Assembly: GCF_007992835.1 (NCBI RefSeq)
Contig: NZ_BKBA01000003.1
Coordinates: 868,001-932,000 of the forward strand
Direction of reading: 5' to 3'
Length of the DNA: 64,000 nucleotides
DNA from: Knoellia locipacati
Lineage (GTDB): Bacteria > Actinomycetota > Actinomycetes > Actinomycetales > Dermatophilaceae
Shown: in pieces, positions 1 to 64,000 of the stretch
Layout: every line of letters begins with the position of its first letter
Position numbering within the stretch: position 1 is the stretch's first letter
Translations under genes and position numbers: made by a program
The notes under the pieces: model-generated
Told to the model about the DNA's origin: nothing
Database searches by the model: none
What the model saw: the letters and a program-made list of their open reading frames with translations, nothing else

Positions 1-144
1 CCCGCCACGCACGAGCGCCCGGGCGAGCGGGACGGCCTGCTCGACCGTGTCGACGACGACGACGGGGATGACCGGCGCGAGGTCCAGCACGTCGGCACCG
101 CTGCGGACGGGCGCGGTCGTCTCGGTGGTCAGCAGGGGGCTCAT
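1..144 (-). CDS. eda: KDPG aldolase, N-terminal part (Eda)
   Basis: Partial gene: the first 48 codons are visible and the rest lies left of the window. The translation begins [16 protein letters not shown] and continues with VLDLAPVIPVVVVDTVEQAV and ALVRGG. This matches the N terminus of 2-dehydro-3-deoxy-phosphogluconate aldolase, which has a conserved PVIPV segment and an ALxxGG segment at the start of the (beta/alpha)8 barrel. The ATG at 144 overlaps the edd stop as ATGA, so the two are translationally coupled. Eda would cleave KDPG made by Edd to pyruvate and glyceraldehyde 3-phosphate in the cytoplasm. Identification rests on a short segment plus the neighbour. 4-hydroxy-2-oxoglutarate aldolase activity of the same family is possible. 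Confidence 0.82.
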   Translation of the reverse strand, partial: MSPLLTTETTAPVRSGADVLDLAPVIPVVVVDTVEQAVPLARALVRGG

Positions 145-2063
145 CGGGTCTCCTCGGACGTCAGGGTGTGGCTGGTGGTGAGGTCGGCGTTGCCGCCGAG
201 GTCCTCGAGGTCAGGCACGAGCGCCATCGCTCCGAAGACGTGGGCGCCCTCGTCGGCGCGGCCCACCGCCGCCCGCAGGGGCGCGAACAGCTCGCGCCCG
301 GTGCCGGGCTCGTCCCTCGTGACGCGCGGCGCCGAGGGCCTGGCGGCGAGCTCGTCGGCGTCGACGAGCAGGTCGAGCCGCCCGGTGACCGAGTCGAGGC
401 GGATGACGTCACCGTCGCGCACCTTGGCGATCGGGCCGGCGTGCACGGACTCCGGGGTGACGTGGATCGCCGCCGGGATGGCCCCCGAAGCGCCGCTCAT
501 GCGCCCGTCGGTGACGAGCGCCACGGCATACCCGCGCTTCTGGAGGACACCGAGCGAGGGAGTGAGGGCGTGCAGCTCGGGCATGCCGTTCGCGCTCGGG
601 CCCTGCTCGCGGATGACGATGACGACGTCGCGGTCGAGCTCGCGCCGCGAGAAGGCCTGGAGGAAGCCGACCTGGTCGGTGAAGACGCGCGCCGGCGCCT
701 CGATGACGCGGTGCTCGTCGGCCACGGCGGACACCTTGATGACCGCGTGCCCGAGCGACCCGCGGAGCACCCGCAGCCCGCCGTCGACGGCGAACGGGTC
801 GTCGGCGCCGCGCAGCACGGTGGGGTCACCGGACGTGGGCCCGACGTCGACGAACTCGAGCCGGCCGTCGACGAGGACGGGACGCTGGGTGTAGTGACGC
901 AGCCCCTCGCCGGCCAGGGTGAGGACGTCGTCGTGGAGCAGACCCGCGTCGAGGAGCGTCGCCACGGTGTATGCCGTGCCTCCGGCCGCGTGGAAGTGGT
1001 TCACGTCCGCGGTGCCGTTGGGATACATCCGGGCGATCGACGGGACGACCGCCGAGAGCTCGTCGAAGTCGTCCCAGGTGAGGTCGATCCCCGCCGCGGC
1101 CGCCATCGAGATGAGGTGCATCGTGTGGTTGGTCGAGCCGCCGGTCGCGAGCAGGGCGACGACTCCGTTGAGCACCGACCTCTCCGAGACGACCTGACCG
1201 ATGCCGTAGGGCGAGTCGGACGCGGCGATCTCGGCGACGCGCGCGGTGGCGGCGGTGGTGAGCGCGTCACGCAGCGGGTCGTCGGGGTGGACGAAGGCGG
1301 CGCCCGGCAGGTGCAGGCCCATGACGTCCATGAGGAGCTGGTTGGAGTTCGCGGTGCCGTAGAACGTGCACGTGCCGGGCGAGTGGTACGACGCGACCTC
1401 GCTGCCGAGCAGCTCGTCGCGGCCCACGTCACCGGCGGCGAAGGCGCGGCGCGTCTCGGCCTTGTCGGCGTTGGACCGGCCCGACGCCATCGGCCCGGCG
1501 GGCACCAGGGCCATCGGCAGGTGGCCGAAGGCGAGGGCGCCGGCGACGAGCCCGGGCACGATCTTGTCGCAGACGCCGAGCAGCAGGACGCCGTCGAACA
1601 CGTCGTGCGAGAGGGCGATGGCCGTCGACATCGCGATGACGTCGCGGCTGAACAGGCTGAGCTCCATGCCGGCCCGGCCCTGGGTGATGCCGTCGCACAT
1701 GGCGGGCACCCCGCCGGCGACGCGGGCGACGGCACCGAGGTCGCGCGCGGTCTGCTTGATCCGCTCGGGGTAGTGCTCGAAGGGCGCGTGGGCCGAGAGC
1801 ATGTCGTTGTAGGACGTGACGACGCCGAGGCTGACCCCGGTCGTCGCGGACATCACCGCCCGGTCGCTGCCACCACAGGCCGCGACGGCGTGGGCGAGGT
1901 TCGAGCAGCCGAGGTCGGTGCGGGCGGGGCGAAGGCTGAGCTCGGACGCGGCCCGGGCCGTGCGCTGCAGGTATGCCGTGCGGCTGGCGCGGCTGCGCTC
2001 GGTCACGCGGGCGGTGACCTGGGACAGGACAGGGTTGATGGCAGGACGGATGACGGGCGCCAT
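141..2063 (-). CDS. edd: 6-phosphogluconate dehydratase (Edd)
   Basis: A 640-residue member of the IlvD/Edd dehydratase family that would convert 6-phosphogluconate to KDPG, the first Entner-Doudoroff step, using a [4Fe-4S] cluster. Visible family motifs are [38 protein letters not shown] and [19 protein letters not shown], with the cluster cysteines in the last two, then [32 protein letters not shown] and [21 protein letters not shown] near the N terminus is typical of Edd rather than IlvD. The reading frame is open 19 codons further upstream, but the ATG at 2063 is chosen because AGGAGA lies 6 bases before it and the next residues align with known Edd starts. Coupled to eda. A CRP-type palindrome lies 60 bp upstream. 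Confidence 0.93.
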
Positions 2064-2124
2064 GGGTCTCCTGGAAGGTGACGATGAGGACGGATGGCGC
2101 GAACGGCGTCGCTGACGCACGCGT

Positions 2125-2140
2125 TGTGATCCAGGTCACA
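2125..2140. promoter_or_regulatory. CRP/GlxR-type operator upstream of edd-eda
   Basis: TGTGATCCAGGTCACA is a perfect TGTGA-N6-TCACA palindrome, the consensus for CRP-family regulators (CRP, GlxR, Cmr). It sits between the divergent-facing ends of edd (start at 2063) and an upstream gene on the same strand ending at 2216, about 60 bp before the edd start codon. This position suits direct control of the edd promoter by cAMP or a related signal. No CRP-family gene is in the window. Binding is inferred from the sequence only. Confidence 0.6.
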
Positions 2141-2215
2141 AGTGTGGCGAGGACGGCCCGCGGCGCAACGACCGTCCCGCCATCCGGACAGCCGGCACCA
2201 CTCGCATGCTCGCGG

Positions 2216-3493
2216 TCAGCGGCGGCTGCCCCAGTTCCACGACGGCGTCGTGAGCAGGCCCTGACCCTCGACGAAGGTCTCACCGAGGTCCTTGACCAGC
2301 GTCACGCCGGTGGCGTCGTCGCCGAGCTCTCGGGCCAGCGCCTCCGAGTGCGAGACGACCATGACCTGGCTGCGTTCGGAGGCCGCCGTGATGAGCCGGG
2401 CGAGCGGTGGCAGCAGGTCGGGGTGCAGTGAGGTCTCGGGCTCGTTGAGGACGAGGAGAGGCGGCGGGTCGACGGTGAGCAGAGCTGCGATCAGGCAGAG
2501 ATAGCGCAGCGTCCCGTCGGAGAGCTCGGCCGCCGCCAATGGCCGGAGCATCCCCGGCTGGTGCAGGTGGACGTCGAAGCGTCCGTCGGAGACCGGGACG
2601 TCGAGGATCGCCCCGTCGAAGGCGTCGGCGACCGCGGCATCCAGCACGGACCGGCCGCTCTCCCGGATCGTCTGGAGCGCCGCGGCCAGGTCGGACCCGT
2701 CGTCGGCGAGCACCGGTGTCCTCGTACCGATCTGGGACTGTCGAGCGGGCGCTGCCGGGTCGGCGCGGAACCCGTCGTAGAACCGCCAACCGCGGATGAG
2801 GCGGCGCACCTGCAGCAGTTCCGGCGCGCGGTCGGGGTCGGCGAGCTCGGTGAGCATCGACTCCCACGGCCGCAGCGACCCCGTGAGGGTGGTCCATCCG
2901 CGCGTCTGCCTCCGGCCCGAGGCCGTCTCGCTCGGCTCGGGGTCGGACTCCCAGCCAGCCGGGCGGCCGGTGTCCCACTCGTCGTCCCAGCCGCGGTCGG
3001 GTGTCGTGTCATCCGTGCGGACCTCAACCGTCCCCCACTTCCGTCGGGCCACCACGGAACCCGGGCGCATCACCGGCCCCGACCACACGACCTCGCGCTT
3101 GATCTCCGGGTCGCGCAGGAACGCGGAGACACCGGCGTCCGAGCCCGACGCCTGTTGCGGCAGACCGAGGTCGACGAGGTAGCCCCACTCGTCGCTCGCG
3201 AACCCGAGCCGCAGGCTGACCGGACCCTTGCGCACGGTCCCGTGGACGGCAGTTCCACGTTTGCGCGCGCCGTCGAGGGTGGCGGGCCCGGCCCACAGCG
3301 CGGACTGGAGCCCGCCCTCACGCGCGAGGGTGCCGATGACGTCGCCGCGACCGCACCCGGCGAGCAGCCGAAGGCTCCGGTAGAGGCTCGACTTGCCGGT
3401 GCCGTTCGCGCCCGTGACGACGTCGAGTCCGTGCAACGGCACGACGACGTCGCGAAGCGAGCGGTATCCCGAGACGGCGACGGCGGTGAGCAC
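2216..3493 (-). CDS. AAA/ABC-class ATPase (AAA_21, RecF/SMC-like)
   Basis: A 425-residue single-chain ATPase. The Walker A motif GANGTGKSS is near residue 30, right after a typical N-terminal GYRSLRDV strand. An ABC-type signature (ELSDGTLRYLCLIAALLT) and a Walker B segment with catalytic Glu (LLVLNEPETSLHPDLL) are near the C terminus, followed by a switch histidine (VVSHSEAL). This arrangement is that of AAA family ATPases of the COG4637 type, related to RecF and OLD proteins, but there is no TOPRIM or nuclease domain. The substrate is unknown. The start is taken as GTG at 3493 because upstream residues look non-coding. Its leader carries a GTATGCCG copy at 3504. No toxin or nuclease partner is adjacent, so a defence role is not supported. 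Confidence 0.75.
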   Translation of the reverse strand: MLTAVAVSGYRSLRDVVVPLHGLDVVTGANGTGKSSLYRSLRLLAGCGRGDVIGTLAREGGLQSALWAGPATLDGARKRGTAVHGTVRKGPVSLRLGFASDEWGYLVDLGLPQQASGSDAGVSAFLRDPEIKREVVWSGPVMRPGSVVARRKWGTVEVRTDDTTPDRGWDDEWDTGRPAGWESDPEPSETASGRRQTRGWTTLTGSLRPWESMLTELADPDRAPELLQVRRLIRGWRFYDGFRADPAAPARQSQIGTRTPVLADDGSDLAAALQTIRESGRSVLDAAVADAFDGAILDVPVSDGRFDVHLHQPGMLRPLAAAELSDGTLRYLCLIAALLTVDPPPLLVLNEPETSLHPDLLPPLARLITAASERSQVMVVSHSEALARELGDDATGVTLVKDLGETFVEGQGLLTTPSWNWGSRR

Positions 3494-3534
3494 GGACCCG
3501 AACGTATGCCGTCCCGCCGACACCCCTCGCCGGC

Positions 3535-4038
3535 TCACGTCAGCGTGGTGGTTCTCCTGGCCTCGCTGTCCCAGTGGCGCAGCACGGTGGCGGTGCCGTC
3601 GTGCCCGGGTGCGCGCACGAGCGACAGGGCCTCGCCGACACGGTCGAGCGGGATGCCGCGGGCGAGCGTCACGTGCGGGACCCAACGCCCGGGCGCGGTC
3701 AGCGGGGTGGGTTCGGCCCGGCTCGTCGAGACCGCAGCCTCGTGGAGCCGCAACAGCGCGGGGTCGACGACGACGAGCCGGGCGAGCACGACGCGTCGAC
3801 CGGGGAACGCGATCGCCGGCCCCAGACGCACCCGGATCGGGAGCAGGGGCGCGAGCGCCGAGCCGAGGTCCTCGTCGGTGGCGGGCAGGCGCTCGGTCGC
3901 GAGGACGGTGACGTGGGGCGCGTTGGTCTCACCCGTGTGGTCGGCCTGGCTCGGGAGACCGCTGTCCCGCAACGCCGCCCACTCCTCGCGCACCACCGCG
4001 CCGGTGTCGTCGTCGAGGATGAGCTCGAGTGCCTGCAT
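3535..4038 (-). CDS. 2H phosphoesterase (2'-5' RNA ligase family)
   Basis: 167 residues with two His-x-Thr motifs, PHVTV near residue 40 and PHVTLARG near residue 119. These are the paired catalytic histidines of the 2H phosphoesterase superfamily (LigT/ThpR, cyclic nucleotide phosphodiesterases). Such proteins open 2',3'-cyclic phosphates in RNA or nucleotides. The first in-frame ATG giving a family-like N terminus (MQALELILDDDTG) is at 4038. The open frame extends about 50 codons further but those lack family character. It lies on the same strand as the glycosylase upstream. The exact substrate cannot be told from the sequence. Confidence 0.8.
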   Translation of the reverse strand: MQALELILDDDTGAVVREEWAALRDSGLPSQADHTGETNAPHVTVLATERLPATDEDLGSALAPLLPIRVRLGPAIAFPGRRVVLARLVVVDPALLRLHEAAVSTSRAEPTPLTAPGRWVPHVTLARGIPLDRVGEALSLVRAPGHDGTATVLRHWDSEARRTTTLT

Positions 4039-4081
4039 GACCCCATCGTGCCCCGACGTCGAGTCCTCGGCGCCCCGTGAC

Positions 4082-4921
4082 TCAGGAGTGCTGGCAGCCC
4101 GGGCACCAGAAGAGGCGCTGCAGACCCATCCGCTCGGCCCTGACGGTCGTCCCGCACACGGGGCACGGCTTCCCGGCACGGCCGTAGACGGCATACCGCT
4201 TGGGCCAACGGGGGACCCGCTCGCCGCGGACGAGCACCTCGCGGGCGGCCGCCATCTGGGCCTCGTCGGTGACGATCCAGCCGGCGCCGAGGCCGAGCGT
4301 CATGAGGTCGACGGCGTCCTGCCACAGGGCCGCGAAGGTGTCGTCGTCGATGTCATGGCCGGGAGTGAACGGGTCGAGCCTGGCGCGGTGCAGGAGCTCG
4401 GCGCGATAGACGTTGCCGATGCCGGCGATGACTTTCTGGTCGATGAGGAGCGCGCCGATCGGTCTGCGAGAGTTCTGGATCCGTCGCCTGGCGAGGTCGG
4501 GATCGGCGTCGTCGCGCAGCGGGTCGGGGCCGAGCCGTGCCCGCAGGGCGAGCACGCCGTCCTCGTCGAGCAGCTCACAGACGGCCGGGTCGGTGACCTC
4601 GGCGTGGTGGGTCGCCGACAGCAGCCGCCACGCGACGTTGCCGTGGATCGGCGGCTCGGTGCGGGGGTATGCCCCGGCGAGGGCACGCGCGTGCCGGCGG
4701 ACCGAGACGGCGCCATCCATGGCGAGGTGGAGGTGGACGGTGAGGGGGACGTCGACGGCGGACACGAGCAGGTGCTTGCCGACGGCCTGGGCGTCGGCGA
4801 CGACCCGCTCGTCGAAGAGCGCGGCGTCGAGGGCGCCGTTGGGAGAGCTCGAGCGCACCGGCTGGCCTGCGAGTTGTCGCAGCCGCCCGGCCATGCCGTG
4901 GACCGCGTGACCCTCGGCCAC
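4082..4921 (-). CDS. Fpg/Nei-family DNA glycosylase lacking Pro2
   Basis: 279 residues, a length normal for endonuclease VIII-type base-excision glycosylases. It has the N-terminal catalytic segment, a central helix-2-turn-helix region (SRRPIGALLIDQKVIAGIGN, YRAELLHRARLDPFTPG) and a C-terminal zinc finger with four cysteines (CPVCG...CPGCQ). The GTG at 4921 is the only usable start because an in-frame TGA lies two codons upstream. The mature N terminus is therefore Ala-Glu-Gly-His, not the Pro-Glu-Gly found in this family, whose Pro2 amine is the Schiff-base nucleophile. Glu3 and the lysine in VGKHLLV are kept. The protein may be inactive, altered in chemistry, or a binding protein. It overlaps the stop region of the TUDOR gene upstream, suggesting an operon. 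Confidence 0.85.
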   Translation of the reverse strand: MAEGHAVHGMAGRLRQLAGQPVRSSSPNGALDAALFDERVVADAQAVGKHLLVSAVDVPLTVHLHLAMDGAVSVRRHARALAGAYPRTEPPIHGNVAWRLLSATHHAEVTDPAVCELLDEDGVLALRARLGPDPLRDDADPDLARRRIQNSRRPIGALLIDQKVIAGIGNVYRAELLHRARLDPFTPGHDIDDDTFAALWQDAVDLMTLGLGAGWIVTDEAQMAAAREVLVRGERVPRWPKRYAVYGRAGKPCPVCGTTVRAERMGLQRLFWCPGCQHS

Positions 4922-4924
4922 CGG

Positions 4925-5146
4925 TCAGTCGCCGTCCGCCCGCTGCACCTCGCTGGCGAGCTTGAGGACGACCGTGCCGTCCTCCTGCTCGATGACGTAG
5001 GCCGGGTTGTCGTCGCTCCCGTGCCGGGTGATCTCCTCACCCTTGGTCGTGCGGGTGACCGTGTCGTGGTGGACCTCGGTGACCTTGCCCTGCGCGGTCG
5101 AGGAGCCCCACGTCCACGTCACTGCGCTGCCGGTGCGGATCGTCAT
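4925..5146 (-). CDS. Hva1-type TUDOR domain protein (DUF2945)
   Basis: 73 residues, MTIRTGSAVTWTWGSSTAQG at the start and ITRHGSDDNPAYVIEQEDG in the middle, matching the small DUF2945/HVA1 TUDOR family throughout its length. The fold is an SH3-like barrel and the bacterial role is unknown. The ATG at 5146 gives the full family length. It ends 3 bases before the Nei-type glycosylase start, so the two are likely co-transcribed. That pairing suggests, but does not show, a link to DNA. Confidence 0.8.
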   Translation of the reverse strand: MTIRTGSAVTWTWGSSTAQGKVTEVHHDTVTRTTKGEEITRHGSDDNPAYVIEQEDGTVVLKLASEVQRADGD

Positions 5147-5184
5147 GGGCCCAGCATGTCCCACCGGGCTGACATCGTGGCCGT

Positions 5185-5520
5185 TCAGGCCGAGCGGGGT
5201 GCGTACATGATCACGGCGACCCCGGCGAGGCACAGCAGCGCACCCGTGACGTCGTAGCGATCGGGCCGGAAGCCGTCGAGCGCCATCCCCCACGCCAGTG
5301 AGCCCGCGACGAAGACCCCTCCGTATGCCGCAAGGATCCGTCCGAAGTGCGCGTCCGGTTGCAGCGTGGCGACGAAGCCGTAGAGACCGAGCGCGATGAC
5401 GCCGGCGCCGATCCAGACCCAGCCGCGGTGCTCGCGCACGCCCTGCCAGACGAGCCATGCACCACCGATCTCGGCGATGGCGGCGGCGACGAACAGGAGC
5501 ATCGACCTCAGGGTGTCCAC
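5185..5520 (-). CDS. YnfA/UPF0060 small membrane protein
   Basis: 111 residues forming four predicted membrane helices, with the family hallmarks [33 protein letters not shown] and [20 protein letters not shown]0060 proteins are small multidrug-resistance-like inner membrane proteins of uncertain substrate. The GTG at 5520 is preferred because family members have about six residues before the LLF motif. An ATG at 5502 with a GAGG Shine-Dalgarno 4 bases upstream is a real alternative (105 residues). A CGGCATAC word codes for Ala-Tyr inside the gene. Confidence 0.85.
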
Positions 5521-5574
5521 GCCGCCATCGTGGCAGGCCGGGCCCGGGCTCCGGTCCAGCCGGGCCCCACCGGG

Positions 5575-6045
5575 TCAGCGGCGGAGGAAGCCGATCCAGC
5601 CGGCGTTCGTGTCGAGGCTGAACATCGGGCCCTGCGTCGAACCCTTGAGCTGCACCTGCGCCCGGTCGGCGACGAGGGCCATGAGCCAGGCCTCGGTGGC
5701 CGCCACGTCGGGCGGGCAGCCGATCTCCGTCGTCACCACGCCCTGCTCGGACCGCAGCCGGTGGTCCTCGACGGTGACGGTGGCGCTCATCCGGTTGCAC
5801 CCCACGTCGAAGCGGAGCTCGTCGCCGTCGACGGTCACCGTGACGGGTCTCGTCCACGGGGTGCTCCCGTCGTAGGTGAACCCGGTGCGCGAGACCCAGA
5901 CCCCCTGCACCTCGTCCAGCGAGTGAAGCCAGCCCGCGCTCCGGTCCGCGGCACGCTCCTGGGCGAGCCGGACGGCATACAGGGAGCCGCCTGCCACGAG
6001 CGCGACGACCACCGCGAGCGCGAGCCACCTCCACGGGCTTCTCAT
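5575..6045 (-). CDS. Membrane-anchored META-domain protein (HslJ-like)
   Basis: 156 residues. An N-terminal signal anchor (LALAVVVALVAGGSLYAV) is followed by an extracytoplasmic META/DUF306 domain, recognised by LRFDVGCNRMSATVTVEDHR and GVVTTEIGCPPDVAATEAWL. These carry the paired cysteines and the GCN core typical of HslJ-like domains. Such domains occur in secreted or periplasmic stress proteins. The ATG at 6045 gives the hydrophobic anchor directly. There is no lipobox. It has the same orientation as the hypothetical gene upstream, 40 bp away. Confidence 0.75.
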   Translation of the reverse strand: MRSPWRWLALAVVVALVAGGSLYAVRLAQERAADRSAGWLHSLDEVQGVWVSRTGFTYDGSTPWTRPVTVTVDGDELRFDVGCNRMSATVTVEDHRLRSEQGVVTTEIGCPPDVAATEAWLMALVADRAQVQLKGSTQGPMFSLDTNAGWIGFLRR

Positions 6046-6085
6046 GGCACTTGGACGGCGGCGGGCACGGGTGCGGTTCCCGCGC

Positions 6086-6568
6086 TCAGGTGCTCGGGCT
6101 CGCCTGCCACGACGCGACCATGACGTCGTAGGGACCAGCGCTCATGGACGGGCCGTCCGGTGGCGCCGTGGCGAGCGCGGACTCGGGCACGACGTTGCAC
6201 ATCGTCATCGTCGCCGCGTCGTCGGCGAGCTCGATCGCCACCATCCACCCCCATTCCTCCATGTAGGTGCCGGCCAGCTCGACACGGTCCCCGGAACGCC
6301 TGCCGGACAACGGCATCAGGCCCGGCTGCTGGTGCCACGTGTCGAAGAGCGCACCCTCGACGGCGCCGTCGTCGCCGGTGCCACCGACGAGCACCACACC
6401 ACGCTGCGCACCGTCGGTGGGGTGGACCCACGTGTAGTGCAGCGTGAAGCCCTGCTCGCCCACGGCCGTCACCGCAGCCGACGACGGCCCCTCGGCGAGC
6501 GGGTCGTGGGGCATGAGGCGGAAGGCGCAGGTGCCGGTGAGGTCGAGCGCACGGGTGTCGGGGGCCAT
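6086..6568 (-). CDS. Hypothetical protein, about 160 residues
   Basis: A soluble protein without signal peptide or membrane segment, beginning MAPDTRALDLTGTCAFRL. It has an even alternation of short polar and hydrophobic stretches (VELAGTYMEEWGWMVAIELA, TMTMCNVVPESAL), suggesting a beta-barrel or beta-sandwich. The family was not recognised. The ATG at 6568 is the first start after which codon use looks genuine. It lies divergent from the tube-protein gene (start 6693), leaving a 124-bp shared promoter region with no obvious operator. Confidence 0.6.
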   Translation of the reverse strand: MAPDTRALDLTGTCAFRLMPHDPLAEGPSSAAVTAVGEQGFTLHYTWVHPTDGAQRGVVLVGGTGDDGAVEGALFDTWHQQPGLMPLSGRRSGDRVELAGTYMEEWGWMVAIELADDAATMTMCNVVPESALATAPPDGPSMSAGPYDVMVASWQASPST

Positions 6569-6692
6569 GGGCACAGGATGACGCACGCGCCGCGGACGCA
6601 CGCCCAGATGCCCGCGGGTCGTGACCATTGACCGCCTCGATCGGGTGCTGTCACCCTGCACGGACGAGGTGCACCGTCGATGGGAGGCCGTC

Positions 6693-7136
6693 ATGCCAGG
6701 TCGTCGAGAGCCCGAGGGCGCGGTCGGCCACAGCTTCGGGCTGGAGCTAGACGGCGTCCGCGTCGCGATGCTCACCGAGGTCACCGGACTGACCGTCGAG
6801 CGCGACGTCATCGAGCTGCGCGAGGGTGGCGCCGACGGAACGCAGGTCGTGCGGCAGCTGCCCGGGCGCCTCAAGCCCGGCGAGGTCACGGTGAGCCGCG
6901 GCCTGACGGTCGACCAGGCCTTCGAGCAGTGGATGAACGACGTGACGAACGACGTCGCCGCCGCCCGCAGGAACGCGGCGGTCCTCGTCCTCGACCGCCG
7001 GGGTCAACGCGTCGCGACCTTCACCCTCAGCCGCGCATGGCCGAGGAAGCTCGAGTATGCCGGTCTGCGCGCTGGCGCTGGCGAGCCGCTGACCGAGCGC
7101 CTCACCCTCGTCCACGAGGGCATCGCGCGCACCTGA
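6693..7136 (+). CDS. Phage-tail/eCIS tube protein homologue (gp19/TIGR02241)
   Basis: 147 residues matching the inner-tube protein family of contractile injection systems (Afp1/Pvc1, TIGR02241). Visible are the N-terminal GHSFGLELDGVRVAMLTEV, VTGLTVERDVIELREGG, the LPGRLKPGEVTVSRGLT strand pair, LVLDRRGQRVATFTLSRAWP and the closing LTLVHEGI. In known systems this protein stacks as hexamers to form the tube. The ATG at 6693 follows GGGAGG with a 5-base spacer. No sheath, baseplate, spike, AAA ATPase or terminase gene is adjacent, so it is an orphan. Codon use matches the neighbours, so recent phage origin is not evident. Confidence 0.8.
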   Translation: MPGRREPEGAVGHSFGLELDGVRVAMLTEVTGLTVERDVIELREGGADGTQVVRQLPGRLKPGEVTVSRGLTVDQAFEQWMNDVTNDVAAARRNAAVLVLDRRGQRVATFTLSRAWPRKLEYAGLRAGAGEPLTERLTLVHEGIART

Positions 7137-7274
7137 CCTGCGCGCGCCGTCGAGGTCGCGACCTTGTCCAGCCCGACCCACTGTGGAACTCTTCTCGCGG
7201 GGTCGACAACGGGGTCGGCCTCGACTTTCCGAGGGGGACCCGGGGCCTTGGCTCCCGGTGAAGGAGGGCGATCC

Positions 7275-7997
7275 ATGGACATGCTGCGGGGCGACCGGAT
7301 CGCCGAGGCCCACCTCACCGACTGGCGCAAGCTGGCGCAGGGGCTGCACGGACGCTGGCTCGTCGACGGCTTCAGCGCCGGGGCCCGGTTCGTCACGGCG
7401 GTGGCCGCGGCCGGCGACGAGGTCGGCCACCACCCGCGGGTGTCGATGGGCCGGGGCCACGTCGACCTCGAGCTGGTGACCCCCGATGCCATCTACCGTG
7501 ACGACGAGGGCACCGAGTACGTCGTCGAGTGGGTGACCCAGCAGGACGTCGACCTCGCCCGACGGATCTCCGAGATCGCCTCCGAGCTGGGTCTCGAGGC
7601 CGACCCCGCGTCGGTCAGCGAGGTCGAGCTGGGCCTCGACACGGCGGACTCCGCGACCATCGCCCCGGTGTGGGCGGCGCTGCTCACCGGTGACCCCGAG
7701 TCCCAGGGCCGGGGCTCGCCCAGCGACGAGGTGCGCGACGCCACGGTCCGGACGCCGAACCTGTGGTTCGGCGACGCCCCGGCCGCCGACGACGTGGCCA
7801 CGGACGGCCCGGGACAGCGGTTCCACGTCGAGGTCTACCTCGCACCGGAGGTGGCGCAGTCGCGCATCGCCGCCGCCGTCGCGGCGGGCGGGACCGTCGT
7901 CGACGACAGCGAGGCACCGGGCCTCACGGTGGTCGCCGACCAGGACGGCAACCGTGGCGTCGTGTGCGTCGACACCTCCGCGGCTGCGAAGGACTGA
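7275..7997 (+). CDS. Pterin-4a-carbinolamine dehydratase-like + glyoxalase-like fusion
   Basis: 240 residues. The N-terminal 95 residues resemble 4a-hydroxytetrahydrobiopterin dehydratase: a TDWRK start, GFSAGARFVTAVAAAGDEVG, the HHP motif, then VDLELVT. The C-terminal half resembles a VOC/glyoxalase-like domain (VRTPNLWFGDAP...FHVEVYLAPEVAQSRIAAAV...PGLTVVADQDGNRG). The ATG at 7275 follows AAGGAGGG. The dehydratase recycles pterin cofactor or acts as a transcription co-factor elsewhere. No aromatic amino-acid hydroxylase is nearby, so its partner is unknown. The GNAT gene follows 8 bp downstream. Confidence 0.78.
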   Translation: MDMLRGDRIAEAHLTDWRKLAQGLHGRWLVDGFSAGARFVTAVAAAGDEVGHHPRVSMGRGHVDLELVTPDAIYRDDEGTEYVVEWVTQQDVDLARRISEIASELGLEADPASVSEVELGLDTADSATIAPVWAALLTGDPESQGRGSPSDEVRDATVRTPNLWFGDAPAADDVATDGPGQRFHVEVYLAPEVAQSRIAAAVAAGGTVVDDSEAPGLTVVADQDGNRGVVCVDTSAAAKD

Positions 7998-8005
7998 CGC
8001 GAGCG

Positions 8006-8605
8006 ATGGGCGAGGAGACGGCATACGAGGTCGTGCCGCTCAGCGCGCAGACGTGGCCGGCCTTCGACGCGATGGTGGTGCGGCACAACGGGATCTTCGG
8101 TGGGTGCTGGTGCATCTGGTTCCACCCCGACGGGCCCGAGCGAGGTCAGGGCGCCGAGGCCAACCGCGCGCTCAAGAAGTCGTACGTCGAGCAGGGCAAG
8201 GCGCACGCGGCCTTGGTCATGAACGGTGACGAGGCGATCGCGTGGGCGGAGTACGGCACACCGGACGAGCTGCCGACGCTGCACCACCGCAAGGAGTACG
8301 ACGCGACGTCGACGGTCGAGCCGGACTACCGGATCACGTGCGTCTTCGTCGACAAGCGCCACCGGCGCCAGGGCGTCACCGAGCTGGCGATCACCGGCGC
8401 CCTCGACCTCATCGCGCAGGCCGGCGGCGGGCGGGTCGAGAGCTATCCGCACGACCTCACCGAGCGGACGAAGAAGATGTCGTCGTCGTTCCTCTACAAC
8501 GGCACCCGGCGGCTCTACGAGCGGCTCGGCTTCACCTACGACCGGCCCAAGGGGCTCAAGAACTGCGTCATGGTCACGACCGTGGCGCCCGCGATCCGGG
8601 GCTAG
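8006..8605 (+). CDS. GNAT-family N-acetyltransferase
   Basis: 199 residues. The acetyl-CoA-binding part is seen in ITCVFVDKRHRRQGVTELAI, containing the V-x-x-x-x-R-x-x-G motif A of GNAT enzymes, followed by a C-terminal strand-helix (FLYNGTRRLYERLGFTYDRP). A cysteine/tryptophan-rich N-terminal loop (FGGCWCIWFHPDG) is characteristic of one uncharacterised GNAT subgroup. The substrate is unknown. The ATG at 8006, 8 bp after the preceding stop, suggests one transcription unit with the pterin-dehydratase fusion. Transcription likely ends at the hairpin just downstream. Confidence 0.83.
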   Translation: MGEETAYEVVPLSAQTWPAFDAMVVRHNGIFGGCWCIWFHPDGPERGQGAEANRALKKSYVEQGKAHAALVMNGDEAIAWAEYGTPDELPTLHHRKEYDATSTVEPDYRITCVFVDKRHRRQGVTELAITGALDLIAQAGGGRVESYPHDLTERTKKMSSSFLYNGTRRLYERLGFTYDRPKGLKNCVMVTTVAPAIRG

Positions 8606-8618
8606 CCGGACGGACAGA

Positions 8619-8666
8619 GACCTCCGGGCGAGGTCGGACCTTGAGTCCACACCTCGCCCGGAGGTC
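8619..8666. terminator. Bidirectional hairpin between convergent genes
   Basis: Perfect 16-bp arms, GACCTCCGGGCGAGGT (8619-8634) and its complement (8651-8666), around a 16-base loop. It lies exactly between the 3' ends of the acetyltransferase gene (plus) and the M23 peptidase gene (minus). There is no clear T-tract, as is common in high-GC bacteria. Confidence 0.7.
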
Positions 8667-8678
8667 CTCACCTGTCGG

Positions 8679-9200
8679 TCAGGGCCACAGGTTGGGGTTC
8701 TTGTCCGAGCCGTAGCCGCCGTAGCGCGGGCGACGCTCCAGGTGCAGGTGCGGGCCCGTGGTGTTGCCGGTGTTGCCCGAGTAGCCGATGAGCTGGTTGG
8801 TGGCGACCCGCTGGCCGTCGCTCACGACTCGACGCGACAGGTGGCAGTAGCCCCAGTCGGAGCCGTCGACGTTGTCGTTGATGAGGATCATCGTGCCGTA
8901 GGCCGAACCCCAGTTGGCACGACCGGTGCGGACGTCGCCGCCGATGGTCGCGTAGACGGGGGTGCCGGTGGGGCAGCCGATGTCGACGCCCGTGTGGTAG
9001 CCGGCCGCCCAGTTGCCGGGCTGCCTCCACTGGGCGGTGATCGGGTGCGCGGTCGGGTTCTTCACGGGTCGCACGTACGACGCGGCGTTGGCTGCGGGCG
9101 CACCGACGATGCCGGTGATGCCGAGCCCGGCAACCGCGGCGCCTCCGCCGAGGATGAGCCGTCGACTGGGCATGCTCGACGATTCCTGGTGGTCTGTCAT
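8679..9200 (-). CDS. Tat-exported M23 (LytM) peptidase
   Basis: 173 residues. The N terminus carries a twin-arginine signal: PSRRLILGGGAAVAGLGITG then AANAAS as probable cleavage site. The mature part is a bare M23 domain with the zinc motifs HTGVDIG (HxxxD) and GPHLHLE (HxH). It would act outside the membrane on peptidoglycan cross-bridges, though no cell-wall-binding repeat is present. The ATG at 9200 has GGGAGA upstream; the frame is open further upstream without support. That Shine-Dalgarno lies in the 3' arm of a stable leader hairpin, so translation is probably regulated. It is convergent with the acetyltransferase gene. Confidence 0.88.
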   Translation of the reverse strand: MTDHQESSSMPSRRLILGGGAAVAGLGITGIVGAPAANAASYVRPVKNPTAHPITAQWRQPGNWAAGYHTGVDIGCPTGTPVYATIGGDVRTGRANWGSAYGTMILINDNVDGSDWGYCHLSRRVVSDGQRVATNQLIGYSGNTGNTTGPHLHLERRPRYGGYGSDKNPNLWP

Positions 9201-9207
9201 GACTGTT

Positions 9208-9330
9208 CTCCCGGTTCTGTGTCTGACCGGGAGCTGATCGGCCTGAGGAAGCCTCAGGCCCACCATCCCCCGCTCGCGTGTCTTGGTCCCTTCGTGCACT
9301 CACCCAGCTGCACGAGACAGACCGTCCCCA
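9208..9330 (-). promoter_or_regulatory. Structured 5' leader of the M23 peptidase gene
   Basis: Read on the minus strand, the leader has a hairpin GGCCTGAGG/CCTCAGGCC with 3-base loop (9240-9260). Next comes a second hairpin CTCCCGGT/ACCGGGAG (9208-9233), whose 3' arm contains the GGGAGA ribosome site, 7-12 bases before the ATG. Upstream is a conserved-looking purine-rich tract around 9265-9315. This two-part layout resembles a riboswitch with a translation-blocking platform. Cyclic di-AMP riboswitches (ydaO class) often precede wall hydrolase genes in Actinobacteria. Assignment to that class is only a hypothesis. Confidence 0.45.
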
Positions 9331-9337
9331 ACGGCGC

Positions 9338-9359
9338 TGCGAAACCACTGCGAAACCAC
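9338..9359. repeat. Two tandem 11-bp repeats in the M23 upstream region
   Basis: CTGCGAAACCA occurs twice head-to-tail (9338-9348, 9349-9359), followed by a partial third start (CTGCGG). It is about one helical turn per unit, so it could present two aligned half-sites to a regulator of the M23 gene. No function is known. Confidence 0.5.
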
Positions 9360-9403
9360 TGCGGGGCCCTGTGGCCGCGCGCCGAATGACTCGGCCGCTC
9401 CGG

Positions 9404-9742
9404 TCAGACCGACGCAGGGGTTACGAGGAGCTGCCTGACCAAGGAGACCCCGACGCCGATCCCGAGGAGCGCGCCCGCGAGGAAGACCGGCACACCGAAC
9501 ACGTAGCTACCGGGCAGCCCCACCACGAGCCACACGCCCGCGCAGACGACCAGCCGCAGCCGGGTCCACGGCGGTCGGGCCAGAAGGGGCGACAGCAGCA
9601 CGACGGCTGCGATCGCGAGGTTGAGCCACGTGTCGTTGCGAGCCGGATGAAGGTATGCCGTGACGAGAGTTCCGGCGGCCGCTCCCAGCAGGGCGGCCCA
9701 CCCGGACAGGACCCACGACCGCGACCTCAGCTCGGTCATCAT
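9404..9742 (-). CDS. Small integral membrane protein
   Basis: 112 residues with about four predicted helices (VLSGWAALLGAAAGTLVTAY, WLNLAIAAVVLLSPLLA, LVVCAGVWLVVGLPGSYVFG, VFLAGALLGIGVGVSLV). No motif was recognised. Two adjacent ATGs (9742 and 9739) are possible starts. The gene begins 7 bp after the dnaB stop, so it is probably co-transcribed with dnaB, but nothing in the sequence links it to replication. Confidence 0.6.
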   Translation of the reverse strand: MMTELRSRSWVLSGWAALLGAAAGTLVTAYLHPARNDTWLNLAIAAVVLLSPLLARPPWTRLRLVVCAGVWLVVGLPGSYVFGVPVFLAGALLGIGVGVSLVRQLLVTPASV

Positions 9743-9749
9743 CGGTGGG

Positions 9750-11123
9750 TCAGAAGCCGCCGTCGCGGGCCATGTTGCTGAACCGGCTGTAGTGACCCTG
9801 GAAGGCGAGCACGATGTCGGCGGTCGGGCCGTTTCGGTGCTTGGCCACGATGACGTCGGCCTCGCCGTCGCGCTCGGGGTCGGAGCGGTCGCGGTGGAGC
9901 AGGATGACCATGTCGGCGTCCTGCTCGATGGAGCCGGACTCACGCAGGTCGGACATCTGCGGACGCTTGTCGGTGCGCTGCTCGGGACCACGGTTGAGCT
10001 GTGAGATCGCGATGACCGGGACCTCGAGCTCCTTGGCGAGCAGCTTGAGCGCACGCGAGAACTCGGCAACCTCCTGCTGACGCGACTCGACCTTCTTGCC
10101 CGAGCTCATGAGCTGGAGGTAGTCGATGATCACCATTCGCAGGTTGTGCTGCTGCTTGAGCCGGCGGCACTTGGAGCGGATCTCCATGAGCGACATGTTG
10201 GGCGAGTCGTCGATGAAGAGCGGTGCGTCGGAGATCTTGCCCATGATGCGGGCGAGCTTGTTCCACTGCTCCTGGCCCTTGAGGCCCTTGCGGAGATCCT
10301 GGAGCTGGATCGTGGCCTCGGCCGAGAGGATGCGCATCGTGATCTCGGTGCGGCTCATCTCGAGCGAGAACACCGCGGTCGCCATGTTGTGCTTGATCGC
10401 GGCGGCGCGGGCGATGTCGATCCCGAGCGTGGACTTGCCGACCGCGGGACGCGCGGCGACGACGATCATCTGGCCCGGGTGCAGGCCGTTGGTGAGGTTG
10501 TCGAGCTCGAGGAAGCCGGTCGGCACACCGGTCATCTCGTCGGTGCGCCCGGCCGCGGCCTCGATCTCCTCCATCGTCGCGTTGAGGATCTCGCCGAGCT
10601 GGTGGTAGTCCTCGCCGCCGCGCTTCTCGGCGACGGAGTAGACCTCGGCCTGGGCCCGGTTGACGATCTCGTCGACGTCCCCCTCACCCTGGCCGTATCC
10701 CATCTGCACGATCCGGGTGCCCGCCTCGACGAGACGCCGCAGCACGGCCCGCTCGTGGACGATCTCGGCGTAGTAGCCGGCGTTGGCCGCCGTCGGCACC
10801 GACTGGATGAGCTGGTGGAGGTAGGCCTGGCCGCCGACCCGGGTGAGGTCGCCACGCTTGCCGAGCTCGTCGGCGACGGTGATGGCGTCGGCCGGCTCGC
10901 CGCGGCCGTAGAGGTCGAGCACCGCGTCGTAGATGAGCTCGTGCGCCGGTCGGTAGAAGTCGGCCGACTTCGTCACCTCGAGGCAGTCGGCGATCGCGTC
11001 CTTGTTGAGGAGCATCGAGCCGAGGACGGACTGCTCGGCGCCGAGGTCCTGCGGCGGGAGGCGGTCGTCGGGGGGACCGTCGCTCGAGCCCGTGTAGGTG
11101 CTGTTGAGCTCCGCGATCGACAC
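9750..11123 (-). CDS. dnaB: Replicative DNA helicase DnaB
   Basis: 457 residues. The N-terminal primase-interaction domain begins PPQDLGAEQSVLGSMLL. The RecA-like motor has Walker A ARPAVGKST near residue 226, the H1a segment VFSLEMSRTE, Walker B MVIIDYLQLM, the DNA-binding loop region DLRESGSIEQDADMVILLHR and a C-terminal KHRNGPTADI. It is the hexameric helicase that unwinds DNA at the replication fork. The GTG at 11123 follows AAGGGG. The gene is free of inteins, which interrupt dnaB in several Actinobacteria. The usual upstream neighbours rpsF-ssb-rpsR-rplI are absent. Instead a divergent intergenic region with DnaA boxes precedes it. Confidence 0.96.
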   Translation of the reverse strand: MSIAELNSTYTGSSDGPPDDRLPPQDLGAEQSVLGSMLLNKDAIADCLEVTKSADFYRPAHELIYDAVLDLYGRGEPADAITVADELGKRGDLTRVGGQAYLHQLIQSVPTAANAGYYAEIVHERAVLRRLVEAGTRIVQMGYGQGEGDVDEIVNRAQAEVYSVAEKRGGEDYHQLGEILNATMEEIEAAAGRTDEMTGVPTGFLELDNLTNGLHPGQMIVVAARPAVGKSTLGIDIARAAAIKHNMATAVFSLEMSRTEITMRILSAEATIQLQDLRKGLKGQEQWNKLARIMGKISDAPLFIDDSPNMSLMEIRSKCRRLKQQHNLRMVIIDYLQLMSSGKKVESRQQEVAEFSRALKLLAKELEVPVIAISQLNRGPEQRTDKRPQMSDLRESGSIEQDADMVILLHRDRSDPERDGEADVIVAKHRNGPTADIVLAFQGHYSRFSNMARDGGF

Positions 11124-11271
11124 CCGCCCACCCCTTCCGTACCGTCGTCTGCCGTGGTGACCAGTGCACCACCGCGGTCCGACAGGGACTGCGTACGGGC
11201 CACCGACGGGCCCGGGAACGACTGGATCGGCCCAACCTAGGACCTCCACCGACTCCACCCCAACACGGGGT

Positions 11272-11439
11272 GGGGACAACCTGTGGACAAGGGGTGGAAA
11301 ACGCCGACCCCTGTTGTGCACAGTCGGTGGAAAGGCCTGTGGACAAGCCACCAATCCCCCATGATGCAACCCGCTGACCTGCGGGTTTGCCGTCCACCCC
11401 ATGTGTGCAGAAGAAATATCCGGGCGTGTCTCGTCCACA
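11272..11439. promoter_or_regulatory. DnaA-box cluster upstream of dnaB
   Basis: The 448-bp gene-free stretch 11124-11571 holds two perfect actinobacterial DnaA boxes TTGTCCACA on the minus strand (11282-11290 and 11338-11346). One-mismatch boxes are TTGTGCACA (11314-11322) and TCGTCCACA (11431-11439), and there are weaker look-alikes (GGGGACAAC at 11272; TTTTCCACC and TTTCCACCG on the minus strand). The area is AT-richer than its surroundings (GAAATATC near 11413). It could tie dnaB expression to DnaA, titrate DnaA, or start replication. dnaA, dnaN and rpmH are not adjacent. Confidence 0.6.
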
Positions 11440-11571
11440 TGAACCACGTCACACCGCTGGCCCCCATGGCCCTGCAGGACCCCTCCGGGGTTGGCCCTTA
11501 CTCGGCAGTAGATCGCCGGTTTGTCAAGGGGTCGTGCCATCCCCGTTCAGGGGTGCGACAGGATCGACCAC

Positions 11572-12357
11572 ATGGCCTACTTCGAGCGCACCGGACCGAC
11601 CACGTTCCGGGCCACCCGCCACACCGGCGGGGCCTGGACGCTCGACGAGCAGCACATCGCCCCGGCGCTCGGACTCCTCGCCCACGTCGTCGAGACCGAC
11701 CGTGACGGACGCCGACCCGAGACCGGCACCAACCGGCTCCCCGTGGCCCGGCTCTCCTTCGACATCCTCGGCACGCTCCCGATCGACGAGGTCGAGACCC
11801 ACGTCCGGGTCCTGCGACCCGGCCGCACGATCGAGCTCGTCGAGGCGACCCTGAGCCACGGCGGCCGACCTGCCGTCCTCCTGCGCGCCTGGCTCGTCCA
11901 GCAGCGCGACACGACCGGTATCGCCGGCACCCCCACCGCGACGATCCCGGCCCCCGCCGACACCCCCGAGTGGGACCCCACGACCGTCTGGCCCGGTGGC
12001 TTCATCGCGACGGCCCACCTCCGTCGGAGCCAGGTGGCGCCCGGCCGCGCCCACTTCTGGGTGCGCACCGACGAACCCCTCGTCGACGGCGAACCCGTGT
12101 CACCGACCGCCGCTGCCGTCGGGCTGCTCGACATCGCCAACGGCATGACCGTGCGCGAGGACCCCGACAGCGTCGCCTTCCCCAACCTCGACCTCACCGC
12201 GCACCTCGTGCGTGAACCTCGCGCCGGCTGGATCGGCTTCGACACCTCCGTGACCTTCGGCGACGACGGCATCGGCCTCACGAGCAGCATCCTGCACGAC
12301 GAGGACGGACCCGTCGGCACCCTGGCGCAGATCCTCACCGTCCGGCCGCAGGGCTGA
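11572..12357 (+). CDS. Acyl-CoA thioesterase-like protein (TesB-like double hotdog)
   Basis: 261 residues, starting MAYFERTGPTTFRATRHTGG. The layout is typical of actinobacterial thioesterase-family proteins with two hotdog folds: an N-terminal half containing LARLSFDILGTLPIDEV-type strands (here VARLSFDILG), and a C-terminal half with PNLDLTAHLVREPRAGWIGF and a GIGLTSSILHDEDGPVG closing motif. The latter correspond to the acyl-binding and catalytic region of TesB-like enzymes. It would hydrolyse acyl-CoA in the cytoplasm. The substrate is unknown. The ATG at 11572 follows AGGA. Confidence 0.75.
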   Translation: MAYFERTGPTTFRATRHTGGAWTLDEQHIAPALGLLAHVVETDRDGRRPETGTNRLPVARLSFDILGTLPIDEVETHVRVLRPGRTIELVEATLSHGGRPAVLLRAWLVQQRDTTGIAGTPTATIPAPADTPEWDPTTVWPGGFIATAHLRRSQVAPGRAHFWVRTDEPLVDGEPVSPTAAAVGLLDIANGMTVREDPDSVAFPNLDLTAHLVREPRAGWIGFDTSVTFGDDGIGLTSSILHDEDGPVGTLAQILTVRPQG

Positions 12358-12370
12358 CGGGAGAGCAGGC

Positions 12371-12646
12371 TCAGCCCGCCCGGCCGTACCTCTCCGCGGA
12401 CCGCGCCCGCGCCTTGGCGGCCTCGACCTCACGGTCCTTGGGCGGCGCGGCTGTGACGAGGTGGTCGAGCAGGTGCTGGGTCGCGTCCGCGACCTCGCGC
12501 ACCGCCGCGTCGAACGCCTCCTGGTTCGCCTGCGACGGCTTGGTCGACCCACTCACCTTGCGCACGTACTGGAGCGCGGCGGCATACACCTCGGAGTCCG
12601 TGGCGGGAGGCTCGAAGTTGTGCAGCTGACGGATGTTTCGGCACAT
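12371..12646 (-). CDS. DUF2277 family protein
   Basis: 91 residues with the full family pattern: MCRNIRQLHNFEPPATDSEV at the start, ALQYVRKVSG, a helical middle and KDREVEAAKARARSAERYG at the end. DUF2277 proteins are small, cytoplasmic and widespread in Actinobacteria. Their function is unknown. It is convergent with the thioesterase gene, with only 13 bp between stops. Confidence 0.85.
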   Translation of the reverse strand: MCRNIRQLHNFEPPATDSEVYAAALQYVRKVSGSTKPSQANQEAFDAAVREVADATQHLLDHLVTAAPPKDREVEAAKARARSAERYGRAG

Positions 12647-12716
12647 GCCTGTCAATGTATGCCGCCCGCTCGCCTCCCGACACCCCTCTCGTGCCGTCGT
12701 GGCTAGGGTCGTGGGC

Positions 12717-13064
12717 ATGCGCCCCGAGGTCCTGCGTGACGGCAGCGAGCCCGATCCGCGGTTCACGCTCGCCAACGAGCGGACCTTCCTCGCGTGGATC
12801 CGCACCGGCCTCGCGCTCATCGCCGGGGCCGTCGCCATCGAGGGCTTCGGCATCGACCTCGACGAGACCGTCCGCGGGATCGTCGCCGTCGGCCTCACCC
12901 TGCTCGGCGTCGCCGTCGCGGTCGGCGCCGGCGTGCGGTGGCTGCGGGTCGAGCAGGCGATGCGGCACGGGCGACCGCTTCCCTTCCCGACGCTCATCCC
13001 GTTCCTCGTCCTGGGCAGCGTCGTCGTGGCCGCCACCCTGCTCGTGCTCGTCGCCACGAGGTAG
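12717..13064 (+). CDS. DUF202 membrane protein, first of a pair
   Basis: 115 residues with three predicted helices. The DUF202 N-terminal signature is FTLANERTFLAWIRTGLALI, followed by GIVAVGLTLLGVAVAVGAGV and a C-terminal helix (IPFLVLGSVVVAATLLVLVA). The family includes E. coli YidH; the function is unknown. The ATG at 12717 lies in frame shortly after a GTATGCCG copy. The second DUF202 gene starts 2 bp after this stop, so the two probably form a heteromeric membrane unit. Confidence 0.82.
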   Translation: MRPEVLRDGSEPDPRFTLANERTFLAWIRTGLALIAGAVAIEGFGIDLDETVRGIVAVGLTLLGVAVAVGAGVRWLRVEQAMRHGRPLPFPTLIPFLVLGSVVVAATLLVLVATR

Positions 13065-13066
13065 CC

Positions 13067-13396
13067 GTGACCGACCGTCCCACACCCCGCGACGACGCGG
13101 GCCTGCAGCCCGAGCGCACCGCGCTGGCGTGGCAGCGGACGGCGGTCTCCTTCGCGGCGGCGTCGCTGCTGTTCCTGCGGTGGGCCGCGCAGCACGGCCC
13201 GGTCGTCACGGTCGTCGTGGTCCTCGCCGCGGTGATCGCCACGTGGCTCTTCTTCTCGACCCGTACGAGGCTGCGCCGGGTCGCCCACCACTTCCCGGCG
13301 CCGGGGCTCGAGCCCGCGGTGGGCGAGGTCCTCGTCGTCACCATCGCCACGGCCCTGCTCGCGGTGGCGGCGCTCTGGGTGACCCTCGCGACCTGA
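13067..13396 (+). CDS. DUF202 membrane protein, second of a pair
   Basis: 109 residues, GTG start 2 bp after the preceding stop. The signature LQPERTALAWQRTAVSFAAA corresponds to the YidG/DUF202 variant, followed by two further hydrophobic helices (VVTVVVVLAAVIATWLFF and LVVTIATALLAVAALWV). YidH/YidG-like pairs are frequently adjacent. No activity is known. It is convergent with the secreted dipeptidase-like gene. Confidence 0.8.
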   Translation: MTDRPTPRDDAGLQPERTALAWQRTAVSFAAASLLFLRWAAQHGPVVTVVVVLAAVIATWLFFSTRTRLRRVAHHFPAPGLEPAVGEVLVVTIATALLAVAALWVTLAT

Positions 13397-13429
13397 GCCT
13401 GCGCGCGGTGGGGACGTCGGCGCGGGACC

Positions 13430-15160
13430 TCAGTGGGCGGCGGCCTCCTCCCACGTCCGGAGGTAGGACTCGGCCCCGGCCATGAGGTCGTCGACGAGCT
13501 CCTGACCGCCGACGAGCCGGAGGTCCTCCACCCAGTCGGGCACCTGCCCGTAGTGGGCGACGCCGTCGACGTTGACGTCCCAGACCCGCTCGCCGGTGCG
13601 CTGGCGCGACAGCACCGAACCTCCGTCGGCGGACCGGAACGGATAGACGACGGGTCCGGCAGCCGACGTGGCCGCGCCCTCCCTCGGCGGCGGTGTCCCA
13701 CCGAACCCGTTCATGTCCATGCCGAAGCCATAGCCGACCCCGAACCGGTCCCGCTGGGCCTTGCTCGCCCGCCAGTCGGCGACGAACTGCGTTGTGCCGT
13801 GGCCGTACTGGGTCGCGAAACCGCCGAGGGAGTACAGGCGCTCCATGAACGGCTCGGCCATCCACGAGTGCGAGCTGAGCGCGCCGGCATACCGGGTCTC
13901 CTCGAGGATCGAGAAGGTGCGCGCGGCCGCCTTCGCCGACATGTGGTCGACCTCGACCATCATGTGACGCTTCACGAGACCGCGCACGGCGTACTCGCCC
14001 AGCGACGACAGACCACGCGGGTTGCAGTGTGGCCCAGCGGGATACACCGGCAGCACCGCGAGCGGGAAGGCGACCGCGAGCTCCTTGGGCAGCACGCCTC
14101 CGGCGACCGTGTGGTCGGGGACCTCGCCCGGCCGGCACGTGCGCGGGTTCCACCAGGTGCCGGTCGTGAGGAACTGCCCCAGGTTGACGATGACGCCGGT
14201 CGTGCCCTCGTCGTAGCGCACGCCGCACAGCGCGTTGTCGAACTTGTGGCAGAGGAACATCGACGAGACCCCGAGCGCCTTGAGCTCGTCGAGGCCGCGG
14301 TCGATCTGGGCCCTGCCGCAGGCCGGGATGGTCAGGGTCTGCTTGCAGCCGAACGGCTCGGACACCTCGACGCCGAGGACGACGGCGAGCTTGCCCTGCT
14401 CGACGACCGAGCGCGCCTGGGCAGGTGTCGTGACGACCCGGAACCAGCCCTTGCCGGCGCCGCCGTACTGCGCGTCGACGAACGCCTCGAGCTCACGGGT
14501 CCTCTCCGCCTCGCGGCGGACGGCGTCCATGTCGTTGCACGAGCTCGTGTTGGGCGGGTTGACGACGCCGTTGATGGTGCACAGCCCGGAGTTCGAGACG
14601 AGGTCGTTGACGAGGATCCGCTGCCCGCCACGCCAGGCCCGCTCGACCCACTTGTAGTACATCTGCTGGTGCGTGAAGGAGTCGTATGCCGGCCAGAACC
14701 GGAACGTCGGCCAGCCCACCGTGTCGTGGCTCGCGAAGGGGTTGCCGCCCTGCCGTGCGTTGGTGAGGTTCTCGATGAGCGCGAGGTTGCCGTTGGGCTG
14801 GTGCGCCCGGCAGTCCTTGAGTGCGTCGGCGATGCCGTGCGGGCTGAACGTCCTGCCGCACACGACGTTGCCGCCGAAGCCCTCGTCGCTGAACATGTGG
14901 GTGTGGGCGTCGACGAGCCCGCGCACCTCGCCGGCCGCGGTCGTTCCGGTGAACGGGGCACCGACGACGTCGACCTGCGAGTCGGGGGTCTGCGGCGCGA
15001 CCGGCTCCCACCACTCCCGACCGGCGCTCGCCGCACCGGGAGCGGCCGCCATGAGCGCGACGAGCGACGCGAGCACCGCTGCGAGGACGGCATACCTGGT
15101 CCGTCGGGGGCGGCCACGGCGGGACGTGCGGGCGCGTGGGACCAGGCGGGAACTCGTCAT
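13430..15160 (-). CDS. Secreted membrane-dipeptidase-like hydrolase (peptidase M19 type)
   Basis: 576 residues. A basic N terminus and hydrophobic segment (VLAAVLASLVALMAAAPGAA then ASA) form a signal peptide, so the enzyme is exported. The mature part starts with a metal-binding HxH in LVDAHTHMFSDEGFGGN and has an amidohydrolase-like barrel. Further metal-binding candidates are FLCHKFDN, MVEVDHMS and SSHSWM. Several cysteines fit an extracellular, disulphide-containing protein. The relationship to peptidase M19 (renal dipeptidase) is inferred from motif order. The ATG at 15160 follows GGAGGTC closely. The substrate is unknown. Confidence 0.68.
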   Translation of the reverse strand: MTSSRLVPRARTSRRGRPRRTRYAVLAAVLASLVALMAAAPGAASAGREWWEPVAPQTPDSQVDVVGAPFTGTTAAGEVRGLVDAHTHMFSDEGFGGNVVCGRTFSPHGIADALKDCRAHQPNGNLALIENLTNARQGGNPFASHDTVGWPTFRFWPAYDSFTHQQMYYKWVERAWRGGQRILVNDLVSNSGLCTINGVVNPPNTSSCNDMDAVRREAERTRELEAFVDAQYGGAGKGWFRVVTTPAQARSVVEQGKLAVVLGVEVSEPFGCKQTLTIPACGRAQIDRGLDELKALGVSSMFLCHKFDNALCGVRYDEGTTGVIVNLGQFLTTGTWWNPRTCRPGEVPDHTVAGGVLPKELAVAFPLAVLPVYPAGPHCNPRGLSSLGEYAVRGLVKRHMMVEVDHMSAKAAARTFSILEETRYAGALSSHSWMAEPFMERLYSLGGFATQYGHGTTQFVADWRASKAQRDRFGVGYGFGMDMNGFGGTPPPREGAATSAAGPVVYPFRSADGGSVLSRQRTGERVWDVNVDGVAHYGQVPDWVEDLRLVGGQELVDDLMAGAESYLRTWEEAAAH

Positions 15161-15229
15161 CGAGACCTCCAGCAGACGGTGGTTACCGAAGCGTAGCCAA
15201 GTCCCGCCCGGTCCGCTCGCTCAGCGCGC

Positions 15230-15874
15230 TCAGCGCACGATGTGGAGGTTGAACTCCGGCGTGCCGAGGGCGCCCCACAGCCGCAGCCACAGCGGGAGCC
15301 ACATCTCCGTGCCGCGGGCGGTGGTGATGTCGCCCAGGTCGATGACGTCGGTGTGCCCGAACTCGCGCAGCAGCCCGGACACGACCTCCTTGGCCTGGGC
15401 GTCGTCACCCGAGACGAAGACGGACGAGTCGCGACCGAGCGCACCGGGGTGCGTCATGAGGCCGGCGGTGAGGGTGTTGAGCGACTTGACCACCCGGGCG
15501 TCGGGGTGCGCGCGTTGGATCTGCTCCCCCAAGGAGTCGGTGTCCTTGACCGTGAGGGTGGGCGGCATGCCCGCCGAGACGTCGAGGGGGTTGGCGACGT
15601 CGACGAGGACCTTGCCGCCGAGGCCGTCGCGGGCCGCGTCGAGCACGGCGAGGGACGCGGCGCCGTTCGTCGCGTTGAGGACCACCTCGGCGGCCAGAGC
15701 CGCGTCGGCGAAGGAGGCGAGCCCGACGCCCGGGTGGGCCGCGAAGAAAGACTCGTCACGCGTGCGGGCGGCCTCGGGGTCGCGGGTTCCGACGATGACG
15801 TCGTGGCCCAGCTCGTCGAGACGGGCGGCGAGGGCCTGCCCCACCATGCCGGTGCCGAGGACTGCGATCTTCAT
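15230..15874 (-). CDS. NADPH-dependent F420 reductase-like oxidoreductase
   Basis: 214 residues. The N-terminal dinucleotide-binding motif GTGMVGQALAARLDELGHDV is followed by VGTRDPE, which fits NADP(H) specificity. The rest follows the F420_oxidored fold (VLNATNGAAS, LVDVANPLD, VVKSLNTLTAG, VFVSGDDAQAK). The family includes F420:NADP reductase and F420-independent relatives, so the acceptor is uncertain. It is divergent from a TetR gene across a 121-bp region with two operators, so it is almost certainly the regulator's target. Confidence 0.82.
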   Translation of the reverse strand: MKIAVLGTGMVGQALAARLDELGHDVIVGTRDPEAARTRDESFFAAHPGVGLASFADAALAAEVVLNATNGAASLAVLDAARDGLGGKVLVDVANPLDVSAGMPPTLTVKDTDSLGEQIQRAHPDARVVKSLNTLTAGLMTHPGALGRDSSVFVSGDDAQAKEVVSGLLREFGHTDVIDLGDITTARGTEMWLPLWLRLWGALGTPEFNLHIVR

Positions 15875-15924
15875 GGGTGCTCCTGCTGGTCGGCGGTGGG
15901 CTCTCGGCCCACCGGTCCGGAAGG

Positions 15925-15979
15925 TAGACAGGTCTGTCTATCTCGTGGTGTGCGGTAACCTAACAGACAGTTCTGTCTA
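15925..15979. promoter_or_regulatory. Two TetR-type operators in a divergent promoter
   Basis: Operator 1 (15925-15940) is the perfect palindrome TAGACAGGTCTGTCTA. Operator 2 (15965-15978) is AGACAGTTCTGTCT with flanks C/A that break the outer pair. Their centres are 39 bp apart, close to four helical turns. Operator 2 ends 6 bases before the AAGGAG ribosome site of the TetR gene, so binding there would block its own expression. Operator 1 lies toward the reductase gene. Confidence 0.8.
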
Positions 15980-15995
15980 TCTCCAAGGAGCGAGC

Positions 15996-16619
15996 ATGTC
16001 GAGCACGTCGAAGGTGCCTCCGCCGTCAGCGCGCGACCGCATCGTGCAGACGGCGTTCCGGCTCTTCTACGCCCACGGGATCCGCGCCACCGGGATCGAC
16101 CTGATCATCGCCGAGTCAGGCGTCGCCAAGGCGACCTTCTACAAGCACTTCCCGTCCAAGGACGACCTCGTCGTGGCCTACCTCGACGTCGTCGACGAGG
16201 CGTGGTCGGGGCAGCTGCACGCTGCCGCCGAGGCTGCCGGACCGGCACCTGCCGACCAGCTGGTCGGGCTCTTCGACGCGCTCGGCAACGCCTGCCGCCG
16301 GGAGGGCTACCGCGGGTGCGGCTTCATCAACGCCGCCGCCGAGACCGCTCCCGGCAGCCGCGTGCACGACCGCACCGTCGCGCACAAGACGTCGGTGAGG
16401 GCGTGGGTCCGAGACGTCGCCGAGGACGCCGGCGCGAAGGATCCCGACGCGCTCTCCCGAGCCCTCACGCTCCTGCTCGACGGCGGCCTCGCCAGTGGCG
16501 CCCTCGACGCCTCCCCCGATGCGGCTGTCGTCGCCAAGGCCTCGGCGCAGGCCCTCGTCGGGGCAGCGGTCGGCCCGACGCGCCGTGGCGCCGCGGGCAA
16601 GACGCGGGGGCGGGCCTGA
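15996..16619 (+). CDS. TetR-family transcriptional regulator
   Basis: 207 residues. The helix-turn-helix is in residues 12-58: RIVQTAFRLFYAHGIRATGI, then IAESGVAKATFYKHFPSKDD. The C-terminal ligand-binding domain contains a cysteine (EGYRGCGFINAAAE). The ATG at 15996 follows AAGGAG. It is autoregulated by two CAGACAG-type palindromes in the shared promoter and probably represses the divergent reductase gene. The MATE exporter starts 23 bp downstream in the same direction and may be part of the response, for example to a toxic electrophile. The ligand is unknown. Confidence 0.9.
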   Translation: MSSTSKVPPPSARDRIVQTAFRLFYAHGIRATGIDLIIAESGVAKATFYKHFPSKDDLVVAYLDVVDEAWSGQLHAAAEAAGPAPADQLVGLFDALGNACRREGYRGCGFINAAAETAPGSRVHDRTVAHKTSVRAWVRDVAEDAGAKDPDALSRALTLLLDGGLASGALDASPDAAVVAKASAQALVGAAVGPTRRGAAGKTRGRA

Positions 16620-16642
16620 CCGCCTGCCGCTAGCGTCGCCCT

Positions 16643-18019
16643 GTGCGCGACGAGAGGCCGGCCGACGGCCAGGAGACCCCGAGCCAGCACCGTGAGGTCC
16701 TACGGCTCGCGCTCCCGGCGTTCCTCGCGCTCGTCGCCGAGCCGCTCTTCCTCCTCACCGACTCCGCCATCGTCGGCCACCTCGGCACCCCGCAGCTGGC
16801 CGGCCTCGGCGTCGCGAGCGCGATGCTCCTCACCGCCGCCAACATCTTCGTGTTCCTCGCCTACGGCACGACCGCCGTCGTCGCCCGCCAGCTCGGCGCC
16901 GGCAACCGCGACGGCGCGATCGCCGCGGGCATCGACGGCACGTGGCTCGCGGTCGGTCTCGGGGCGGTGACCGCCGTCGTCATCGCGGTCGCGGCCGGAC
17001 CCATCTGTCGCGTGTTCGGGGCCTCGCCCGAGGCGCTCGGCCACGCCGTGACCTACCTGCGGATCTCGGCGATCAGCCTCCCGGCGATGCTCGTCGTCCT
17101 CGCCACGACCGGTGTCCTGCGCGGGCTCCAGGACACCCGCACCCCCCTGGCCGCGAGCGCCCTCGGGTTCACGTCGAACATCGCGCTCAACCTGCTGTTC
17201 GTCTACGGCTTCGGCTGGGGCATCGCCGGGTCCGCACTCGGCACCGTCCTGGCGCAGACCGGCATGGCCGCCGCCCTCGTCGTCGTGCTCATGCGCGAGG
17301 CACGGCGCCACGAGGTCACCCTCCGGGCGCATCCGGGACGGATCCTCAAGGCGGCACGCACCGGCATACCGCTGCTCGTGCGCACCCTCGCGCTGCGGGC
17401 CGTGCTCCTCGTGACCACGTGGGTGGCCGCCGGACTGGGCGACGTGCCGCTGGCGGCCTACCAGGTGTCGGCCACGATCTGGAGCTTCCTCGTGTTCGCC
17501 CTCGACGCCATCGCCATCGCGGCCCAGGCGCTCACCGGCAAGTCGCTCGGCGAGGGCGACCTCGCGCGGACCCGCTCGGTCACCACGCTCATGGTGCGGT
17601 GGGGCATCATCGCCGGCTTCGCGCTCGGCATCGTCCTGCTCCTGCTGCGCACCGTCCTCCCGCAGCTCTTCACGGGCGACCCGGCGGTGCAGACGGCCAT
17701 CGCCGCGGCCCTCATCATCGTGGCGCTCACGCAGCCGCTCAGCGGCTACGTCTTCGTCATCGACGGCGTCCTCATCGGCGCGGGCGACGGGCCGTGGCTG
17801 GCGCGGGCGATGCTCGCCAACCTCGTGGCCTACCTGCCGCTCATCCTCGGCGTGCACCTCATGGGCGACTGGCTCCTCGAGGAAGGCAGCGCCCGGGCGA
17901 CCGGCAACGCAGTGATGTGGCTGTGGCTGGCGTTCACCGGGTTCATGGCGATCCGGGGAGTGCTCATGTGGGCGCGGGTGCGCACCGACGGCTGGATGGT
18001 CACCGGCGCCACCCGGTGA
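16643..18019 (+). CDS. MATE-family efflux transporter (DinF-like)
   Basis: 458 residues with about 12 predicted membrane helices. The first repeat has ALPAFLALVAEPLFLLTDSA and IVGHLGTPQLAGLGVAS, a typical DinF-branch MATE N terminus. GTTAVVARQLGAGNR and GVLRGLQDTRTPL also follow the family. The protein would export organic cations or metabolites using an ion gradient. The GTG start at 16643 is 23 bp after the TetR gene, suggesting co-transcription. An ATA isoleucine codon, very rare here, is used at 17366 within a CGGCATAC word. Confidence 0.9.
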   Translation: MRDERPADGQETPSQHREVLRLALPAFLALVAEPLFLLTDSAIVGHLGTPQLAGLGVASAMLLTAANIFVFLAYGTTAVVARQLGAGNRDGAIAAGIDGTWLAVGLGAVTAVVIAVAAGPICRVFGASPEALGHAVTYLRISAISLPAMLVVLATTGVLRGLQDTRTPLAASALGFTSNIALNLLFVYGFGWGIAGSALGTVLAQTGMAAALVVVLMREARRHEVTLRAHPGRILKAARTGIPLLVRTLALRAVLLVTTWVAAGLGDVPLAAYQVSATIWSFLVFALDAIAIAAQALTGKSLGEGDLARTRSVTTLMVRWGIIAGFALGIVLLLLRTVLPQLFTGDPAVQTAIAAALIIVALTQPLSGYVFVIDGVLIGAGDGPWLARAMLANLVAYLPLILGVHLMGDWLLEEGSARATGNAVMWLWLAFTGFMAIRGVLMWARVRTDGWMVTGATR

Positions 18020-18072
18020 GGCGGTGTCGCCGGCGTCCAGCCGGCCGTGTCCGGACCGCGTGGGCGGTCACT

Positions 18073-18104
18073 GTGCACTGCTGCTCCCTGGCGCAGCAGT
18101 GCAC
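18073..18104. repeat. Palindrome copy A (GTGCACTGCTGC family)
   Basis: Arms GTGCACTGCTGC (18073-18084) and GCAGCAGTGCAC (18093-18104), perfect over 12 bp, with an 8-base loop. It lies in the 205-bp gap between the convergent MATE and beta-glucosidase genes. The same arms recur at 18125 and three times near 60 kb. Confidence 0.85.
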
Positions 18105-18107
18105 TGT

Positions 18108-18175
18108 CAGGTGCCCGACGGACTGTGCACTGCTGCACTCCAGCGCAGCAGTGCACAGCGCACGTCGGGCACCTG
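18108..18175. repeat. Nested palindrome copy B in a larger inverted repeat
   Basis: The core is CTGTGCACTGCTGC (18123-18136), an 8-base loop, and GCAGCAGTGCACAG (18145-18158). Outside it lies a second perfect inverted repeat, CAGGTGCCCGACG (18108-18120) with its complement at 18163-18175. The whole 68 bp could extrude as one long cruciform or act as a bidirectional terminator between the convergent genes. The loop length equals that of the other four copies of the family. Confidence 0.85.
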
Positions 18176-18224
18176 CTCGCAGACGGCGCCGGGCCGGATC
18201 GCTCGGATCCGGCCCGACGCGCGG

Positions 18225-20552
18225 TCAGCGGGTGACCGTGAAGGTGACCTTCTTGTCGGCCTTCGACGAGCTGCCGCCGTAGAGCTCGATGGTGCCCGGC
18301 TCGACGACGAGACGACCGTCGTTGTCGTGGAACCCGAAGGCGTTGCGGTCAAGCGTGAACCTCACGACCTTGCTCTGCCCCGGCGCGAGCGTGACCCGCT
18401 CGAAGCCGACGAGCCGGCGCACCGGCTGCGACAGGCTGGCCACCGGGTCGTGCAGGTAGAGCTGGGCGACCTCGTCACCCGCCACCGCACCCGTGTTGGT
18501 GACGGTCATCGTGGCCGTGACCCTGCCGTCGCGACGGACGCTGGTGCGGTCCAGCCGCGGCGTGCTCGTCGTGAAGGTCGTGTAGCTCAGGCCGTGACCG
18601 AAGACGTAGAGCGGGTCGCAGGTGTCGAGGTCCCGGTAGCGCGAGACGTACTTCTGGGTGATGTCGCAGGGACGCCCGGTCGGCTCGTGGTTGTAGTAGA
18701 TCGGGACCTGGCCGACGGTGACCGGGAAGGACACCGGCAGCTTGCCACCGGGGTTGACCTTGCCGAAGACGACGTCGGCGACGGCGTTGCCCGCCTCGAC
18801 ACCCGGGAACCAGGCCTCGAGGATCGCCGGCGCGGTGGCGTCGACGTCCGGGATGGTGAGCGGTCGGCCGTTGAACAGGACGACCGCGAACGGCTTGCCC
18901 GTGGCCTTGATCCGGTCGATGAGCTCCTGCTGGCGCCCGGGCAGTGAGATGTCGCTGCGCGAGGCCGCCTCGGCGCTCATGCCACGGGTCTCACCGACGG
19001 CGATGACCACCTGGTCGGCCGCCTGCGCCGCCGCGACCGCCGCGTCGAACCCGGCGTCCGAGGCGCAGTAGTCGGTGGGCTTGATGTTCGGCGGCTCGCT
19101 GTCGACCAGCGTGCAGCCCGGCGTGTAGGTCGCGGTCGGGTTGACCGCCTTGATGCCGGTGAAGACGCTGACGGCGTCGGCGTCCTCGCCGCGGCCCCAC
19201 CACGGGCCGAGCATGTTGTGCTGGTCGTTGCCGAGCGGCCCGATGACCGCGGTCTTCTTCGCCGGTGAGAGCGGCAGGGTGGCCGAGGCGTTCTTGAGCA
19301 GGACCATCGACTCGCCGGCGGCCTTGCGGGCGGCTGCCCGGTCACTGGGGGTGAGGAAGCTGGCGGGGTCCTTGGCCTTGGCGACGTCGACGTAGGGGTT
19401 CTCGAAGAGACCGGCACGGAACTTCACCCGCAGGATCCGTCGGACGGCGTCGTCGAGACGGGCCATCGAGATGTCGCGGCTGCGCAGCAGCCCGGCGCCG
19501 TAGTCGCGCAGGAAGGTGCTCACCATCTCCTGGTCGGTCCCGGCGTTGAGGGCGTTCGCCCCGGCGCTCGGCCCGTCGGCGGCGGTGCCGTGACCGCACG
19601 AGCCGGACTCGGGCTTGACCGGCGGGCAGGCCCGGGTCTCGGCGACGGCGGTGTAGTCGCTCACGATGAACCCGTCGAAGCCCCACTCCTTCTTGAGGAT
19701 GTCGGTCTCGGTCTCGTGGTTCGCACACCCGGGCACGCCGTTGAGCGAGTTGAACGAGCACATGACCGAGGCGACACCGGCGTCGACGGCGGCCTTGAAC
19801 GGCGGCAGGTAGAGGTCACGCAGCCGTCGCTCCGACATGTCCGTCGTGTTGTAGTCGCGTCCGCCCTCGGGCTGGCCGTAGGCGACGAAGTGCTTCACCG
19901 AGGCCGCGACCTTGTCCGGCTTGGAGTAGTCCGAACCCTGCGCACCGCGCACCCGCGCCGCCGAGAAGGCCGAGTTGAGGAGCGGGTCCTCACCGCCGCC
20001 CTCGACGATGCGGCCCCAGCGGGGGTCGTGGGAGACGTCGACCATCGGGCTGTAGATCTGCTTGAGACCCACCGTCGCCGACTCGCGCGCACCGATGGCC
20101 GCGTCGATCTCGCCGACCTCGGGGTCGAACGAGCTGGCCGCACCCAGCGGCACCGGGAAGATCGTGCGGTAGCCGTGGATGGTGTCGTAGGCGAAGAGGA
20201 TCGGGATGTGCAGCCGGGACTGCTCGACCGCGACCTTCTGGAACTGGTTGATCTTGTCGGGGTCGGTGAGGCTGAAGACGCCTCCGACACCGGCCCTCGC
20301 GTCGGCCTCGGTGATCTGGCCGTCGGAGAGCAGCTGCACCTGCTGGAGCTTCTCGGTCGTCGTCATCGCACGGATGAGGGCGTCGATGCGGCGCTCGACC
20401 GGGTCACGCCTGCGGGCCTGGTCGGCTGCCTGCTGGGCGGCCGTCGTCGACGTCGTGCTGGCGTCGGCCTTGCCGGGCAGGCCGTGTGGTTGGACGAACG
20501 GGAGAGCCGCCGCTGCCGCGACGGCTGTGAGTGTTGTGAGCATGCGCTTCAT
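18225..20552 (-). CDS. bglX: Secreted GH3 beta-glucosidase (BglX-like)
   Basis: 775 residues. A signal peptide (MLTTLTAVAAAAALPFVQPH) is followed by the GH3 N-terminal barrel. Substrate-binding segments LFAYDTIHGYRTIFP, DVSHDPRWGRIVEGGGEDP and SVKHFVAYG are present. The probable nucleophile Asp is in GFIVSDYTAVAE, about residue 297. The C-terminal GH3 domain (TAVIGPLGNDQHNMLGPWWG) and a fibronectin III-like domain ending the protein complete the BglX architecture. It would release glucose from oligosaccharides outside the cell. Its ATG is at 20552. No sugar importer is adjacent. No GTATGCCG word occurs in this 2.3-kb gene. Confidence 0.92.
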   Translation of the reverse strand: MKRMLTTLTAVAAAAALPFVQPHGLPGKADASTTSTTAAQQAADQARRRDPVERRIDALIRAMTTTEKLQQVQLLSDGQITEADARAGVGGVFSLTDPDKINQFQKVAVEQSRLHIPILFAYDTIHGYRTIFPVPLGAASSFDPEVGEIDAAIGARESATVGLKQIYSPMVDVSHDPRWGRIVEGGGEDPLLNSAFSAARVRGAQGSDYSKPDKVAASVKHFVAYGQPEGGRDYNTTDMSERRLRDLYLPPFKAAVDAGVASVMCSFNSLNGVPGCANHETETDILKKEWGFDGFIVSDYTAVAETRACPPVKPESGSCGHGTAADGPSAGANALNAGTDQEMVSTFLRDYGAGLLRSRDISMARLDDAVRRILRVKFRAGLFENPYVDVAKAKDPASFLTPSDRAAARKAAGESMVLLKNASATLPLSPAKKTAVIGPLGNDQHNMLGPWWGRGEDADAVSVFTGIKAVNPTATYTPGCTLVDSEPPNIKPTDYCASDAGFDAAVAAAQAADQVVIAVGETRGMSAEAASRSDISLPGRQQELIDRIKATGKPFAVVLFNGRPLTIPDVDATAPAILEAWFPGVEAGNAVADVVFGKVNPGGKLPVSFPVTVGQVPIYYNHEPTGRPCDITQKYVSRYRDLDTCDPLYVFGHGLSYTTFTTSTPRLDRTSVRRDGRVTATMTVTNTGAVAGDEVAQLYLHDPVASLSQPVRRLVGFERVTLAPGQSKVVRFTLDRNAFGFHDNDGRLVVEPGTIELYGGSSSKADKKVTFTVTR

Positions 20553-20692
20553 GGGTCTGGTCCACCTCCGGGATCGGCCCCGACCGAACCGTCGCCGGCC
20601 GGGAGGGCGCCGGCGGTGGGTCTCGACGTCGGCGTCGCTTCCCCGATGGTCGACCTGCTGGTCCCAAGGTGCAACCCAGGGGCCCAGACGGA

Positions 20693-22225
20693 CTATGCGA
20701 CCCCGACCGCGGCCTCGCGACGCGGGTCGCCCGCCGCACGCAGGCCACCGTCACTGCCCCGGTATGCCGCACCCACCCCACCGAAGTACATCGAGAGCTC
20801 GCCGTGGTCGAGACCGCGCAGCCCGGCCGCCGCGACCGCCGCCTCGATCTCGGGGCTCGCCTCGTGCTCGACGACGGCCTCGCCGTCCTCGGCGAAGCGG
20901 ACGTGCACCCGCGGCGCCTGGATCGCCGTGTCGAGGTCGGCGCCGTGCAGGCACAGCTGGGCGAGCACCTGCATGAGCGCCGTCGTGATCCGGTCGGCCC
21001 CCGGTGAGCCGACGGCGAGCACGCGACCGTCCTCGGCGCGCGCGACCGTCGGCGCCATGTTGGAGGCGAGCCGCGTGCCCGGCTCGAGGGCGTGCAGCCC
21101 GAGCCGGTTGAGCTCGGGCTCCCCGAGCGCGTTGTTGAGCAGGATCCCCGTCCCGGGGATGGTGACGCCGGCGCCGTAGCCGCTCGACATCGTCACCGCG
21201 CAGGCGAGCCCGTCGGAGTCGACCGCCGACACGTGCGCCGTCGACGCCGACGTCGGCAGGCCCGCGAGCCCGTGCCGCTCGACCGCCGCGAGGAGCGCGT
21301 GCCCGTCGGCGTCGAGGTCGCGGGAGACGTCGTGGACGGCGAGCCGGTAGGCCAGCACCGCCCGCTGGATCCGGACGACGTCGTCCCACGAGAACCCGTG
21401 GGTGCGCTCGAGCTCGGAGAGCATGACCGCGAGCATCGGCCCACCGACCGAGGGCGGTGGGTTGACCGCGACGTCCCAGTCGCCGACCCGTCGGCGCACC
21501 GGCGTGCGTTCCACGACCTCGTATGCCGTGAGGTCGGCCTGCGTGACCAGCCCACCGTTCGCGGCCATGTCGGCCGCGAGCGCGTGCCCGAGGTCACCGG
21601 TCATGAGCAGCGACGCACCCTCGCGGGCCACCGCGTCGAGCACCGTTGCCAGCTCGAGGTTGTGGGCGAGATCGCCTGCGACAAAAGGGGATCCGTCGGG
21701 TCGACGGGTGAGCGCCCGGGCACCGGGGTCGAGGCCGAAGAGGCCGTCCGCGACGTACCCGAGGTAGCGCGTGGCGGCCCCACCGATGGGGTAGCCGTCG
21801 CGGCACACCCCGGCGGCAGGCGCCACGACCGAGGCCCACGGCCGTGAGCCGAAGCGCGTCACGGCCGCCTCGTACGCCGAGAGGGCCCCGGGCACCGCGA
21901 CCGAGCCGTGGCCGGCATACATCGTCACGCCGCCGCCGTAGTCGGTGACGACCTCGCGCACTCCCCCACCGAAGGCCCCACGCGGGAGGCCGCGTCCCGG
22001 CATGGCGACGTTGCCGTCGAGGACGACCGGCGGGCCCGACGCGGGCCAGATCGTCACGAAGGCACCGCCGGCGAGGCTCACGATGCCCGGCTCGGTGCTC
22101 ATCGAGGTGATCGCCGCGGCGATGGCGGCGTCGACGGCGTTGCCACCCTCGGCGACGACCGCCTCCCCGGCGCCGAGCGACGCGGCACCGGTCGCCGCGA
22201 TCGCCACCTGCCTCGTCGCACCCAT
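20693..22225 (-). CDS. ggt: Gamma-glutamyltransferase family protein
   Basis: About 510 residues, starting MGATRQVAIAATGAASLGAG and continuing with GGNAVDAAIAAAI, the usual GGT N terminus. There is no clear signal peptide. GVCRDGYPIG and NPPPSVGGPMLAVML follow. The Ntn-type catalytic threonine is in STAHVSAVDSDGLACAV, and autoprocessing before it would give two subunits. MSSGYGAGVTIPGTGILLNN and NMAPTVAR form the small-subunit core. It cleaves gamma-glutamyl bonds such as glutathione-like substrates. An alternative ATG at 22234 adds three residues. It is divergent from an importer operon. Confidence 0.88.
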   Translation of the reverse strand: MGATRQVAIAATGAASLGAGEAVVAEGGNAVDAAIAAAITSMSTEPGIVSLAGGAFVTIWPASGPPVVLDGNVAMPGRGLPRGAFGGGVREVVTDYGGGVTMYAGHGSVAVPGALSAYEAAVTRFGSRPWASVVAPAAGVCRDGYPIGGAATRYLGYVADGLFGLDPGARALTRRPDGSPFVAGDLAHNLELATVLDAVAREGASLLMTGDLGHALAADMAANGGLVTQADLTAYEVVERTPVRRRVGDWDVAVNPPPSVGGPMLAVMLSELERTHGFSWDDVVRIQRAVLAYRLAVHDVSRDLDADGHALLAAVERHGLAGLPTSASTAHVSAVDSDGLACAVTMSSGYGAGVTIPGTGILLNNALGEPELNRLGLHALEPGTRLASNMAPTVARAEDGRVLAVGSPGADRITTALMQVLAQLCLHGADLDTAIQAPRVHVRFAEDGEAVVEHEASPEIEAAVAAAGLRGLDHGELSMYFGGVGAAYRGSDGGLRAAGDPRREAAVGVA

Positions 22226-22416
22226 GAGAGGCATCCTCGCACCGGCGGCGGCAGGGGCGGCGAGTGATCTCGGGAGGGTCGCGGGTCGGGCGCGGTCCGG
22301 CCACGGCTGCGACAACACGTCGTGAACACCGTATGGGCGCGCGCCGTGAGCCCTACAGTCGAGAGCGGGTCCCTTGCGGCCGTCGCGCCGGGCCCGCCCG
22401 TCGGAAGGATCACGCT

Positions 22417-23565
22417 GTGTCCACTCGTCTCCCCCGTCCACTCCTGGCTGCCGTCGCCGGTGCCTGCGCCCTCTCGCTCGCGGCCTGCGCCGCGCCCGAG
22501 AGCAAGGACTCCACCTCGTCGTCCACGGCCAGCGGCACGTCCGCCGCCGCCGACCCCGCCACGGCCACCTCCGCCGAGGCCCTGGGCGGCATGGCCGCCC
22601 TCGAGGCCGCCGCCAAGAAGGAGGGGGCCCTCAACGTCATCGCGCTCCCGCCGGACTGGGCCAACTACGGCGAGATCCTCAAGAACTTCGCCGCGAAGTA
22701 CCCCGAGATCAAGATCACCAGCGCCCAGCCCGACGCGGGCAGCGCCGACGAGATCGACGCGGCCAAGCGCCTCGCCGGGCAGAGCACCGCCCCGGACGTC
22801 TTCGACCTCGGACCCGCGGTGGCGCTGGCCAACACCGCGATGTTCGCGCCCTACAAGGTCACCGACTTCGACAAGATCCCCGCCGAGCTCAAGGACCCGG
22901 GTGGGGCCTGGGTCAACGACTACGGCGGCCTCATGACCGTCGGCTACGACTCGGCCAAGGTGCCGGCGCCGACCAAGCTCGCCGACCTGCTCGGGTCGGC
23001 GTACAAGGGCAAGGTCGCCCTCAACGGCAACCCGGTCAAGGACGGTGCGGCGTTCGCCGGCGTGCAGATGGTCGCCATCGCCGAGGGCGGGTCGGCCGCC
23101 GACCCGACCAAGGGCATCGAGTGGTTCAAGAAGCTCAAGGACGCGGGCAACTTCCTGCCGCTCGACCCCACCCCCGCGACGATCGTGTCGGGCCAGACCC
23201 CGGTCGTCGTCGACTGGTCCTACAACCAGGTCTCGATCACGCCGAAGCTCGCGACGTGGAAGCTCTGGGCACCCGAGAACGCCCCGCTCATGACCTACTA
23301 CGTGCAGGCCATCAACAAGGAGGCTCCGCACCCGGCGGCGGCCCGCCTGTGGCAGGAGTACCTCTACAGCGCCGACGGGCAGAACTCCTGGCTCAAGGGC
23401 GGCGCCAAGCCGGTCCTCTTCGACGCCATGTCGACCGCCGGCACCCTCGACAAGACCGCCGAGGGCGCGCTGCCCAAGACGGGCACGCCGGTCATCCCCT
23501 CGGCGCAGGACACCGACAAGGCCAAGGCGATCCTCGCCAAGGAATGGGCCAACGCCATTGGCTGA
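22417..23565 (+). CDS. ABC importer substrate-binding lipoprotein
   Basis: 382 residues. The lipobox LSLAACAAPES gives a lipid-anchored protein, with a Ser/Thr/Ala-rich linker to about residue 55. The binding domain resembles periplasmic-binding family II proteins of the AfuA/PotD kind (EGALNVIALPPDWANYGEIL, SAKVPAPTKLADLL, VSGQTPVVVDWSYNQ). The GTG at 22417 follows GGAAGGAT. It is the first gene of a four-gene importer whose products follow with overlaps. Ligand candidates are polyamines, or organophosphate-type compounds or iron as in AfuA. MTA-salvage genes directly downstream favour a polyamine-linked role but do not prove it. Confidence 0.83.
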   Translation: MSTRLPRPLLAAVAGACALSLAACAAPESKDSTSSSTASGTSAAADPATATSAEALGGMAALEAAAKKEGALNVIALPPDWANYGEILKNFAAKYPEIKITSAQPDAGSADEIDAAKRLAGQSTAPDVFDLGPAVALANTAMFAPYKVTDFDKIPAELKDPGGAWVNDYGGLMTVGYDSAKVPAPTKLADLLGSAYKGKVALNGNPVKDGAAFAGVQMVAIAEGGSAADPTKGIEWFKKLKDAGNFLPLDPTPATIVSGQTPVVVDWSYNQVSITPKLATWKLWAPENAPLMTYYVQAINKEAPHPAAARLWQEYLYSADGQNSWLKGGAKPVLFDAMSTAGTLDKTAEGALPKTGTPVIPSAQDTDKAKAILAKEWANAIG

Positions 23566-24454
23566 CCAGCCGACGACGACCACCCCGGCGAGGGCGAGGC
23601 GCGGCCGACGGCCCTCCCTCGCCGGCGCCGGGGTGCTCCCGTTCTTCGCCTACACGACCGTGTTCCTGCTCATCCCGACGCTGGTCGTCGTCGTCGGCGC
23701 CTTCCTCGGCGCCGACGGGCGGCCGACCCTGAGCAACCTCTCGGCGCTCGGCGAGCCCAGCTTCCTCAAGGCGATGCGGCAGTCGCTGGTCCTGTCGGCC
23801 GTGACCGCGGTCGCCGGCGCGGTGCTGGGCTCCCTGCTCGCGTATGCCGTGAGCACCGCCTCCCCGACCGGCGTCCTCAAGCGGTTCGTCACCTCGTTGT
23901 GCGGGGTGCTCGCCCAGTTCGGTGGTGTGGCGCTCGCCTTCGCGTTCACCGCGAGCTTCGGTGCGACGGGGCTGCTCACGTCGTGGCTGGCCCGCGTCGG
24001 CGTCGAGAACGGGTCCGGGCTCTGGCTCTACGAGTGGGACAAGGGCCTCATGCTCGTCTACCTGTACTTCCAGGTCCCACTCATGCTCATCGTCTTCCTG
24101 CCCGCCGTCGAGGGCCTCAAGCCGCAGTGGCGCGAGGCGACCGAGACGCTGGGCGGCACGACGTGGACCTACTGGCGGCGGGTCGCCGGGCCGATCCTGC
24201 TGCCCTCGTTCATCGGTGCCACGCTGCTGCTGTTCACCAACGCCCTCAGCGCGTACGCGACGGCTCGCGCGCTGGTCAGCCAGGGGTCCCCGATCGTCCC
24301 GCTCCAGATCGGTGACGCCCTGAGCTCCGAGGTCCTGCTCGGTCAGCAGGCCGTCGCCAAGGCGATGGCGCTCGCGATGATCGTCGTCGTCGCCCTCGTC
24401 ATGACCCTGTATGCCGTCCTCGACCGTCGCGCGAGCCGGTGGCTCGTCCGATGA
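23558..24454 (+). CDS. ABC importer permease (PotB-like)
   Basis: 298 residues with six predicted helices and the EAA loop that contacts the ATPase (WREATETLGGTTWTYWRRVA, then GPILLPSFIG). The start appears to be TTG at 23558 (Leu-Ala-Asp-Gln-Pro), overlapping the end of the lipoprotein gene by 8 bp. No better start exists before the first helix (LPFFAYTTVFLLIPTLVVVV). It pairs with the next permease to form the membrane channel of the importer. Confidence 0.86.
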   Translation: MADQPTTTTPARARRGRRPSLAGAGVLPFFAYTTVFLLIPTLVVVVGAFLGADGRPTLSNLSALGEPSFLKAMRQSLVLSAVTAVAGAVLGSLLAYAVSTASPTGVLKRFVTSLCGVLAQFGGVALAFAFTASFGATGLLTSWLARVGVENGSGLWLYEWDKGLMLVYLYFQVPLMLIVFLPAVEGLKPQWREATETLGGTTWTYWRRVAGPILLPSFIGATLLLFTNALSAYATARALVSQGSPIVPLQIGDALSSEVLLGQQAVAKAMALAMIVVVALVMTLYAVLDRRASRWLVR

Positions 24455-25323
24455 GCGGGCAACGCGCCCGGATCCGCCGGCGGCAGCGGACCTTCCGGTG
24501 GGGGGTCGTCACGCTCGTCAGCGCCTTCTTCGCCCTGCCCCTGCTCGGCATGCTCGACTTCACGACCCGGGGCCCGGGTGGCGTGGGGCGCAGCGGCCAG
24601 ACGTGGCGGACGCTCGCCGACTTCGGGGCCGTCGCCACCGACTACCCCACCCTCAACGACGGCGTCGTCACGTCGGTGGGGCTGGCCGTGCTCACCGTCG
24701 CCGTGATGCTCCTGCTCCTCGTGCCGACGATGACGTGGGTGCGCCTGCGGGTGCCGCGGGCGCAGCGCCTCGTCGAGTTCGTCTGCCTGCTGCCGCTCAC
24801 CGTGCCCGCCATCGTGCTCGTCGTCGGTCTCTCCCCCATCTACACGTGGCTCACGGGGTGGCTGCGCTACTTCTTCGGGACCGCGATCAGCGAGTCGACG
24901 CTGTGGCTCTCGCTGGCCTACGTCGTGCTCGTCCTGCCCTACTCCTACCGCGCCATCGACGCCGGGCTGCGCTCGATCGACGTCCGGACCCTGAGCGAGG
25001 CCGCCCGCTCGCTCGGCGCAGGGTGGCCCACCGTGATGTGGCGGATCATCCTGCCCAACCTGCGCTCGGCCGTGCTGTCCGCGTCGTTCCTCACCGTCGC
25101 CCTGGTGCTCGGCGAGTTCACCATCGCCAACCTGTTCAGCCGCAACAACCTCCAGGTCGCGATGTACCTCCTCGGCAAGAGCGACGCGCAGATCTCGGTC
25201 GCCGTCGGGCTCGTGTCGCTCGTCTTCGCCTTCCTCATCCTGTTCGCCATGTCCTTCGTCGGCAGCGCCGGCCAGGGCGGCGCCCTCACGCGCCGCCTCC
25301 GTTCCCGCAAGGAGTCCGCATGA
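24451..25323 (+). CDS. ABC importer permease (PotC-like)
   Basis: 290 residues with six predicted helices and an EAA motif (LSEAARSLGAGWPTVMWRII, LPNLRSAVLSA). The ATG at 24451 overlaps the preceding stop as ATGA, so translation is coupled. The C terminus is basic (RRLRSRKESA). It is the second channel subunit of the importer. Confidence 0.87.
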   Translation: MSGQRARIRRRQRTFRWGVVTLVSAFFALPLLGMLDFTTRGPGGVGRSGQTWRTLADFGAVATDYPTLNDGVVTSVGLAVLTVAVMLLLLVPTMTWVRLRVPRAQRLVEFVCLLPLTVPAIVLVVGLSPIYTWLTGWLRYFFGTAISESTLWLSLAYVVLVLPYSYRAIDAGLRSIDVRTLSEAARSLGAGWPTVMWRIILPNLRSAVLSASFLTVALVLGEFTIANLFSRNNLQVAMYLLGKSDAQISVAVGLVSLVFAFLILFAMSFVGSAGQGGALTRRLRSRKESA

Positions 25324-26420
25324 GCACCGTCGCGAGCGAGCGAGCCACGGACCGGGGGGTCGCCGTCGAGCTGACCGACCTGCGCCGGACCTACGGCGGC
25401 GTCCACGCCCTCGACGGCCTCACCCTGCACCTCGCACCCGGCGAGTTCGTCGCCCTGCTCGGGCCCTCGGGCTGCGGCAAGACGACCGCGCTGCGGTGCC
25501 TCGCCGGGCTCGAGGACCCCGACAGCGGCACGGTCACCGTCGCCGGCAAGGACCTCACCCGGGTGCCGACCAACAAGCGCGACATGGGGATGGTGTTCCA
25601 GGCCTACAGCCTCTTCCCCCACCTCACCGCCCGGCAGAACGTCGAGTTCGGGCTGTCGCTGCGCCGCGGCTCCGGTGCCCAGCGACGCACTCGGGCCGGA
25701 GAGATGCTCGACCTCGTGGGCCTGGGCAGCCAGGTCGACAAGTTCGCCCACCAGATGTCCGGCGGCCAGCAGCAACGCGTCGCCCTGGCGCGCGCCCTGG
25801 CCATCGAGCCGCAGGTGCTGCTGCTCGACGAGCCGCTCTCGGCGCTCGACGCCAAGGTCCGCAGCCAGCTGCGCGACGAGATCCGGCGCATCCAGCTCGA
25901 GGTCGGCACGACCACCCTCTTCGTCACGCACGACCAGGAGGAGGCCCTGGCCGTCGCCGACCGGGTCGGCGTGATGAGTGGCGGCCGGCTCGAGCAGCTC
26001 GCCGCGCCCCACGAGCTCTACGCCAGCCCGGCGACGGCCTTCGTCGCCGACTTCGTCGGACTGAGCAACCGGCTCGCCGGCCGGGTGTCGCAGGGCCGCG
26101 CCGAGGTCCTCGGCGGCAGCGTGCCGGTGCTGCCGGGCTCGGTGACCGAGGGTCCTGCCGTCGTGCTCGTGCGTCCCGAGGGCGTGCGCATCGAGCGCTC
26201 CGACGACGGCGAGGCGACGGTCGTCAGCGCCAGCTTCCTCGGTGCGACCGGCAGGGTCGTGGCGAGCACGCCCGACGGTGAGACGATCCACGTGCAGGTG
26301 GCCAACGTCGACGTCCCCGACTACCGCCCCGGCGACCGCGTCCGGCTCACCCCTCGCGGCGACGCCGCACTCGCGGTGCACGACGGCTCCGACTCGATGG
26401 GGACCCCCGGCTCGAAGTAG
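25320..26420 (+). CDS. ABC importer ATPase (PotA/FbpC-like)
   Basis: 366 residues. Walker A GPSGCGKTT is near residue 47, the Q-loop is in VFQAYSLFPHLT, the signature MSGGQQQRVALARAL, Walker B VLLLDEPLSALD and switch FVTHDQEEAL. The last 100 residues form a TOBE-type regulatory domain (VLVRPEGVRIE), as in PotA, FbpC and MalK. The ATG at 25320 overlaps the preceding stop (ATGA). It drives import through the two permeases. The MTA phosphorylase gene starts 10 bp downstream, so the operon probably continues. Confidence 0.92.
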   Translation: MSTVASERATDRGVAVELTDLRRTYGGVHALDGLTLHLAPGEFVALLGPSGCGKTTALRCLAGLEDPDSGTVTVAGKDLTRVPTNKRDMGMVFQAYSLFPHLTARQNVEFGLSLRRGSGAQRRTRAGEMLDLVGLGSQVDKFAHQMSGGQQQRVALARALAIEPQVLLLDEPLSALDAKVRSQLRDEIRRIQLEVGTTTLFVTHDQEEALAVADRVGVMSGGRLEQLAAPHELYASPATAFVADFVGLSNRLAGRVSQGRAEVLGGSVPVLPGSVTEGPAVVLVRPEGVRIERSDDGEATVVSASFLGATGRVVASTPDGETIHVQVANVDVPDYRPGDRVRLTPRGDAALAVHDGSDSMGTPGSK

Positions 26421-26430
26421 CCTCCTCCCT

Positions 26431-27216
26431 GTGACCAGCCCACCGTTGGGAATCCTCGCCGGCACCGGTTTCTACGCCCTCGACGCGCTCGACGACGCGC
26501 ACCACGAGAGCGTCGGGACGGCATACGGGAGCGTGTCCGTGACGCGCGGGACGTGGCACGGACAGCTGGTCGTCTTCGTCACGCGTCACGGCGCGGGCCA
26601 CGAGGTGCCGCCGCACCGCGTCAACTACCGCGGGATCATCCGGGCGCTCGCTGACCTCGGCGTCCACGACGTCCTCGCGGTCAACGTCACCGGCGGCATC
26701 GACCCCGACCTCGAGGCCGGCGAGCTCGTCTGCCTCGACGACTTCCTCGACCTCACACGGCGCCGGGAGGGCACGTTCCACGACGGCGACGGGTCCGGCG
26801 GCGTCGTGCACACCGACATGACGAACGCCTACGACCCGGTGCTGCGCCGCGAGATCCTCGACGCCGCGAGCGCCATCGGGCAGCCGATCATCGACGGCGG
26901 CACCTACGTGTGCTTCGACGGGCCGCGCTTCGAGTCGCCCGCCGAGATCCGGCTCGCCGCGCTCGCGGGCGGCACGGTCGCCGGGATGACCGGCGTCCCC
27001 GAGGTGACCCTCGCCGCCGAGGCAGGACTGCGGTATGCCGCCATCAGCCTCGTCGTGAACCCTGCGGCGGGCGTCCGGCCGGGTGAGCCGATCACGATGG
27101 ACGAGATCAACGAGGTGCTGGCGACGGGTGCACCCAAGGTGCTCGCGGTCGTCGACGAGCTGGTGCACACCCGGTCGGTCTTCCGCACCGTCGACTCCGA
27201 CACGGTCACGTCGTGA
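26431..27216 (+). CDS. mtnP: S-methyl-5'-thioadenosine phosphorylase (MtnP-type)
   Basis: 261 residues of the PNP/MTAP type II family: PLGILAGTGFYALDAL (phosphate-binding start), VFVTRHGAGHEVPPHRVNYR, AVNVTGGIDPDLEAGELVC, GTYVCFDGPRFESPAEIRL and GMTGVPEVTLAAEAGLRYA. It would split MTA (from polyamine synthesis) to adenine and methylthioribose 1-phosphate. Related members act on inosine or guanosine, so the base specificity is not certain. The GTG at 26431 is 10 bp after the importer ATPase. It overlaps the deaminase gene as GTGA. Confidence 0.86.
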   Translation: MTSPPLGILAGTGFYALDALDDAHHESVGTAYGSVSVTRGTWHGQLVVFVTRHGAGHEVPPHRVNYRGIIRALADLGVHDVLAVNVTGGIDPDLEAGELVCLDDFLDLTRRREGTFHDGDGSGGVVHTDMTNAYDPVLRREILDAASAIGQPIIDGGTYVCFDGPRFESPAEIRLAALAGGTVAGMTGVPEVTLAAEAGLRYAAISLVVNPAAGVRPGEPITMDEINEVLATGAPKVLAVVDELVHTRSVFRTVDSDTVTS

Positions 27217-28634
27217 GCCGCCTCGTCCTGCGCGACCTCGCGCTCGTCGTCACCGTCGACGCCGGCGACTCGGTGCTGCGCGACGTGTCGGTCGCCGTCG
27301 AGGACGGTGTCATCACCGAGATCGGCGAGGTCGACCCGCGCGAGGATGACGAGGTCGTCGACGGGCGTGGCCGTCTCGCCCTCCCCGGCCTGGTCAACCT
27401 CCACACCCACCTGCCGATGACCCTGCTCCGCGGGATCGCCGAGGGCGTGGACCTCCAGGGCTTCCTCGAGCGGGTGTGGGCGGCCGAGGGCGCCGTCATG
27501 GACCCCGCGACCGTCGAGCTCGGCGCCACCCTCGGGGCCCTCGAGTCCCTGCTCGGTGGCTGCACGACCCAGCTCGACATGTACTTCCACCACGAGGCCG
27601 CCCACCGCGGGGCGGTCACGGCCGGGGCGCGTCACGTCGGGGGGCCGACCTTCTTCGACGGCCCGGGTCCGGACGGCCTCTCCTGGGACGAGCGGATGGC
27701 CGGGCTGCGGGCCTGGCCCGAGGTGCTGCGCGAGACCGGCGGCCCCGAGGTGCCGGTGGCCGCGATGCCCCACGCGACCTACACGAACTCCGTCGAGCAC
27801 CTCGCCGAGGTCGCCTCCGTCCTGCGCGCACTTCCTGACCAGTTGGTCACGAATGATCGCCGGCTGGATCCAATCCTGCACACCCACGTCTCCGAGAACG
27901 CTGCCGAGAACACCGACCTGCTGGCCCGGTTCGGCGCGACCCCGACCGAGCTGCTGGCCCGGGCCGGCTGGTTGCGTCTGCGGATTCGGTCGCTAGAGCA
28001 ACCGAATCCGCAGACGCACGAAGGTGAAAGGGTCTCGACGGGGCCCAAGGTCGTGTTCGGGCACGGGGTGCACCTCTCCGACGCCGACCGCGCCCTCGCC
28101 GCACCCGCCGACGTCACCGTCGCCCACTGTCCCGGGTCCAACCTCAAGCTCGCCTCCGGCGCGCTGGACTGGCAGCGCTGGCGGGCGGACGGCATACGCC
28201 TCGGGATCGGCACCGACGGGTGCGCGAGCTCGAACGACCTCGACATGTGGCAGGCCATGCGCCAGGCCGCCCACCTCGCGGCACTCACCAGCGGCCACCC
28301 CGAGGTCGACGCCGCCCAGATCCTGCGGGCGGCGACCATCGACGGCGCCACCGCCCTCGGCCTCGAGCACCTCGTCGGCAGCATCGAGGTCGGCAAGCGC
28401 GCCGACCTCGTCCTCCTCGACCTCGACCAGCCCCACCTCACCCCGGTGCACGACGTCCCCGCGCTGCTCGTCCACGCCGCGGGCAGGGGCGACGTCACCG
28501 ACGTCCTCGTGGATGGCAGGATCGTGGTTCGCGAGCGACGCAGCACCCTGATCGACACGTCCGACCTGCTCGACCGGTGCCGCGACCGCGCTCGCGATGC
28601 CGCCGCCGCCGCACACGAGGTCGAGGAAGCCTGA
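27213..28634 (+). CDS. MTA/SAH deaminase-type amidohydrolase with in-frame insertion
   Basis: 473 residues, amidohydrolase superfamily, similar to 5-methylthioadenosine/S-adenosylhomocysteine deaminases. Metal ligands are visible in LVNLHTHLPMTLLRG (HxH), ILHTHVSENAAEN, VVFGHGVHLSDADR and GTDGCASSNDLDMW. It would deaminate MTA or related purine nucleosides, complementing the adjacent phosphorylase. GTG start at 27213. Residues 255-276 (RLRIRSLEQPNPQTHEGERV plus ST) come from a 66-bp palindromic insertion that keeps the frame between conserved segments. The stretch around 27831-27875 (LVTNDRRLD) is also AT-richer than its surroundings. The insert lies in a loop before a metal-binding strand, so activity may be kept. 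Confidence 0.85.
   Translation: MSRLVLRDLALVVTVDAGDSVLRDVSVAVEDGVITEIGEVDPREDDEVVDGRGRLALPGLVNLHTHLPMTLLRGIAEGVDLQGFLERVWAAEGAVMDPATVELGATLGALESLLGGCTTQLDMYFHHEAAHRGAVTAGARHVGGPTFFDGPGPDGLSWDERMAGLRAWPEVLRETGGPEVPVAAMPHATYTNSVEHLAEVASVLRALPDQLVTNDRRLDPILHTHVSENAAENTDLLARFGATPTELLARAGWLRLRIRSLEQPNPQTHEGERVSTGPKVVFGHGVHLSDADRALAAPADVTVAHCPGSNLKLASGALDWQRWRADGIRLGIGTDGCASSNDLDMWQAMRQAAHLAALTSGHPEVDAAQILRAATIDGATALGLEHLVGSIEVGKRADLVLLDLDQPHLTPVHDVPALLVHAAGRGDVTDVLVDGRIVVRERRSTLIDTSDLLDRCRDRARDAAAAAHEVEEA
27975..28040. repeat. In-frame palindromic insertion element (66 bp)
   Basis: Perfect 18-bp arms, TGCGTCTGCGGATTCGGT (27973-27990) and its complement (28001-28018), around a 10-base loop. A further AT-richer tail runs to about 28040. 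Removing 27975-28040 exactly restores a normal family sequence, AGWL joined to GPKVVFGHG. The inserted length is a multiple of three. It looks like a small mobile palindrome comparable in behaviour to Rickettsia palindromic elements. No second copy is seen in the window. Confidence 0.7.
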
Positions 28635-28637
28635 TCG

Positions 28638-29129
28638 ATGCGTACGCCCGAGCAGATCATCGCCGAGCACAAGATGAAGCCGATCCCCGACGAGGGGGCC
28701 TGGTTCGTCGAGGGACCGCGGACCCAGGGACTGTCCTCGATCCTCGTGCTCCTCACCTCGGCGCCGGACGGGTTCTCCGCGATGCACCGGCTCGGGGTCG
28801 ACGAGGGCTGGCAGTGGCTCGAGGGCGCACCGGCGGCGTTGCTGCGGCTCAAGGAGGGCCCGCGACGCAACCACGGCACCCTCACCCTGCTCAACCCGCA
28901 GCGTCGCCAGATGCTCGTGCGCTCCGGCGTGTGGCAGGGCGCCGCGACGATGGGCGCGTGGACGCTGCTCTCGTGCTGGTGCAGCCCGGCCTTCCGGCCG
29001 CACCACTTCACCCTCGGCGACCGCGAGCAGCTCTCGACCGCCTTCCCCGCCTACGCCACCGAGATCGCCGCCCTCACCCGGGACACGGCACCCGAGGCGC
29101 TGCCGGCCGTCGGTGACGGGCGTTCCTGA
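28638..29129 (+). CDS. DUF985-type cupin protein
   Basis: 163 residues with the single-domain cupin pattern of the DUF985/cupin_5 family: SILVLLTSAPDGFSAMHRLG, then DEGWQWLEG, an RRQMLVRSGVWQGAATMG stretch and a SCWCSPAFRPHHF end. The His and Glu of these motifs would bind a metal. The family function is unknown, possibly sugar or small-molecule modification. The ATG at 28638 is 3 bp after the deaminase stop, so it is in the same unit. The following 160 bp hold the promoter of the BMP operon and otherwise nothing recognised. Confidence 0.75.
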   Translation: MRTPEQIIAEHKMKPIPDEGAWFVEGPRTQGLSSILVLLTSAPDGFSAMHRLGVDEGWQWLEGAPAALLRLKEGPRRNHGTLTLLNPQRRQMLVRSGVWQGAATMGAWTLLSCWCSPAFRPHHFTLGDREQLSTAFPAYATEIAALTRDTAPEALPAVGDGRS

Positions 29130-29289
29130 GCCCGCCGACCGCCTCGGCTGCCCTCGCGGGAGCGTGCTGACCTGCACTGATGGACCGGCCAGTAACGACA
29201 CGGCAACGGATTTTCAACCCGGTCTCAGGTCGTGGTTCTGGCCGCTAGCATTCGGGGGCATCCTGCACACCCCCAAGGAGTAGACCCCT

Positions 29290-30339
29290 ATGAAGGCCAA
29301 GCCTTTCCTCGTCGCGGCACCCGCCGCCCTCGCCCTCGTCCTCGCTGGCTGTGGCGGCAGCACCGGTGACAACAGCTCCGACGGCAGCTCGGCCGCCCCC
29401 AAGGACTGCTCCTCGACGGAGGTGTTCTGCATCGGTCTCGTCACCGACACCGGTTCGGTCGACGACAAGAACTTCAACCAGGCCGCCTGGGAGGGCGTCA
29501 AGGCCCTCGAGGGCGACGGCGTCCAGACGAAGTACATCGAGACCAAGGACGCCAAGGACTACGCGAACAACCTCAAGCAGTTCACCGACCAGAAGTACGA
29601 CGCCATCGTCACGGTCGGCTTCCTCATGGCCGAGGCCACGGTGACCGCTGCGAAGTCCAACCCGAACATCAAGTTCATCGGTGTCGACCAGTTCCAGGAC
29701 GACAAGGCCACCGCGCCCAACGTCACCGGCCTGATCTTCCCCGAGGCCAACGCCGGCTACGCCGCGGGCTACATGGCGGGTCTCATGACCAAGACCAACA
29801 AGCTCGGCATCGTCCTCGGCGCCGAGATCCCCCCGACCCAGGCCTACGCCAAGGGCTACGAGCAGGGCTCCAAGGCCTCCAACCCGAAGTCCTCGGTCGC
29901 GAAGGTCTACCACCCCGCCGGCGACAACGCCTTCTCCGACTCCCCGTGGGGCGCCGGCGAGGCCAAGAAGATGCTCGCGCAGGGTGCGGACTTCATCTTC
30001 GGCGCCGGTGGCGGCACCGGCAACGGCGCCCTCGGCGAGGCCGCCAAGACCTCGGGTGCGGGCAGCTCGATCTTCTGCATCGGCGTCGACGTCGACCAGT
30101 GGGACACCGTCCCGGAGGCCCACCCGTGCCTCGTGACCTCGGCCGAGAAGAAGCTCACCAAGGGCACCACCGACCTGCTCACCCAGGCCAAGGACGGCTC
30201 GATCAAGGGCGGCAACTTCGTGGGTGACACCGGTCTCGCGCCGTTCCACGACTTCGACTCGAAGATCCCCGCCGACGTCAAGACCAAGGTCGCCGACATC
30301 GTCAAGCAGCTCGAGGACGGCACCCTCAAGGTGGCCTGA
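29290..30339 (+). CDS. BMP-family nucleoside-binding lipoprotein
   Basis: 349 residues. The lipobox LALVLAGCGGS anchors it to the membrane. The Bmp/PnrA-like core includes FCIGLVTDTGSVDDKNFNQA, AIVTVGFLMAEATV, NIKFIGVDQFQ, GYAAGYMAGLMTKTNKLGIV, QGADFIFGAGGGTGNGALGE and FCIGVDVDQWDTVPEA. Members bind purine nucleosides for import. The ATG at 29290 follows AAGGAG. A strong hairpin at 30441 separates it from its permease genes, which should make this subunit more abundant. A linked salvage pathway lies just upstream. Confidence 0.9.
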   Translation: MKAKPFLVAAPAALALVLAGCGGSTGDNSSDGSSAAPKDCSSTEVFCIGLVTDTGSVDDKNFNQAAWEGVKALEGDGVQTKYIETKDAKDYANNLKQFTDQKYDAIVTVGFLMAEATVTAAKSNPNIKFIGVDQFQDDKATAPNVTGLIFPEANAGYAAGYMAGLMTKTNKLGIVLGAEIPPTQAYAKGYEQGSKASNPKSSVAKVYHPAGDNAFSDSPWGAGEAKKMLAQGADFIFGAGGGTGNGALGEAAKTSGAGSSIFCIGVDVDQWDTVPEAHPCLVTSAEKKLTKGTTDLLTQAKDGSIKGGNFVGDTGLAPFHDFDSKIPADVKTKVADIVKQLEDGTLKVA

Positions 30340-30440
30340 CCCGAGCACCCGCTCGGCACTGTCTGGCACGACCGCACCGGCCCCGTCGAACCTGTTGGCC
30401 CGATGACCCGGTCGGATACAGTCCGAGCATGATTTCGACG

Positions 30441-30472
30441 GAACGGGTGCCCTCTCCGGAGGGCACCCGTTC
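30441..30472 (+). terminator. Intra-operon hairpin after the BMP lipoprotein gene
   Basis: Perfect 13-bp arms, GAACGGGTGCCCT and its complement, with a 6-base loop, 102 bp after the lipoprotein stop and 39 bp before the permease start. It probably acts as a partial terminator or a 3'-end stabiliser, raising lipoprotein over permease levels, a common arrangement for importers. Confidence 0.75.
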
Positions 30473-30510
30473 CTCCGTTCCGACCCCTGTCACGACACCC
30501 ACGGAGAGTC

Positions 30511-31716
30511 ATGGTTGACCCCGACCGCCCACCGGCGAAGGACGCGCCCAGCCCCGCGCCGGACGCCCCCGCGTCCGACGCGCCCGCCAAGGCCGCGCCC
30601 ACGGTCCCCGTCGTCGCCGAGCGCGGTGCGCCGCCGCCCCCCACCGGGCTGCTGGGCTTCCTCGTCCGCCACCAGGCCATCGTCGTCCCGCTCATCGCGG
30701 TCGTCCTGGCCTTCGCCATCGGTGCGATCCTCATCCGGGCGCAGGGCTTCAACCCGACGTACGCCTACCAGCGGCTCTTCACCCACTCGTTCCTCACCGA
30801 GTCGGGTCTGCTCGCGACGCTGCAGAAGACGACCCCGCTGATCCTCGTGGGCCTCGCCGTCGCGATCCCGCTCAAGGTGGGTCTGTTCAACATCGGTGGC
30901 CAGGGCCAGCTCATGGCCGGTGGCATCGGCGCCGCGTGGGTCGGCTACGCGATGCGCGACCTGCCCGCCCCCCTCCTCGTCATCGTCGCCGTCGTCGTGG
31001 CCGTCCTCTTCGGTGCCATGTGGGCCTCGATCGCGGCGCTGCTCAAGACGACCCGCGGCGTCCACGAGGTCATCTCGACGATCATGCTCAACTCGATCGC
31101 CGTGGGCATCATCGACTGGCTCATCAACGGCGGTCCCCTCTCGGACCCGGGCCAGCCCTTCCCCGCCTCGCACGCCGTCCCGGAGGCCGCGCGCCTCGAC
31201 CCGTTCGGTGTCATCCCGTGGGGCCTGCCCGTGGCGCTCATCCTCGCCGTGGCGGTCGCCTGGATGCTCGGCCGCACGACCTTGGGCTTCGAGCTCCAGA
31301 CCGTGGGCCGCAACAAGTTCGCAGCCGGGTATGCCGGCATCTCGACCACGCGGACCACGCTCATCGCCATGGCGATGTCGGGTGCGCTGGCCGGTCTCGC
31401 CGGAGCCTTCGAGCTGCTCCAGATCGAGCCGTGGCGCTACCAGAACGGCATCGCCGGCTCGCTCGGGTTCGACGGCATCACCATCGCCCTGCTCGCCCGC
31501 GGCAACCCGCTCGGCACCATCCCCGCCGCGATCCTCGTCGGCGCCATGCGCGCCGGGGCCCCGACCCTGCAGTTCGAGCTCGGGATCCGTCCCGAGGTCG
31601 TCGACGTGCTCCTCGCGATCACCCTGCTCATGGTGTCGCTGCCCGTCATCGCCAAGTGGATCTTCCGGCGCCACACCGTGAAGCAGACGCAGCTCGCCGG
31701 AAGCTGGGGTGCCTGA
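30511..31716 (+). CDS. Nucleoside ABC permease 1 (BPD_transp_2 family)
   Basis: 401 residues. A 45-residue Pro/Ala-rich cytoplasmic N terminus precedes about nine predicted helices. The branched-chain/sugar permease family segments are VGLFNIGGQGQLMAGGIGAA, TTRGVHEVISTIMLNSIAVG, TVGRNKFAAGYAGIS and GFDGITIALLARGNPLGTIP. It is typical of the permease next to BMP proteins (NupB/YufP-like). The ATG at 30511 follows GGAGAG. It would pair with the next gene product to form the channel. Confidence 0.89.
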   Translation: MVDPDRPPAKDAPSPAPDAPASDAPAKAAPTVPVVAERGAPPPPTGLLGFLVRHQAIVVPLIAVVLAFAIGAILIRAQGFNPTYAYQRLFTHSFLTESGLLATLQKTTPLILVGLAVAIPLKVGLFNIGGQGQLMAGGIGAAWVGYAMRDLPAPLLVIVAVVVAVLFGAMWASIAALLKTTRGVHEVISTIMLNSIAVGIIDWLINGGPLSDPGQPFPASHAVPEAARLDPFGVIPWGLPVALILAVAVAWMLGRTTLGFELQTVGRNKFAAGYAGISTTRTTLIAMAMSGALAGLAGAFELLQIEPWRYQNGIAGSLGFDGITIALLARGNPLGTIPAAILVGAMRAGAPTLQFELGIRPEVVDVLLAITLLMVSLPVIAKWIFRRHTVKQTQLAGSWGA

Positions 31717-31717
31717 G

Positions 31718-32707
31718 ATGACCTGGTTGCAGCGCAACAAGATCCCCGCCGGGACGGCCCTGGTCGTCCTCGTCGCGGCATACGCCTTCTACTTCGCGAA
31801 CCCCAACATCGCCGTCTCGATGTTCTCGAACGCGTGGTTCCTCGCCGTCCCGCTCGTCCTCGGCGCCATGGTCGGTGTCATCGGCGAGCGCTCTGGTGTG
31901 GTCAACATCGGCATCGAGGGCCAGATGCTCGTCGGCGCCTTCGCCGGCTTCTTCGCGGCCGCGGCCACCCAGTCGGTCTTCATCGGTGTCATCGCGGGCG
32001 CGCTGTCCGGCATCGCCATGGGCGCGTTCCTCGCGTTCACGACGGTCAAGGGCCAGCTCGACCAGATCATCGCCGGTGTCGTCATCAACATCGTGGCGAC
32101 GGGCATCACGTCGTTCTACTACGAGTCCGGCAAGACCATCCCGCGTGGCCTGCCGAACTTCGACGTGCCGCTGCTGTCGAAGATCCCGCTCATCGGCCCG
32201 GTCTTCTTCTCGGACGGCCCGATCGCGCTCTTCGCGCTCGTCATCGTCATCGTGCTGCACTTCCTGCTGTTCAAGACCCGCTGGGGCCTGCGGACCCGCG
32301 CCGTCGGCGAGTACCCGTCGGCGGCCGACACCGCCGGCATCAACGTCATCGCGCTGCGGCTGTTCAACGTGACGATGGCCGGCACCCTCGCCGGCATCGC
32401 CGGTGCCTACCTGTCGATGGAGGCCACGAGCACCTTCGAGCGGGGCATGAGCTCGGGCCGAGGCTTCCTCGCCCTGGCCATCCTCATCTTCGGCGCGTGG
32501 CGTCCGCTGCGGGCCCTCGCGGCGGCGCTGTTCTTCGGCTTCATGTCGGCGTCGGCCTCGCAGCTCCAGGCGAGCAACGTCGTCAACATCCCCCAGCAGT
32601 TCATCAACCTGCTGCCCTACGTCCTCACCCTCGTCGTGCTCGCCGCGGCCGCGGGCCGGGTCCGGGCACCGGGCGCCGTCGGGCAACCGTTCGTGAAGGG
32701 CGACTGA
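31718..32707 (+). CDS. Nucleoside ABC permease 2 (BPD_transp_2 family)
   Basis: 329 residues with eight to nine helices: NAWFLAVPLVLGAMVGVIGE, SGVVNIGIEGQMLVGAFAG, LDQIIAGVVINIVATGITSF, RTRAVGEYPSAADTAGINV and GFLALAILIFGAWRPL. This is the NupC/YufQ-like partner of the preceding permease. The ATG at 31718 is chosen; a GTG at 31709, overlapping the previous stop, is an alternative that adds three residues. The ATPase gene starts 3 bp after the stop. Confidence 0.88.
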   Translation: MTWLQRNKIPAGTALVVLVAAYAFYFANPNIAVSMFSNAWFLAVPLVLGAMVGVIGERSGVVNIGIEGQMLVGAFAGFFAAAATQSVFIGVIAGALSGIAMGAFLAFTTVKGQLDQIIAGVVINIVATGITSFYYESGKTIPRGLPNFDVPLLSKIPLIGPVFFSDGPIALFALVIVIVLHFLLFKTRWGLRTRAVGEYPSAADTAGINVIALRLFNVTMAGTLAGIAGAYLSMEATSTFERGMSSGRGFLALAILIFGAWRPLRALAAALFFGFMSASASQLQASNVVNIPQQFINLLPYVLTLVVLAAAAGRVRAPGAVGQPFVKGD

Positions 32708-32709
32708 CC

Positions 32710-34269
32710 ATGACCCAGACCCAGTCCCAGGCCGGCGAGACCCCCGGGCCCCGCGAGACGCTGCTCGAGATCGAGGGCCTGTCGAAGTCCTTCGGCACCG
32801 TCCACGCCAACCAGGACGTCTCGCTGCGGGTCGACCGCGGCGAGATCGTCGCGCTCCTCGGTGAGAACGGCGCCGGCAAGTCCACCCTGGTCAAGCAGAT
32901 CTTCGGTCTCATGACCCCGGACGCCGGCACGATCACCATCAAGGGCGACTCGAGCCGGATCAAGGACCCCAAGGACGCGATCCGTCGCGGCATCGGCATG
33001 GTCCACCAGCACTTCCAGCTCGTCCCCGTCATGACGGTCGCCGAGAACATGATGCTCGGCCACGAGACCGCGCGCGGCGGCCTGCTCGACCTCGACGGTG
33101 CCCGCCAGATGGTCAGGGAGCTCTCGGCCAAGCACAACCTCAGCGTCGACCCCGACGCCGAGATCGAGGACCTCCCCGTCGGGACGCAGCAGCGCGTCGA
33201 GATCCTCAAGGCGCTCTCGCGCCGGGTCGACCTGCTCATCCTCGACGAGCCGACCGCGGTGCTCACCCCGCAGGAGACCGACGAGCTGCTCGGCGTCATG
33301 AAGGAGCTCGCCGCCGGCGGCACGTCGATCGTCTTCATCACCCACAAGCTGCGCGAGGTGCTGGCGGTCGCCGACCGCTGCTACGTCCTGCGCCAGGGCA
33401 AGGTCGTCGGCGGCGTCGACGACCTCTCGAGCACGACGACGAGCGACCTCGCCTCGATGATGGTCGGGCGCGACGTCGTCCTGCGCGTCGACAAGGCCGA
33501 GGCCACGCCGGGTGACACGGTCCTGTCGATCAAGGGCCTCCAGGTCAAGGACGACCGCGGCCTCCCCGCCGTCGACGGCTTCGACCTCGACGTGCGCGCC
33601 GGCGAGATCGTCGGTCTGGCCGGTGTCGAGGGGAACGGCCAGCGTGAGCTCGTCGAGAGCATCGCCGGCATGCGTCCCTCGATCGGTGGCTCGGTGCGAC
33701 TCGGCGCCGACGACATCACGAAGTCCAACGCCCACGACACCAACAACGCCGGCGTCGGGCACATCCCCGAGGACCGTGAGAAGCACGGCATCGTCGGCGG
33801 CTGGTCGATCGCCGACAACCTCGTCCTCAACTGCTACGACGAGGCGCCCTATGCCAAGGGCTTCGTTCGCGACTTCGGCGCGGTGCGCGAGCACGCCGTC
33901 ACGCTCCGCGAGGAGTTCGACATCCGCTCACCCAGCGTCGACGTGCCCGCCGGCTCGCTGTCCGGTGGCAACAAGCAGAAGGTCGTCGTCGCCCGCGAGA
34001 TGTCGGCTCGTCCCCGCCTGCTCATGGCGGCACAGCCCACGCGTGGTGTCGACGTCGGGTCGATCGAGTTCATCCACCGCCGGATCGTCGAGGCCCGCGA
34101 TGCCGGGGCTGCGGTCCTGCTCGTGTCGGCGGAGCTCGACGAGGTCCTCTCGCTGGCCGACCGGATCGCCGTGATCCACGGCGGCAAGGTCGTCGCCGAG
34201 GTCGCCGGCAAGGACGCCGACCGCACCGAGATCGGCCGTCTCATGGCAGGCGACACCGACTCCCACTGA
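32710..34269 (+). CDS. Nucleoside ABC importer ATPase (double NBD)
   Basis: 519 residues with two fused nucleotide-binding domains. NBD1 has Walker A GENGAGKST near residue 52, MVHQHFQLVPVMTVAEN and Walker B LLILDEPTAVLT. NBD2 has a degenerate Walker A (GVEGNGQRE) and the signature LSGGNKQKVVVAREM with RPRLLMAAQPTRGVDVGS. This asymmetry is normal for sugar/nucleoside double ATPases (RbsA, NupA). In the first domain the signature is replaced by DLPVGTQQRVEILKAL, also usual for the family. It powers the BMP importer. A hairpin with a T-run follows. Confidence 0.92.
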   Translation: MTQTQSQAGETPGPRETLLEIEGLSKSFGTVHANQDVSLRVDRGEIVALLGENGAGKSTLVKQIFGLMTPDAGTITIKGDSSRIKDPKDAIRRGIGMVHQHFQLVPVMTVAENMMLGHETARGGLLDLDGARQMVRELSAKHNLSVDPDAEIEDLPVGTQQRVEILKALSRRVDLLILDEPTAVLTPQETDELLGVMKELAAGGTSIVFITHKLREVLAVADRCYVLRQGKVVGGVDDLSSTTTSDLASMMVGRDVVLRVDKAEATPGDTVLSIKGLQVKDDRGLPAVDGFDLDVRAGEIVGLAGVEGNGQRELVESIAGMRPSIGGSVRLGADDITKSNAHDTNNAGVGHIPEDREKHGIVGGWSIADNLVLNCYDEAPYAKGFVRDFGAVREHAVTLREEFDIRSPSVDVPAGSLSGGNKQKVVVAREMSARPRLLMAAQPTRGVDVGSIEFIHRRIVEARDAGAAVLLVSAELDEVLSLADRIAVIHGGKVVAEVAGKDADRTEIGRLMAGDTDSH

Positions 34270-34283
34270 CGTCTCGGAGATGG

Positions 34284-34315
34284 CCCCGGTATGCCGGCCA
34301 CCCGGCACACCGGGG
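34284..34315 (+). terminator. Rho-independent-type terminator after the BMP operon
   Basis: CCCCGGTATGCCGG (34284-34297), a 4-base loop and CCGGCACACCGGGG (34302-34315), followed by TTT. The stem is complete except for one A/C pair. One arm contains an exact GTATGCCG word and the other a one-mismatch copy (CGGCACAC), so the dispersed word is built into the terminator. Confidence 0.8.
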
Positions 34316-34368
34316 TTTCTCACGTCCCAGCCGCGACGCTTGGGGGGCTCGGGCCCGAGTCCGGCCGT

Positions 34369-34695
34369 TCAGCGGCAGGCGTCGGCCATCTTCGCGAGCG
34401 ACGACTCGGGCGGGGTGCCGTCGGAGGCGACGACGTCCTCGGCCGCGGTGAGCAGCTCGGACTCGACGCCCAGGCCCTGGGCGAGGTCGATGGCGGAGCC
34501 GAGCGTGGCGCGGTCGGACTCGCTGAGGTCGCGGTCGGCGAGCGGGCACACGGTGCCGCGCAGCTCGCGCACGGCCGACTCCTTGGCCTGGGACGTCGCC
34601 GCGGACGCGGCATCGGAGGCGACGCCCTCGGCCGCTGAGCACCCGCCGAGGAGGGCGGCGCTGGCGAGGACGGTGACGGCGAGGTGACGGGTCAT
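34369..34695 (-). CDS. Small putative lipoprotein
   Basis: 108 residues. Signal peptide with lipobox ASAALLGGCSAAEG; the mature part is about 90 residues, largely helical (VASDAASAATSQAKESAVRE) with two cysteines (TVCPLADRD and the C-terminal ADACR) that could form a disulphide outside the cell. No family was recognised. The ATG at 34695 gives the signal peptide directly. It is convergent with the BMP importer operon and divergent from the hydrolase gene. Confidence 0.65.
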   Translation of the reverse strand: MTRHLAVTVLASAALLGGCSAAEGVASDAASAATSQAKESAVRELRGTVCPLADRDLSESDRATLGSAIDLAQGLGVESELLTAAEDVVASDGTPPESSLAKMADACR

Positions 34696-34765
34696 GGGCC
34701 GAAGTGTCCCAACGCCTCCTGAGCCGTGGCTGACAACGCCGGGCCGTCGCTGACAGGCTGGTGCC

Positions 34766-35665
34766 ATGACGACCGAGACCTCGCAGCCGGACGTGTTGAC
34801 CGCCACCCTCGAGCTCCCCGACGTGGACCTCGTCCACGACGTGCGCGGGCCGCTCCCCACCGCCGACGGCCGGCCGCCGCTGCTCATGATCGGCCAGCCG
34901 ATGTGCGCCGACGGGTTCGAGGCCCTGGCCCGGGAGTTCCCGGACCGGACGGTCGTGACCTACGACCCGCGTGGGTTGGGGCGCAGCACCACCCGGCGCG
35001 ACGGTCGCGACGACCAGACGCCGCAGGACCAGGCGGCCGACCTCCACGCGCTCGTCGAGCACCTCGGCGCCGGCCCGGTCGACGTGTTCGCCAGCAGCGG
35101 CGGCGCCGTGGCCGCGCTCGAGTGGGCGGCCACCCACCCCGACGACCTCGCCACGGTGGTGGCCCACGAGCCACCGTCGCTGTGGGCGCTGCCCGACGCC
35201 GAGGCGGCGACCCGGGCCGTCGACCGGGTGACCTCGACCTATGCCGAACGCGGCTTCGGCGCGGGCATGGCCGAGTTCATCGCGATGTCCGGGTGGCAGG
35301 GCGAGTTCACCGAGGAGTTCCTCGCGCAGCCGCCCGCCGACCTGGCCGAGTTCGGACTCCCGCCCGAGGACGACGGCTCGCGCGACGACCCGCTGCTCTC
35401 CGACCGGTCGGCCACCGTGACGTCGTCGCGACCGGACCTCGAGGCACTGCGCAGCGGGGGGACCCGCATCGTCATCGGCGTCGGCGAGGAGACGGGCGAG
35501 GCCGTCACCGCCCGGGCGGCCCGCGGTGTGGCCACGGAGCTCGGGCTGCCGCTCGTCATCTTCCCCAGCCACCACGGTGGGTTCGCGAGCGCCGAGGGGC
35601 CGTGGCCGGGCAAGTCGGTCGAGTTCGGCGCGCGCCTGCGCGAGCTGCTCGACGCCGCCGTGTGA
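34766..35665 (+). CDS. Alpha/beta hydrolase
   Basis: 299 residues, cytoplasmic. The core shows the oxyanion segment LLMIGQPMCADGFEAL, the TVVTYDPRGLGRSTTR loop after strand 4, the nucleophile elbow DVFASSGGAVAALEWA with Ser in S-S-G-G, and the C-terminal histidine candidate in FPSHHGGFAS. This matches proline-iminopeptidase/esterase-like alpha/beta hydrolases. The substrate cannot be told. Start ATG at 34766, 70 bp from the divergent lipoprotein gene. Confidence 0.85.
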   Translation: MTTETSQPDVLTATLELPDVDLVHDVRGPLPTADGRPPLLMIGQPMCADGFEALAREFPDRTVVTYDPRGLGRSTTRRDGRDDQTPQDQAADLHALVEHLGAGPVDVFASSGGAVAALEWAATHPDDLATVVAHEPPSLWALPDAEAATRAVDRVTSTYAERGFGAGMAEFIAMSGWQGEFTEEFLAQPPADLAEFGLPPEDDGSRDDPLLSDRSATVTSSRPDLEALRSGGTRIVIGVGEETGEAVTARAARGVATELGLPLVIFPSHHGGFASAEGPWPGKSVEFGARLRELLDAAV

Positions 35666-35687
35666 CGAGACCCATACCTACGGACTC

Positions 35688-35711
35688 GTAACCTACGCAT
35701 ACGTAGGTTAC
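35688..35711. promoter_or_regulatory. Operator palindrome of the desaturase operon
   Basis: GTAACCTACG (35688-35697), 4-base centre CATA, then the perfect complement CGTAGGTTAC (35702-35711). A further half-site CCTACGG lies at 35677. The palindrome ends 10 bases before the GTG start of the reductase gene and overlaps any promoter there, so a repressor is likely. TetR-type control of acyl-CoA desaturase genes is known in mycobacteria and pseudomonads. The regulator is not in the window. Confidence 0.8.
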
Positions 35712-35721
35712 GCTGGCGTAC

Positions 35722-36834
35722 GTGACTGCAACGCTGAACCGAACCTCCGCGACCCGGCACACGCCTCGTCTCGCCGGTCTCCTCGACGGCGCACGCAAGG
35801 TCGCCCACGCACTGGCCACCCCGCTCGTGCCCGCCGACTACCTCGACCTCATCGACCCGCTGCGGGCCGGCGCCGACCTGCGCGGCCGCATCGTCGACGT
35901 CACCCCCGAGACCGCCGACTCCGCGACCATCACGATCCAGCCCGGCCGCGGCTGGGACGGTCACGCGCCGGGTCAGTACATCCGGATCGGCATCGACATC
36001 GACGGTGTCCGCCACTGGCGTGCGTACTCGCTCACGCACCGCGCCGACGCCGCCGACGGGCTCATCTCGATCACCCCGAAGGCGATCCCCGACGGCAAGG
36101 TGAGCAACCACCTCGTGCGCGCCACCACCCCCGGCACACTCGTCATGCTCGACCAGGCGACGGGCGACTTCACCCTCCCGGCGACCCTGCCCGAGCGCAC
36201 CCTCTTCATCACCGCCGGCTCCGGCATCACGCCGGTCATCGGCATGCTGCGCAACTCGCTCGACGACCTGGGCGACGTCGTCCAGATCCACTGCGCGCCG
36301 AGCGAGCGCGACGTGATGTTCCGTGACGAGCTGCTGTCGTATGCCGTCGCGAGCCGGCTCACGCTCCACGAGAACCACGACGACGTGGCCGGGGTCCTCG
36401 ACCTCGCCTCGCTCGACACCCTCGTGCCCGACTGGCGCGAGCGCGAGGTGTGGGTCTGCGGACCCACCGGGCTGCTCGACGCCGCCGAGGCGCACTGGGA
36501 AGCGGCCGGCCTCGCCGACCGCCTGCACGTCGAGCGCTTCCGCCCGAGCGTCGTCGAGCCCGGCGACGGCGGCACCGTGACCTTCGACCGGAGCACCGTC
36601 ACCGTCGACGCCGACGGCGGCACCCCGATCCTCGACGCCGGCGAGGCCGCCGGTGTCCTCATGCCCAGCGGCTGCCGGATGGGCATCTGCTTCGGCTGCG
36701 TCGTGCCGCTGCGTGAGGGCGCCGTGCGCGACCTGCGCACCGGCGAGATCACCTCGACCGACGAGAACTCGGGCGCCGTCCCGATCCAGACCTGCGTGAG
36801 CGCCGCCGCCGGCGCCTGCGCCATCGACCTCTGA
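35722..36834 (+). CDS. Ferredoxin reductase (FAD/NAD + 2Fe-2S), desaturase electron donor
   Basis: 370 residues. FAD-binding segment HWRAYSLTH (RxYS motif), the NAD-binding part TLFITAGSGITPVIGML and VWVCGPTGLLDAAE, then a C-terminal plant-type 2Fe-2S domain with CRMGICFGC and the fourth cysteine in QTCVSAAAG. It resembles mycobacterial Rv3230c, which passes electrons from NADPH to the acyl-CoA desaturase. The GTG at 35722 has no Shine-Dalgarno, so the mRNA may be leaderless. The desaturase gene follows 28 bp downstream. Confidence 0.92.
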   Translation: MTATLNRTSATRHTPRLAGLLDGARKVAHALATPLVPADYLDLIDPLRAGADLRGRIVDVTPETADSATITIQPGRGWDGHAPGQYIRIGIDIDGVRHWRAYSLTHRADAADGLISITPKAIPDGKVSNHLVRATTPGTLVMLDQATGDFTLPATLPERTLFITAGSGITPVIGMLRNSLDDLGDVVQIHCAPSERDVMFRDELLSYAVASRLTLHENHDDVAGVLDLASLDTLVPDWREREVWVCGPTGLLDAAEAHWEAAGLADRLHVERFRPSVVEPGDGGTVTFDRSTVTVDADGGTPILDAGEAAGVLMPSGCRMGICFGCVVPLREGAVRDLRTGEITSTDENSGAVPIQTCVSAAAGACAIDL

Positions 36835-36862
36835 CCACCGCGAGAGACCCAAGGAGACACCC

Positions 36863-38164
36863 ATGACCCTCGCCCCCGAACGCACCAGCACCGCCACCCG
36901 CACCGGCGTCAACTCGCGGCTGTCCGTGACGAGCACCGAGCCGCGCCCGCAGCGCCCCGAGCTCAAGAAGTCCGGTCGCCCCAATCCCGCCGCCCACCTC
37001 ACCCCCGAGCAGATCGAGGAGATCGGGCGCGAGCTCGACGCGATCCGCGCCGAGGTGATGGACTCCCGCGGAGCCAAGGACGCGGCATACATCCGCAAGG
37101 TCATCAAGACCCAGCGCTACCTGGAGATGGGCAGCCGTGCCGCGCTGCTGTTCTCCGGCGTGAAGTACCGCGGCGTCCGCCCGTTCTGGTGGATCGGCAC
37201 CGCTGGCCTGTCCGTCTCCAAGATCCTCGAGAACATGGAGATCGGCCACAACGTCATGCACGGCCAGTGGGACTGGATGCGCGACCCCAAGATCCACTCG
37301 ACGGCGTGGGAGTGGGACAACGCCTCCCCGTCGAGCCAGTGGAAGCACAGCCACAACGAGATCCACCACACCTTCACCAACGTCCTCGGGCGCGACAACG
37401 ACCTCGGCTACGGGATCCTGCGCGTCGACGAGGACCAGAAGTGGACCCTCTTCTACCTGTTCCAGCCGATCTGGCACGTCGCCAACGCGCTGATGTTCGA
37501 GTACTCCATCGCCGCCTACGACCTCGAGCTCGGCGGCTACCTCGCCAAGAAGAAGCGGCTCAGCGCCGAGGAGAAGGCGAAGTTCAGGAAGGAGGCCGAC
37601 GAGGTCCTCGCCAAGATCAAGCGCCAGGCCACCAAGGACTACGTCGTGCACCCGGCGATGGCTGCCGCGACCTTCACCGGCTCCACCCGGCACACCCTCA
37701 CCGCCAACATCGTGGCCAACCTCGTCCGCAACGTGTGGACCAACACCGTCATCATCTGCGGCCACTTCCCGCCCGGGATCGAGACCTTCGAGAAGACCTC
37801 GATCGAGGGCGAGACCCGCGGTGACTGGTACCTCCGGCAGATGCTCGGCTCCGGCAACATCTCCGGGTCCAAGGCCATGCACGTCATGACCGGCAACCTC
37901 AGCCACCAGATCGAGCACCACCTCTTCCCGGACATGCCGAGCAACCGCTACGCCGAGATCGCGCCCAAGATCCGCGACCTCATGGAGCGCAACGACCTCA
38001 AGTACGTCACCGGCTCGCTCGCCAAGCAGGTCGGCGGCGTCTACTGGAAGGTCGTCGAGCTCTCGCTGCCCAACAAGGTCGAGGGCCGTCGCCGCCGCGA
38101 CACCATCCTCAAGGCCGCCAGGAAGGCCATCAAGGGCAAGGGCGGTCAGGGCCGCCGCTACTGA
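36863..38164 (+). CDS. Acyl-CoA delta-9-type fatty acid desaturase (DesA3-like)
   Basis: 433 residues, membrane-bound di-iron desaturase with three histidine boxes: GHNVMHGQWDW near residue 128, HSHNEIHHTF near 164 and SHQIEHHLFPDMP near 347. Hydrophobic segments lie between the boxes. Partner of the reductase just upstream, together introducing a double bond into stearoyl- or palmitoyl-CoA to set membrane fluidity. The ATG at 36863 follows AAGGAG. Both genes should respond to the palindrome at 35688. A strong hairpin ends the operon. Confidence 0.92.
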   Translation: MTLAPERTSTATRTGVNSRLSVTSTEPRPQRPELKKSGRPNPAAHLTPEQIEEIGRELDAIRAEVMDSRGAKDAAYIRKVIKTQRYLEMGSRAALLFSGVKYRGVRPFWWIGTAGLSVSKILENMEIGHNVMHGQWDWMRDPKIHSTAWEWDNASPSSQWKHSHNEIHHTFTNVLGRDNDLGYGILRVDEDQKWTLFYLFQPIWHVANALMFEYSIAAYDLELGGYLAKKKRLSAEEKAKFRKEADEVLAKIKRQATKDYVVHPAMAAATFTGSTRHTLTANIVANLVRNVWTNTVIICGHFPPGIETFEKTSIEGETRGDWYLRQMLGSGNISGSKAMHVMTGNLSHQIEHHLFPDMPSNRYAEIAPKIRDLMERNDLKYVTGSLAKQVGGVYWKVVELSLPNKVEGRRRRDTILKAARKAIKGKGGQGRRY

Positions 38165-38189
38165 CGCCCCCTGAGCGGGCACGCTTGAC

Positions 38190-38237
38190 GAAGGTCCCAC
38201 GGATCGCGGCATAGACATCGCGTTCCGTGGGACCTTC
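38190..38237 (+). terminator. Terminator after the desaturase gene
   Basis: 13-bp perfect arms GAAGGTCCCACGG (38190-38202) and complement (38225-38237). An inner CGCG/CGCG pairing (38205-38208 with 38219-38222) extends the stem after a one-base mismatch. It lies 25 bp after the desaturase stop and 35 bp before the candidate NrdR boxes. Confidence 0.75.
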
Positions 38238-38270
38238 CCATTCCCTGCCCCTGGGAGAGGCGACACGCCG

Positions 38271-38317
38271 ACACCACATGTGGTTCCCACCGCCCGGCCG
38301 GGCACCACATACGGTGG
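38271..38317. promoter_or_regulatory. Candidate pair of NrdR boxes for nrdAB
   Basis: Two similar 16-mers, ACACCACATGTGGTTC (38271-38286; core ACCACATGTGGT is a perfect palindrome) and GCACCACATACGGTGG (38302-38317). They are spaced 31 bp start to start, that is three helical turns, just upstream of the riboswitch. NrdR binds two about 16-bp boxes at integral-turn spacing before ribonucleotide reductase genes, and Streptomyces nrdAB is NrdR-controlled. The match to the usual consensus is partial and nrdR is not in the window. Confidence 0.5.
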
Positions 38318-38319
38318 GT

Positions 38320-38560
38320 GCCGCAGCTGGTTCGGCGCTCCACCCAGGCGCGTCGAGGCAAGAGGGAACCCGGTGTGACTCCGGGACTGCCCCGCAGCGG
38401 TGAGTGGGAACGACCGCCATCTCGCACGGCATACGCCGTGTCTGAAGCACTGCACCTCCGGGTGTGGGAAGCGATGGCCACTAGGCGGCCCGGTGACAAC
38501 CGGACCGAGCCCGCGAGTCCGAAGACCTGCCAGCGCACCGTGCCCGACGGGCACGGTGGT
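38320..38560 (+). ncRNA. Cobalamin (AdoCbl) riboswitch with terminator platform
   Basis: The conserved core is clear: AGAGGGAACCCGGTG then ACTCCGGGACTGCCCCGCAG (38361-38395), CGGTGAGTGGGAACGACCGCC, GGGAAGCGATGGCCACTAGG (the box end of the core), then CCGGTGACAACCGG and GAGTCCGAAGACCTGCC near 38515-38531. Directly after it is a 10-bp hairpin CACCGTGCCC/GGGCACGGTG with 3-base loop (38536-38558), a likely transcription-stop platform. B12 binding would turn off nrdAB when a B12-dependent class II reductase can work, as known for Streptomyces nrdABS. A CGGCATAC word forms one peripheral stem (38427). Confidence 0.95.
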
Positions 38561-38697
38561 CCGACGCCGCGCGGGACGGCCGACGGCAGGTTTCGCGTGC
38601 TCGGCGTCCCCTTTCCTGGCGTATGCCGTCCGCTCCCCTCGTCGTCCTCCCCGCGCGACCCGGACCCCCTGAGGTCTGATCTCGCGAGGAGAGAGTC

Positions 38698-41079
38698 ATG
38701 ACAGTGGTGGAAGCCTCCACACGTCCCCAGATGCACGTCCGCAAGCGCAACGGCGACCACGAGGTCGTCGACGTCGGCAAGATCGTGCGCGCCGTCGAGA
38801 GGGTCAGCGGTGACCTGCTCGAGGTCGACCCGCTGCGGGTCGCGACCCGCACGATCAGCGGGCTCTACGACGGCGCCAGCACGCAGGAGCTCGACCAGCT
38901 GTCGATCCAGACGGCGGCCCAGATGATCGGTGAGGAGCCGCAGTACTCGCGGCTCGCCGGGCGGCTGCTGTCGGCCTACATCGACAAGGAGGTCCGCGGT
39001 CAGGGCGTCGCGTCGTTCAGCCAGTCGGTGGCCCTCGGGCACGCCGAAGGGCTCATCGGTGACGACACCGCCCGCTTCGTCAAGGACCACGCGCGAAAGC
39101 TCGACCGTGCCGTGGACCCGCTGGGCGACAACCGGTTCGAGTACTTCGGCATCCGCACCGTGGGTGACCGCTACCTGCTGCGCCACCCCACGTCGCGGCT
39201 CGTCATCGAGACCCCGCAGTACTTCCTGCTGCGCGTGGCGTGCGGCCTGGCGACCTCGGCCAAGGAGGCCATCGGCTTCTACCGGCTCATGTCGAGCCTG
39301 GCCTACCTGCCCTCGAGCCCGACCCTGTTCAACTCCGGCACGGCGCACCCGCAGATGAGCTCGTGCTACCTCGTCGACAGCCCGCGCGACGACCTCGACT
39401 CGATCTACTCGCGCTACCAGCAGGTGGCCCGGCTGTCGAAGTTCGCCGGCGGCATCGGGATCGGCTTCTCGAGGATCCGCAGCCGTGGCGCGCTCATCCG
39501 CGGCACCAACGGGCAGTCCAACGGCATCGTGCCGTTCCTGCGCACGCTCGACTCGTCGGTCGCCGCGGTCAACCAGGGCGGGCGCCGCAAGGGCGCGGCC
39601 TGCGTCTACCTCGAGCCGTGGCACCCCGACGTCGAGGAGTTCCTCGAGCTGCGCGACAACACCGGTGAGGACGCACGTCGCACGCACAACCTCAACCTCG
39701 CCCACTGGGTCCCGGACGAGTTCATGCGGCGGGTCGAGGCCGACGAGCAGTGGTCGCTCATCGACCCCGACCAGGCGCCCGAGCTCGTCGACCTCTGGGG
39801 CGCGGCGTTCGACGAGGCCTACCGGCGGGCCGAGGCCGAGGGTCGCTACGTCCGGCAGGTCAGGGCCCGCGACCTCTTCGCGCGGATGATGCGCACCCTC
39901 GCCCAGACCGGCCAGGGCTGGATGACGTTCAAGGACGCGTCCAACCGGACGTGCAACCAGACCTCGGACTCGGGCGAGGTCGGTGCCCCGATGGTGCACC
40001 TCTCCAACCTGTGCACCGAGATCATCGAGGTGTCCTCCGACGGCGAGACGGCCGTGTGCAACCTCGGCTCGGTCAACGTCGCCGCCCACCTCACCGCCAA
40101 CCGCACGGAGGTCGACTGGGAGCGGCTGCGCGAGACCGTCCGCACGGCGGTGCCGTTGCTCGACCGGGTCATCGACATCAACTTCTACCCGTCGCCGGAG
40201 TCGGCGGCGAGCAACCCCCGCTGGCGCCCGGTCGGCCTCGGGCTCATGGGCCTGCAGGACGTCTTCTTCGCCCTGCGGCTGCCGTTCGACTCCCCCGAGG
40301 CCAAGGAGCTGTCGACCCGGATCTCCGAGGAGATCTACCTCACCGCGCTCGAGGTCTCGAACGAGCTCGCCGAGCGCGAGGGTGCGCACCCGGCATACGA
40401 CACGACGCGGGCGAGCGCCGGTGTCCTGCAGCCCGACCTGTGGGACGTGACGGGCACCCAGACCGAGCGCTGGGCCGCGGTCCGCGAGCGCATCGCCGCG
40501 CACGGGCTGCGCAACAGCCTGCTCATCGCCATCGCCCCGACGGCGACGATCGCGTCCATCGCCGGCTGCTACGAGTGCATCGAGCCACAGGTGTCGAACC
40601 TCTTCAAGCGCGAGACGCTGAGCGGCGAGTTCCTCCAGGTCAACAACGCCCTCGTGCGCGAGCTCAAGGCGCGCGACCTGTGGAGCCCCGAGATCCGCGA
40701 GCAGATCAAGCGGGCCGAGGGCTCGGTGCAGGGCCTCACCGGTCTGCCCGAGGACGTGCGCGTGCTGTTCCGCACCGCGTGGGAGCTGCCGCAGCGGGCG
40801 CTCATCGAGCTCGCCGCCGCACGTCAGCCGTTCATCGACCAGAGCCAGAGCCTCAACCTCTTCCAGGCCTCGCCGACCATCGGCAAGCTCAGCTCGATGT
40901 ACCTGTTCGCGTGGAAGTCCGGTCTCAAGACGACCTACTACCTCCGGTCGCGCCCCGCGACCCGGATCCAGCAGGCGACGACGAGCATCACGCCGTCGAC
41001 CCCTGCCCTCACCATCACCGACGAGGCGGCAGTGGCCTGCTCCCTCGAGAACCCCGAGACCTGCGAGGCCTGCGAATGA
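38698..41079 (+). CDS. nrdA: Class Ia ribonucleotide reductase alpha subunit (NrdA)
   Basis: 793 residues. The N-terminal ATP-cone (MHVRKRNGDHEVVDVGKIVR to about residue 95) provides dATP feedback. The catalytic barrel includes SSPTLFNSGTAHPQMSSCYL, CNLGSVNVAAHL with the redox cysteine region, NRTCNQTSDSGE, PVGLGLMGLQDVFF, IAPTATIASIAGCYECIEPQ and the C-terminal CEAC redox pair that is reduced by thioredoxin. It converts ribonucleoside diphosphates to deoxy forms with NrdB. ATG at 38698 after GAGGAGAG. Its expression is controlled by the B12 riboswitch upstream. No intein. Confidence 0.95.
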   Translation: MTVVEASTRPQMHVRKRNGDHEVVDVGKIVRAVERVSGDLLEVDPLRVATRTISGLYDGASTQELDQLSIQTAAQMIGEEPQYSRLAGRLLSAYIDKEVRGQGVASFSQSVALGHAEGLIGDDTARFVKDHARKLDRAVDPLGDNRFEYFGIRTVGDRYLLRHPTSRLVIETPQYFLLRVACGLATSAKEAIGFYRLMSSLAYLPSSPTLFNSGTAHPQMSSCYLVDSPRDDLDSIYSRYQQVARLSKFAGGIGIGFSRIRSRGALIRGTNGQSNGIVPFLRTLDSSVAAVNQGGRRKGAACVYLEPWHPDVEEFLELRDNTGEDARRTHNLNLAHWVPDEFMRRVEADEQWSLIDPDQAPELVDLWGAAFDEAYRRAEAEGRYVRQVRARDLFARMMRTLAQTGQGWMTFKDASNRTCNQTSDSGEVGAPMVHLSNLCTEIIEVSSDGETAVCNLGSVNVAAHLTANRTEVDWERLRETVRTAVPLLDRVIDINFYPSPESAASNPRWRPVGLGLMGLQDVFFALRLPFDSPEAKELSTRISEEIYLTALEVSNELAEREGAHPAYDTTRASAGVLQPDLWDVTGTQTERWAAVRERIAAHGLRNSLLIAIAPTATIASIAGCYECIEPQVSNLFKRETLSGEFLQVNNALVRELKARDLWSPEIREQIKRAEGSVQGLTGLPEDVRVLFRTAWELPQRALIELAAARQPFIDQSQSLNLFQASPTIGKLSSMYLFAWKSGLKTTYYLRSRPATRIQQATTSITPSTPALTITDEAAVACSLENPETCEACE

Positions 41080-42098
41080 CCCTGTCCCACACCGACACCC
41101 GGATGCTGCTCGACCCGGGGATGAACCTCACCCTGCGGCCGATGCGCTACCCGCACTTCTACGACCGCTACCGCGACGCCATCAAGAACACGTGGACGGT
41201 CGAGGAGGTCGACCTGCACTCTGACCTCGCCGACCTGCGCAAGCTCACGGCGGCCGAGCGGCACCTCGTGTCACGGCTCGTCGCGTTCTTCGCCACCGGC
41301 GACACGATCGTCGCGAACAACCTCGTGCTCAACCTCTACCAGCACATCAACTCGCCGGAGGGGCGGCTCTACCTCAGCCGCCAGCTCTTCGAGGAGGCCG
41401 TGCACGTGCAGTTCTACCTCACGCTGCTCGACACCTACGTCCCCGACGAGGCCGAGCGGCACGAGGCGTTCGCAGCGGTCGACACCATCCCGTCGATCAA
41501 GCACAAGGCCGACTTCTGCTTCCGCTGGATCGACTCGGTCTTCGACCTCGACGCCCTGGAGACCCGGGAGCACCGTCGGGCGTTCCTGCTCAACCTCATC
41601 TGCTTCGCCGCGGTCATCGAGGGCCTGTTCTTCTACGGCGCCTTCGCCTACGTCTACTTCCTGCGCTCCCGCGGCCTGCTCAACGGCCTCGCGTCGGGGA
41701 CGAACTGGGTCTTCCGCGACGAGTCGATGCACATGGCGTTCGCGTTCGACGTCGTCGACACCGTCCGCGAGGAGGAGCCCGACCTCTTCGACGACGAGAT
41801 GGCCGCGCAGGTCCGCCAGATGCTCGTCGAGGGGGTGGAGGCCGAGGCGCAGTTCGCCGAGGACCTCCTCGGCGGTGGGGTCGCGGGCCTGTCCGTCGCC
41901 GACATGCGCTCCTACCTCGAGCACGTCGCCGACCGGCGCATGCAGCGGCTCGGCCTCGACCCGATCTTCGGCTCGCCCAACCCGCTGGCGTTCATGGAAC
42001 TGCAGGACGTCCAGGAGCTGTCGAACTTCTTCGAGCGCCGCGTCTCGGCCTACCAAGTGGGTGTGAGCGGCTCGGTCGGGTTCGACGAGGACTTCTGA
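41076..42098 (+). CDS. nrdB: Class Ia ribonucleotide reductase beta subunit (NrdB)
   Basis: 340 residues, ferritin-like helical di-iron protein. Metal ligands occur in LFEEAVHVQFY (E-x-x-H, with the radical tyrosine seven residues after the second Glu) and in the second pair RDESMHMAFAFD, with a further Glu in FAAVIEGLFFYGAFAY. It supplies the tyrosyl radical for NrdA. The C-terminal tail (VGVSGSVGFDEDF) is the usual alpha-binding peptide. The ATG at 41076 overlaps the nrdA stop (ATGA), so translation is coupled. A long hairpin ends the operon. Confidence 0.95.
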   Translation: MTLSHTDTRMLLDPGMNLTLRPMRYPHFYDRYRDAIKNTWTVEEVDLHSDLADLRKLTAAERHLVSRLVAFFATGDTIVANNLVLNLYQHINSPEGRLYLSRQLFEEAVHVQFYLTLLDTYVPDEAERHEAFAAVDTIPSIKHKADFCFRWIDSVFDLDALETREHRRAFLLNLICFAAVIEGLFFYGAFAYVYFLRSRGLLNGLASGTNWVFRDESMHMAFAFDVVDTVREEEPDLFDDEMAAQVRQMLVEGVEAEAQFAEDLLGGGVAGLSVADMRSYLEHVADRRMQRLGLDPIFGSPNPLAFMELQDVQELSNFFERRVSAYQVGVSGSVGFDEDF

Positions 42099-42121
42099 CC
42101 CGGGGCCTCCCGAAGAAGCCG

Positions 42122-42179
42122 ACGACGCGCGTATGCCGTGAGCTCCCGCAGGGGGGAGCACACGGCATACGTGCGTCGT
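42122..42179. terminator. Long hairpin built from an inverted GTATGCCG pair
   Basis: A 26-position stem (42122-42147 against 42154-42179) with one G-T pair and one A/A mismatch and a 6-base loop. Its two arms contain GTATGCCG (42131) and CGGCATAC (42163) facing each other. It lies 24 bp after the nrdB stop, so it most likely terminates nrdAB. A third word copy lies at 42206. The rest of the gap to 42330 holds a GGAGG ribosome site and no other feature that I recognise. Confidence 0.85.
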
Positions 42180-42330
42180 GGAGGCCTGCCGTGGACCGGC
42201 GTCACCGGCATACAGGGTGAACCGTCATAATTGACGGCAACCAGGGATGTTGTCCCGGGGAGGTTGTTGCGACGACTGACCTCAAGTCAACCCCCATACC
42301 CACAGGCCCACTGCGCGGATGGAGGCACTC

Positions 42331-45189
42331 ATGATCACGATCGTGACGCTGCACTTCCTCGCGGCTGCCATCGCACCGGCACTCGTCCGGCGCCTCGAAC
42401 GACGCACCTTCCTCGTCCTCGCGCTCGTGCCGCTCGGGTCGTTCCTGTGGCTGCTCGGCCAGGCGGAGGCGGCCTTCGACGGCGACGTCCGCACCGAACG
42501 GGTCCAGTGGATCCCGACGATCGACCTCCAGATCGACCTCGCCCTCACGCCGCTCAACGCGGTCATGGCGCTCGTGGTCACCGGTGTCGGGGCGCTCGTG
42601 CTGTTCTACTGCCGCTGGTACTTCCGTGAGGGCGACCGCGAGATGTGGCGCTTCTCGTCGGTGCTCACGGCGTTCGCCGGGTCCATGCTCGGGCTCGTCG
42701 TCTCGGACAACCTCTACGTGCTCTTCGTGTTCTGGGAGCTCACGACGGTCCTGTCGTTCCTGCTCATCGGTCACAACCCCGAGCGCAAGGCCAACCGCCG
42801 GGCCGCGATGAACGCCCTCATCGTCACGACCTTCGGTGGCCTCGTCATGCTCCTCGGCCTGTTCGTGCTCGGGCACGAGGCCGGCACGGCGCGCATCTCC
42901 GAGATCCTCGCCTCACCGCCGCAGGGCACCGCGACGACGATCGCCGTCCTGCTCATCCTCGTCGGCGCGATCAGCAAGTCCGCGCTCGTGCCGTTCCACT
43001 TCTGGCTCCCCGGCGCCATGGCCGCGCCGACGCCGGTGAGCGCCTACCTGCATGCCGCCGCGATGGTCAAGGCCGGCGTCTTCCTCGTCGCGCTGCTCGC
43101 GCCGGCGTTCTCCGACATCCCCGGCTGGCGGCCGCTGCTGCTCGGCACCGGCATCGTCACCATGGTCATCGGCGGGCTGCGGGCGCTGCGTCAGCACGAC
43201 ATCAAGCTGCTCCTCGCCTACGGCACCGTGAGCCAGCTCGGCTTCCTCATCGCCGTCGTGGGCGCCGGGACGCAGGCGGCGATGTTCGCCGGGCTCGCGC
43301 TCGTCCTCGGCCACGCGCTGTTCAAGTCCACGCTCTTCCTCGTCGTCGGCGTCATCGACCGCAGCACCGGCACGCGCGACCTGCGCGAGCTCACCGGCCT
43401 GCACCGCAAGCTGCCGGTCGTCTTCGTCGCGACCCTCCTCGCCGCCGCCTCGATGGCCGGCCTGCCCCCGCTCCTGGGGTTCACCGCCAAGGAGGCCGCG
43501 CTCGCCGCGTTCCTCGACCTCGACGCCGACGCCGGCCTCGGGGTGTGGGGCACGGTCGCGCTTGTCGGGCTCGTGCTCGGCTCGACGCTCACCGTCGCCT
43601 ACACCGCCCGCTTCGTGTGGGGCGCGTTCGGCGTCCGCTCGGTCACGCCGCCCACGGTGACGCCGCAACGCCTCGGCTTCGTCGTGGCCCCGGCGCTCTT
43701 GGCCGGGCTCTCGCTCGTCGGCGGCTTCGCGGGGGGTTTCCTCACGCCACGACTCATGGCGTATGCCGGTGACGCACCTGCCGGGGCCCACGAGCCGCTG
43801 CTCACGCTGTGGCACGGCGTCACCCCGGCCCTGGGGCTCTCGGTCCTCGCCGTCACCGCCGGCCTGCTGCTCTGGGTGGCCCGTCGCGCCGTGGCCTCGG
43901 CCCAGCGCCGGTTCGTCGAGAGCATGCACGTCCCCGACGCCGAGCTGGTCTACCACGGCATCATCCGCGGCGTGGACCGCACGTCGATCGAGGTCACCGG
44001 TCGCACGCAGCGGGGTTCGCTCCCGGTCTACGTCGGCATCACCCTGCTCGTCCTCGTCACGATCCCCGGCATCGCGCTCGTGCGGACGTGGGACGGCGTG
44101 CGGCTGCGCGGCCCGGACAACCTGCTCCAAGTGGCGATCGTCGTGGTCGTCGTCCTCGCGGCGATCCTCACCGTCCGCTCGCGCCGCCGGCTGCGCGCCG
44201 TGCTGCTCCTCGGCGTCACCGGCTACGGCACGGCGCTGCTCTTCGTCGCCCACGGCGCCCCCGACCTCGCCCTGACCCAGGTGCTCGTCGAGACGTTCTC
44301 GGTCGTGACGTTCGTGCTCGTCATGCGCCGGCTCCCCCCGTTCTTCTCCGACCGGCCGTTCACCTCGGCCCGGCGGATCCGGGTGGCCGTGGGCTGCCTC
44401 GTCGGCCTCGCCGTCGGGGGCTACGCCCTCATGGCCGCCAACGCCCGCACGGCCCGCCCGGTGGGACTCGACTTCGCCGAGCCGGCATACGACTACGGCG
44501 GCGGCAACAACATCGTCAACGTCACCCTCGTGGACATCCGCGTCTGGGACACGTTCGGCGAGATCGCCGTCCTCGTCGTCGCGGCCACCGGCGTCGCCAG
44601 CCTGATCTTCCTGCTCACCGACCGCGCCACCTCGCACCGCGAGGCCCGTCGCGACAGGGCCTCCTCGGACGCCGGCTGGCTGCGCGGTGCCGGGCTCATC
44701 GCCGACCGCCGCCGCTCGGTCGTCTTCGAGATCGTCGCCCGCATCGTCTTCCCGGTGCTCATGACGTTCTCGATCTACCTCACCTTCGCCGGCCACAACC
44801 TGCCCGGTGGCGGCTTCGCCGGCGGGCTCATCGCCGGGCTGGCGCTCATGGTCCGCTACCTCGCCGGTGGCCGCGCCGAGCTCGACTCCGCCGCTCCCGT
44901 CGACGCCGGTGTCGTCCTGGGCTCGGGCCTCGTCATCGCCGCACTGTCCGGTGTCGTGCCGGCGCTGCTCGGCTACAACGCCTTCCAGAGCGGGATCTTC
45001 GACGTCCCCACGGGGCTGTTCGGCTACGAGGTCCACCTCGTGACGTCGCTCTTCTTCGACCTCGGCGTCTACCTCGTCGTCGTCGGGCTCTCGCTCGACG
45101 TCCTGCGCAGCCTGGGTGGCGGCATCGACAAGCAGGGCGAGGAGACGGGCGACGTCGAGACAGCGACCGGGGAGGTGTCCATCGCCTGA
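42331..45189 (+). CDS. mrpA: Mrp Na+/H+ antiporter subunits A and B fused (MrpAB)
   Basis: 952 residues. Residues 1-500 are an NADH dehydrogenase chain 5-like proton channel (LYVLFVFWELTTVLSFLLIG, SALVPFHFWLPGAMAAPTPV with the essential lysines/histidines, SAYLHAAAMVKAGVFLVALL). This is followed by the MrpA C-terminal helices and, from about residue 790, an MnhB domain (VFPVLMTFSIYLTFAGHNLP, GGGFAGGLIAGLALMVRYLA). The A-B fusion is common in Actinobacteria. The protein is the core of the hetero-oligomeric Mrp antiporter for pH and Na+ tolerance. ATG 42331 follows GGAGG; an upstream ATG at 42319 is less well placed. Confidence 0.92.
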   Translation: MITIVTLHFLAAAIAPALVRRLERRTFLVLALVPLGSFLWLLGQAEAAFDGDVRTERVQWIPTIDLQIDLALTPLNAVMALVVTGVGALVLFYCRWYFREGDREMWRFSSVLTAFAGSMLGLVVSDNLYVLFVFWELTTVLSFLLIGHNPERKANRRAAMNALIVTTFGGLVMLLGLFVLGHEAGTARISEILASPPQGTATTIAVLLILVGAISKSALVPFHFWLPGAMAAPTPVSAYLHAAAMVKAGVFLVALLAPAFSDIPGWRPLLLGTGIVTMVIGGLRALRQHDIKLLLAYGTVSQLGFLIAVVGAGTQAAMFAGLALVLGHALFKSTLFLVVGVIDRSTGTRDLRELTGLHRKLPVVFVATLLAAASMAGLPPLLGFTAKEAALAAFLDLDADAGLGVWGTVALVGLVLGSTLTVAYTARFVWGAFGVRSVTPPTVTPQRLGFVVAPALLAGLSLVGGFAGGFLTPRLMAYAGDAPAGAHEPLLTLWHGVTPALGLSVLAVTAGLLLWVARRAVASAQRRFVESMHVPDAELVYHGIIRGVDRTSIEVTGRTQRGSLPVYVGITLLVLVTIPGIALVRTWDGVRLRGPDNLLQVAIVVVVVLAAILTVRSRRRLRAVLLLGVTGYGTALLFVAHGAPDLALTQVLVETFSVVTFVLVMRRLPPFFSDRPFTSARRIRVAVGCLVGLAVGGYALMAANARTARPVGLDFAEPAYDYGGGNNIVNVTLVDIRVWDTFGEIAVLVVAATGVASLIFLLTDRATSHREARRDRASSDAGWLRGAGLIADRRRSVVFEIVARIVFPVLMTFSIYLTFAGHNLPGGGFAGGLIAGLALMVRYLAGGRAELDSAAPVDAGVVLGSGLVIAALSGVVPALLGYNAFQSGIFDVPTGLFGYEVHLVTSLFFDLGVYLVVVGLSLDVLRSLGGGIDKQGEETGDVETATGEVSIA

Positions 45190-45890
45190 TGGCCACCAAC
45201 TACGTCCTCATCATCGCCATCGTCGTGCTCGTGGCCTGCGGCACGACCCTCGTCCTCGAGCGCAGCCTCACCCGCATCCTCGTGGGGTTCGTCATGCTCG
45301 GCAACGGCGTCAACCTCACCTACCTCGTCGCCTCCGGCCCCTCCGGGGACGCCCCGATCATCGGCATGGGCAAGGGCGAGATGACCGACCCCCTGCCCCA
45401 GGCGATGGTGCTCACGGCCATCGTCATCACGCTCGGCGTCACCGCGTTCGGGCTGGCCCTGGCCTACCGCGCCTGGCAGCTCACCGGCCACGACGACGTG
45501 CAGGACGACCTCGAGGACGACCTCGTGCGCCGGCGGGCCGACCTCGACCACCCGTCCGCGTCGTTCGACGACATCGCCGCCGGCATCCCCGACGAGGAGG
45601 GCGAGGACCAGCCGTCCCCGCCCACCGGGGTCACCGACGAGGAGCTCGCCGCAGAGATCGAGGTGCAGGACGCGCACGAGGAGAGGGCGGCGACCCGGTC
45701 GCAGTGGGTGGACCCGCGCGACCGCGACACCACACGGCATACGCCCGCCGGGGACCCGACCCCCGCGGACGGTGAGCGGGGGGCCGACGGGCGCACCCCG
45801 GACGAGGAACGCGTGGACGCCGCCGAGTCCGACCCGACCGACCCCGACCTGCGCGAACCCGCGCCCCGAACCACGGAGGAGGAGCGATGA
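45189..45890 (+). CDS. mrpC: Mrp antiporter subunit C with acidic tail
   Basis: 233 residues. The first 105 are a NuoK-like MrpC (NYVLIIAIVVLVACGTTLVL, RILVGFVMLGNGVNLTYLV, DPLPQAMVLTAIVITLGVTA, FGLALAYRAW). Typical MrpC ends here. A 125-residue hydrophilic, mostly acidic and disordered tail follows (DDVQDDLEDDLVRRRADLDH, then PDEEGEDQPSPP), likely cytoplasmic. The ATG at 45189 overlaps the mrpA stop (TGATG). The tail also contains a CGGCATAC word read as Arg-His-Thr. Confidence 0.9.
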   Translation: MATNYVLIIAIVVLVACGTTLVLERSLTRILVGFVMLGNGVNLTYLVASGPSGDAPIIGMGKGEMTDPLPQAMVLTAIVITLGVTAFGLALAYRAWQLTGHDDVQDDLEDDLVRRRADLDHPSASFDDIAAGIPDEEGEDQPSPPTGVTDEELAAEIEVQDAHEERAATRSQWVDPRDRDTTRHTPAGDPTPADGERGADGRTPDEERVDAAESDPTDPDLREPAPRTTEEER

Positions 45891-47491
45891 CCCAGATCGT
45901 CGTCCTCCCGGTCCTGCTGCCGCTGCTCGGCGCCGGGCTCTGCCTCGTCTTCGGCCGGTCGGCCCGCGCCCAGCGGCTCATCTCCGTCGTCGTGCTCACG
46001 ACCGTCGTCGTCACCGCGACGACCCTGCTCGTGCGCGCCGACCGCTACGGCCCGCAGTCGGTGCAGATCGGCGGGTGGGGCCCCGACATCGGCATCTCGC
46101 TCATCGCCGACCGCCTCTCGGCGCTCATGCTGCTCGTGTCGACGTTCGTCACGCTGTGCGTCCTGCTGTACTCGTTCGGCCAGGGCATCGTCGAGTACGG
46201 CCGCGAGACACCGCTGTCCGTCTTCCACCCGACGTTCCTCGTGCTCAGCGCCGGGGTGTCCAACGCCTTCCTCTCGGCAGACCTGTTCAACCTCTTCGTC
46301 GGGTTCGAGGTGCTCCTCGCGGCAAGCTTCGTGCTCATCACCCTCGGCGGCACCGAGGCCCGGATCCGCGCCGGCACGATCTACGTCATCGTCAGCCTCG
46401 TCTCGTCGGCGGTCTTCCTCGTCGCCATCTCGTGCGTGTACGCCGCGACCGGCACCGTGAACTTCGCCGAGCTCGCCGGGCGGATCGCCGAGCTGCCGCC
46501 CGGCGTGGCCCAGATGCTCCAGCTGCTGCTGCTCACGACCTTCTGCATCAAGGCGGCGGTCTTCCCGCTGTCGGCCTGGCTGCCGGACTCCTACCCGACG
46601 GCGCCCGCGCCGGTGACGGCCGTGTTCGCCGGCTTGCTCACCAAGGTCGGGATCTATGCCATCGTCCGCACCCAGACGCTGCTCTTCCCCGGCGACGGGC
46701 TGCGCAGCCTCCTGCTGTGGGCCTCGATCCTCACGATGGTCATCGGGATCCTCGGCGCCGTCGCGCAGTCGGACATCAAACGAATCCTGTCCTTCACCCT
46801 CGTGAGCCACATCGGCTACATGCTCTTCGGCATCGCGTTCGCGAGCCAGCTCGGGCTCTCCGGGGCGATCTTCTACATCGCGCACCACATCACCGTGCAG
46901 ACCGTGCTCTTCCTCGTCGCCGGGCTCATCGAGTACCGCAGCGGCACGACGAACCTCAGCCGCCTCGGTGGTCTGGCGCGTTCGGCACCCGTGCTCTCGG
47001 TGGTCTTCTTCATCCCAGCGATGAACCTCGCCGGCATCCCCCCGTTCTCCGGCTTCCTCGGCAAGGTGGCACTCGGCCAGGCCGGCATCGCCGACGGCGA
47101 CTGGCTCGCGATCACCACCGTGGCCGCGTCGATCCTCACGAGCCTGCTCACCCTCTACGCCATCGCCAAGGTCTGGAACCGCGCGTTCTGGCAGCCCGCC
47201 CCGGACGCCGACCAGGAGCACGACGACGAGGACGACTGGTCCCACGGCCCGCTCCACGGCGGTGGCGCGGTGGCCAACTCGGGCGGCACGCTCATGACGA
47301 CGATGTGGCAGAAGGTCGCGACGAAGCAGCGGCTGCCGCTGGCCATGGGACTGCCGACGGCGCTGCTCGTGATCTTCAGCGTCGGGCTCACCGTGCTCGC
47401 CGGGCCGTTGTTCGGCATCACCGACCGGGCCGCCGCCGAGCTGCTCGAGCGCACGCCCTACATCACCGCCGTCCTCGGGGGGTCGCCGTGA
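45887..47491 (+). CDS. mrpD: Mrp antiporter subunit D (NuoN/M-like)
   Basis: 534 residues with 13-14 predicted helices. The proton-channel family segments include ADLFNLFVGFEVLLAASFVL, LTTFCIKAAVFPLSAWLPDS, YPTAPAPVTAVFAGLLTKVG and AQSDIKRILSFTLVSHIGYM, with the lysines used for proton transfer in NuoL/M/N homologues. A histidine/acidic loop (DQEHDDEDDWSHG) lies near residue 445. The ATG at 45887 overlaps the mrpC stop. It forms the antiporter with MrpA. Confidence 0.93.
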   Translation: MTQIVVLPVLLPLLGAGLCLVFGRSARAQRLISVVVLTTVVVTATTLLVRADRYGPQSVQIGGWGPDIGISLIADRLSALMLLVSTFVTLCVLLYSFGQGIVEYGRETPLSVFHPTFLVLSAGVSNAFLSADLFNLFVGFEVLLAASFVLITLGGTEARIRAGTIYVIVSLVSSAVFLVAISCVYAATGTVNFAELAGRIAELPPGVAQMLQLLLLTTFCIKAAVFPLSAWLPDSYPTAPAPVTAVFAGLLTKVGIYAIVRTQTLLFPGDGLRSLLLWASILTMVIGILGAVAQSDIKRILSFTLVSHIGYMLFGIAFASQLGLSGAIFYIAHHITVQTVLFLVAGLIEYRSGTTNLSRLGGLARSAPVLSVVFFIPAMNLAGIPPFSGFLGKVALGQAGIADGDWLAITTVAASILTSLLTLYAIAKVWNRAFWQPAPDADQEHDDEDDWSHGPLHGGGAVANSGGTLMTTMWQKVATKQRLPLAMGLPTALLVIFSVGLTVLAGPLFGITDRAAAELLERTPYITAVLGGSP

Positions 47492-48015
47492 GCGGGCCGG
47501 TGCCGATGGTCGTGGGGCTCACCATCATCTGGGTGCTGCTGTGGGGGTCGGTCTCCCCGACCATCGTCGTGGGCGGCGTCCTCGCGGCGGTCCTCGTCGT
47601 CACCGTCTTCCCGTTCCCGACGGCGCCATGGACGTTCGTCATCCGTCCGTGGCCGACGCTCGTGCTCGCGGCCCGCTTCTTCTGGGACCTCGCGCGCGCC
47701 AGCGTCGAGGTGTCGTGGTTCGCGCTGCGCCCAGCCGGTCCGCCGCCGAGCGCCATCCTGCGGGTCGGGCTGCGGACGCGGTCCGAGCTCGTCATGACGA
47801 TCACCTCCGAGCTCGTCTGCCTCGTCCCCGGGTCCCTGCTCGTCGAGCTCGAGCCCGAGGAGGGTGCGATCTACCTGCACGTCATGGACGCCCACACCCC
47901 CGAGCGGGTCGCCGCCTTCCACCAGTCGGTCCTCGACCAGGAGGAGCGGGTCGTCAAGGCGTTCGCCCCCCGCGAGGAGCGCGACGCCGTGTGCAGCCAG
48001 GAGGTGGCGCCATGA
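47488..48015 (+). CDS. mrpE: Mrp antiporter subunit E
   Basis: 175 residues. MnhE family: an N-terminal helix (VVGLTIIWVLLWGSVSPTIV), a second helix, then WPTLVLAARFFWDLARASVE and the conserved LVMTITSELVCLVPGSLLVE, EEGAIYLHVMDAHTPE and a charged C terminus. GTG start overlapping the mrpD stop as GTGA. It is a small accessory subunit of the complex. Confidence 0.9.
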   Translation: MSGPVPMVVGLTIIWVLLWGSVSPTIVVGGVLAAVLVVTVFPFPTAPWTFVIRPWPTLVLAARFFWDLARASVEVSWFALRPAGPPPSAILRVGLRTRSELVMTITSELVCLVPGSLLVELEPEEGAIYLHVMDAHTPERVAAFHQSVLDQEERVVKAFAPREERDAVCSQEVAP

Positions 48016-48305
48016 CCGCCGTCGGCATCGTCTGCGCGGTGCTCCTCGCCGTGAGCGGCGTGCTCTGCCTCATCCGAGTCGTCCGCGGACCGTCGATGCT
48101 CGACCGCACCGTCGCCACCGACGTGTTCGTCGCCTCGATCGTCGGGGCGGTCGGGGTCCACGCCGCCGTCGGTCGCTACTCGAGCACGGTCTCGGTGCTG
48201 CTCGCGCTCTCGCTCGTCGGCTTCCTCGGCTCGGTGAGCATCGCCCGGTTCGCCGCCCGTGACGGCGACGGCGGCCCGCACCTCGAGGAGGGTGAGCACC
48301 AGTGA
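48012..48305 (+). CDS. mrpF: Mrp antiporter subunit F
   Basis: 97 residues with three helices. The MnhF motif VVRGPSMLDRTVATDVFVAS is present, followed by a helix ending in SLVGFLGSVSIARFAARD and a short charged tail. ATGA overlap with mrpE. It completes, with MrpG, the small-subunit set of the complex. Confidence 0.9.
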   Translation: MTAVGIVCAVLLAVSGVLCLIRVVRGPSMLDRTVATDVFVASIVGAVGVHAAVGRYSSTVSVLLALSLVGFLGSVSIARFAARDGDGGPHLEEGEHQ

Positions 48306-48646
48306 TCGACATCCTCGCCGGCACCTGCCTCATCCTCGGCTCGCTGCTCGCCCTCGTCGCCGGGATCGGCCTCGTCCGCTTCCCCGACGTCCTCACCCGC
48401 ATGCACGCCGCGACCAAGCCGCAGACCCTCGGGATCCTGCTCGTGCTGCTCGGCCTGGCCCTGCGCGTCGAGGACCGCAGCACCCTGACGGTCATCGGTG
48501 TCGCCGCGGTCTTCCAGCTCGTCACCGCCCCCGTCTCGGCCCACATGCTCGGGCGCGCGGCGCTGCGGGCCGGCCACATCGACCGCACCCGGCTCACCCG
48601 CGACGACCTGTCCGACGAGTCCGGCGAGCCCGGCGAGCCCGCATGA
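48302..48646 (+). CDS. mrpG: Mrp antiporter subunit G
   Basis: 114 residues with three helices and the MnhG motif GIGLVRFPDVLTRMHAATKP, then QTLGILLVLLGLALRVEDRS and VFQLVTAPVSAHMLGRAAL. GTG start overlapping the mrpF stop (GTGA). It is the last Mrp subunit. The following DUF427 gene overlaps its stop by ATGA and so is co-translated. Confidence 0.9.
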   Translation: MIDILAGTCLILGSLLALVAGIGLVRFPDVLTRMHAATKPQTLGILLVLLGLALRVEDRSTLTVIGVAAVFQLVTAPVSAHMLGRAALRAGHIDRTRLTRDDLSDESGEPGEPA

Positions 48647-49140
48647 CCGTCGCGCGCGAGGTCCCCGGGCCCGGGCAGGAGTCGGTGTGGGACTACCCGC
48701 GACCGCCCCGGGTCGAGGTGAGCGACGAGGTCGTGCAGATCCGCTTCGGCGGTGGTGTCGTCGCCCGCTCGACCCGCTCGCTGCGGGTGCTGGAGACGAG
48801 CCACCCGCCGACCTACTACGTGCCCGAGGCGGACTTCGCGCCCGGCACGTTGCGTCCGGCGCAGGGGTCGACGCGGTGCGAGTTCAAGGGCGACGCCGCG
48901 TACTTCGACGTCGTCGGTGCCGACGGGTCGGTGGCCCGGTCGGCGGCGTGGACCTACCCGTCGCCCATGCCGGGGTTCGAGGCACTCGTCGGCCACGTCG
49001 CGGTCATGCCTGGCGCGATGGACGAGTGCCGCGTCGACGACGAGGTCGTCACTCCGCAGCAGGGTGGGTTCTACGGCGGGTGGATCACGAGCCGGGTCGT
49101 CGGGCCGTTCAAGGGAGCACCCGGCACCTGGGGCTGGTGA
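48643..49140 (+). CDS. DUF427 family protein
   Basis: 165 residues. The DUF427 pattern is visible: VWDYPRPPRVEVSDEVVQIR, VARSTRSLRVLETSHPPTYY, VPEADF, STRCEFKGDAAYFDV, AAWTYPSPMPGFEALVGHVA. The family is a small beta-rich fold of unknown function, common in Actinobacteria. The start ATG overlaps mrpG, so the protein is made with the antiporter although no functional link is known. Its C terminus (GGFYGGWITSRVVGPFKGAP) is the typical end. Confidence 0.85.
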   Translation: MTVAREVPGPGQESVWDYPRPPRVEVSDEVVQIRFGGGVVARSTRSLRVLETSHPPTYYVPEADFAPGTLRPAQGSTRCEFKGDAAYFDVVGADGSVARSAAWTYPSPMPGFEALVGHVAVMPGAMDECRVDDEVVTPQQGGFYGGWITSRVVGPFKGAPGTWGW

Positions 49141-49159
49141 CCCCCACTCACCTGCGACT

Positions 49160-49225
49160 TATTGCCCCATTGGGCCCGTTCCAGCGAAGGTGCCGGACGA
49201 GCGAAGATGGCCCAATGGGGCAATA
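49160..49225. terminator. 17-bp-arm palindrome between convergent genes
   Basis: TATTGCCCCATTGGGCC (49160-49176) and its exact complement (49209-49225) around a 32-bp spacer that itself contains the direct repeat AGCGAAG twice. It lies between the 3' ends of the DUF427 gene and iolA, and is AT-richer than the surroundings. It is likely a bidirectional terminator, though the long spacer is unusual, and an inserted element or regulator site is possible. Confidence 0.7.
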
Positions 49226-49235
49226 GGTCGAACGG

Positions 49236-50738
49236 TCAGGTGTTCTGGGGGAATCCCAGGTTGAGCCCGCCGTGGCTCGGGTCGAGCCAGCGCGAGGTGA
49301 CGACCTTGCCGCGGGTGAAGAAGTTCACGCCCTCCATCCCGTGCGCGTGGCTGTCGCCGAAGAGCGAGTTCTTCCAGCCGCCGAACGAGTAGTAGGCCAT
49401 CGGCACGGGGATCGGCACGTTGATGCCGACCATCCCGACCTCGACCTCGTTCTGGAAGCGCCGGGCGGCGCCCCCGTCGTTCGTGAAGATCGCGGTGCCG
49501 TTGCCGTACGGGTTGGAGTTGATGAGCTCGAGGCCCTCGTCGTAGGACTGCACCCGCAGCACCGACAGCACCGGCCCGAAGATCTCGTCCTGGTAGACCG
49601 ACATCTCCGGCGACACCTTGTCGAAGAGCGTCGGCGCGAGGAAGAACCCGTCGCCGTCGGCGTCGAAGTCGGCCTCGCGACCGTCGACGACGAGCTCCGC
49701 CCCCGCCTCGACGCCGGCGTCGAGGTAGGACGCCACCTTGTCGCGGTGCTGCTGGGTCACGAGCGGGCCCATGTCGGTGCCGCGGGTGCCGTCGCCGGTC
49801 ACGAGCTTGCCGACGCGGTCCTTGATCTTCTCGATGAGGTCGTCGGCGATCGGCTCGACGGCGAGCAGGGCGGAGATGGCCATGCAGCGCTCCCCGGCCG
49901 AGCCGAACCCGGCGTTGACCGCCGCGTCGGCGGCGAGGTCGAGGTCGGCGTCGGGCAGCACGAGCATGTGGTTCTTGGCGCCACCCAGGGCCTGGACCCG
50001 CTTGCCGTTCGCGGTGCCCGTCTCGTAGACGTAGCGCGCGATGGGCGTCGACCCGACGAAGGACACGGCCTTGACGTCGGGGTGGGTGAGCAGCGCGTCG
50101 ACCGCCTCCTTGTCGCCGTGGACGACGTTCATGACGCCGTCGGGCAGCCCGGCCTCGCGCCACAGGTCGGCGATGGCGACCGTGGCCGACGGGTCCTTCT
50201 CGCTGGGCTTGAGCACGACCGTGTTGCCGCACGCGATCGCCACCGGGACGAACCACAGCGGCACCATGGCGGGGAAGTTGAACGGCGAGATCACCGCGAC
50301 GACACCGAGCGACTGCCGGATCGAGTAGACGTCGACCTTGGTCGACGCGTTCTCCGTGAACCCGCCCTTGAGCAGGTGCGGGATGCCGCAGGCGAACTCG
50401 ACGACCTCGAGCCCACGCGTCACCTCGCCGAGCGCGTCCGAGAGCACCTTGCCGTGCTCGGCGGTGATGAGGGCGGCGATGTCCTCCTTGCGCTCGTTGA
50501 GCAGCTCGCGGAACCGGAAGAGCACCTGGGTGCGCTTCGACAGCGACGAGCTGCCCCAACCCGAGGCCCAGGCCTCCTTGGCGGTCGCGACGACCTGACC
50601 GACCTCGTCGGCGGTCGCGAGGTCGAGCGCCCCGGTCTCCTGACCCGTCGCCGGGTTGAACACCGGGCTGGTGCGGCCGACCGGGCCGTCCCAGGTGCGA
50701 CCGGCGACGTGGTGGGTGATGCGGGTGGGAGTGCTCAT
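49236..50738 (-). CDS. iolA: Methylmalonate-semialdehyde dehydrogenase, CoA-acylating (IolA)
   Basis: 500 residues, aldehyde dehydrogenase superfamily. NAD-site segment VISPFNFPAMVPLWFVPVAI, VSFVGSTPIARYVYETG, and the catalytic cysteine in NAGFGSAGERCMAISALLAV. The CoA-dependent subgroup is indicated by GGAKNHMLVLPDADLDLAAD and GMVGINVPIPVPMAYYSFGG near the C terminus. In this inositol operon it would convert malonate semialdehyde to acetyl-CoA and CO2, the last step. ATG at 50738, overlapping the iolG1 stop. It is the operon's last gene. Confidence 0.93.
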   Translation of the reverse strand: MSTPTRITHHVAGRTWDGPVGRTSPVFNPATGQETGALDLATADEVGQVVATAKEAWASGWGSSSLSKRTQVLFRFRELLNERKEDIAALITAEHGKVLSDALGEVTRGLEVVEFACGIPHLLKGGFTENASTKVDVYSIRQSLGVVAVISPFNFPAMVPLWFVPVAIACGNTVVLKPSEKDPSATVAIADLWREAGLPDGVMNVVHGDKEAVDALLTHPDVKAVSFVGSTPIARYVYETGTANGKRVQALGGAKNHMLVLPDADLDLAADAAVNAGFGSAGERCMAISALLAVEPIADDLIEKIKDRVGKLVTGDGTRGTDMGPLVTQQHRDKVASYLDAGVEAGAELVVDGREADFDADGDGFFLAPTLFDKVSPEMSVYQDEIFGPVLSVLRVQSYDEGLELINSNPYGNGTAIFTNDGGAARRFQNEVEVGMVGINVPIPVPMAYYSFGGWKNSLFGDSHAHGMEGVNFFTRGKVVTSRWLDPSHGGLNLGFPQNT

Positions 50739-51808
50739 GACGGTTCCTTCGTGCTGGAGGCGTTCTGGGACAACGTGAGTGGGTCGACGAGGTCGACCGG
50801 GACGCGCTCACCCGAGGCGAGTGAGGCCATGCCTGCGGTCGAGACGGCCGTGGCGGCATACCCGTCCCAGGCGGTGGGACCGACGGAGGTGCCCGCGCGC
50901 ACCGAGTCGACCCAGGCCTGGACCTCGAGGTCGTATGCCGTGGCGAACCTCTCGCGGTAGTCCGCCGGCACCGTGCCGCCCCACTGTCCGACGCCGTCCA
51001 TGGCGAGGGCGGTCGAGTAGGCACCGGACGACGGGCGGCCGATGACGACGGAGCCACGCTCGGCCACCGCCTCGCACCGCACCTCGTAGCCGACCTGGCT
51101 GTTGACGAACACCTCGTTGGTGACGATGCCGCCGCCGGCCATCGTGAAGAGGGCGACCTGCGGGTCGATCACCCCCGCAGCGGCGAGCGACGTGGGCGCG
51201 GGTGACAGGACCTGAACCGAGACGACCTCCTCGCCGAAGAGGAAGCGGGCGACGTCGACCTCGTGGACGAGGCTGTCGCGCACGATCATCTCGGAGCGGA
51301 AGTCGGGGTTGGGGACCGAGGCGTTGCGGTGCACGTTGTGCAGCAGGAGCGTCCGGCCGAGCGACCCACCCGCGAGCACCGACCGGAGCCGGGCGTACTC
51401 GGGGTCGAAGCGCCGCATGAACCCGACCTGGACGAGGGGGCGGCCGGTGGCGGCCTCCACCTCGCGGTCGGCCCGGACGATCCGCAGCGACGACTCCGAG
51501 TCCATCGTCAGCGGCTTCTCGCAGAGCACGGGCTTGCCGGCGGCGAGGCAGGCGAGCACCTGCTCCTCGTGGACGAACCCGGGCGAGGCGAGGACGACCG
51601 CGTCGACGTCGTCGGAGGTGATGAGCTCCAACGCGTCCCCGGTCGAGCGCACGCCGTCGTGGTGCGAGGCCAGCTCCTTGGCGCGCACCTCGTCGGGGTC
51701 GGCGACGGCGACGAGCTCGGCGTGGGCGATGCGCCCGGCCAGCCGCTCGACGTGGTCGGCGCCCATGATCCCGACGCCGACGACACCGACCCGCACGACG
51801 GCGCTCAT
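50735..51808 (-). CDS. iolG: Gfo/Idh/MocA dehydrogenase, inositol 2-dehydrogenase-like (copy 1)
   Basis: 357 residues. NAD-binding Rossmann motif GVVGVGIMGADHVERLAG at the N terminus, the CEKPLT motif with catalytic lysine near residue 97, QVGFMRRFDPEYARL (typical of inositol dehydrogenases) and RDSLVHEVDVARFLFGEE with the catalytic D/H pair. It would oxidise myo-inositol to scyllo-inosose, or another inositol isomer, since a second paralogue lies at the operon's head. Its ATG overlaps the iolD stop. Confidence 0.88.
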   Translation of the reverse strand: MSAVVRVGVVGVGIMGADHVERLAGRIAHAELVAVADPDEVRAKELASHHDGVRSTGDALELITSDDVDAVVLASPGFVHEEQVLACLAAGKPVLCEKPLTMDSESSLRIVRADREVEAATGRPLVQVGFMRRFDPEYARLRSVLAGGSLGRTLLLHNVHRNASVPNPDFRSEMIVRDSLVHEVDVARFLFGEEVVSVQVLSPAPTSLAAAGVIDPQVALFTMAGGGIVTNEVFVNSQVGYEVRCEAVAERGSVVIGRPSSGAYSTALAMDGVGQWGGTVPADYRERFATAYDLEVQAWVDSVRAGTSVGPTAWDGYAATAVSTAGMASLASGERVPVDLVDPLTLSQNASSTKEPS

Positions 51809-53748
51809 GAGCGCTCCCCCGTCGCGAGGAAGGACCGCTGGCCCTGCTTGTGCGCGACGTAGTCGGCCCGTGCCGCCTGCGTCGACGACAGGTCACTCAC
51901 CTCGGCGACCGGCACGTCCCACCAGCTCTCGCTGTCGGGCGCGAAGACCCGCGGGTCGGTCTCGACGTGGATGACGACGGGGCCACCGTCGGACGGCCAC
52001 GCCTTTGCGGCGGCGATCGCCTCCGTGAGCTCCTCGCGCGAGTGCACCTCGATGACGTGCGCCCCGAGGCTGCGGGCGTTCGCGGCGAGGTCGACGGGCA
52101 GGACGTCGCCGTCGAGGCGGTGCGAACCCTCACCACGCATCCGGTATGCCGTCCCGAACCGTTGCGAGCCCAGCCCCTCCGACAGCGACCCGATCGAGTG
52201 GAACCCGTGGTTCTGGACGAGGACGACGATGACCTTGACCCGCTCCTGGACGGCGGTGACGAGCTCGGTGGGCATCATGAGGTAGCCGCCGTCGCCGACC
52301 ATCGCGAAGACGTCCCGGGTCGGGTCGGCGAGGCGGATCCCGATCGACGCGGGCACCTCGTACCCCATGCAGGAGTAGCCGTACTCGACGTGGTAGCCCT
52401 TGCGGTCGCGCACCCGCCACAGCTTGTGCAGGTCGCCGGGCATCGATCCGGCGGCGCACAGCACGACGTCGCGAGGATCGCTCAGCTCGTTGACGGCTCC
52501 GATGACCGAGGCCTGGGTGAGCAGACCGTCGACCAGCGCATCGGTGACCGAGGCAGGCGGTGCGTATGCCGTCGCCACGGCCTTGTCCCACCGGCGCCAC
52601 AGGGTGCCCTGCCGCTTGCGGTAGGTGTCCGAGACCGACCAACCGTCGAGGGCGTCGGTGAGTGCCACGAGGGCCTCACGCGCGTCGGCGACGACCGTCA
52701 GCCCCGACTGCTTGCCCGCGTCGAAGCCGGCGATGTTGAGGTTGACGAAGCGAACACCATTGCGCGCGAAGGCCGTCCGCGAGGCGGTCGTGAAGTCCGA
52801 CCACCGGGTGCCGATGCCGATGACGACATCGGCCTCCGCGGCCAGCGCGTTGGCCGCGGTGGTGCCGGTGGACCCGACGGCACCCACGAGCTGGGCGTGA
52901 CCGTGCAGCAGCGACCCCTTGCCGGCCTGCGTCTCGGCGACGGGAATGCCTGTGGCAGAGGCGAAGTCAGCCAGCGCGTCCTCGGCGCCTGAGTAGTGCA
53001 CACCCCCACCGGCGACGACGAGCGGCTTGCGCGCCGACCGGATGACCTCGGCCGCCGCCTCCACCCGCGAGGTCTCGGGCAGGGGACGGGCCACGTGCCA
53101 CACCCGCTCGTCGAAGAGCTCGACGGGCCAGTCGAACGCCTCGGCCTGCACGTCCTGCGGCAGCGAGATCGTCACGGCACCGGTCTCGACCGGGTCGGTG
53201 AGAACGCGCATCGCTGACAGGAGCGCCGACGGCAGCTGTTCGGGGCGGTTCACCTCGTCGAAGAAGCGCGACAGCGGACGGAAGGCGTCGTTGACGGTGA
53301 CGTCACCGGCATACGGTGCCTCGAGCTCCTGGAGCACTGGGGCCGAGACGCGCGTCGCAAAGGTGCCCGAGGGCAGGAGCAGCACCGGGATCCGGTTGAT
53401 CGTCGCCAGGGCGGCGCCGGTGAGCATGTTCGTCGAGCCCGGGCCGACCGACGCGGTGCAGGCCCAGGTCTGGAGGCGGTCCTGCTGGCGCGCGAAGCCG
53501 ACGGCGGTGTGCACCATGGCCTGCTCGTTGCGGACGAGGACGTAGGGCAGGTCGGCGACCCCACCGGACTCCGTGGCGGCGAGCTCCTCCTGGAGCAGCG
53601 CCTGCCCGATGCCGGCGACGTTGCCGTGCCCGAAGATCCCGAAGCAGCCGGCGAAGAGCCGCTGTCGGTCACCGTCGCGCTCGGACCACTGCTGCCCGAG
53701 GAAGCGGACCGTCGCCTGCGCCACCGTGAGCCGCACGGTCTCACTCAT
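51805..53748 (-). CDS. iolD: Trihydroxycyclohexane-dione hydrolase (IolD)
   Basis: 647 residues, thiamine diphosphate enzyme. The ThDP-fold parts are visible as FGHGNVAGIGQALLQ and NEQAMVHTAVGFARQQDRLQ (N-terminal Glu), a middle domain (VVAGGGVHYSGAED, VVIGIGTRWSDFTTASR), and the C-terminal cofactor motif VGDGGYLMMPTELVTAVQ to VQNHGF. It cleaves 3D-(3,5/4)-trihydroxycyclohexane-1,2-dione to 5-deoxy-glucuronate. The ATG at 53748 lies within the end of iolB (8-bp overlap). The length matches the family. Confidence 0.94.
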   Translation of the reverse strand: MSETVRLTVAQATVRFLGQQWSERDGDRQRLFAGCFGIFGHGNVAGIGQALLQEELAATESGGVADLPYVLVRNEQAMVHTAVGFARQQDRLQTWACTASVGPGSTNMLTGAALATINRIPVLLLPSGTFATRVSAPVLQELEAPYAGDVTVNDAFRPLSRFFDEVNRPEQLPSALLSAMRVLTDPVETGAVTISLPQDVQAEAFDWPVELFDERVWHVARPLPETSRVEAAAEVIRSARKPLVVAGGGVHYSGAEDALADFASATGIPVAETQAGKGSLLHGHAQLVGAVGSTGTTAANALAAEADVVIGIGTRWSDFTTASRTAFARNGVRFVNLNIAGFDAGKQSGLTVVADAREALVALTDALDGWSVSDTYRKRQGTLWRRWDKAVATAYAPPASVTDALVDGLLTQASVIGAVNELSDPRDVVLCAAGSMPGDLHKLWRVRDRKGYHVEYGYSCMGYEVPASIGIRLADPTRDVFAMVGDGGYLMMPTELVTAVQERVKVIVVLVQNHGFHSIGSLSEGLGSQRFGTAYRMRGEGSHRLDGDVLPVDLAANARSLGAHVIEVHSREELTEAIAAAKAWPSDGGPVVIHVETDPRVFAPDSESWWDVPVAEVSDLSSTQAARADYVAHKQGQRSFLATGERS

Positions 53749-54664
53749 CGTCGTCACCTCTGTCGTCGCTGAAGGGAAGTCTGGGGTCCACCGGCTCGTC
53801 CGTCCACCCCTCACGCACCCACGCGTGGGAGGTGTCGTCGCAGATGAGCCAGGCACGCTCGGCGCCCGGACCGGCCATGACGTTGAGGTAGTAGAGGTCG
53901 GCGTCGGGAGCCGCCATCGCCGGTCCGTGCCAGCCGTGCGGGACGAGGACGACATCGCCGGTGCGCACCTCGGCGAGGACGTCGATCGGTCGGTCGTCGG
54001 TGCCGTAGACGCGCTGGTAGCCCACCGGGTCCGTGCCGCGGGAGTCGGTCGAGCGGGTCTCGAAGTAGTAGATCTCCTCGAGCTCGGACTCCACACCCGG
54101 CCGGTCCTCGTCGTGCTTGTGCGGGGGCCACGAGCTCCAGTTGCCGGCGGGCGTGATGACCTCGCAGACGAGGATCGCGTCGGCGTCGAGGACGGGAGGC
54201 AGCCCGAACGCGCGCACCTCGCGGCTTGCCCGCCCGGCACCGCGCAGCTCAGGCTGAGCGTCCTCCGCGGCGATCCGTCGGGGCTCGCGGTCGGTGCTCG
54301 CGCGGGCACCGCAGAGGGCCACGCGTGATCCGGTTCCGCTGTCGCGCAGCGTGATCGTGCGCTGCCGCGGCAGGTATGCCGTGTCGCTCGGTCCGTCGAA
54401 CACGCTCGCCCGCCCGTCGAGCCGGATGGGTTCCGAGCCCGAGACCTCGATCGTCACCGACCCCTGCAGGGGCACGACGACGAGCTCCTCGTCCCCGGTG
54501 TCGTGGGTGAGCGAGCCTCCGGCGTCGAGGTGGGCGACGCGCAGCGAGGTGTGCTGCCACCCGTCGACGGCGTCGGTGACGGTCACGGCGAACGCCCCGT
54601 CCGACGCCTCACCGAACGGGAGCACCCAGCGTCCGTTGTCGGCGCCGCGCCCGGACGGGCTCAC
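53741..54664 (-). CDS. iolB: 5-deoxy-glucuronate isomerase (IolB)
   Basis: 307 residues, bicupin. The second cupin has the metal motif WPPHKHDEDR and a matching ELEEIYYFET, followed by VLVPHGWHGPAMAAPDADLY, all hallmarks of IolB. It isomerises 5-deoxy-glucuronate to 2-deoxy-5-keto-gluconate. GTG start at 54664 overlapping the aldolase-gene stop (GTGA). Confidence 0.93.
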   Translation of the reverse strand: MSPSGRGADNGRWVLPFGEASDGAFAVTVTDAVDGWQHTSLRVAHLDAGGSLTHDTGDEELVVVPLQGSVTIEVSGSEPIRLDGRASVFDGPSDTAYLPRQRTITLRDSGTGSRVALCGARASTDREPRRIAAEDAQPELRGAGRASREVRAFGLPPVLDADAILVCEVITPAGNWSSWPPHKHDEDRPGVESELEEIYYFETRSTDSRGTDPVGYQRVYGTDDRPIDVLAEVRTGDVVLVPHGWHGPAMAAPDADLYYLNVMAGPGAERAWLICDDTSHAWVREGWTDEPVDPRLPFSDDRGDDDE

Positions 54665-55542
54665 GAGCCACCCCCGTGTACCAGGCCGGAGGCGATGTCG
54701 ACGGCGGCGGCCACGTCACCGTCGGGGGGATAGAGCAGCGCGCGTCCGACGACGAGCCCCGAGACCGACGGGAGCCGCAGCGCGTCGGACCACGCGGCAT
54801 ACGTGTCCTGCGCATCACCCTGGGGGTCCCCGCCGAGCAGCAGGGTCGGCAGGGTCGTGGCGTCCATGACCCGCTCGAGGTCGTCGACGACCGGGAGCTT
54901 GAGCCAGGTGTGGGCGCTGCTCGCACCGAGCCCGCTGGCGACGGCGATGGAGGCGATGGTCGAGTCGGGGTCGAGAAGGTTGCGGACGCGGCCGTCCTCG
55001 ACGACCGAGAGGAAGGGCTCGACCATCGCCATGAGCCCGTGGGTCGCGAGGTCGGTCACCGCGTGGGCGCTGGCCTCGATCGTGGCCAGGCTGCCGGGGT
55101 CGGACAGGCAGATCCGGGTGAGCATCTTGCCGCCGTCGATCCCGCGCGCGGCGAGCTCGGCGGCGGTGTAGGCCGTGAAGCGATCGTCGAGCTCGAACGC
55201 CGCGCCCTGGAGCCCGCCGCGGTTCATCGAGCCGATGGCGACCTTGTCGTCGAGGGCGCCGAGGAGCAGCAGGTCGTCGAGGACGTCGGGTGTGCCGAGC
55301 ACGCCGTCGACGCCGGGTCGGCGGAGCGCCGTGACGAGCCGGTCGAGCAGGTCGCTGCGACTGGCCATCGCGGTCGGGTTGCCCCTGACGCCGAGCGCCC
55401 CGCGGGCGGGGTGGTCGGCGGCCACGAGCAGCATCCGGCCGTCGTCGGCGACGAGCGGGCGGCGCCGACGCTCGGCCCAGAGCCTGGCGATCCGGCCGGG
55501 CTCGGTCGCCCGGATGCGGGTGATCTCGGCGAGGTCGCTCAC
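54661..55542 (-). CDS. Cgl0158-type (beta/alpha)8 aldolase of inositol operons
   Basis: 293 residues. The N terminus has RMLLVAADHPARGALGVRG, the Asp/His start of the DhnA-like class I aldolase barrel. IGSMNRGGLQGAAFELDDRF, GGKMLTRICLSDPGSLATIE (with a candidate Schiff-base lysine) and LPTLLLGGDPQGDAQDTYAA follow. In inositol operons this protein sits where IolJ is expected and is thought to act as the 2-deoxy-5-keto-gluconate 6-phosphate aldolase, giving DHAP and malonate semialdehyde. GTG start at 55542, overlapping iolC (GTGA). Confidence 0.8.
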   Translation of the reverse strand: MSDLAEITRIRATEPGRIARLWAERRRRPLVADDGRMLLVAADHPARGALGVRGNPTAMASRSDLLDRLVTALRRPGVDGVLGTPDVLDDLLLLGALDDKVAIGSMNRGGLQGAAFELDDRFTAYTAAELAARGIDGGKMLTRICLSDPGSLATIEASAHAVTDLATHGLMAMVEPFLSVVEDGRVRNLLDPDSTIASIAVASGLGASSAHTWLKLPVVDDLERVMDATTLPTLLLGGDPQGDAQDTYAAWSDALRLPSVSGLVVGRALLYPPDGDVAAAVDIASGLVHGGGS

Positions 55543-56504
55543 GGCCGCACCGCCGCACTGAGCGCGTCGTCGACCTCGGCGGTCGTGGGCATGGCCGTCG
55601 AGCACTCGAGCCGGCCGGCGACGATCGCACCGGCGACGTTGGCGAACTCGAGGACGCGCCGAAGGTCCCACCCGGAGAGCAGCCCGTGGACGAACGCCCC
55701 ACCGAAGGCGTCACCGGCACCGAGGCCGTTGACGACCTCGACGGGGAACGGCGCGACCTCGACCCGCTCGTCCCGGGTGGCGGCGAGCACCCCGCGCGGT
55801 CCTTGCTTGACGACGGCGACCTCGAGCCCGCGGTCGAGCAGGGCGTCGGCGGCGCGGTTCGGGTCGGTCTCGCCGACGGCGACCTCACACTCCTCGCGGT
55901 TGCCGATGGCGATCGTCATGTGCTCGAGCGCGCGGCCGACCTGCGCGCTCGCCTCGGCCGGGTCGGCCCAGAACATCGGGCGGTAGTCGAGGTCGAGCAC
56001 CGTGTGGCGGGCGCGGGCCCGGTGTCCCCACGCCGCGAAGTGCGTTGCGCGAGAGGGCTCCTGCGAGAGACCGGTGACGGTCGACCAGAACACGGAGGCC
56101 TCCCGGATGGCGTCGACCGGCAGGTCGTCCTCGGTGAGGAGCAGGTCCGGCGCGGTGGGATAGCGGTAGAACCAGAGCGGGAAGTCGTCGGGTGGGAAGA
56201 CCTCGCAGAACGTCACCGGCGTGGGAGGCCCCTCGCCCTCGACCGCGCTGATGTGGACGGGGTCGACCCCCAGCCGCTCGGCCTCGAGCCGCACGTAGCG
56301 CCCGAACGGGTCCTGCCCGACCTTGGTGACGAGGCTGACCCGCCGCCCGTGCCTGGCCGCGGCCACGGCGACGTTGGTGGCGCTCCCCCCGAGGAACTTC
56401 TGGAAGGTGCTCACCTCCTCGAGCCCGACGCCGTGCTGGAGCGGGTAGATGTCGACGCCCGTCCGGCCCATGGCCACGAGGTCGTATGCCGTGCGCTCAC
56501 CCAT
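55539..56504 (-). CDS. iolC: 5-dehydro-2-deoxygluconokinase (IolC)
   Basis: 321 residues, PfkB-type sugar kinase. LVAMGRTGVDIYPLQHGVGL and FLGGSATNVAVAAARHGRRV (substrate region), the DPFGRYVRLEAERLGVD segment and the C-terminal catalytic motif VVNGLGAGDAFGGAFVHGLL with the base Asp. It phosphorylates 2-deoxy-5-keto-gluconate. The ATG at 56504 lies in the end of iolE (8-bp overlap). Confidence 0.92.
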   Translation of the reverse strand: MGERTAYDLVAMGRTGVDIYPLQHGVGLEEVSTFQKFLGGSATNVAVAAARHGRRVSLVTKVGQDPFGRYVRLEAERLGVDPVHISAVEGEGPPTPVTFCEVFPPDDFPLWFYRYPTAPDLLLTEDDLPVDAIREASVFWSTVTGLSQEPSRATHFAAWGHRARARHTVLDLDYRPMFWADPAEASAQVGRALEHMTIAIGNREECEVAVGETDPNRAADALLDRGLEVAVVKQGPRGVLAATRDERVEVAPFPVEVVNGLGAGDAFGGAFVHGLLSGWDLRRVLEFANVAGAIVAGRLECSTAMPTTAEVDDALSAAVRP

Positions 56505-57420
56505 CGCTTCGTCCTCCCAGCCGCTCCGCGAGCGCGGTGATGTGGGCGATCGAGGCGCGCACGTCCGCGAGCGGGTCCACCCCGGTCTGCGACGGCGACC
56601 CCGTGAGGATGGTGTCCTGCTCGAGGACGTACCACCCGGCATACCCGGCGTCCTCGAGCGAGCCGACGATGGCGGCGATGTCGACGTCGCCCTCGCCTAG
56701 CGGGACGTACATCCCCGCGCTCACGCCGTCGGTGTAGCTGAGCTCGCCCGACTGCACCCTGGAGGCGAGGTCGAGGCGGACGTCCTTGAGGTGGACGTGG
56801 CCGATCCGGTCGGGGTGGCTGCGGGCGATCGCGACCGGGTCGCCACCGCCGATGAGGAGGTGTCCGGTGTCGAGGCAGAGGCCGATGCGCGACCCCGCGA
56901 GGACCCGCTCGGCCTCGGCGCCCGACTCGACCATCGTGCCGACGTGCGGGTGGACGGTGGCGGTGAGCCCGCGGGCCTCGGCGGCTGCGGTCACGAGGTC
57001 GAGGTTCGCGAGCATCGTGTCCCACTGCTCGTCGTCGAGCTCGGGCCGCGCGTCGTAGCCCTCGACCCCGGTGGCGGCGGCCACGACGACGGTGGTCGCC
57101 CCGGCGACGGTGAGGGCCTCCATCGCGCTCTCGACCTCGGGCAGCGGGTCGTGGCCCGCGTCGTGGAGGACGACCGGGACGAACTGGCCGACCGCGCTCA
57201 GCCCGGCGGCGGCGAGGGCGTCCGCCTTGGCGACCGGCTCGTCGGGCAGGAAGCCGTCGGGCCCGAACTCCGTGGCCACGATCCCGACCTCGCGCATCTC
57301 GCGCAGCACGGTGTCGACGTCGAGCTGGAAGCCCCAGCCGGGGACCTCGCAGACACCCCACGAGATCGGGGCGCCGGCGATGCGCTCGGCCAGCGGCGGA
57401 CGGGTGGTCGTGGTGCTCAT
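56497..57420 (-). CDS. iolE: Inosose dehydratase (IolE)
   Basis: 307 residues, xylose-isomerase-like barrel. IAGAPISWGVCEVPGWGFQL at the start is the classic IolE N terminus. Metal ligands lie in GLTATVHPHVGTMVES, GLCLDTGHLLIGGGDPVAI and GHVHLKDVRLDLA. It dehydrates scyllo-inosose to the trihydroxycyclohexane-dione precursor. The ATG at 57420 gives this N terminus. It overlaps the stop of the upstream dehydrogenase gene by 4 bp. Confidence 0.93.
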   Translation of the reverse strand: MSTTTTRPPLAERIAGAPISWGVCEVPGWGFQLDVDTVLREMREVGIVATEFGPDGFLPDEPVAKADALAAAGLSAVGQFVPVVLHDAGHDPLPEVESAMEALTVAGATTVVVAAATGVEGYDARPELDDEQWDTMLANLDLVTAAAEARGLTATVHPHVGTMVESGAEAERVLAGSRIGLCLDTGHLLIGGGDPVAIARSHPDRIGHVHLKDVRLDLASRVQSGELSYTDGVSAGMYVPLGEGDVDIAAIVGSLEDAGYAGWYVLEQDTILTGSPSQTGVDPLADVRASIAHITALAERLGGRSDG

Positions 57421-58445
57421 GCTGTGGCCTTCGTTCGGGCGGGTGCATCGGGGATCTCGGACATGGCGACGGGGCGGCGCTGGGCGCGGGAGAGCTCGCA
57501 GGCCTCGGCGGTGCGGAACGCCTGGAGCGCGTCCCGGACGGTGCACGGGCTGGGGGTACGGCCCGCGGCGACGTCGCAGAACGCCGTGAGCTCGGCACGG
57601 TAGGCGCCGAGGAAGCGCTGCATGAACGACCGGTGCGCGGGCCCGGCCGGGAAGGTCACGCCCTCCTCCGCCGAGCGCAGCGCGAGCGAGTCGTCGAGCC
57701 CGACGGCGATGCTGCCGTCGGAGCCCATGACCTCGAGGCGGACGTCGTGCCCGCCGCCGCTGTAGCGGGTCGCCGTCGCGGTGACGAGCGTGCCGTCGTC
57801 GAGGGTGAGCACCGCCGCGGCGGTGTCGACGTCGCCCGCGGCACCGAAGAACTCGGCGCCCTTGTTCTCGCCGGTCGCATAGACGGTGGCGACCTCGTGA
57901 CCGGTGACGTAGCGGACGATGTCGAAGTCGTGCACCGAGCAGTCGCGGAAGATGCCGCCGCTCGTCGGGATGTAGGCCGCGTGCGGCGGCTCCTGGTCGT
58001 GGGTCAGCGCACGCAGGGCGTGGATCGTCCCCAGCTCGCCGGACTCGACGGCCGCCCTGGCCCGCCGGTATCCGGTGTCGAAGCGGCGCTGGAACCCGAT
58101 GTGCACGGGGACCTCGCTCGCCTCGCTCAGCTCGGTGAGGGCGATGGTCTCGTCGAGCGTGGCGGCGACCGGCTTCTCGCAGAACGTGGGTATGCCGGCC
58201 GCGAGCGCCTGTCGGAGCAGCGCGGCGTGCGCTGTCGTCGCCGTCGTGATGACGAACGCGTCGAGGCCCGAGCCCAGGAGCGTGTCGATGTCGGGGGCGT
58301 GCTGGAGGCCCTGCTCGGTGGCGACCCGCTCCGCGAGGGCCGCGTCGAGGTCGGCGACGACCACCTCGTCGACGGCGTCGAGCCCCGTGAGGGTGCTTGC
58401 GTGGAAGGCGCCGATACGGCCCACACCGGCCAGTCCGATCCTCAT
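57417..58445 (-). CDS. iolG: Gfo/Idh/MocA inositol dehydrogenase-like (copy 2), operon head
   Basis: 342 residues. Rossmann motif GLAGVGRIGAFHASTLTG, CEKPVA with catalytic Lys near residue 94, HIGFQRRFDTGYRRARAAV and GGIFRDCSVHDFDIVRYVTG with the D/H catalytic pair. Together with the downstream paralogue it suggests use of more than one inositol isomer (for example myo and scyllo or D-chiro), but which copy does which is not visible. It is the first gene of the minus-strand operon, divergent from the GntR gene. An ATA codon occurs within a GTATGCCG word at 58190. Confidence 0.88.
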   Translation of the reverse strand: MRIGLAGVGRIGAFHASTLTGLDAVDEVVVADLDAALAERVATEQGLQHAPDIDTLLGSGLDAFVITTATTAHAALLRQALAAGIPTFCEKPVAATLDETIALTELSEASEVPVHIGFQRRFDTGYRRARAAVESGELGTIHALRALTHDQEPPHAAYIPTSGGIFRDCSVHDFDIVRYVTGHEVATVYATGENKGAEFFGAAGDVDTAAAVLTLDDGTLVTATATRYSGGGHDVRLEVMGSDGSIAVGLDDSLALRSAEEGVTFPAGPAHRSFMQRFLGAYRAELTAFCDVAAGRTPSPCTVRDALQAFRTAEACELSRAQRRPVAMSEIPDAPARTKATA

Positions 58446-58475
58446 GCCGAGAACTGTTCCGCGCCGCCTCCCCTC

Positions 58476-58510
58476 ATGTCAACCTTTGTCAGGACATATG
58501 GTCATTTGGT
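58476..58510. promoter_or_regulatory. Candidate operator region of the inositol regulator
   Basis: The 89-bp gap between the divergent operon and GntR gene is AT-rich. It contains the inverted pairs ATGTC (58476-58480) with GACAT (58493-58497) and TGTC/GACA (58487-58496). GGTCAT (58500-58505) and TTTGGTC follow shortly. These are half-sites of the size GntR regulators bind, and they overlap any promoters here. The exact operator cannot be fixed by eye. Confidence 0.5.
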
Positions 58511-58534
58511 CGTCCGTTGGCTACTCTGCCCGAC

Positions 58535-59275
58535 ATGGCAGCCCAGCTCGTGGACGTGAGCATCGACCGGACGTCACCGGTCCCGCTCTACCACCAGCTG
58601 TCCGAGCAGCTGTGCGCTGCCATCACCGACGGACGCCTCCAGCCCGGCGACCCCTTCGAGAACGAAGTGGCTCTGGCACAACGGCTCTCGCTCTCGCGCC
58701 CGACCGTGCGCCGGGCCATCCAGGAGATGGTCGACAAGGGCCTGCTCGTCCGGCGCCGGGGCCTCGGCACGACGGTCGCCAACCGCAAGGTGCACCGCCG
58801 GGTCGCCCTGAGCAGCCTCTTCGACGACCTCTCGCGTGAGGGTCGCGCCCCACGCACCGTGCTCCTCGAGCACGACACCGTCGCCGATGCCGATGCAGCC
58901 GCGGCCCTCGACCTCCCGTCCGACACCCCACTGCTCGCCATCGTCCGCCTCCGGTTCGCGGGCGACGCGCCACTGGCGGTCATGCGGAACTGGCTGCCGC
59001 CGGCATACGGGGACATCTCACGCGACGAGCTCGAGGCGACCGGTCTGTATGCCGCCCTGCGCGCCCGTGGCGTGCACGCGGTCGTGGCGCACCAGTCGAT
59101 CGCGGCCCGGATGCCGACGGCGGCCGAGCGCCGTCACCTGCGGATCCGGGGCACCCAACCGGTGCTGACGATGACGCGGATGGCGTTCGACGGGTCCGGG
59201 GGCGCCGTGGAGTACGGCGACCACAGCTATCGCGCCGAGGACTACACGATCGACCTCATGGTCGACGAGCGCTGA
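58535..59275 (+). CDS. GntR-family (HutC-type) regulator of the iol operon
   Basis: 246 residues. The N-terminal winged helix shows PLYHQLSEQLCAAITDGRLQ, PGDPFENEVALAQRLSLSRP, TVRRAIQEMVDKGLLVRRRG. The C-terminal UTRA domain (VLLEHDTVADADAAAALDLP to EYGDHSYRAEDYTIDL) would bind an inositol metabolite. Divergence from the catabolic operon indicates it is the local repressor (IolR-like role). ATG at 58535. Confidence 0.9.
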   Translation: MAAQLVDVSIDRTSPVPLYHQLSEQLCAAITDGRLQPGDPFENEVALAQRLSLSRPTVRRAIQEMVDKGLLVRRRGLGTTVANRKVHRRVALSSLFDDLSREGRAPRTVLLEHDTVADADAAAALDLPSDTPLLAIVRLRFAGDAPLAVMRNWLPPAYGDISRDELEATGLYAALRARGVHAVVAHQSIAARMPTAAERRHLRIRGTQPVLTMTRMAFDGSGGAVEYGDHSYRAEDYTIDLMVDER

Positions 59276-59371
59276 CCATCGCCGTCCACAGGGCGCCGAG
59301 AGGCCAGCCGCTCTCCACAACCCGGAGCTGGCGCTGTGGACGTTCGCGCGCAGGTGCGGTCTTGTCGACGG

Positions 59372-59884
59372 ATGAGCGGTGAACGATGGCCCGACCCCGT
59401 CGTCGACGGTCACGCCGTGGGAGCAGCGATGCGTGTGGCTCGCCGACGACTCGGCCTGAGCCAGCGGGCGTTGGCTGACGCCCTGGGCTGGGACCGGTCC
59501 AAGGTCGGGAGGTGGGAGTGCGGAGGCACACCGGAGGGGTTCGACGAGGTCGTCGCGCTCCTGCGGATCCTCGGGTTCGGGCTCGAGCTGATCGACCCGG
59601 ACGCCCGTCGATGGACCGGCTGGGACGATCCCGCCGAGCACATCGTCGACCGTGCCGAGCGCCGGTTCCCGGCTCACCTGGAGCTCTGCGAGGAGGACGT
59701 GTCGACCACGTGGAACTGGACACGGCACCGCAGCGAGCCCTCACCACTGGCCGGGCTCACCTCGTTCCGACGCCGGACCCGGACTCAGGCGGTCGCCGAC
59801 GAAGGACAGCTGGCCGCCGAGCAGGATGCCCTCCGCGCCGCGGATCCACCTGCCGGGCGAGCCACCTCGCAGGAAGCCTCCTGA
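59372..59884 (+). CDS. XRE-family helix-turn-helix protein
   Basis: 170 residues. The HTH is in GAAMRVARRRLGLSQRALAD and ALGWDRSKVGRWECGG, about residues 15-55, a Cro/CI-type motif. The remainder is charged with no recognised domain (FPAHLELCEEDVSTTWNWTR). It may be a stand-alone antitoxin-like or regulatory protein, but no toxin gene is next to it. The ATG at 59372 is chosen; GTG at 59336 is possible. A 61-bp tandem palindrome array follows its stop. Confidence 0.7.
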   Translation: MSGERWPDPVVDGHAVGAAMRVARRRLGLSQRALADALGWDRSKVGRWECGGTPEGFDEVVALLRILGFGLELIDPDARRWTGWDDPAEHIVDRAERRFPAHLELCEEDVSTTWNWTRHRSEPSPLAGLTSFRRRTRTQAVADEGQLAAEQDALRAADPPAGRATSQEAS

Positions 59885-59927
59885 ACGGGCCCGGGCCGCC
59901 ACTGCCTCCCCATCTCCTTCGCCACCC

Positions 59928-60083
59928 CTGTGCACTGCTGCACCGGGGCGCAGCAATGCACAGTGTCGGCCGGCCACCCGCGGCTGGACAGTGCACTGCT
60001 GCACCGGGGTGCAGCAATGCACAGTGTCGGCCGGCCACCTGCGGCTGGACAGTGCACTGCTGCACCGGGGCGCAGCAGTGCAC
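59928..60083. repeat. Three tandem 61-bp copies of the GTGCACTGCTGC palindrome
   Basis: Left arms start at 59930, 59991 and 60052, exactly 61 bp apart. Each copy is GTGCACTGCTGC, an 8-base loop (ACCGGGGC or ACCGGGGT) and GCAGCAATGCAC or GCAGCAGTGCAC. The linkers between copies are nearly identical (TGTCGGCCGGCCAC then CGCGGCTGGACA, one base different). The array lies between convergent genes, as does the pair at 18 kb. It is not CRISPR-like because the spacers are also repeats. Confidence 0.9.
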
Positions 60084-60121
60084 AGCGCCGGACGGGCAGA
60101 TCGTGGCCAGCGCGAGCTGGC

Positions 60122-60619
60122 TCAGGACCAGCCCGGCGGCGGGGGCGGTGGTGGCGGCGTGCCCTGGCCGGGGGCCGGCGGCATGCTCTGCGGCGGCAGG
60201 CCTTGGGACGGCGCGCTCGGCGGGGCTGACGCGGGCGGCGGGGGTGGCGGTGCCTGTTCGGGCTGACCGGGCGGGGGCGGTGGGGGTGCCGACTGGCTCG
60301 ACGGCATACCCGGAGCACCTGGAGCCCCGCCCATCCCCGGCGGCGGAGGCGGTGTCGTGCGCAGCGCGAACGACGAGAAACCACCCTGCTGCTCGGCCTC
60401 GCGGAGCCCGGCCATGACACGGTCCCGCTCACCCTCCGGCGCGGCGCGACCGGTGGCGTCGAGGTAGGCGAGGACCCCGAGGTCCCGCAGCAGGCGGTCC
60501 GTGGCGGCCGAGGTGCCCGACGTCGAGCCGGGGGTGTTGATCCCGGCCTGCGCCATCGCTCCGTCGGCTTTCGCGGCGAGGTCGTTCGCTGCGGCCTTGG
60601 CCTTGTCGAGGAATCCCAT
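60122..60619 (-). CDS. Proline-rich tailed small protein
   Basis: 165 residues. The N-terminal part is a helical, Ala/Lys-rich segment (MGFLDKAKAAANDLAAKADG) followed by a compact charged region with LLRDLGVLAYLDATGRAAPE. The last 65 residues are Pro/Gly/Ala-rich with poly-proline runs (SAPPPPPPGQPEQAPPPPPP). ATG at 60619 with AGGAGG upstream. Divergent from the AIM24 gene, with which it may share a promoter. Function unknown. The pattern resembles actinobacterial envelope- or membrane-associated proteins with disordered tails. Confidence 0.75.
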   Translation of the reverse strand: MGFLDKAKAAANDLAAKADGAMAQAGINTPGSTSGTSAATDRLLRDLGVLAYLDATGRAAPEGERDRVMAGLREAEQQGGFSSFALRTTPPPPPGMGGAPGAPGMPSSQSAPPPPPPGQPEQAPPPPPPASAPPSAPSQGLPPQSMPPAPGQGTPPPPPPPPGWS

Positions 60620-60737
60620 GACTGCCTCCTGAAGCCCCGTCGTCCCGGCGGCGACGTGTTCCCTCAAACGATAGGTCCGCGGTCGCCGCGAGCCGTAACT
60701 TTGAAGGAACTCCAGCCCTCTCAGAGAGGTTCCGACG

Positions 60738-61475
60738 ATGCCCATCCACGGCTCGCTGTTCACCGACCACCAGGAGAACGCGTCGCAGGACCCGTTCTCG
60801 CACCAGAACAAGAAGCTGCTCAAGATCCAGATGGGCTTCGGCGCGGTCTATGCCAAGACGGGGAGCATGGTGGCCTACCAGGGCGACGTCCGCTTCCAGA
60901 ACACCGGCGCCGGCGGGATGTCGAAGTTCGTCAAGTCCGCGATGACGGGCGAGGGCGTCAGCGTCATGAAGTGCGAGGGCCAGGGTGAGCTCTTCGTCGC
61001 GGACCAGGCCAAGGAGATCCAGGTCATCTACCTCCAGGACGACATGGTCTCGGTCAACGGCAACAACGTGCTGGCCTTCTCGGGGTCGATCGACTGGGAC
61101 ATCCACCGCATCCAGGCCCGGGGCGCGGCCATGACCGGCGGCCTCTACAACGTCTCGCTGCGCGGCACCGGCTACGTCGCGATCACGACCGAGGGCGAGC
61201 CGGTGGCCCTCAACGTGGCCGGCGGCAACACCTACGCCGATGCCCAGGCCGTCGTGATGTGGACCGCCGGCGTGCGCAGCGACATCCGAGTGGACACCGG
61301 CGGCCTCAAGTCGATGCTCCGCGGCGGGTCCGGGGAGATGCTCCAGATGTCGTTCTCGGGTGAGGGCTACGTCCTCGTCCAGCCCAGCGAGTCGGTGCAG
61401 CAGGGCAGCCACGCGCAGGCCGGACAGTCCGGCGGCGGCCTCGCCGGCGGCCTCGGCAACCTGCTCGGCAACTGA
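60738..61475 (+). CDS. AIM24 family protein
   Basis: 245 residues of the AIM24/TIGR00266 beta-rich family: KLLKIQMGFGAVYAKTGSMV, AYQGDVRFQNTGAGG, MKCEGQGELFVADQAKEIQV, IYLQDDMVSVNGNNVLAFSG, SLRGTGYVAITTEGEP. A Gly-rich C terminus (SGGGLAGGLGNLLGN) follows. Bacterial members are associated with membranes or stress and their activity is unknown. ATG at 60738 after AGAGG. Divergent from the proline-rich gene. Confidence 0.85.
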   Translation: MPIHGSLFTDHQENASQDPFSHQNKKLLKIQMGFGAVYAKTGSMVAYQGDVRFQNTGAGGMSKFVKSAMTGEGVSVMKCEGQGELFVADQAKEIQVIYLQDDMVSVNGNNVLAFSGSIDWDIHRIQARGAAMTGGLYNVSLRGTGYVAITTEGEPVALNVAGGNTYADAQAVVMWTAGVRSDIRVDTGGLKSMLRGGSGEMLQMSFSGEGYVLVQPSESVQQGSHAQAGQSGGGLAGGLGNLLGN

Positions 61476-61525
61476 CGGACAGGCTGCACGGCCGGGACCA
61501 GCATCACCTGCGGCAGACTTCCCCC

Positions 61526-62056
61526 ATGCACGAGCTGCACGAACCGATGGACGCCGCCACGCTGCGGGCTCTTCAAGCACCCCTCAAGGAGCTCTACCGC
61601 GAGGACCCGGACGAAGCGGTCGTGCACCTCACCGCCCGCGCGGACTGGCGCGACCCAGGCATCACGACGAGCGTCGACGTCTGGTCCGGCCGCACCCGCG
61701 CCGGACTCCACCCGTCGACCGGTGGTGACGGCGACGACGCCTGCTCGGGAGACATGCTCCTCGAGGCGGTCCTCGCCTGCGCCGGGGTGACGATGCGGTC
61801 GGTCGCCACGGCCATGAAGCTCACCATCCGGCGCGCCAACCTGCGGGCCGACGGCGAGTTCGACGCCCGCGGCACCCTCGGGGTCGACCGCGAGGCACCG
61901 GTCGGGCTCACCGGGATGAGCATCACCGCCACCCTCGAGACCGACGCCGACGACGAGGCGCTCGCCCGGCTCGCCAGCGCCACCGAGCGCTACTGCGTCG
62001 TGGGCCAGAGCCTGGCGGTCCCCCCGACGATCAGGATCCGTCGCGCCGGCAGCTGA
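61526..62056 (+). CDS. OsmC-family protein
   Basis: 176 residues. The OsmC/Ohr fold is indicated by HPSTGGDGDDACSGDMLLEA, VLACAGVTMRSVATAMKLTI and the C-terminal ATERYCVVGQSL with the second conserved cysteine. These cysteines form the peroxidatic pair in Ohr/OsmC peroxidases. An extra cysteine is present (DACSGD). It would reduce organic hydroperoxides in the cytoplasm, though some family members have other roles. ATG at 61526. Confidence 0.85.
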   Translation: MHELHEPMDAATLRALQAPLKELYREDPDEAVVHLTARADWRDPGITTSVDVWSGRTRAGLHPSTGGDGDDACSGDMLLEAVLACAGVTMRSVATAMKLTIRRANLRADGEFDARGTLGVDREAPVGLTGMSITATLETDADDEALARLASATERYCVVGQSLAVPPTIRIRRAGS

Positions 62057-62137
62057 TCTCGCCAGCCGGGAGCACCGCCCGCGGGCTCACAGCGGGCATG
62101 TCGGGAGTACCCAGCCAACCCTCGTACCCTTGAGCGT

Positions 62138-63646
62138 GTGAGCGAGACCCCCACCAGCACCGTCACCGCCCCCGAGCTCGACCTCTCGGAGCAGCAGCGC
62201 ATCCGCCGCGAGAAGCGCGCCCGACTGCTCGAGTCGGGGACGGCGGCATACCCCGTCTCGGTCGACCGCACCCACGCGCTCATCGACGTGCGTGAGGAGT
62301 GGGGCCACCTCGAGACCGGGGAGGAGACCGACGACGTCGTCTCCGTCGCCGGCCGCGTCGTCTTCGTCCGCAACACCGGCAAGCTCGCCTTCGCCACCCT
62401 CCAGGAGGGCGAGGGCGTCCGGCTCCAGGTCATGCTCAGCCTCGCCGAGGTGGGCGAGGAGTCGCTCGCCGACTGGAAGTCCCACGTCGACCTCGGCGAC
62501 CACGTCTCCGTCACCGGCCGCGTCATCAGCAGCCGGCGCGGCGAGCTGTCGGTCATGGCGACGAGCTGGACGATGGCGTCGAAGGCGCTGCGTCCCATGC
62601 CGACCCTGCACAAGGAGCTCTCCGAGGAGAGCCGGGTGCGCCAGCGCTACGCCGACCTCATCGTGCGCCAGGAGGCGCGCGACATGGTCCGGACCAAGGC
62701 CCGCATCCTCAGCGCCATGCGTCACGAGCTCGAGGACCAGGGCTACCTCGAGGTCGAGACCCCGATCCTCCAGCTCATCCACGGCGGCGCCGCGGCCCGG
62801 CCGTTCCGGACCCACCTCAACGCGTTCGACCAGGAGATGACCCTGCGGATCGCGCTCGAGCTCAACCTCAAGAAGGCCGTCGTCGGTGGTGTCGACCGCG
62901 TCTACGAGATGGGGCGCATCTTCCGCAACGAGGGCGTCGACGCGACCCACTCACCCGAGTTCACGATGCTCGAGGCCTACCAGGCGTGGGGCGACCAGAG
63001 CACCATCGCCGACCTCATCAAGGACCTCTACCTCGCCGCCGCCGACGCGTTCGGGTCGCGCCAGGTCGAGACCGACAAGGGCACGATCGACCTCGACGGC
63101 GAGTGGCGCTGGCTGCCCGTCCACGAGGCCGTGAGCGTGGCCGTCGGCGAGACGGTCACCATCGACACGGAGCTTGCGACCCTGCGCGGCCTCGCCGCGA
63201 AGCACGACGTCGAGTTAGCGCCCGAGTGGGACCGCGACAAGGTCTTCCTCGAGCTGCTCGGCGAGCTCGTCGAGCCGACCCTGCTCCAGCCGACGTTCCT
63301 CTGCGACTACCCCGCGAGCGCCCAGCCGCTGGCCCGCCCGCACCGCAGCGAGCCCGGCCTCATCGAGGCGTGGGACCTCATCATCGGCGGTGTCGAGCGC
63401 GGCACCGGGTTCTCCGAGCTCATCGACCCCGAGATCCAGCGGGCCGTCCTCACCGAGCAGTCGCGCAAGGCGGCTGGCGGCGACCCCGAGGCGATGCAGC
63501 TCGACGAGGACTTCCTGCGAGCGCTCGAGTACGGCGCGCCGCCCATGGGTGGCCTCGGGCTCGGTGTCGACCGCCTCGTCATGCTTTTCACCGGCGCCAA
63601 CATTCGCGAGACGATCCTTTTCCCCCACCTCAAGCCGGAGGCCTGA
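62138..63646 (+). CDS. lysS: Lysyl-tRNA synthetase (class II)
   Basis: 502 residues. The anticodon-binding OB-fold has VSVAGRVVFVRNTGKLAFAT and HVSVTGRVISSRRGELSVMA. The class II motifs are YLEVETPILQLIHGGAAARP (motif 1), YEMGRIFRNEGVDATHSPEF (motif 2) and GVDRLVMLFTGANIRETILF (motif 3). It charges tRNA-Lys. GTG start at 62138, preceded by TTGAGC. Followed by a small membrane gene and lsr2, a conserved actinobacterial order. A short inverted repeat (GCCCGC/GCGGGC at 62077-62097) lies before it. Confidence 0.95.
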   Translation: MSETPTSTVTAPELDLSEQQRIRREKRARLLESGTAAYPVSVDRTHALIDVREEWGHLETGEETDDVVSVAGRVVFVRNTGKLAFATLQEGEGVRLQVMLSLAEVGEESLADWKSHVDLGDHVSVTGRVISSRRGELSVMATSWTMASKALRPMPTLHKELSEESRVRQRYADLIVRQEARDMVRTKARILSAMRHELEDQGYLEVETPILQLIHGGAAARPFRTHLNAFDQEMTLRIALELNLKKAVVGGVDRVYEMGRIFRNEGVDATHSPEFTMLEAYQAWGDQSTIADLIKDLYLAAADAFGSRQVETDKGTIDLDGEWRWLPVHEAVSVAVGETVTIDTELATLRGLAAKHDVELAPEWDRDKVFLELLGELVEPTLLQPTFLCDYPASAQPLARPHRSEPGLIEAWDLIIGGVERGTGFSELIDPEIQRAVLTEQSRKAAGGDPEAMQLDEDFLRALEYGAPPMGGLGLGVDRLVMLFTGANIRETILFPHLKPEA

Positions 63647-63648
63647 CC

Positions 63649-63819
63649 ATGTGGGACTCCATCTGGCCCTATCTGGCCGCCATCCTGCCGACGATCATCG
63701 TCGCGGTGCTCTTCTATTTCCTCATGAAGAGGATCCTCGAGGGTGACCGTCGTGAACGTCTTGCACAAAGCCAGTGGGAATCCGAGCACAACACGTCACA
63801 TGAGGACAATTCCCCCTGA
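63649..63819 (+). CDS. Small single-span membrane protein
   Basis: 56 residues. One predicted helix (YLAAILPTIIVAVLFYFLMK) is followed by a charged tail (RRERLAQSQWESEHNTSHED). ATG at 63649, 2 bases after the lysS stop, so it is co-transcribed. The gene lies at the position where many Actinobacteria have a similar short membrane gene between lysS and lsr2. Function unknown. Confidence 0.75.
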   Translation: MWDSIWPYLAAILPTIIVAVLFYFLMKRILEGDRRERLAQSQWESEHNTSHEDNSP

Positions 63820-63828
63820 TATCGTTCG

Positions 63829-63846
63829 CACGTCATATTCGACGTG
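63829..63846. promoter_or_regulatory. Short palindrome in the lsr2 promoter
   Basis: CACGTC (63829-63834), 6-base AT-rich centre, GACGTG (63841-63846), perfect arms, 16 bp before the lsr2 start. It could be an operator or a -10-type AT element. The surrounding sequence is AT-richer than the genome, as expected for a target of H-NS-like Lsr2. Confidence 0.4.
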
Positions 63847-63861
63847 TGAAGGGAATTCAAG

Positions 63862-64000
63862 ATGGCACAGCGCGTTCAGGTCCTGCTCGTCGACGACATC
63901 GACAACACCGATGCCGACGAGACAGTGACGTTCGCTCTTGACGGCGTGTCCTACGAGATCGACCTCAACACGGCCAACGCCGCCAAGCTCCGCGACGCGC
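63862..64000 (+). CDS. lsr2: Lsr2 nucleoid protein, N-terminal part
   Basis: Partial: 46 codons are visible, the rest lies beyond the window. The sequence MAQRVQVLLVDDIDNTDADE then FALDGVSYEIDLN matches the Lsr2 dimerisation domain. Lsr2 silences AT-rich, often foreign, DNA and organises the chromosome in Actinobacteria. ATG at 63862 with AAGGGA upstream. Confidence 0.9.
   Translation, partial: MAQRVQVLLVDDIDNTDADETVTFALDGVSYEIDLNTANAAKLRDA

What the first reader, a model, noticed from the sequence alone, without database searches (positions are those of the whole stretch)
524..62251. Genome-scale DNA word GTATGCCG at uptake-sequence density on both strands
I count about 52 exact copies of GTATGCCG or its complement in 64 kb, where base composition at about 71% GC predicts roughly 2. 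There are 26 copies in each orientation, so the word is not polar like Chi or KOPS. The density, about one per 1.2 kb, is close to that of the DNA uptake sequences known in Haemophilus and Neisseria. The preferred 9th base is T and never A. I know of no such word described in Actinobacteria. It could mark self-DNA for uptake, organise the chromosome, or be a methylation or nucleoid-protein target.
Basis: partly seen in the sequence, partly recalled or inferred. Interest (0 to 1): 0.85.

Follow-up and report, generated by a model that had tools for sequence, protein, structure and literature searches.

The report
Self-DNA word in Knoellia and kin
A short DNA word is repeated thousands of times in these soil bacteria, evenly spaced on each strand and with spelling variants in related genera, which looks like the self-recognition tags that some bacteria use when they take up DNA, not known to us in this phylum.

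Summary
In detail: 52 exact GTATGCCG in the window, 26 per strand, 0.95 expected. It is genome-wide: 2535 copies in 3.59 Mb against 99 for the reversed word. The genome is probably a Knoellia. Codon use does not explain it (127 Tyr-Ala copies against 5.2 expected; 113 Ala-Tyr against 3.4). 108 of 186 family genomes carry it; some related genera carry one-base variants instead or as well (GGATGCCG, GTATGCGG, GAATGCCG), like Neisseria uptake-sequence dialects. Sites are kept 67-90% in six relatives against 35-48% for matched 8-mers.

A new feature: like-oriented copies avoid each other below about 1.5 kb, opposite ones do not (<500 bp: 28 same, 156 opposite, 123 expected of each), unlike 79 other equally common 8-mers, as if the word were read on single strands.

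Best explanation: a transformation (DNA-uptake) word maintained by biased import or recombination; comEA-comEC and Tad pilus genes are present, but also in wordless relatives. Main rival: a Chi-like site, weakened by absence of RecC and of replication polarity. No uptake experiment exists; the receptor is unknown.

The parts
524..531 (-). GTATGCCG
969..976 (+). GTATGCCG
1971..1978 (+). GTATGCCG
3504..3511 (+). GTATGCCG
4189..4196 (-). GTATGCCG
5323..5330 (+). GTATGCCG
5973..5980 (-). GTATGCCG
7055..7062 (+). GTATGCCG
8019..8026 (-). GTATGCCG
9653..9660 (+). GTATGCCG
12580..12587 (-). GTATGCCG
12657..12664 (+). GTATGCCG
13885..13892 (-). GTATGCCG
14684..14691 (+). GTATGCCG
15088..15095 (-). GTATGCCG
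17362..17369 (-). GTATGCCG
20762..20769 (+). GTATGCCG
21521..21528 (+). GTATGCCG
21913..21920 (-). GTATGCCG
23842..23849 (+). GTATGCCG
24409..24416 (+). GTATGCCG
26519..26526 (-). GTATGCCG
27033..27040 (+). GTATGCCG
28190..28197 (-). GTATGCCG
31329..31336 (+). GTATGCCG
31776..31783 (-). GTATGCCG
34289..34296 (+). GTATGCCG
36339..36346 (+). GTATGCCG
37083..37090 (-). GTATGCCG
38427..38434 (-). GTATGCCG
38621..38628 (+). GTATGCCG
40391..40398 (-). GTATGCCG
42131..42138 (+). GTATGCCG
42163..42170 (-). GTATGCCG
42206..42213 (-). GTATGCCG
43761..43768 (+). GTATGCCG
44483..44490 (-). GTATGCCG
45735..45742 (-). GTATGCCG
50854..50861 (-). GTATGCCG
50933..50940 (+). GTATGCCG
52144..52151 (+). GTATGCCG
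52564..52571 (+). GTATGCCG
53307..53314 (-). GTATGCCG
54374..54381 (+). GTATGCCG
54795..54802 (-). GTATGCCG
56484..56491 (+). GTATGCCG
56637..56644 (-). GTATGCCG
58190..58197 (+). GTATGCCG
59001..59008 (-). GTATGCCG
59047..59054 (+). GTATGCCG
60302..60309 (-). GTATGCCG
62244..62251 (-). GTATGCCG

Best explanation
GTATGCCG (extended form in Knoellia: A-rich stretch, then [C/G]GTATGCCGT) is a self-recognition word for natural transformation. DNA that carries it is preferentially imported or preferentially recombined, so the word spreads and is kept at thousands of sites by biased conversion, as for the DUS of Neisseria and the USS of Haemophilus. SHOWN: genome-wide excess, strand balance, codon independence, conserved sites, one-base dialects in sister genera, intergenic excess, presence of comEA-comEC and Tad (Flp) pilus genes of the kind needed for transformation in Micrococcus luteus, and quasi-regular spacing within each orientation without exclusion between orientations. 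INFERRED: that the word acts in transformation; and, from the lack of exclusion between opposite orientations, that it is read strand-specifically, most simply on the single strand during or after ComEC import, one word per strand per about 1-1.5 kb being enough. The protein that reads it is unknown; candidates (guesses) are the TadE/TadF-like minor pilins, ComEA, ComEC or a cytosolic ssDNA handler such as DprA.
For: excess: 351 in 444 kb against 7.4 order-2, 14.6 order-3; codon control; 1.61 per kb intergenic, 0.70 coding; site conservation; dialects; G039 GGATGCCG 1977/1972 against 140/149 for the reversed word, G030 1966/1850 against 224/168, G033 GTATGCGG 591/613 against 54/53; 108 of 186 genomes, 31 of 53 genera; even spacing, oriented lattices, control 8-mers; ComEC in 44 of 44; TadE in 35 of 36 family genomes, TadA over the cut-off in 35 of 36; the exception in both is wordless G020, though one search finds a 145-residue TadA-like piece there; ComEA and ComEC domains, TadA and TadE/Tad proteins of two clusters; tad-2 TadA in 12 of 12 word-bearing and 11 of 20 wordless genomes; Fisher p 0.012, not corrected for phylogeny. 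Literature: PMC4322843 (passages): comEC and genes of both tad clusters needed in M. luteus; PMC3630211 (passages): DUS dialects; PMC2397512 (abstract and passages): DUS spacing matches conversion-tract length, DUS conserved.
Against: No transformation of Knoellia was found in print (one paper holds both terms, listing only, on food resistance genes). ComEC and Tad are also in wordless genera, so machinery does not predict the word by itself; 11 of 20 wordless genomes have tad-2, and G004 carries the word although no tad-2 TadA was found in its 90-contig assembly. One-mismatch neighbours are on the whole not enriched and those at positions 6-8 are depleted, unlike the many near-copies reported for some DUS (PMC3630211). 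Depletion in DNA not aligned to relatives is only a trend and not monotonic (unaligned 4 words in 10.4 kb against 41 in 44.6 kb, p 0.09; but 11 in 6.3 kb where 1-2 of 5 relatives align and 5 in 13.0 kb where 3-4 align). No prophage was found to serve as a test. In Haemophilus, USS orientation is reported not to matter for uptake (PMC1939737, passages), so the oriented lattice is not a known DUS/USS property. In G021 the like-orientation exclusion is not seen (13 same, 12 opposite below 800 bp, 40 kb sample).
Confidence: 0.6

Rival explanations
1. Chi-like recombination site: a helicase-nuclease that chews a broken duplex end recognises the word on one strand and switches to recombination. Each orientation serves ends approached from one side, so the two orientations would form independent lattices.
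For: Oriented, strand-read recognition would give the like-orientation exclusion seen. Chi also varies by a base between species and is commoner in core DNA (PMC8022716, passages). Block-wise word strand excess correlates with GC skew (rho 0.43, p 0.005).
Against: Chi is read by RecC in RecBCD (PMC8022716); RecC is absent from all 9 Knoellia and from 26 of 36 family genomes: 3 of 21 word carriers and 7 of 15 others have it (Fisher p 0.06). Polarity is small: 340 of 656 copies on the G-rich strand of their block (p 0.37), 329 to 327 overall. Density is 453 per Mb at the median and up to 1356 per Mb against about one Chi per 5 kb in E. coli. An AddAB- or AdnAB-type enzyme was not searched.
Confidence: 0.2
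2. Site of a methyltransferase, restriction, BREX or nucleoid protein system, enriched as a binding lattice.
For: Short strict word, even spacing; a lattice could serve chromosome organisation.
Against: Restriction sites are usually avoided, not enriched 24-47 times (recalled); a protein lattice does not readily explain exclusion between like orientations only; the word changes by one base between genera.
Confidence: 0.08
3. By-product of codon, codon-pair or dipeptide bias.
For: Most coding copies lie in Tyr-Ala (127) or Ala-Tyr (113) frames of 296 coding copies; the dipeptides are slightly in excess (1.25 and 1.17).
Against: Expected numbers given the peptides and codon use are 5.2 and 3.4; intergenic density is higher, 1.61 per kb.
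Confidence: 0.02
4. A mobile or mutational generator (tiny insertion element, or a repair-driven word as suggested for HIP1, recalled).
For: HIP1-like words also reach high density (recalled).
Against: No long conserved flank; sites are old and kept at orthologous places; not palindromic; oriented lattice is not expected.
Confidence: 0.05

Closest known systems
DNA uptake sequence (DUS) of Neisseriaceae
   Same: Density of the same order, strand balance, conserved sites, one-base dialects by genus with occasionally two in one genome (here G026 GAATGCCG and GTATGCCG), even spacing.
   Different: Host is a monoderm actinobacterium with Tad pili and ComEA-ComEC, not type IV pili with ComP; core unrelated; like-orientation exclusion; one-mismatch neighbours not enriched.
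Uptake signal sequence (USS) of Pasteurellaceae
   Same: Strict core with weaker flanks (here A-rich upstream, C-rich downstream), fairly even spacing, similar count (1471 in H. influenzae per PMC1939737), excess in non-coding DNA.
   Different: USS orientation is reported not to matter for uptake (PMC1939737); here the orientations behave as separate systems.
Chi and Chi-like sites
   Same: Non-palindromic octamer, oriented reading, variants between species.
   Different: Not clearly polarised with replication, no RecC, several times denser than E. coli Chi.
HIP1 of cyanobacteria (recalled)
   Same: Hugely over-represented octamer of unclear role.
   Different: HIP1 is a palindrome; this word is not.

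Membership tests
DUS/USS uptake words | Short word in large genome-wide excess over base and Markov expectation | tested here: met
DUS/USS uptake words | Equal numbers on both strands | tested here: met
   (forward-reverse z sd 0.78, largest 2.3, over 108 genomes)
DUS/USS uptake words | Spacing more even than random | tested here: met
   gap CV 0.836 against 0.991 +- 0.053
DUS/USS uptake words | Conserved at orthologous sites | tested here: met
   67-90% kept against 35-48% for same-frame 8-mers and 51 of 130 for non-word Tyr-Ala/Ala-Tyr 8-mers (six genomes summed)
DUS/USS uptake words | Dialects differing by one base in related genera | tested here: met
DUS/USS uptake words | Rare in recently acquired DNA | tested here: inconclusive
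   0.38 against 0.92 per kb, p 0.09, not monotonic with the number of relatives aligned
DUS/USS uptake words | Competence machinery in the same genome | tested here: met
   but also present in wordless genera
DUS/USS uptake words | Word raises uptake or transformation in an assay | not testable with these tools
   needs bench work
DUS/USS uptake words | Specific receptor pilin | not tested
   candidates named only
Chi sites | Polarised with replication | tested here: not met
   329 to 327, and 340 of 656 on the G-rich strand; a block-wise correlation with GC skew exists. Origin and terminus were not located.
Chi sites | RecBCD reader (RecC) in the genome | tested here: not met
   no RecC in any of 9 Knoellia; 26 of 36 family genomes lack it
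Chi sites | AddAB or AdnAB reader | not tested
HIP1-like words | Palindromic octamer | tested here: not met
   sequence itself
Methylation or restriction site | Modified base at the word | not testable with these tools
   no long-read signal available

The most novel reading that the evidence does not exclude
An uptake-type word system outside the two proteobacterial families, in an actinobacterial family, with at least three one-base dialects besides the main word, and of a mechanistically new sort: the word is read on single strands, so each strand carries its own self-spacing lattice, meaning that self-recognition happens at or after strand separation and not on duplex DNA at a pilus tip.
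Probability: 0.4. Interest if true: 0.92.

Novelty: new variant of a known kind. Interest (0 to 1): 0.85.

Why it matters
Specific uptake words are known to us only from Neisseriaceae and Pasteurellaceae (recalled; the papers listed name none for Actinobacteria in title or start of abstract, and searches returned no paper). A further, independent origin in Gram-positive bacteria would allow tests of whether such words arise by drive alone, would point to frequent natural transformation in a large environmental lineage, and would give a rule for genetic tools (put the word on the donor DNA, on both strands). The oriented lattice makes the stage of recognition directly testable and can be looked for at once in Haemophilus and Neisseria.

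Tried and rejected
Codon and dipeptide bias: rejected. RecBCD-Chi: disfavoured. Polar word of the KOPS kind: rejected by strand balance. General hairpin/terminator role: close inverted pairs are few (24 opposite pairs below 50 bp among 656 words, about 12 expected). GTACGCCG in G036/G037 was considered a dialect but dropped: a similar modest excess occurs outside the family in named Nocardioides, Kribbella and other loci, and it shows no orientation exclusion in G036 (19 of 37 neighbours opposite). G029 GTATGCCGCT was dropped as a dialect because its nine sampled copies share a longer flank. GTATGTCG in G025 (21 against 1.8) is noted but not counted as a dialect. Prophage test: no portal protein PF04860 in 18 genomes, so no test. 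flank profiles were wrong for minus-strand copies (my indexing slip) and were redone; its pair counts do not use that index. The 'other genera' set counts about 5.5 kb of one genome twice (L103 and L126 overlap). G141 ComEC looked cut short; one search showed that the contig ends there. Search for the word in print: 643 papers hold the letters; the 20 listed are unrelated by title.
Full report
CHECK. The window holds 52 GTATGCCG, 26 on each strand; dinucleotide shuffles give 0.95. In 19 stretches of 20 kb from the same contig plus the window (444 kb) there are 351 copies against 7.4 (order 2) and 14.6 (order 3) expected; it is the top 8-mer under order 2 and second, after its own shift TATGCCGT, under order 3. 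The whole genome has 1266 + 1269 copies; the word read backwards has 49 + 50. Of 357 GTATGC in the 444 kb sample 351 lie in the word, and one-mismatch neighbours are on the whole not enriched (CTATGCCG 13 against 4.9 is the largest relative excess among those with more than a few copies).

ORGANISM. The window lies in G000, contig C3. A same-genus genome, G002, has its ComEC on a contig of 19,958 bases, which is the length of the named Knoellia remsis contig that was found with the ComEC alignment; so I take the genus to be Knoellia and the family to be that of Intrasporangium, Phycicoccus, Terrabacter and Dermacoccus (inference). Among 80 named loci around comEC, those with the word in excess include Knoellia remsis, Phycicoccus elongatus, Intrasporangium oryzae, Humibacillus xanthopallidus, Terrabacter sp. 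Root85 and Ornithinimicrobium cavernae; Intrasporangium flavum and Dermacoccus abyssi show no excess, nor do the Streptomyces, Nocardioides and Actinomadura loci.

NOT A CODON EFFECT. With my own simple gene calls over 464 kb, 296 of 367 copies are coding, 66 intergenic, 5 span a boundary; density is 0.70 per kb coding and 1.61 intergenic. Of the coding copies 127 lie in Tyr-Ala and 113 in Ala-Tyr frames. Given the peptides and the codon usage, 5.2 and 3.4 would be expected; 127 of all 233 TAT codons are inside the word.

DISTRIBUTION AND DIALECTS. With a cut of 100 per Mb and 2.4 times the reversed word (set by me after seeing the counts), 108 of 186 family genomes and 31 of 53 genera carry the word, 13 genomes are low, 65 have none; density in carriers is 102 to 1356 per Mb, median 453. 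None of 22 genomes of other families of the order passes that cut. Three genera have a single wordless member among carriers (G065, G118, G141). In samples of 10 to 100 kb of each other genome, one-base variants are in large excess over order-2 expectation in some genera: GGATGCCG in G039 (95 against 8.0) and G030 (62 against 5.9), GTATGCGG in G033 (31 against 1.3), GAATGCCG beside GTATGCCG in G026 (47 against 1.7, 21 against 1.1), and, weaker, GTATGTCG beside the main word in G025 (21 against 1.8). Whole genomes confirm two of the words: GTATGCGG in G033 591/613 against 54/53 (own genome 4/3 against 65/86); GGATGCCG in G039 1977/1972 against 140/149 and G030 1966/1850 against 224/168 (14 and 10 times the reversed word), with a weaker excess in G009, 674/662 against 150/160; this GC-rich word runs about 1.5 to 6.6 times its reverse in the other genomes, so the smaller excesses mean little. 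The ninth base differs by lineage too: T in Knoellia and G033, C in G034, G021 and G026, G in G039, no clear choice in G025. Several genera (G010, G020, G022, G023, G024, G027, G028, G041) showed neither the word nor a clear dialect in 20-60 kb.

CONSERVATION. In six other Knoellia (84-88% DNA identity over the aligned part of the window) the aligned sites keep the exact word in 32 of 38, 26 of 33, 24 of 36, 26 of 32, 27 of 30 and 9 of 10 cases; other 8-mers of the same AT number in the same codon frames are kept in 35-48%, and non-word Tyr-Ala/Ala-Tyr 8-mers in 51 of 130.

ORIENTED LATTICES. In 864 kb of the own genome (656 copies, 329 + and 327 -) the pair correlation of like-oriented copies is 0.08-0.37 below 800 bp, 0.5-0.7 up to 1500 bp and about 1 beyond; oppositely oriented copies scatter around 1, with an excess at short range: below 500 bp there are 28 like and 156 opposite pairs, 123 expected of each. 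Successive copies of one orientation lie 2474 bp apart on average with CV 0.596 (random 0.974 +- 0.036); gaps below 500 bp number 28 against 112 +- 12. The two halves of the sample agree (13 same and 87 opposite; 15 and 69). Among 80 non-palindromic 8-mers of similar number the word is the single outlier (same fraction 0.15, next 0.44; CV 0.60, next 0.84). Neighbours are opposite in 193 of 270 cases in other Knoellia (the stretches include orthologous ones, so not independent), 211 of 354 in other genera (5.5 kb counted twice) and 65 of 90 for GGATGCCG in G039; the smaller dialect sets (G026 34 of 57, G030 34 of 58, G033 17 of 27) lean the same way without significance and G036 GTACGCCG does not (19 of 37). 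Pairs below 800 bp, same and opposite: other Knoellia 32, 98; other genera 65, 108; G039 14, 33; G030 12, 21; G026 8, 15; G025 12, 17; but G021 13, 12.

MEANING OF THE LATTICES (inference). Exclusion between like copies means that a second copy within about 1 kb adds little. If a duplex fragment were captured by any one copy, opposite copies would be redundant as well. They are not, so + and - copies seem not to share a substrate; separated strands give this directly. An oriented end-processing enzyme (Chi-like) gives it too. The distance resembles the 1.5 kb at which Neisseria DUS spacing matches conversion fragments (PMC2397512). Whether USS or DUS show the same like-only exclusion I could not compute here.

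FLANKS. In 66 intergenic copies A is 0.29-0.35 at four of five places from -9 to -5 (background 0.14), T is 0.68 at +9 and C 0.77 at +15, a weak extended motif.

MACHINERY. ComEC is in 44 of 44 genomes examined. In G000, comEA lies directly before comEC; ComEA has SLBB and helix-hairpin-helix domains, ComEC its competence and metallo-lactamase domains; tad-1 (G000:C8) has TadA, a TadE just under the Pfam cut-off and a Tad (TadE/G-like) protein; tad-2 as seen in Knoellia G003 has TadA, two TadE (one under the cut-off) and a Tad protein. G000 itself shows only a partial tad-2 TadA, on C14. In M. luteus comEC and genes of both tad clusters are required for transformation (PMC4322843, passages). 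Of 36 family genomes only G020, wordless, lacks TadE and TadA over the cut-off, though a 145-residue TadA-like piece is found there. In 32 chosen genomes tad-2 TadA was found in 12 of 12 carriers and 11 of 20 wordless ones (list cut at the weak end; Fisher p 0.012, no correction for kinship). G004 is a carrier without a tad-2 TadA found. RecC occurs in 10 of 36 genomes: 3 of 21 carriers, 7 of 15 others, dialect G033 among these.

ASSESSMENT. A transformation word explains the density, balance, dialects, conservation and intergenic excess; for USS, even distribution is called an expected consequence of drive (PMC7811141, passages). The like-only exclusion is a property that I did not find described, and PMC1939737 (passages) reports that orientation does not affect USS uptake. 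I therefore propose a strand-read uptake or post-import word, with a Chi-like site as the chief rival.

PRINT. Of the papers listed (20 of 643; 20 of 32; 20 of 40; 20 of 28; 9 of 9; 8 of 31; 1 of 1; 8 of 10), none says in its title or the start of its abstract that such a word exists in Actinobacteria; two searches returned none. Only open-licence papers are held, so this is no proof of absence.

Noticed in passing
G010:C17:129291-130273: GTATGCGG recurs 17 times at 60-61 bp spacing on one strand, which looks like a CRISPR array with a repeat holding this octamer.
   Followed up: no
L085 (G011:C1:500001-520000): GTGCCACTC repeated 15 times in 20 kb, more often there than the word (13); probably a local repeat array.
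   Followed up: no
G065, G118, G141: Single wordless genomes inside genera whose other members carry the word: natural tests of loss or dialect switch. ComEA, ComEC and TadA matches are present in all three (ComEC of G141 is cut by a contig end); sequence for a new word could not be fetched.
   Followed up: partly
own genome: GTATGCGG, one base from the word, occurs only 7 times in 3.59 Mb against 151 for its reverse: near-words with GTATG seem avoided.
   Followed up: partly
41 blocks of the own genome: Word strand excess per block correlates with GC skew (rho 0.43, p 0.005), yet only 340 of 656 copies are on the G-rich strand (p 0.37).
   Followed up: partly
window 45743-50853: Longest gap without the word in the window (5.1 kb).
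   Followed up: no
L147, L155, L153, L168, L171 (named Kribbella, Nocardioides, Hamadaea loci): GTACGCCG, GTACGTCG or GCGTACGC-type words are several-fold enriched in other actinobacteria, possibly another word system or a Tyr codon effect.
   Followed up: no
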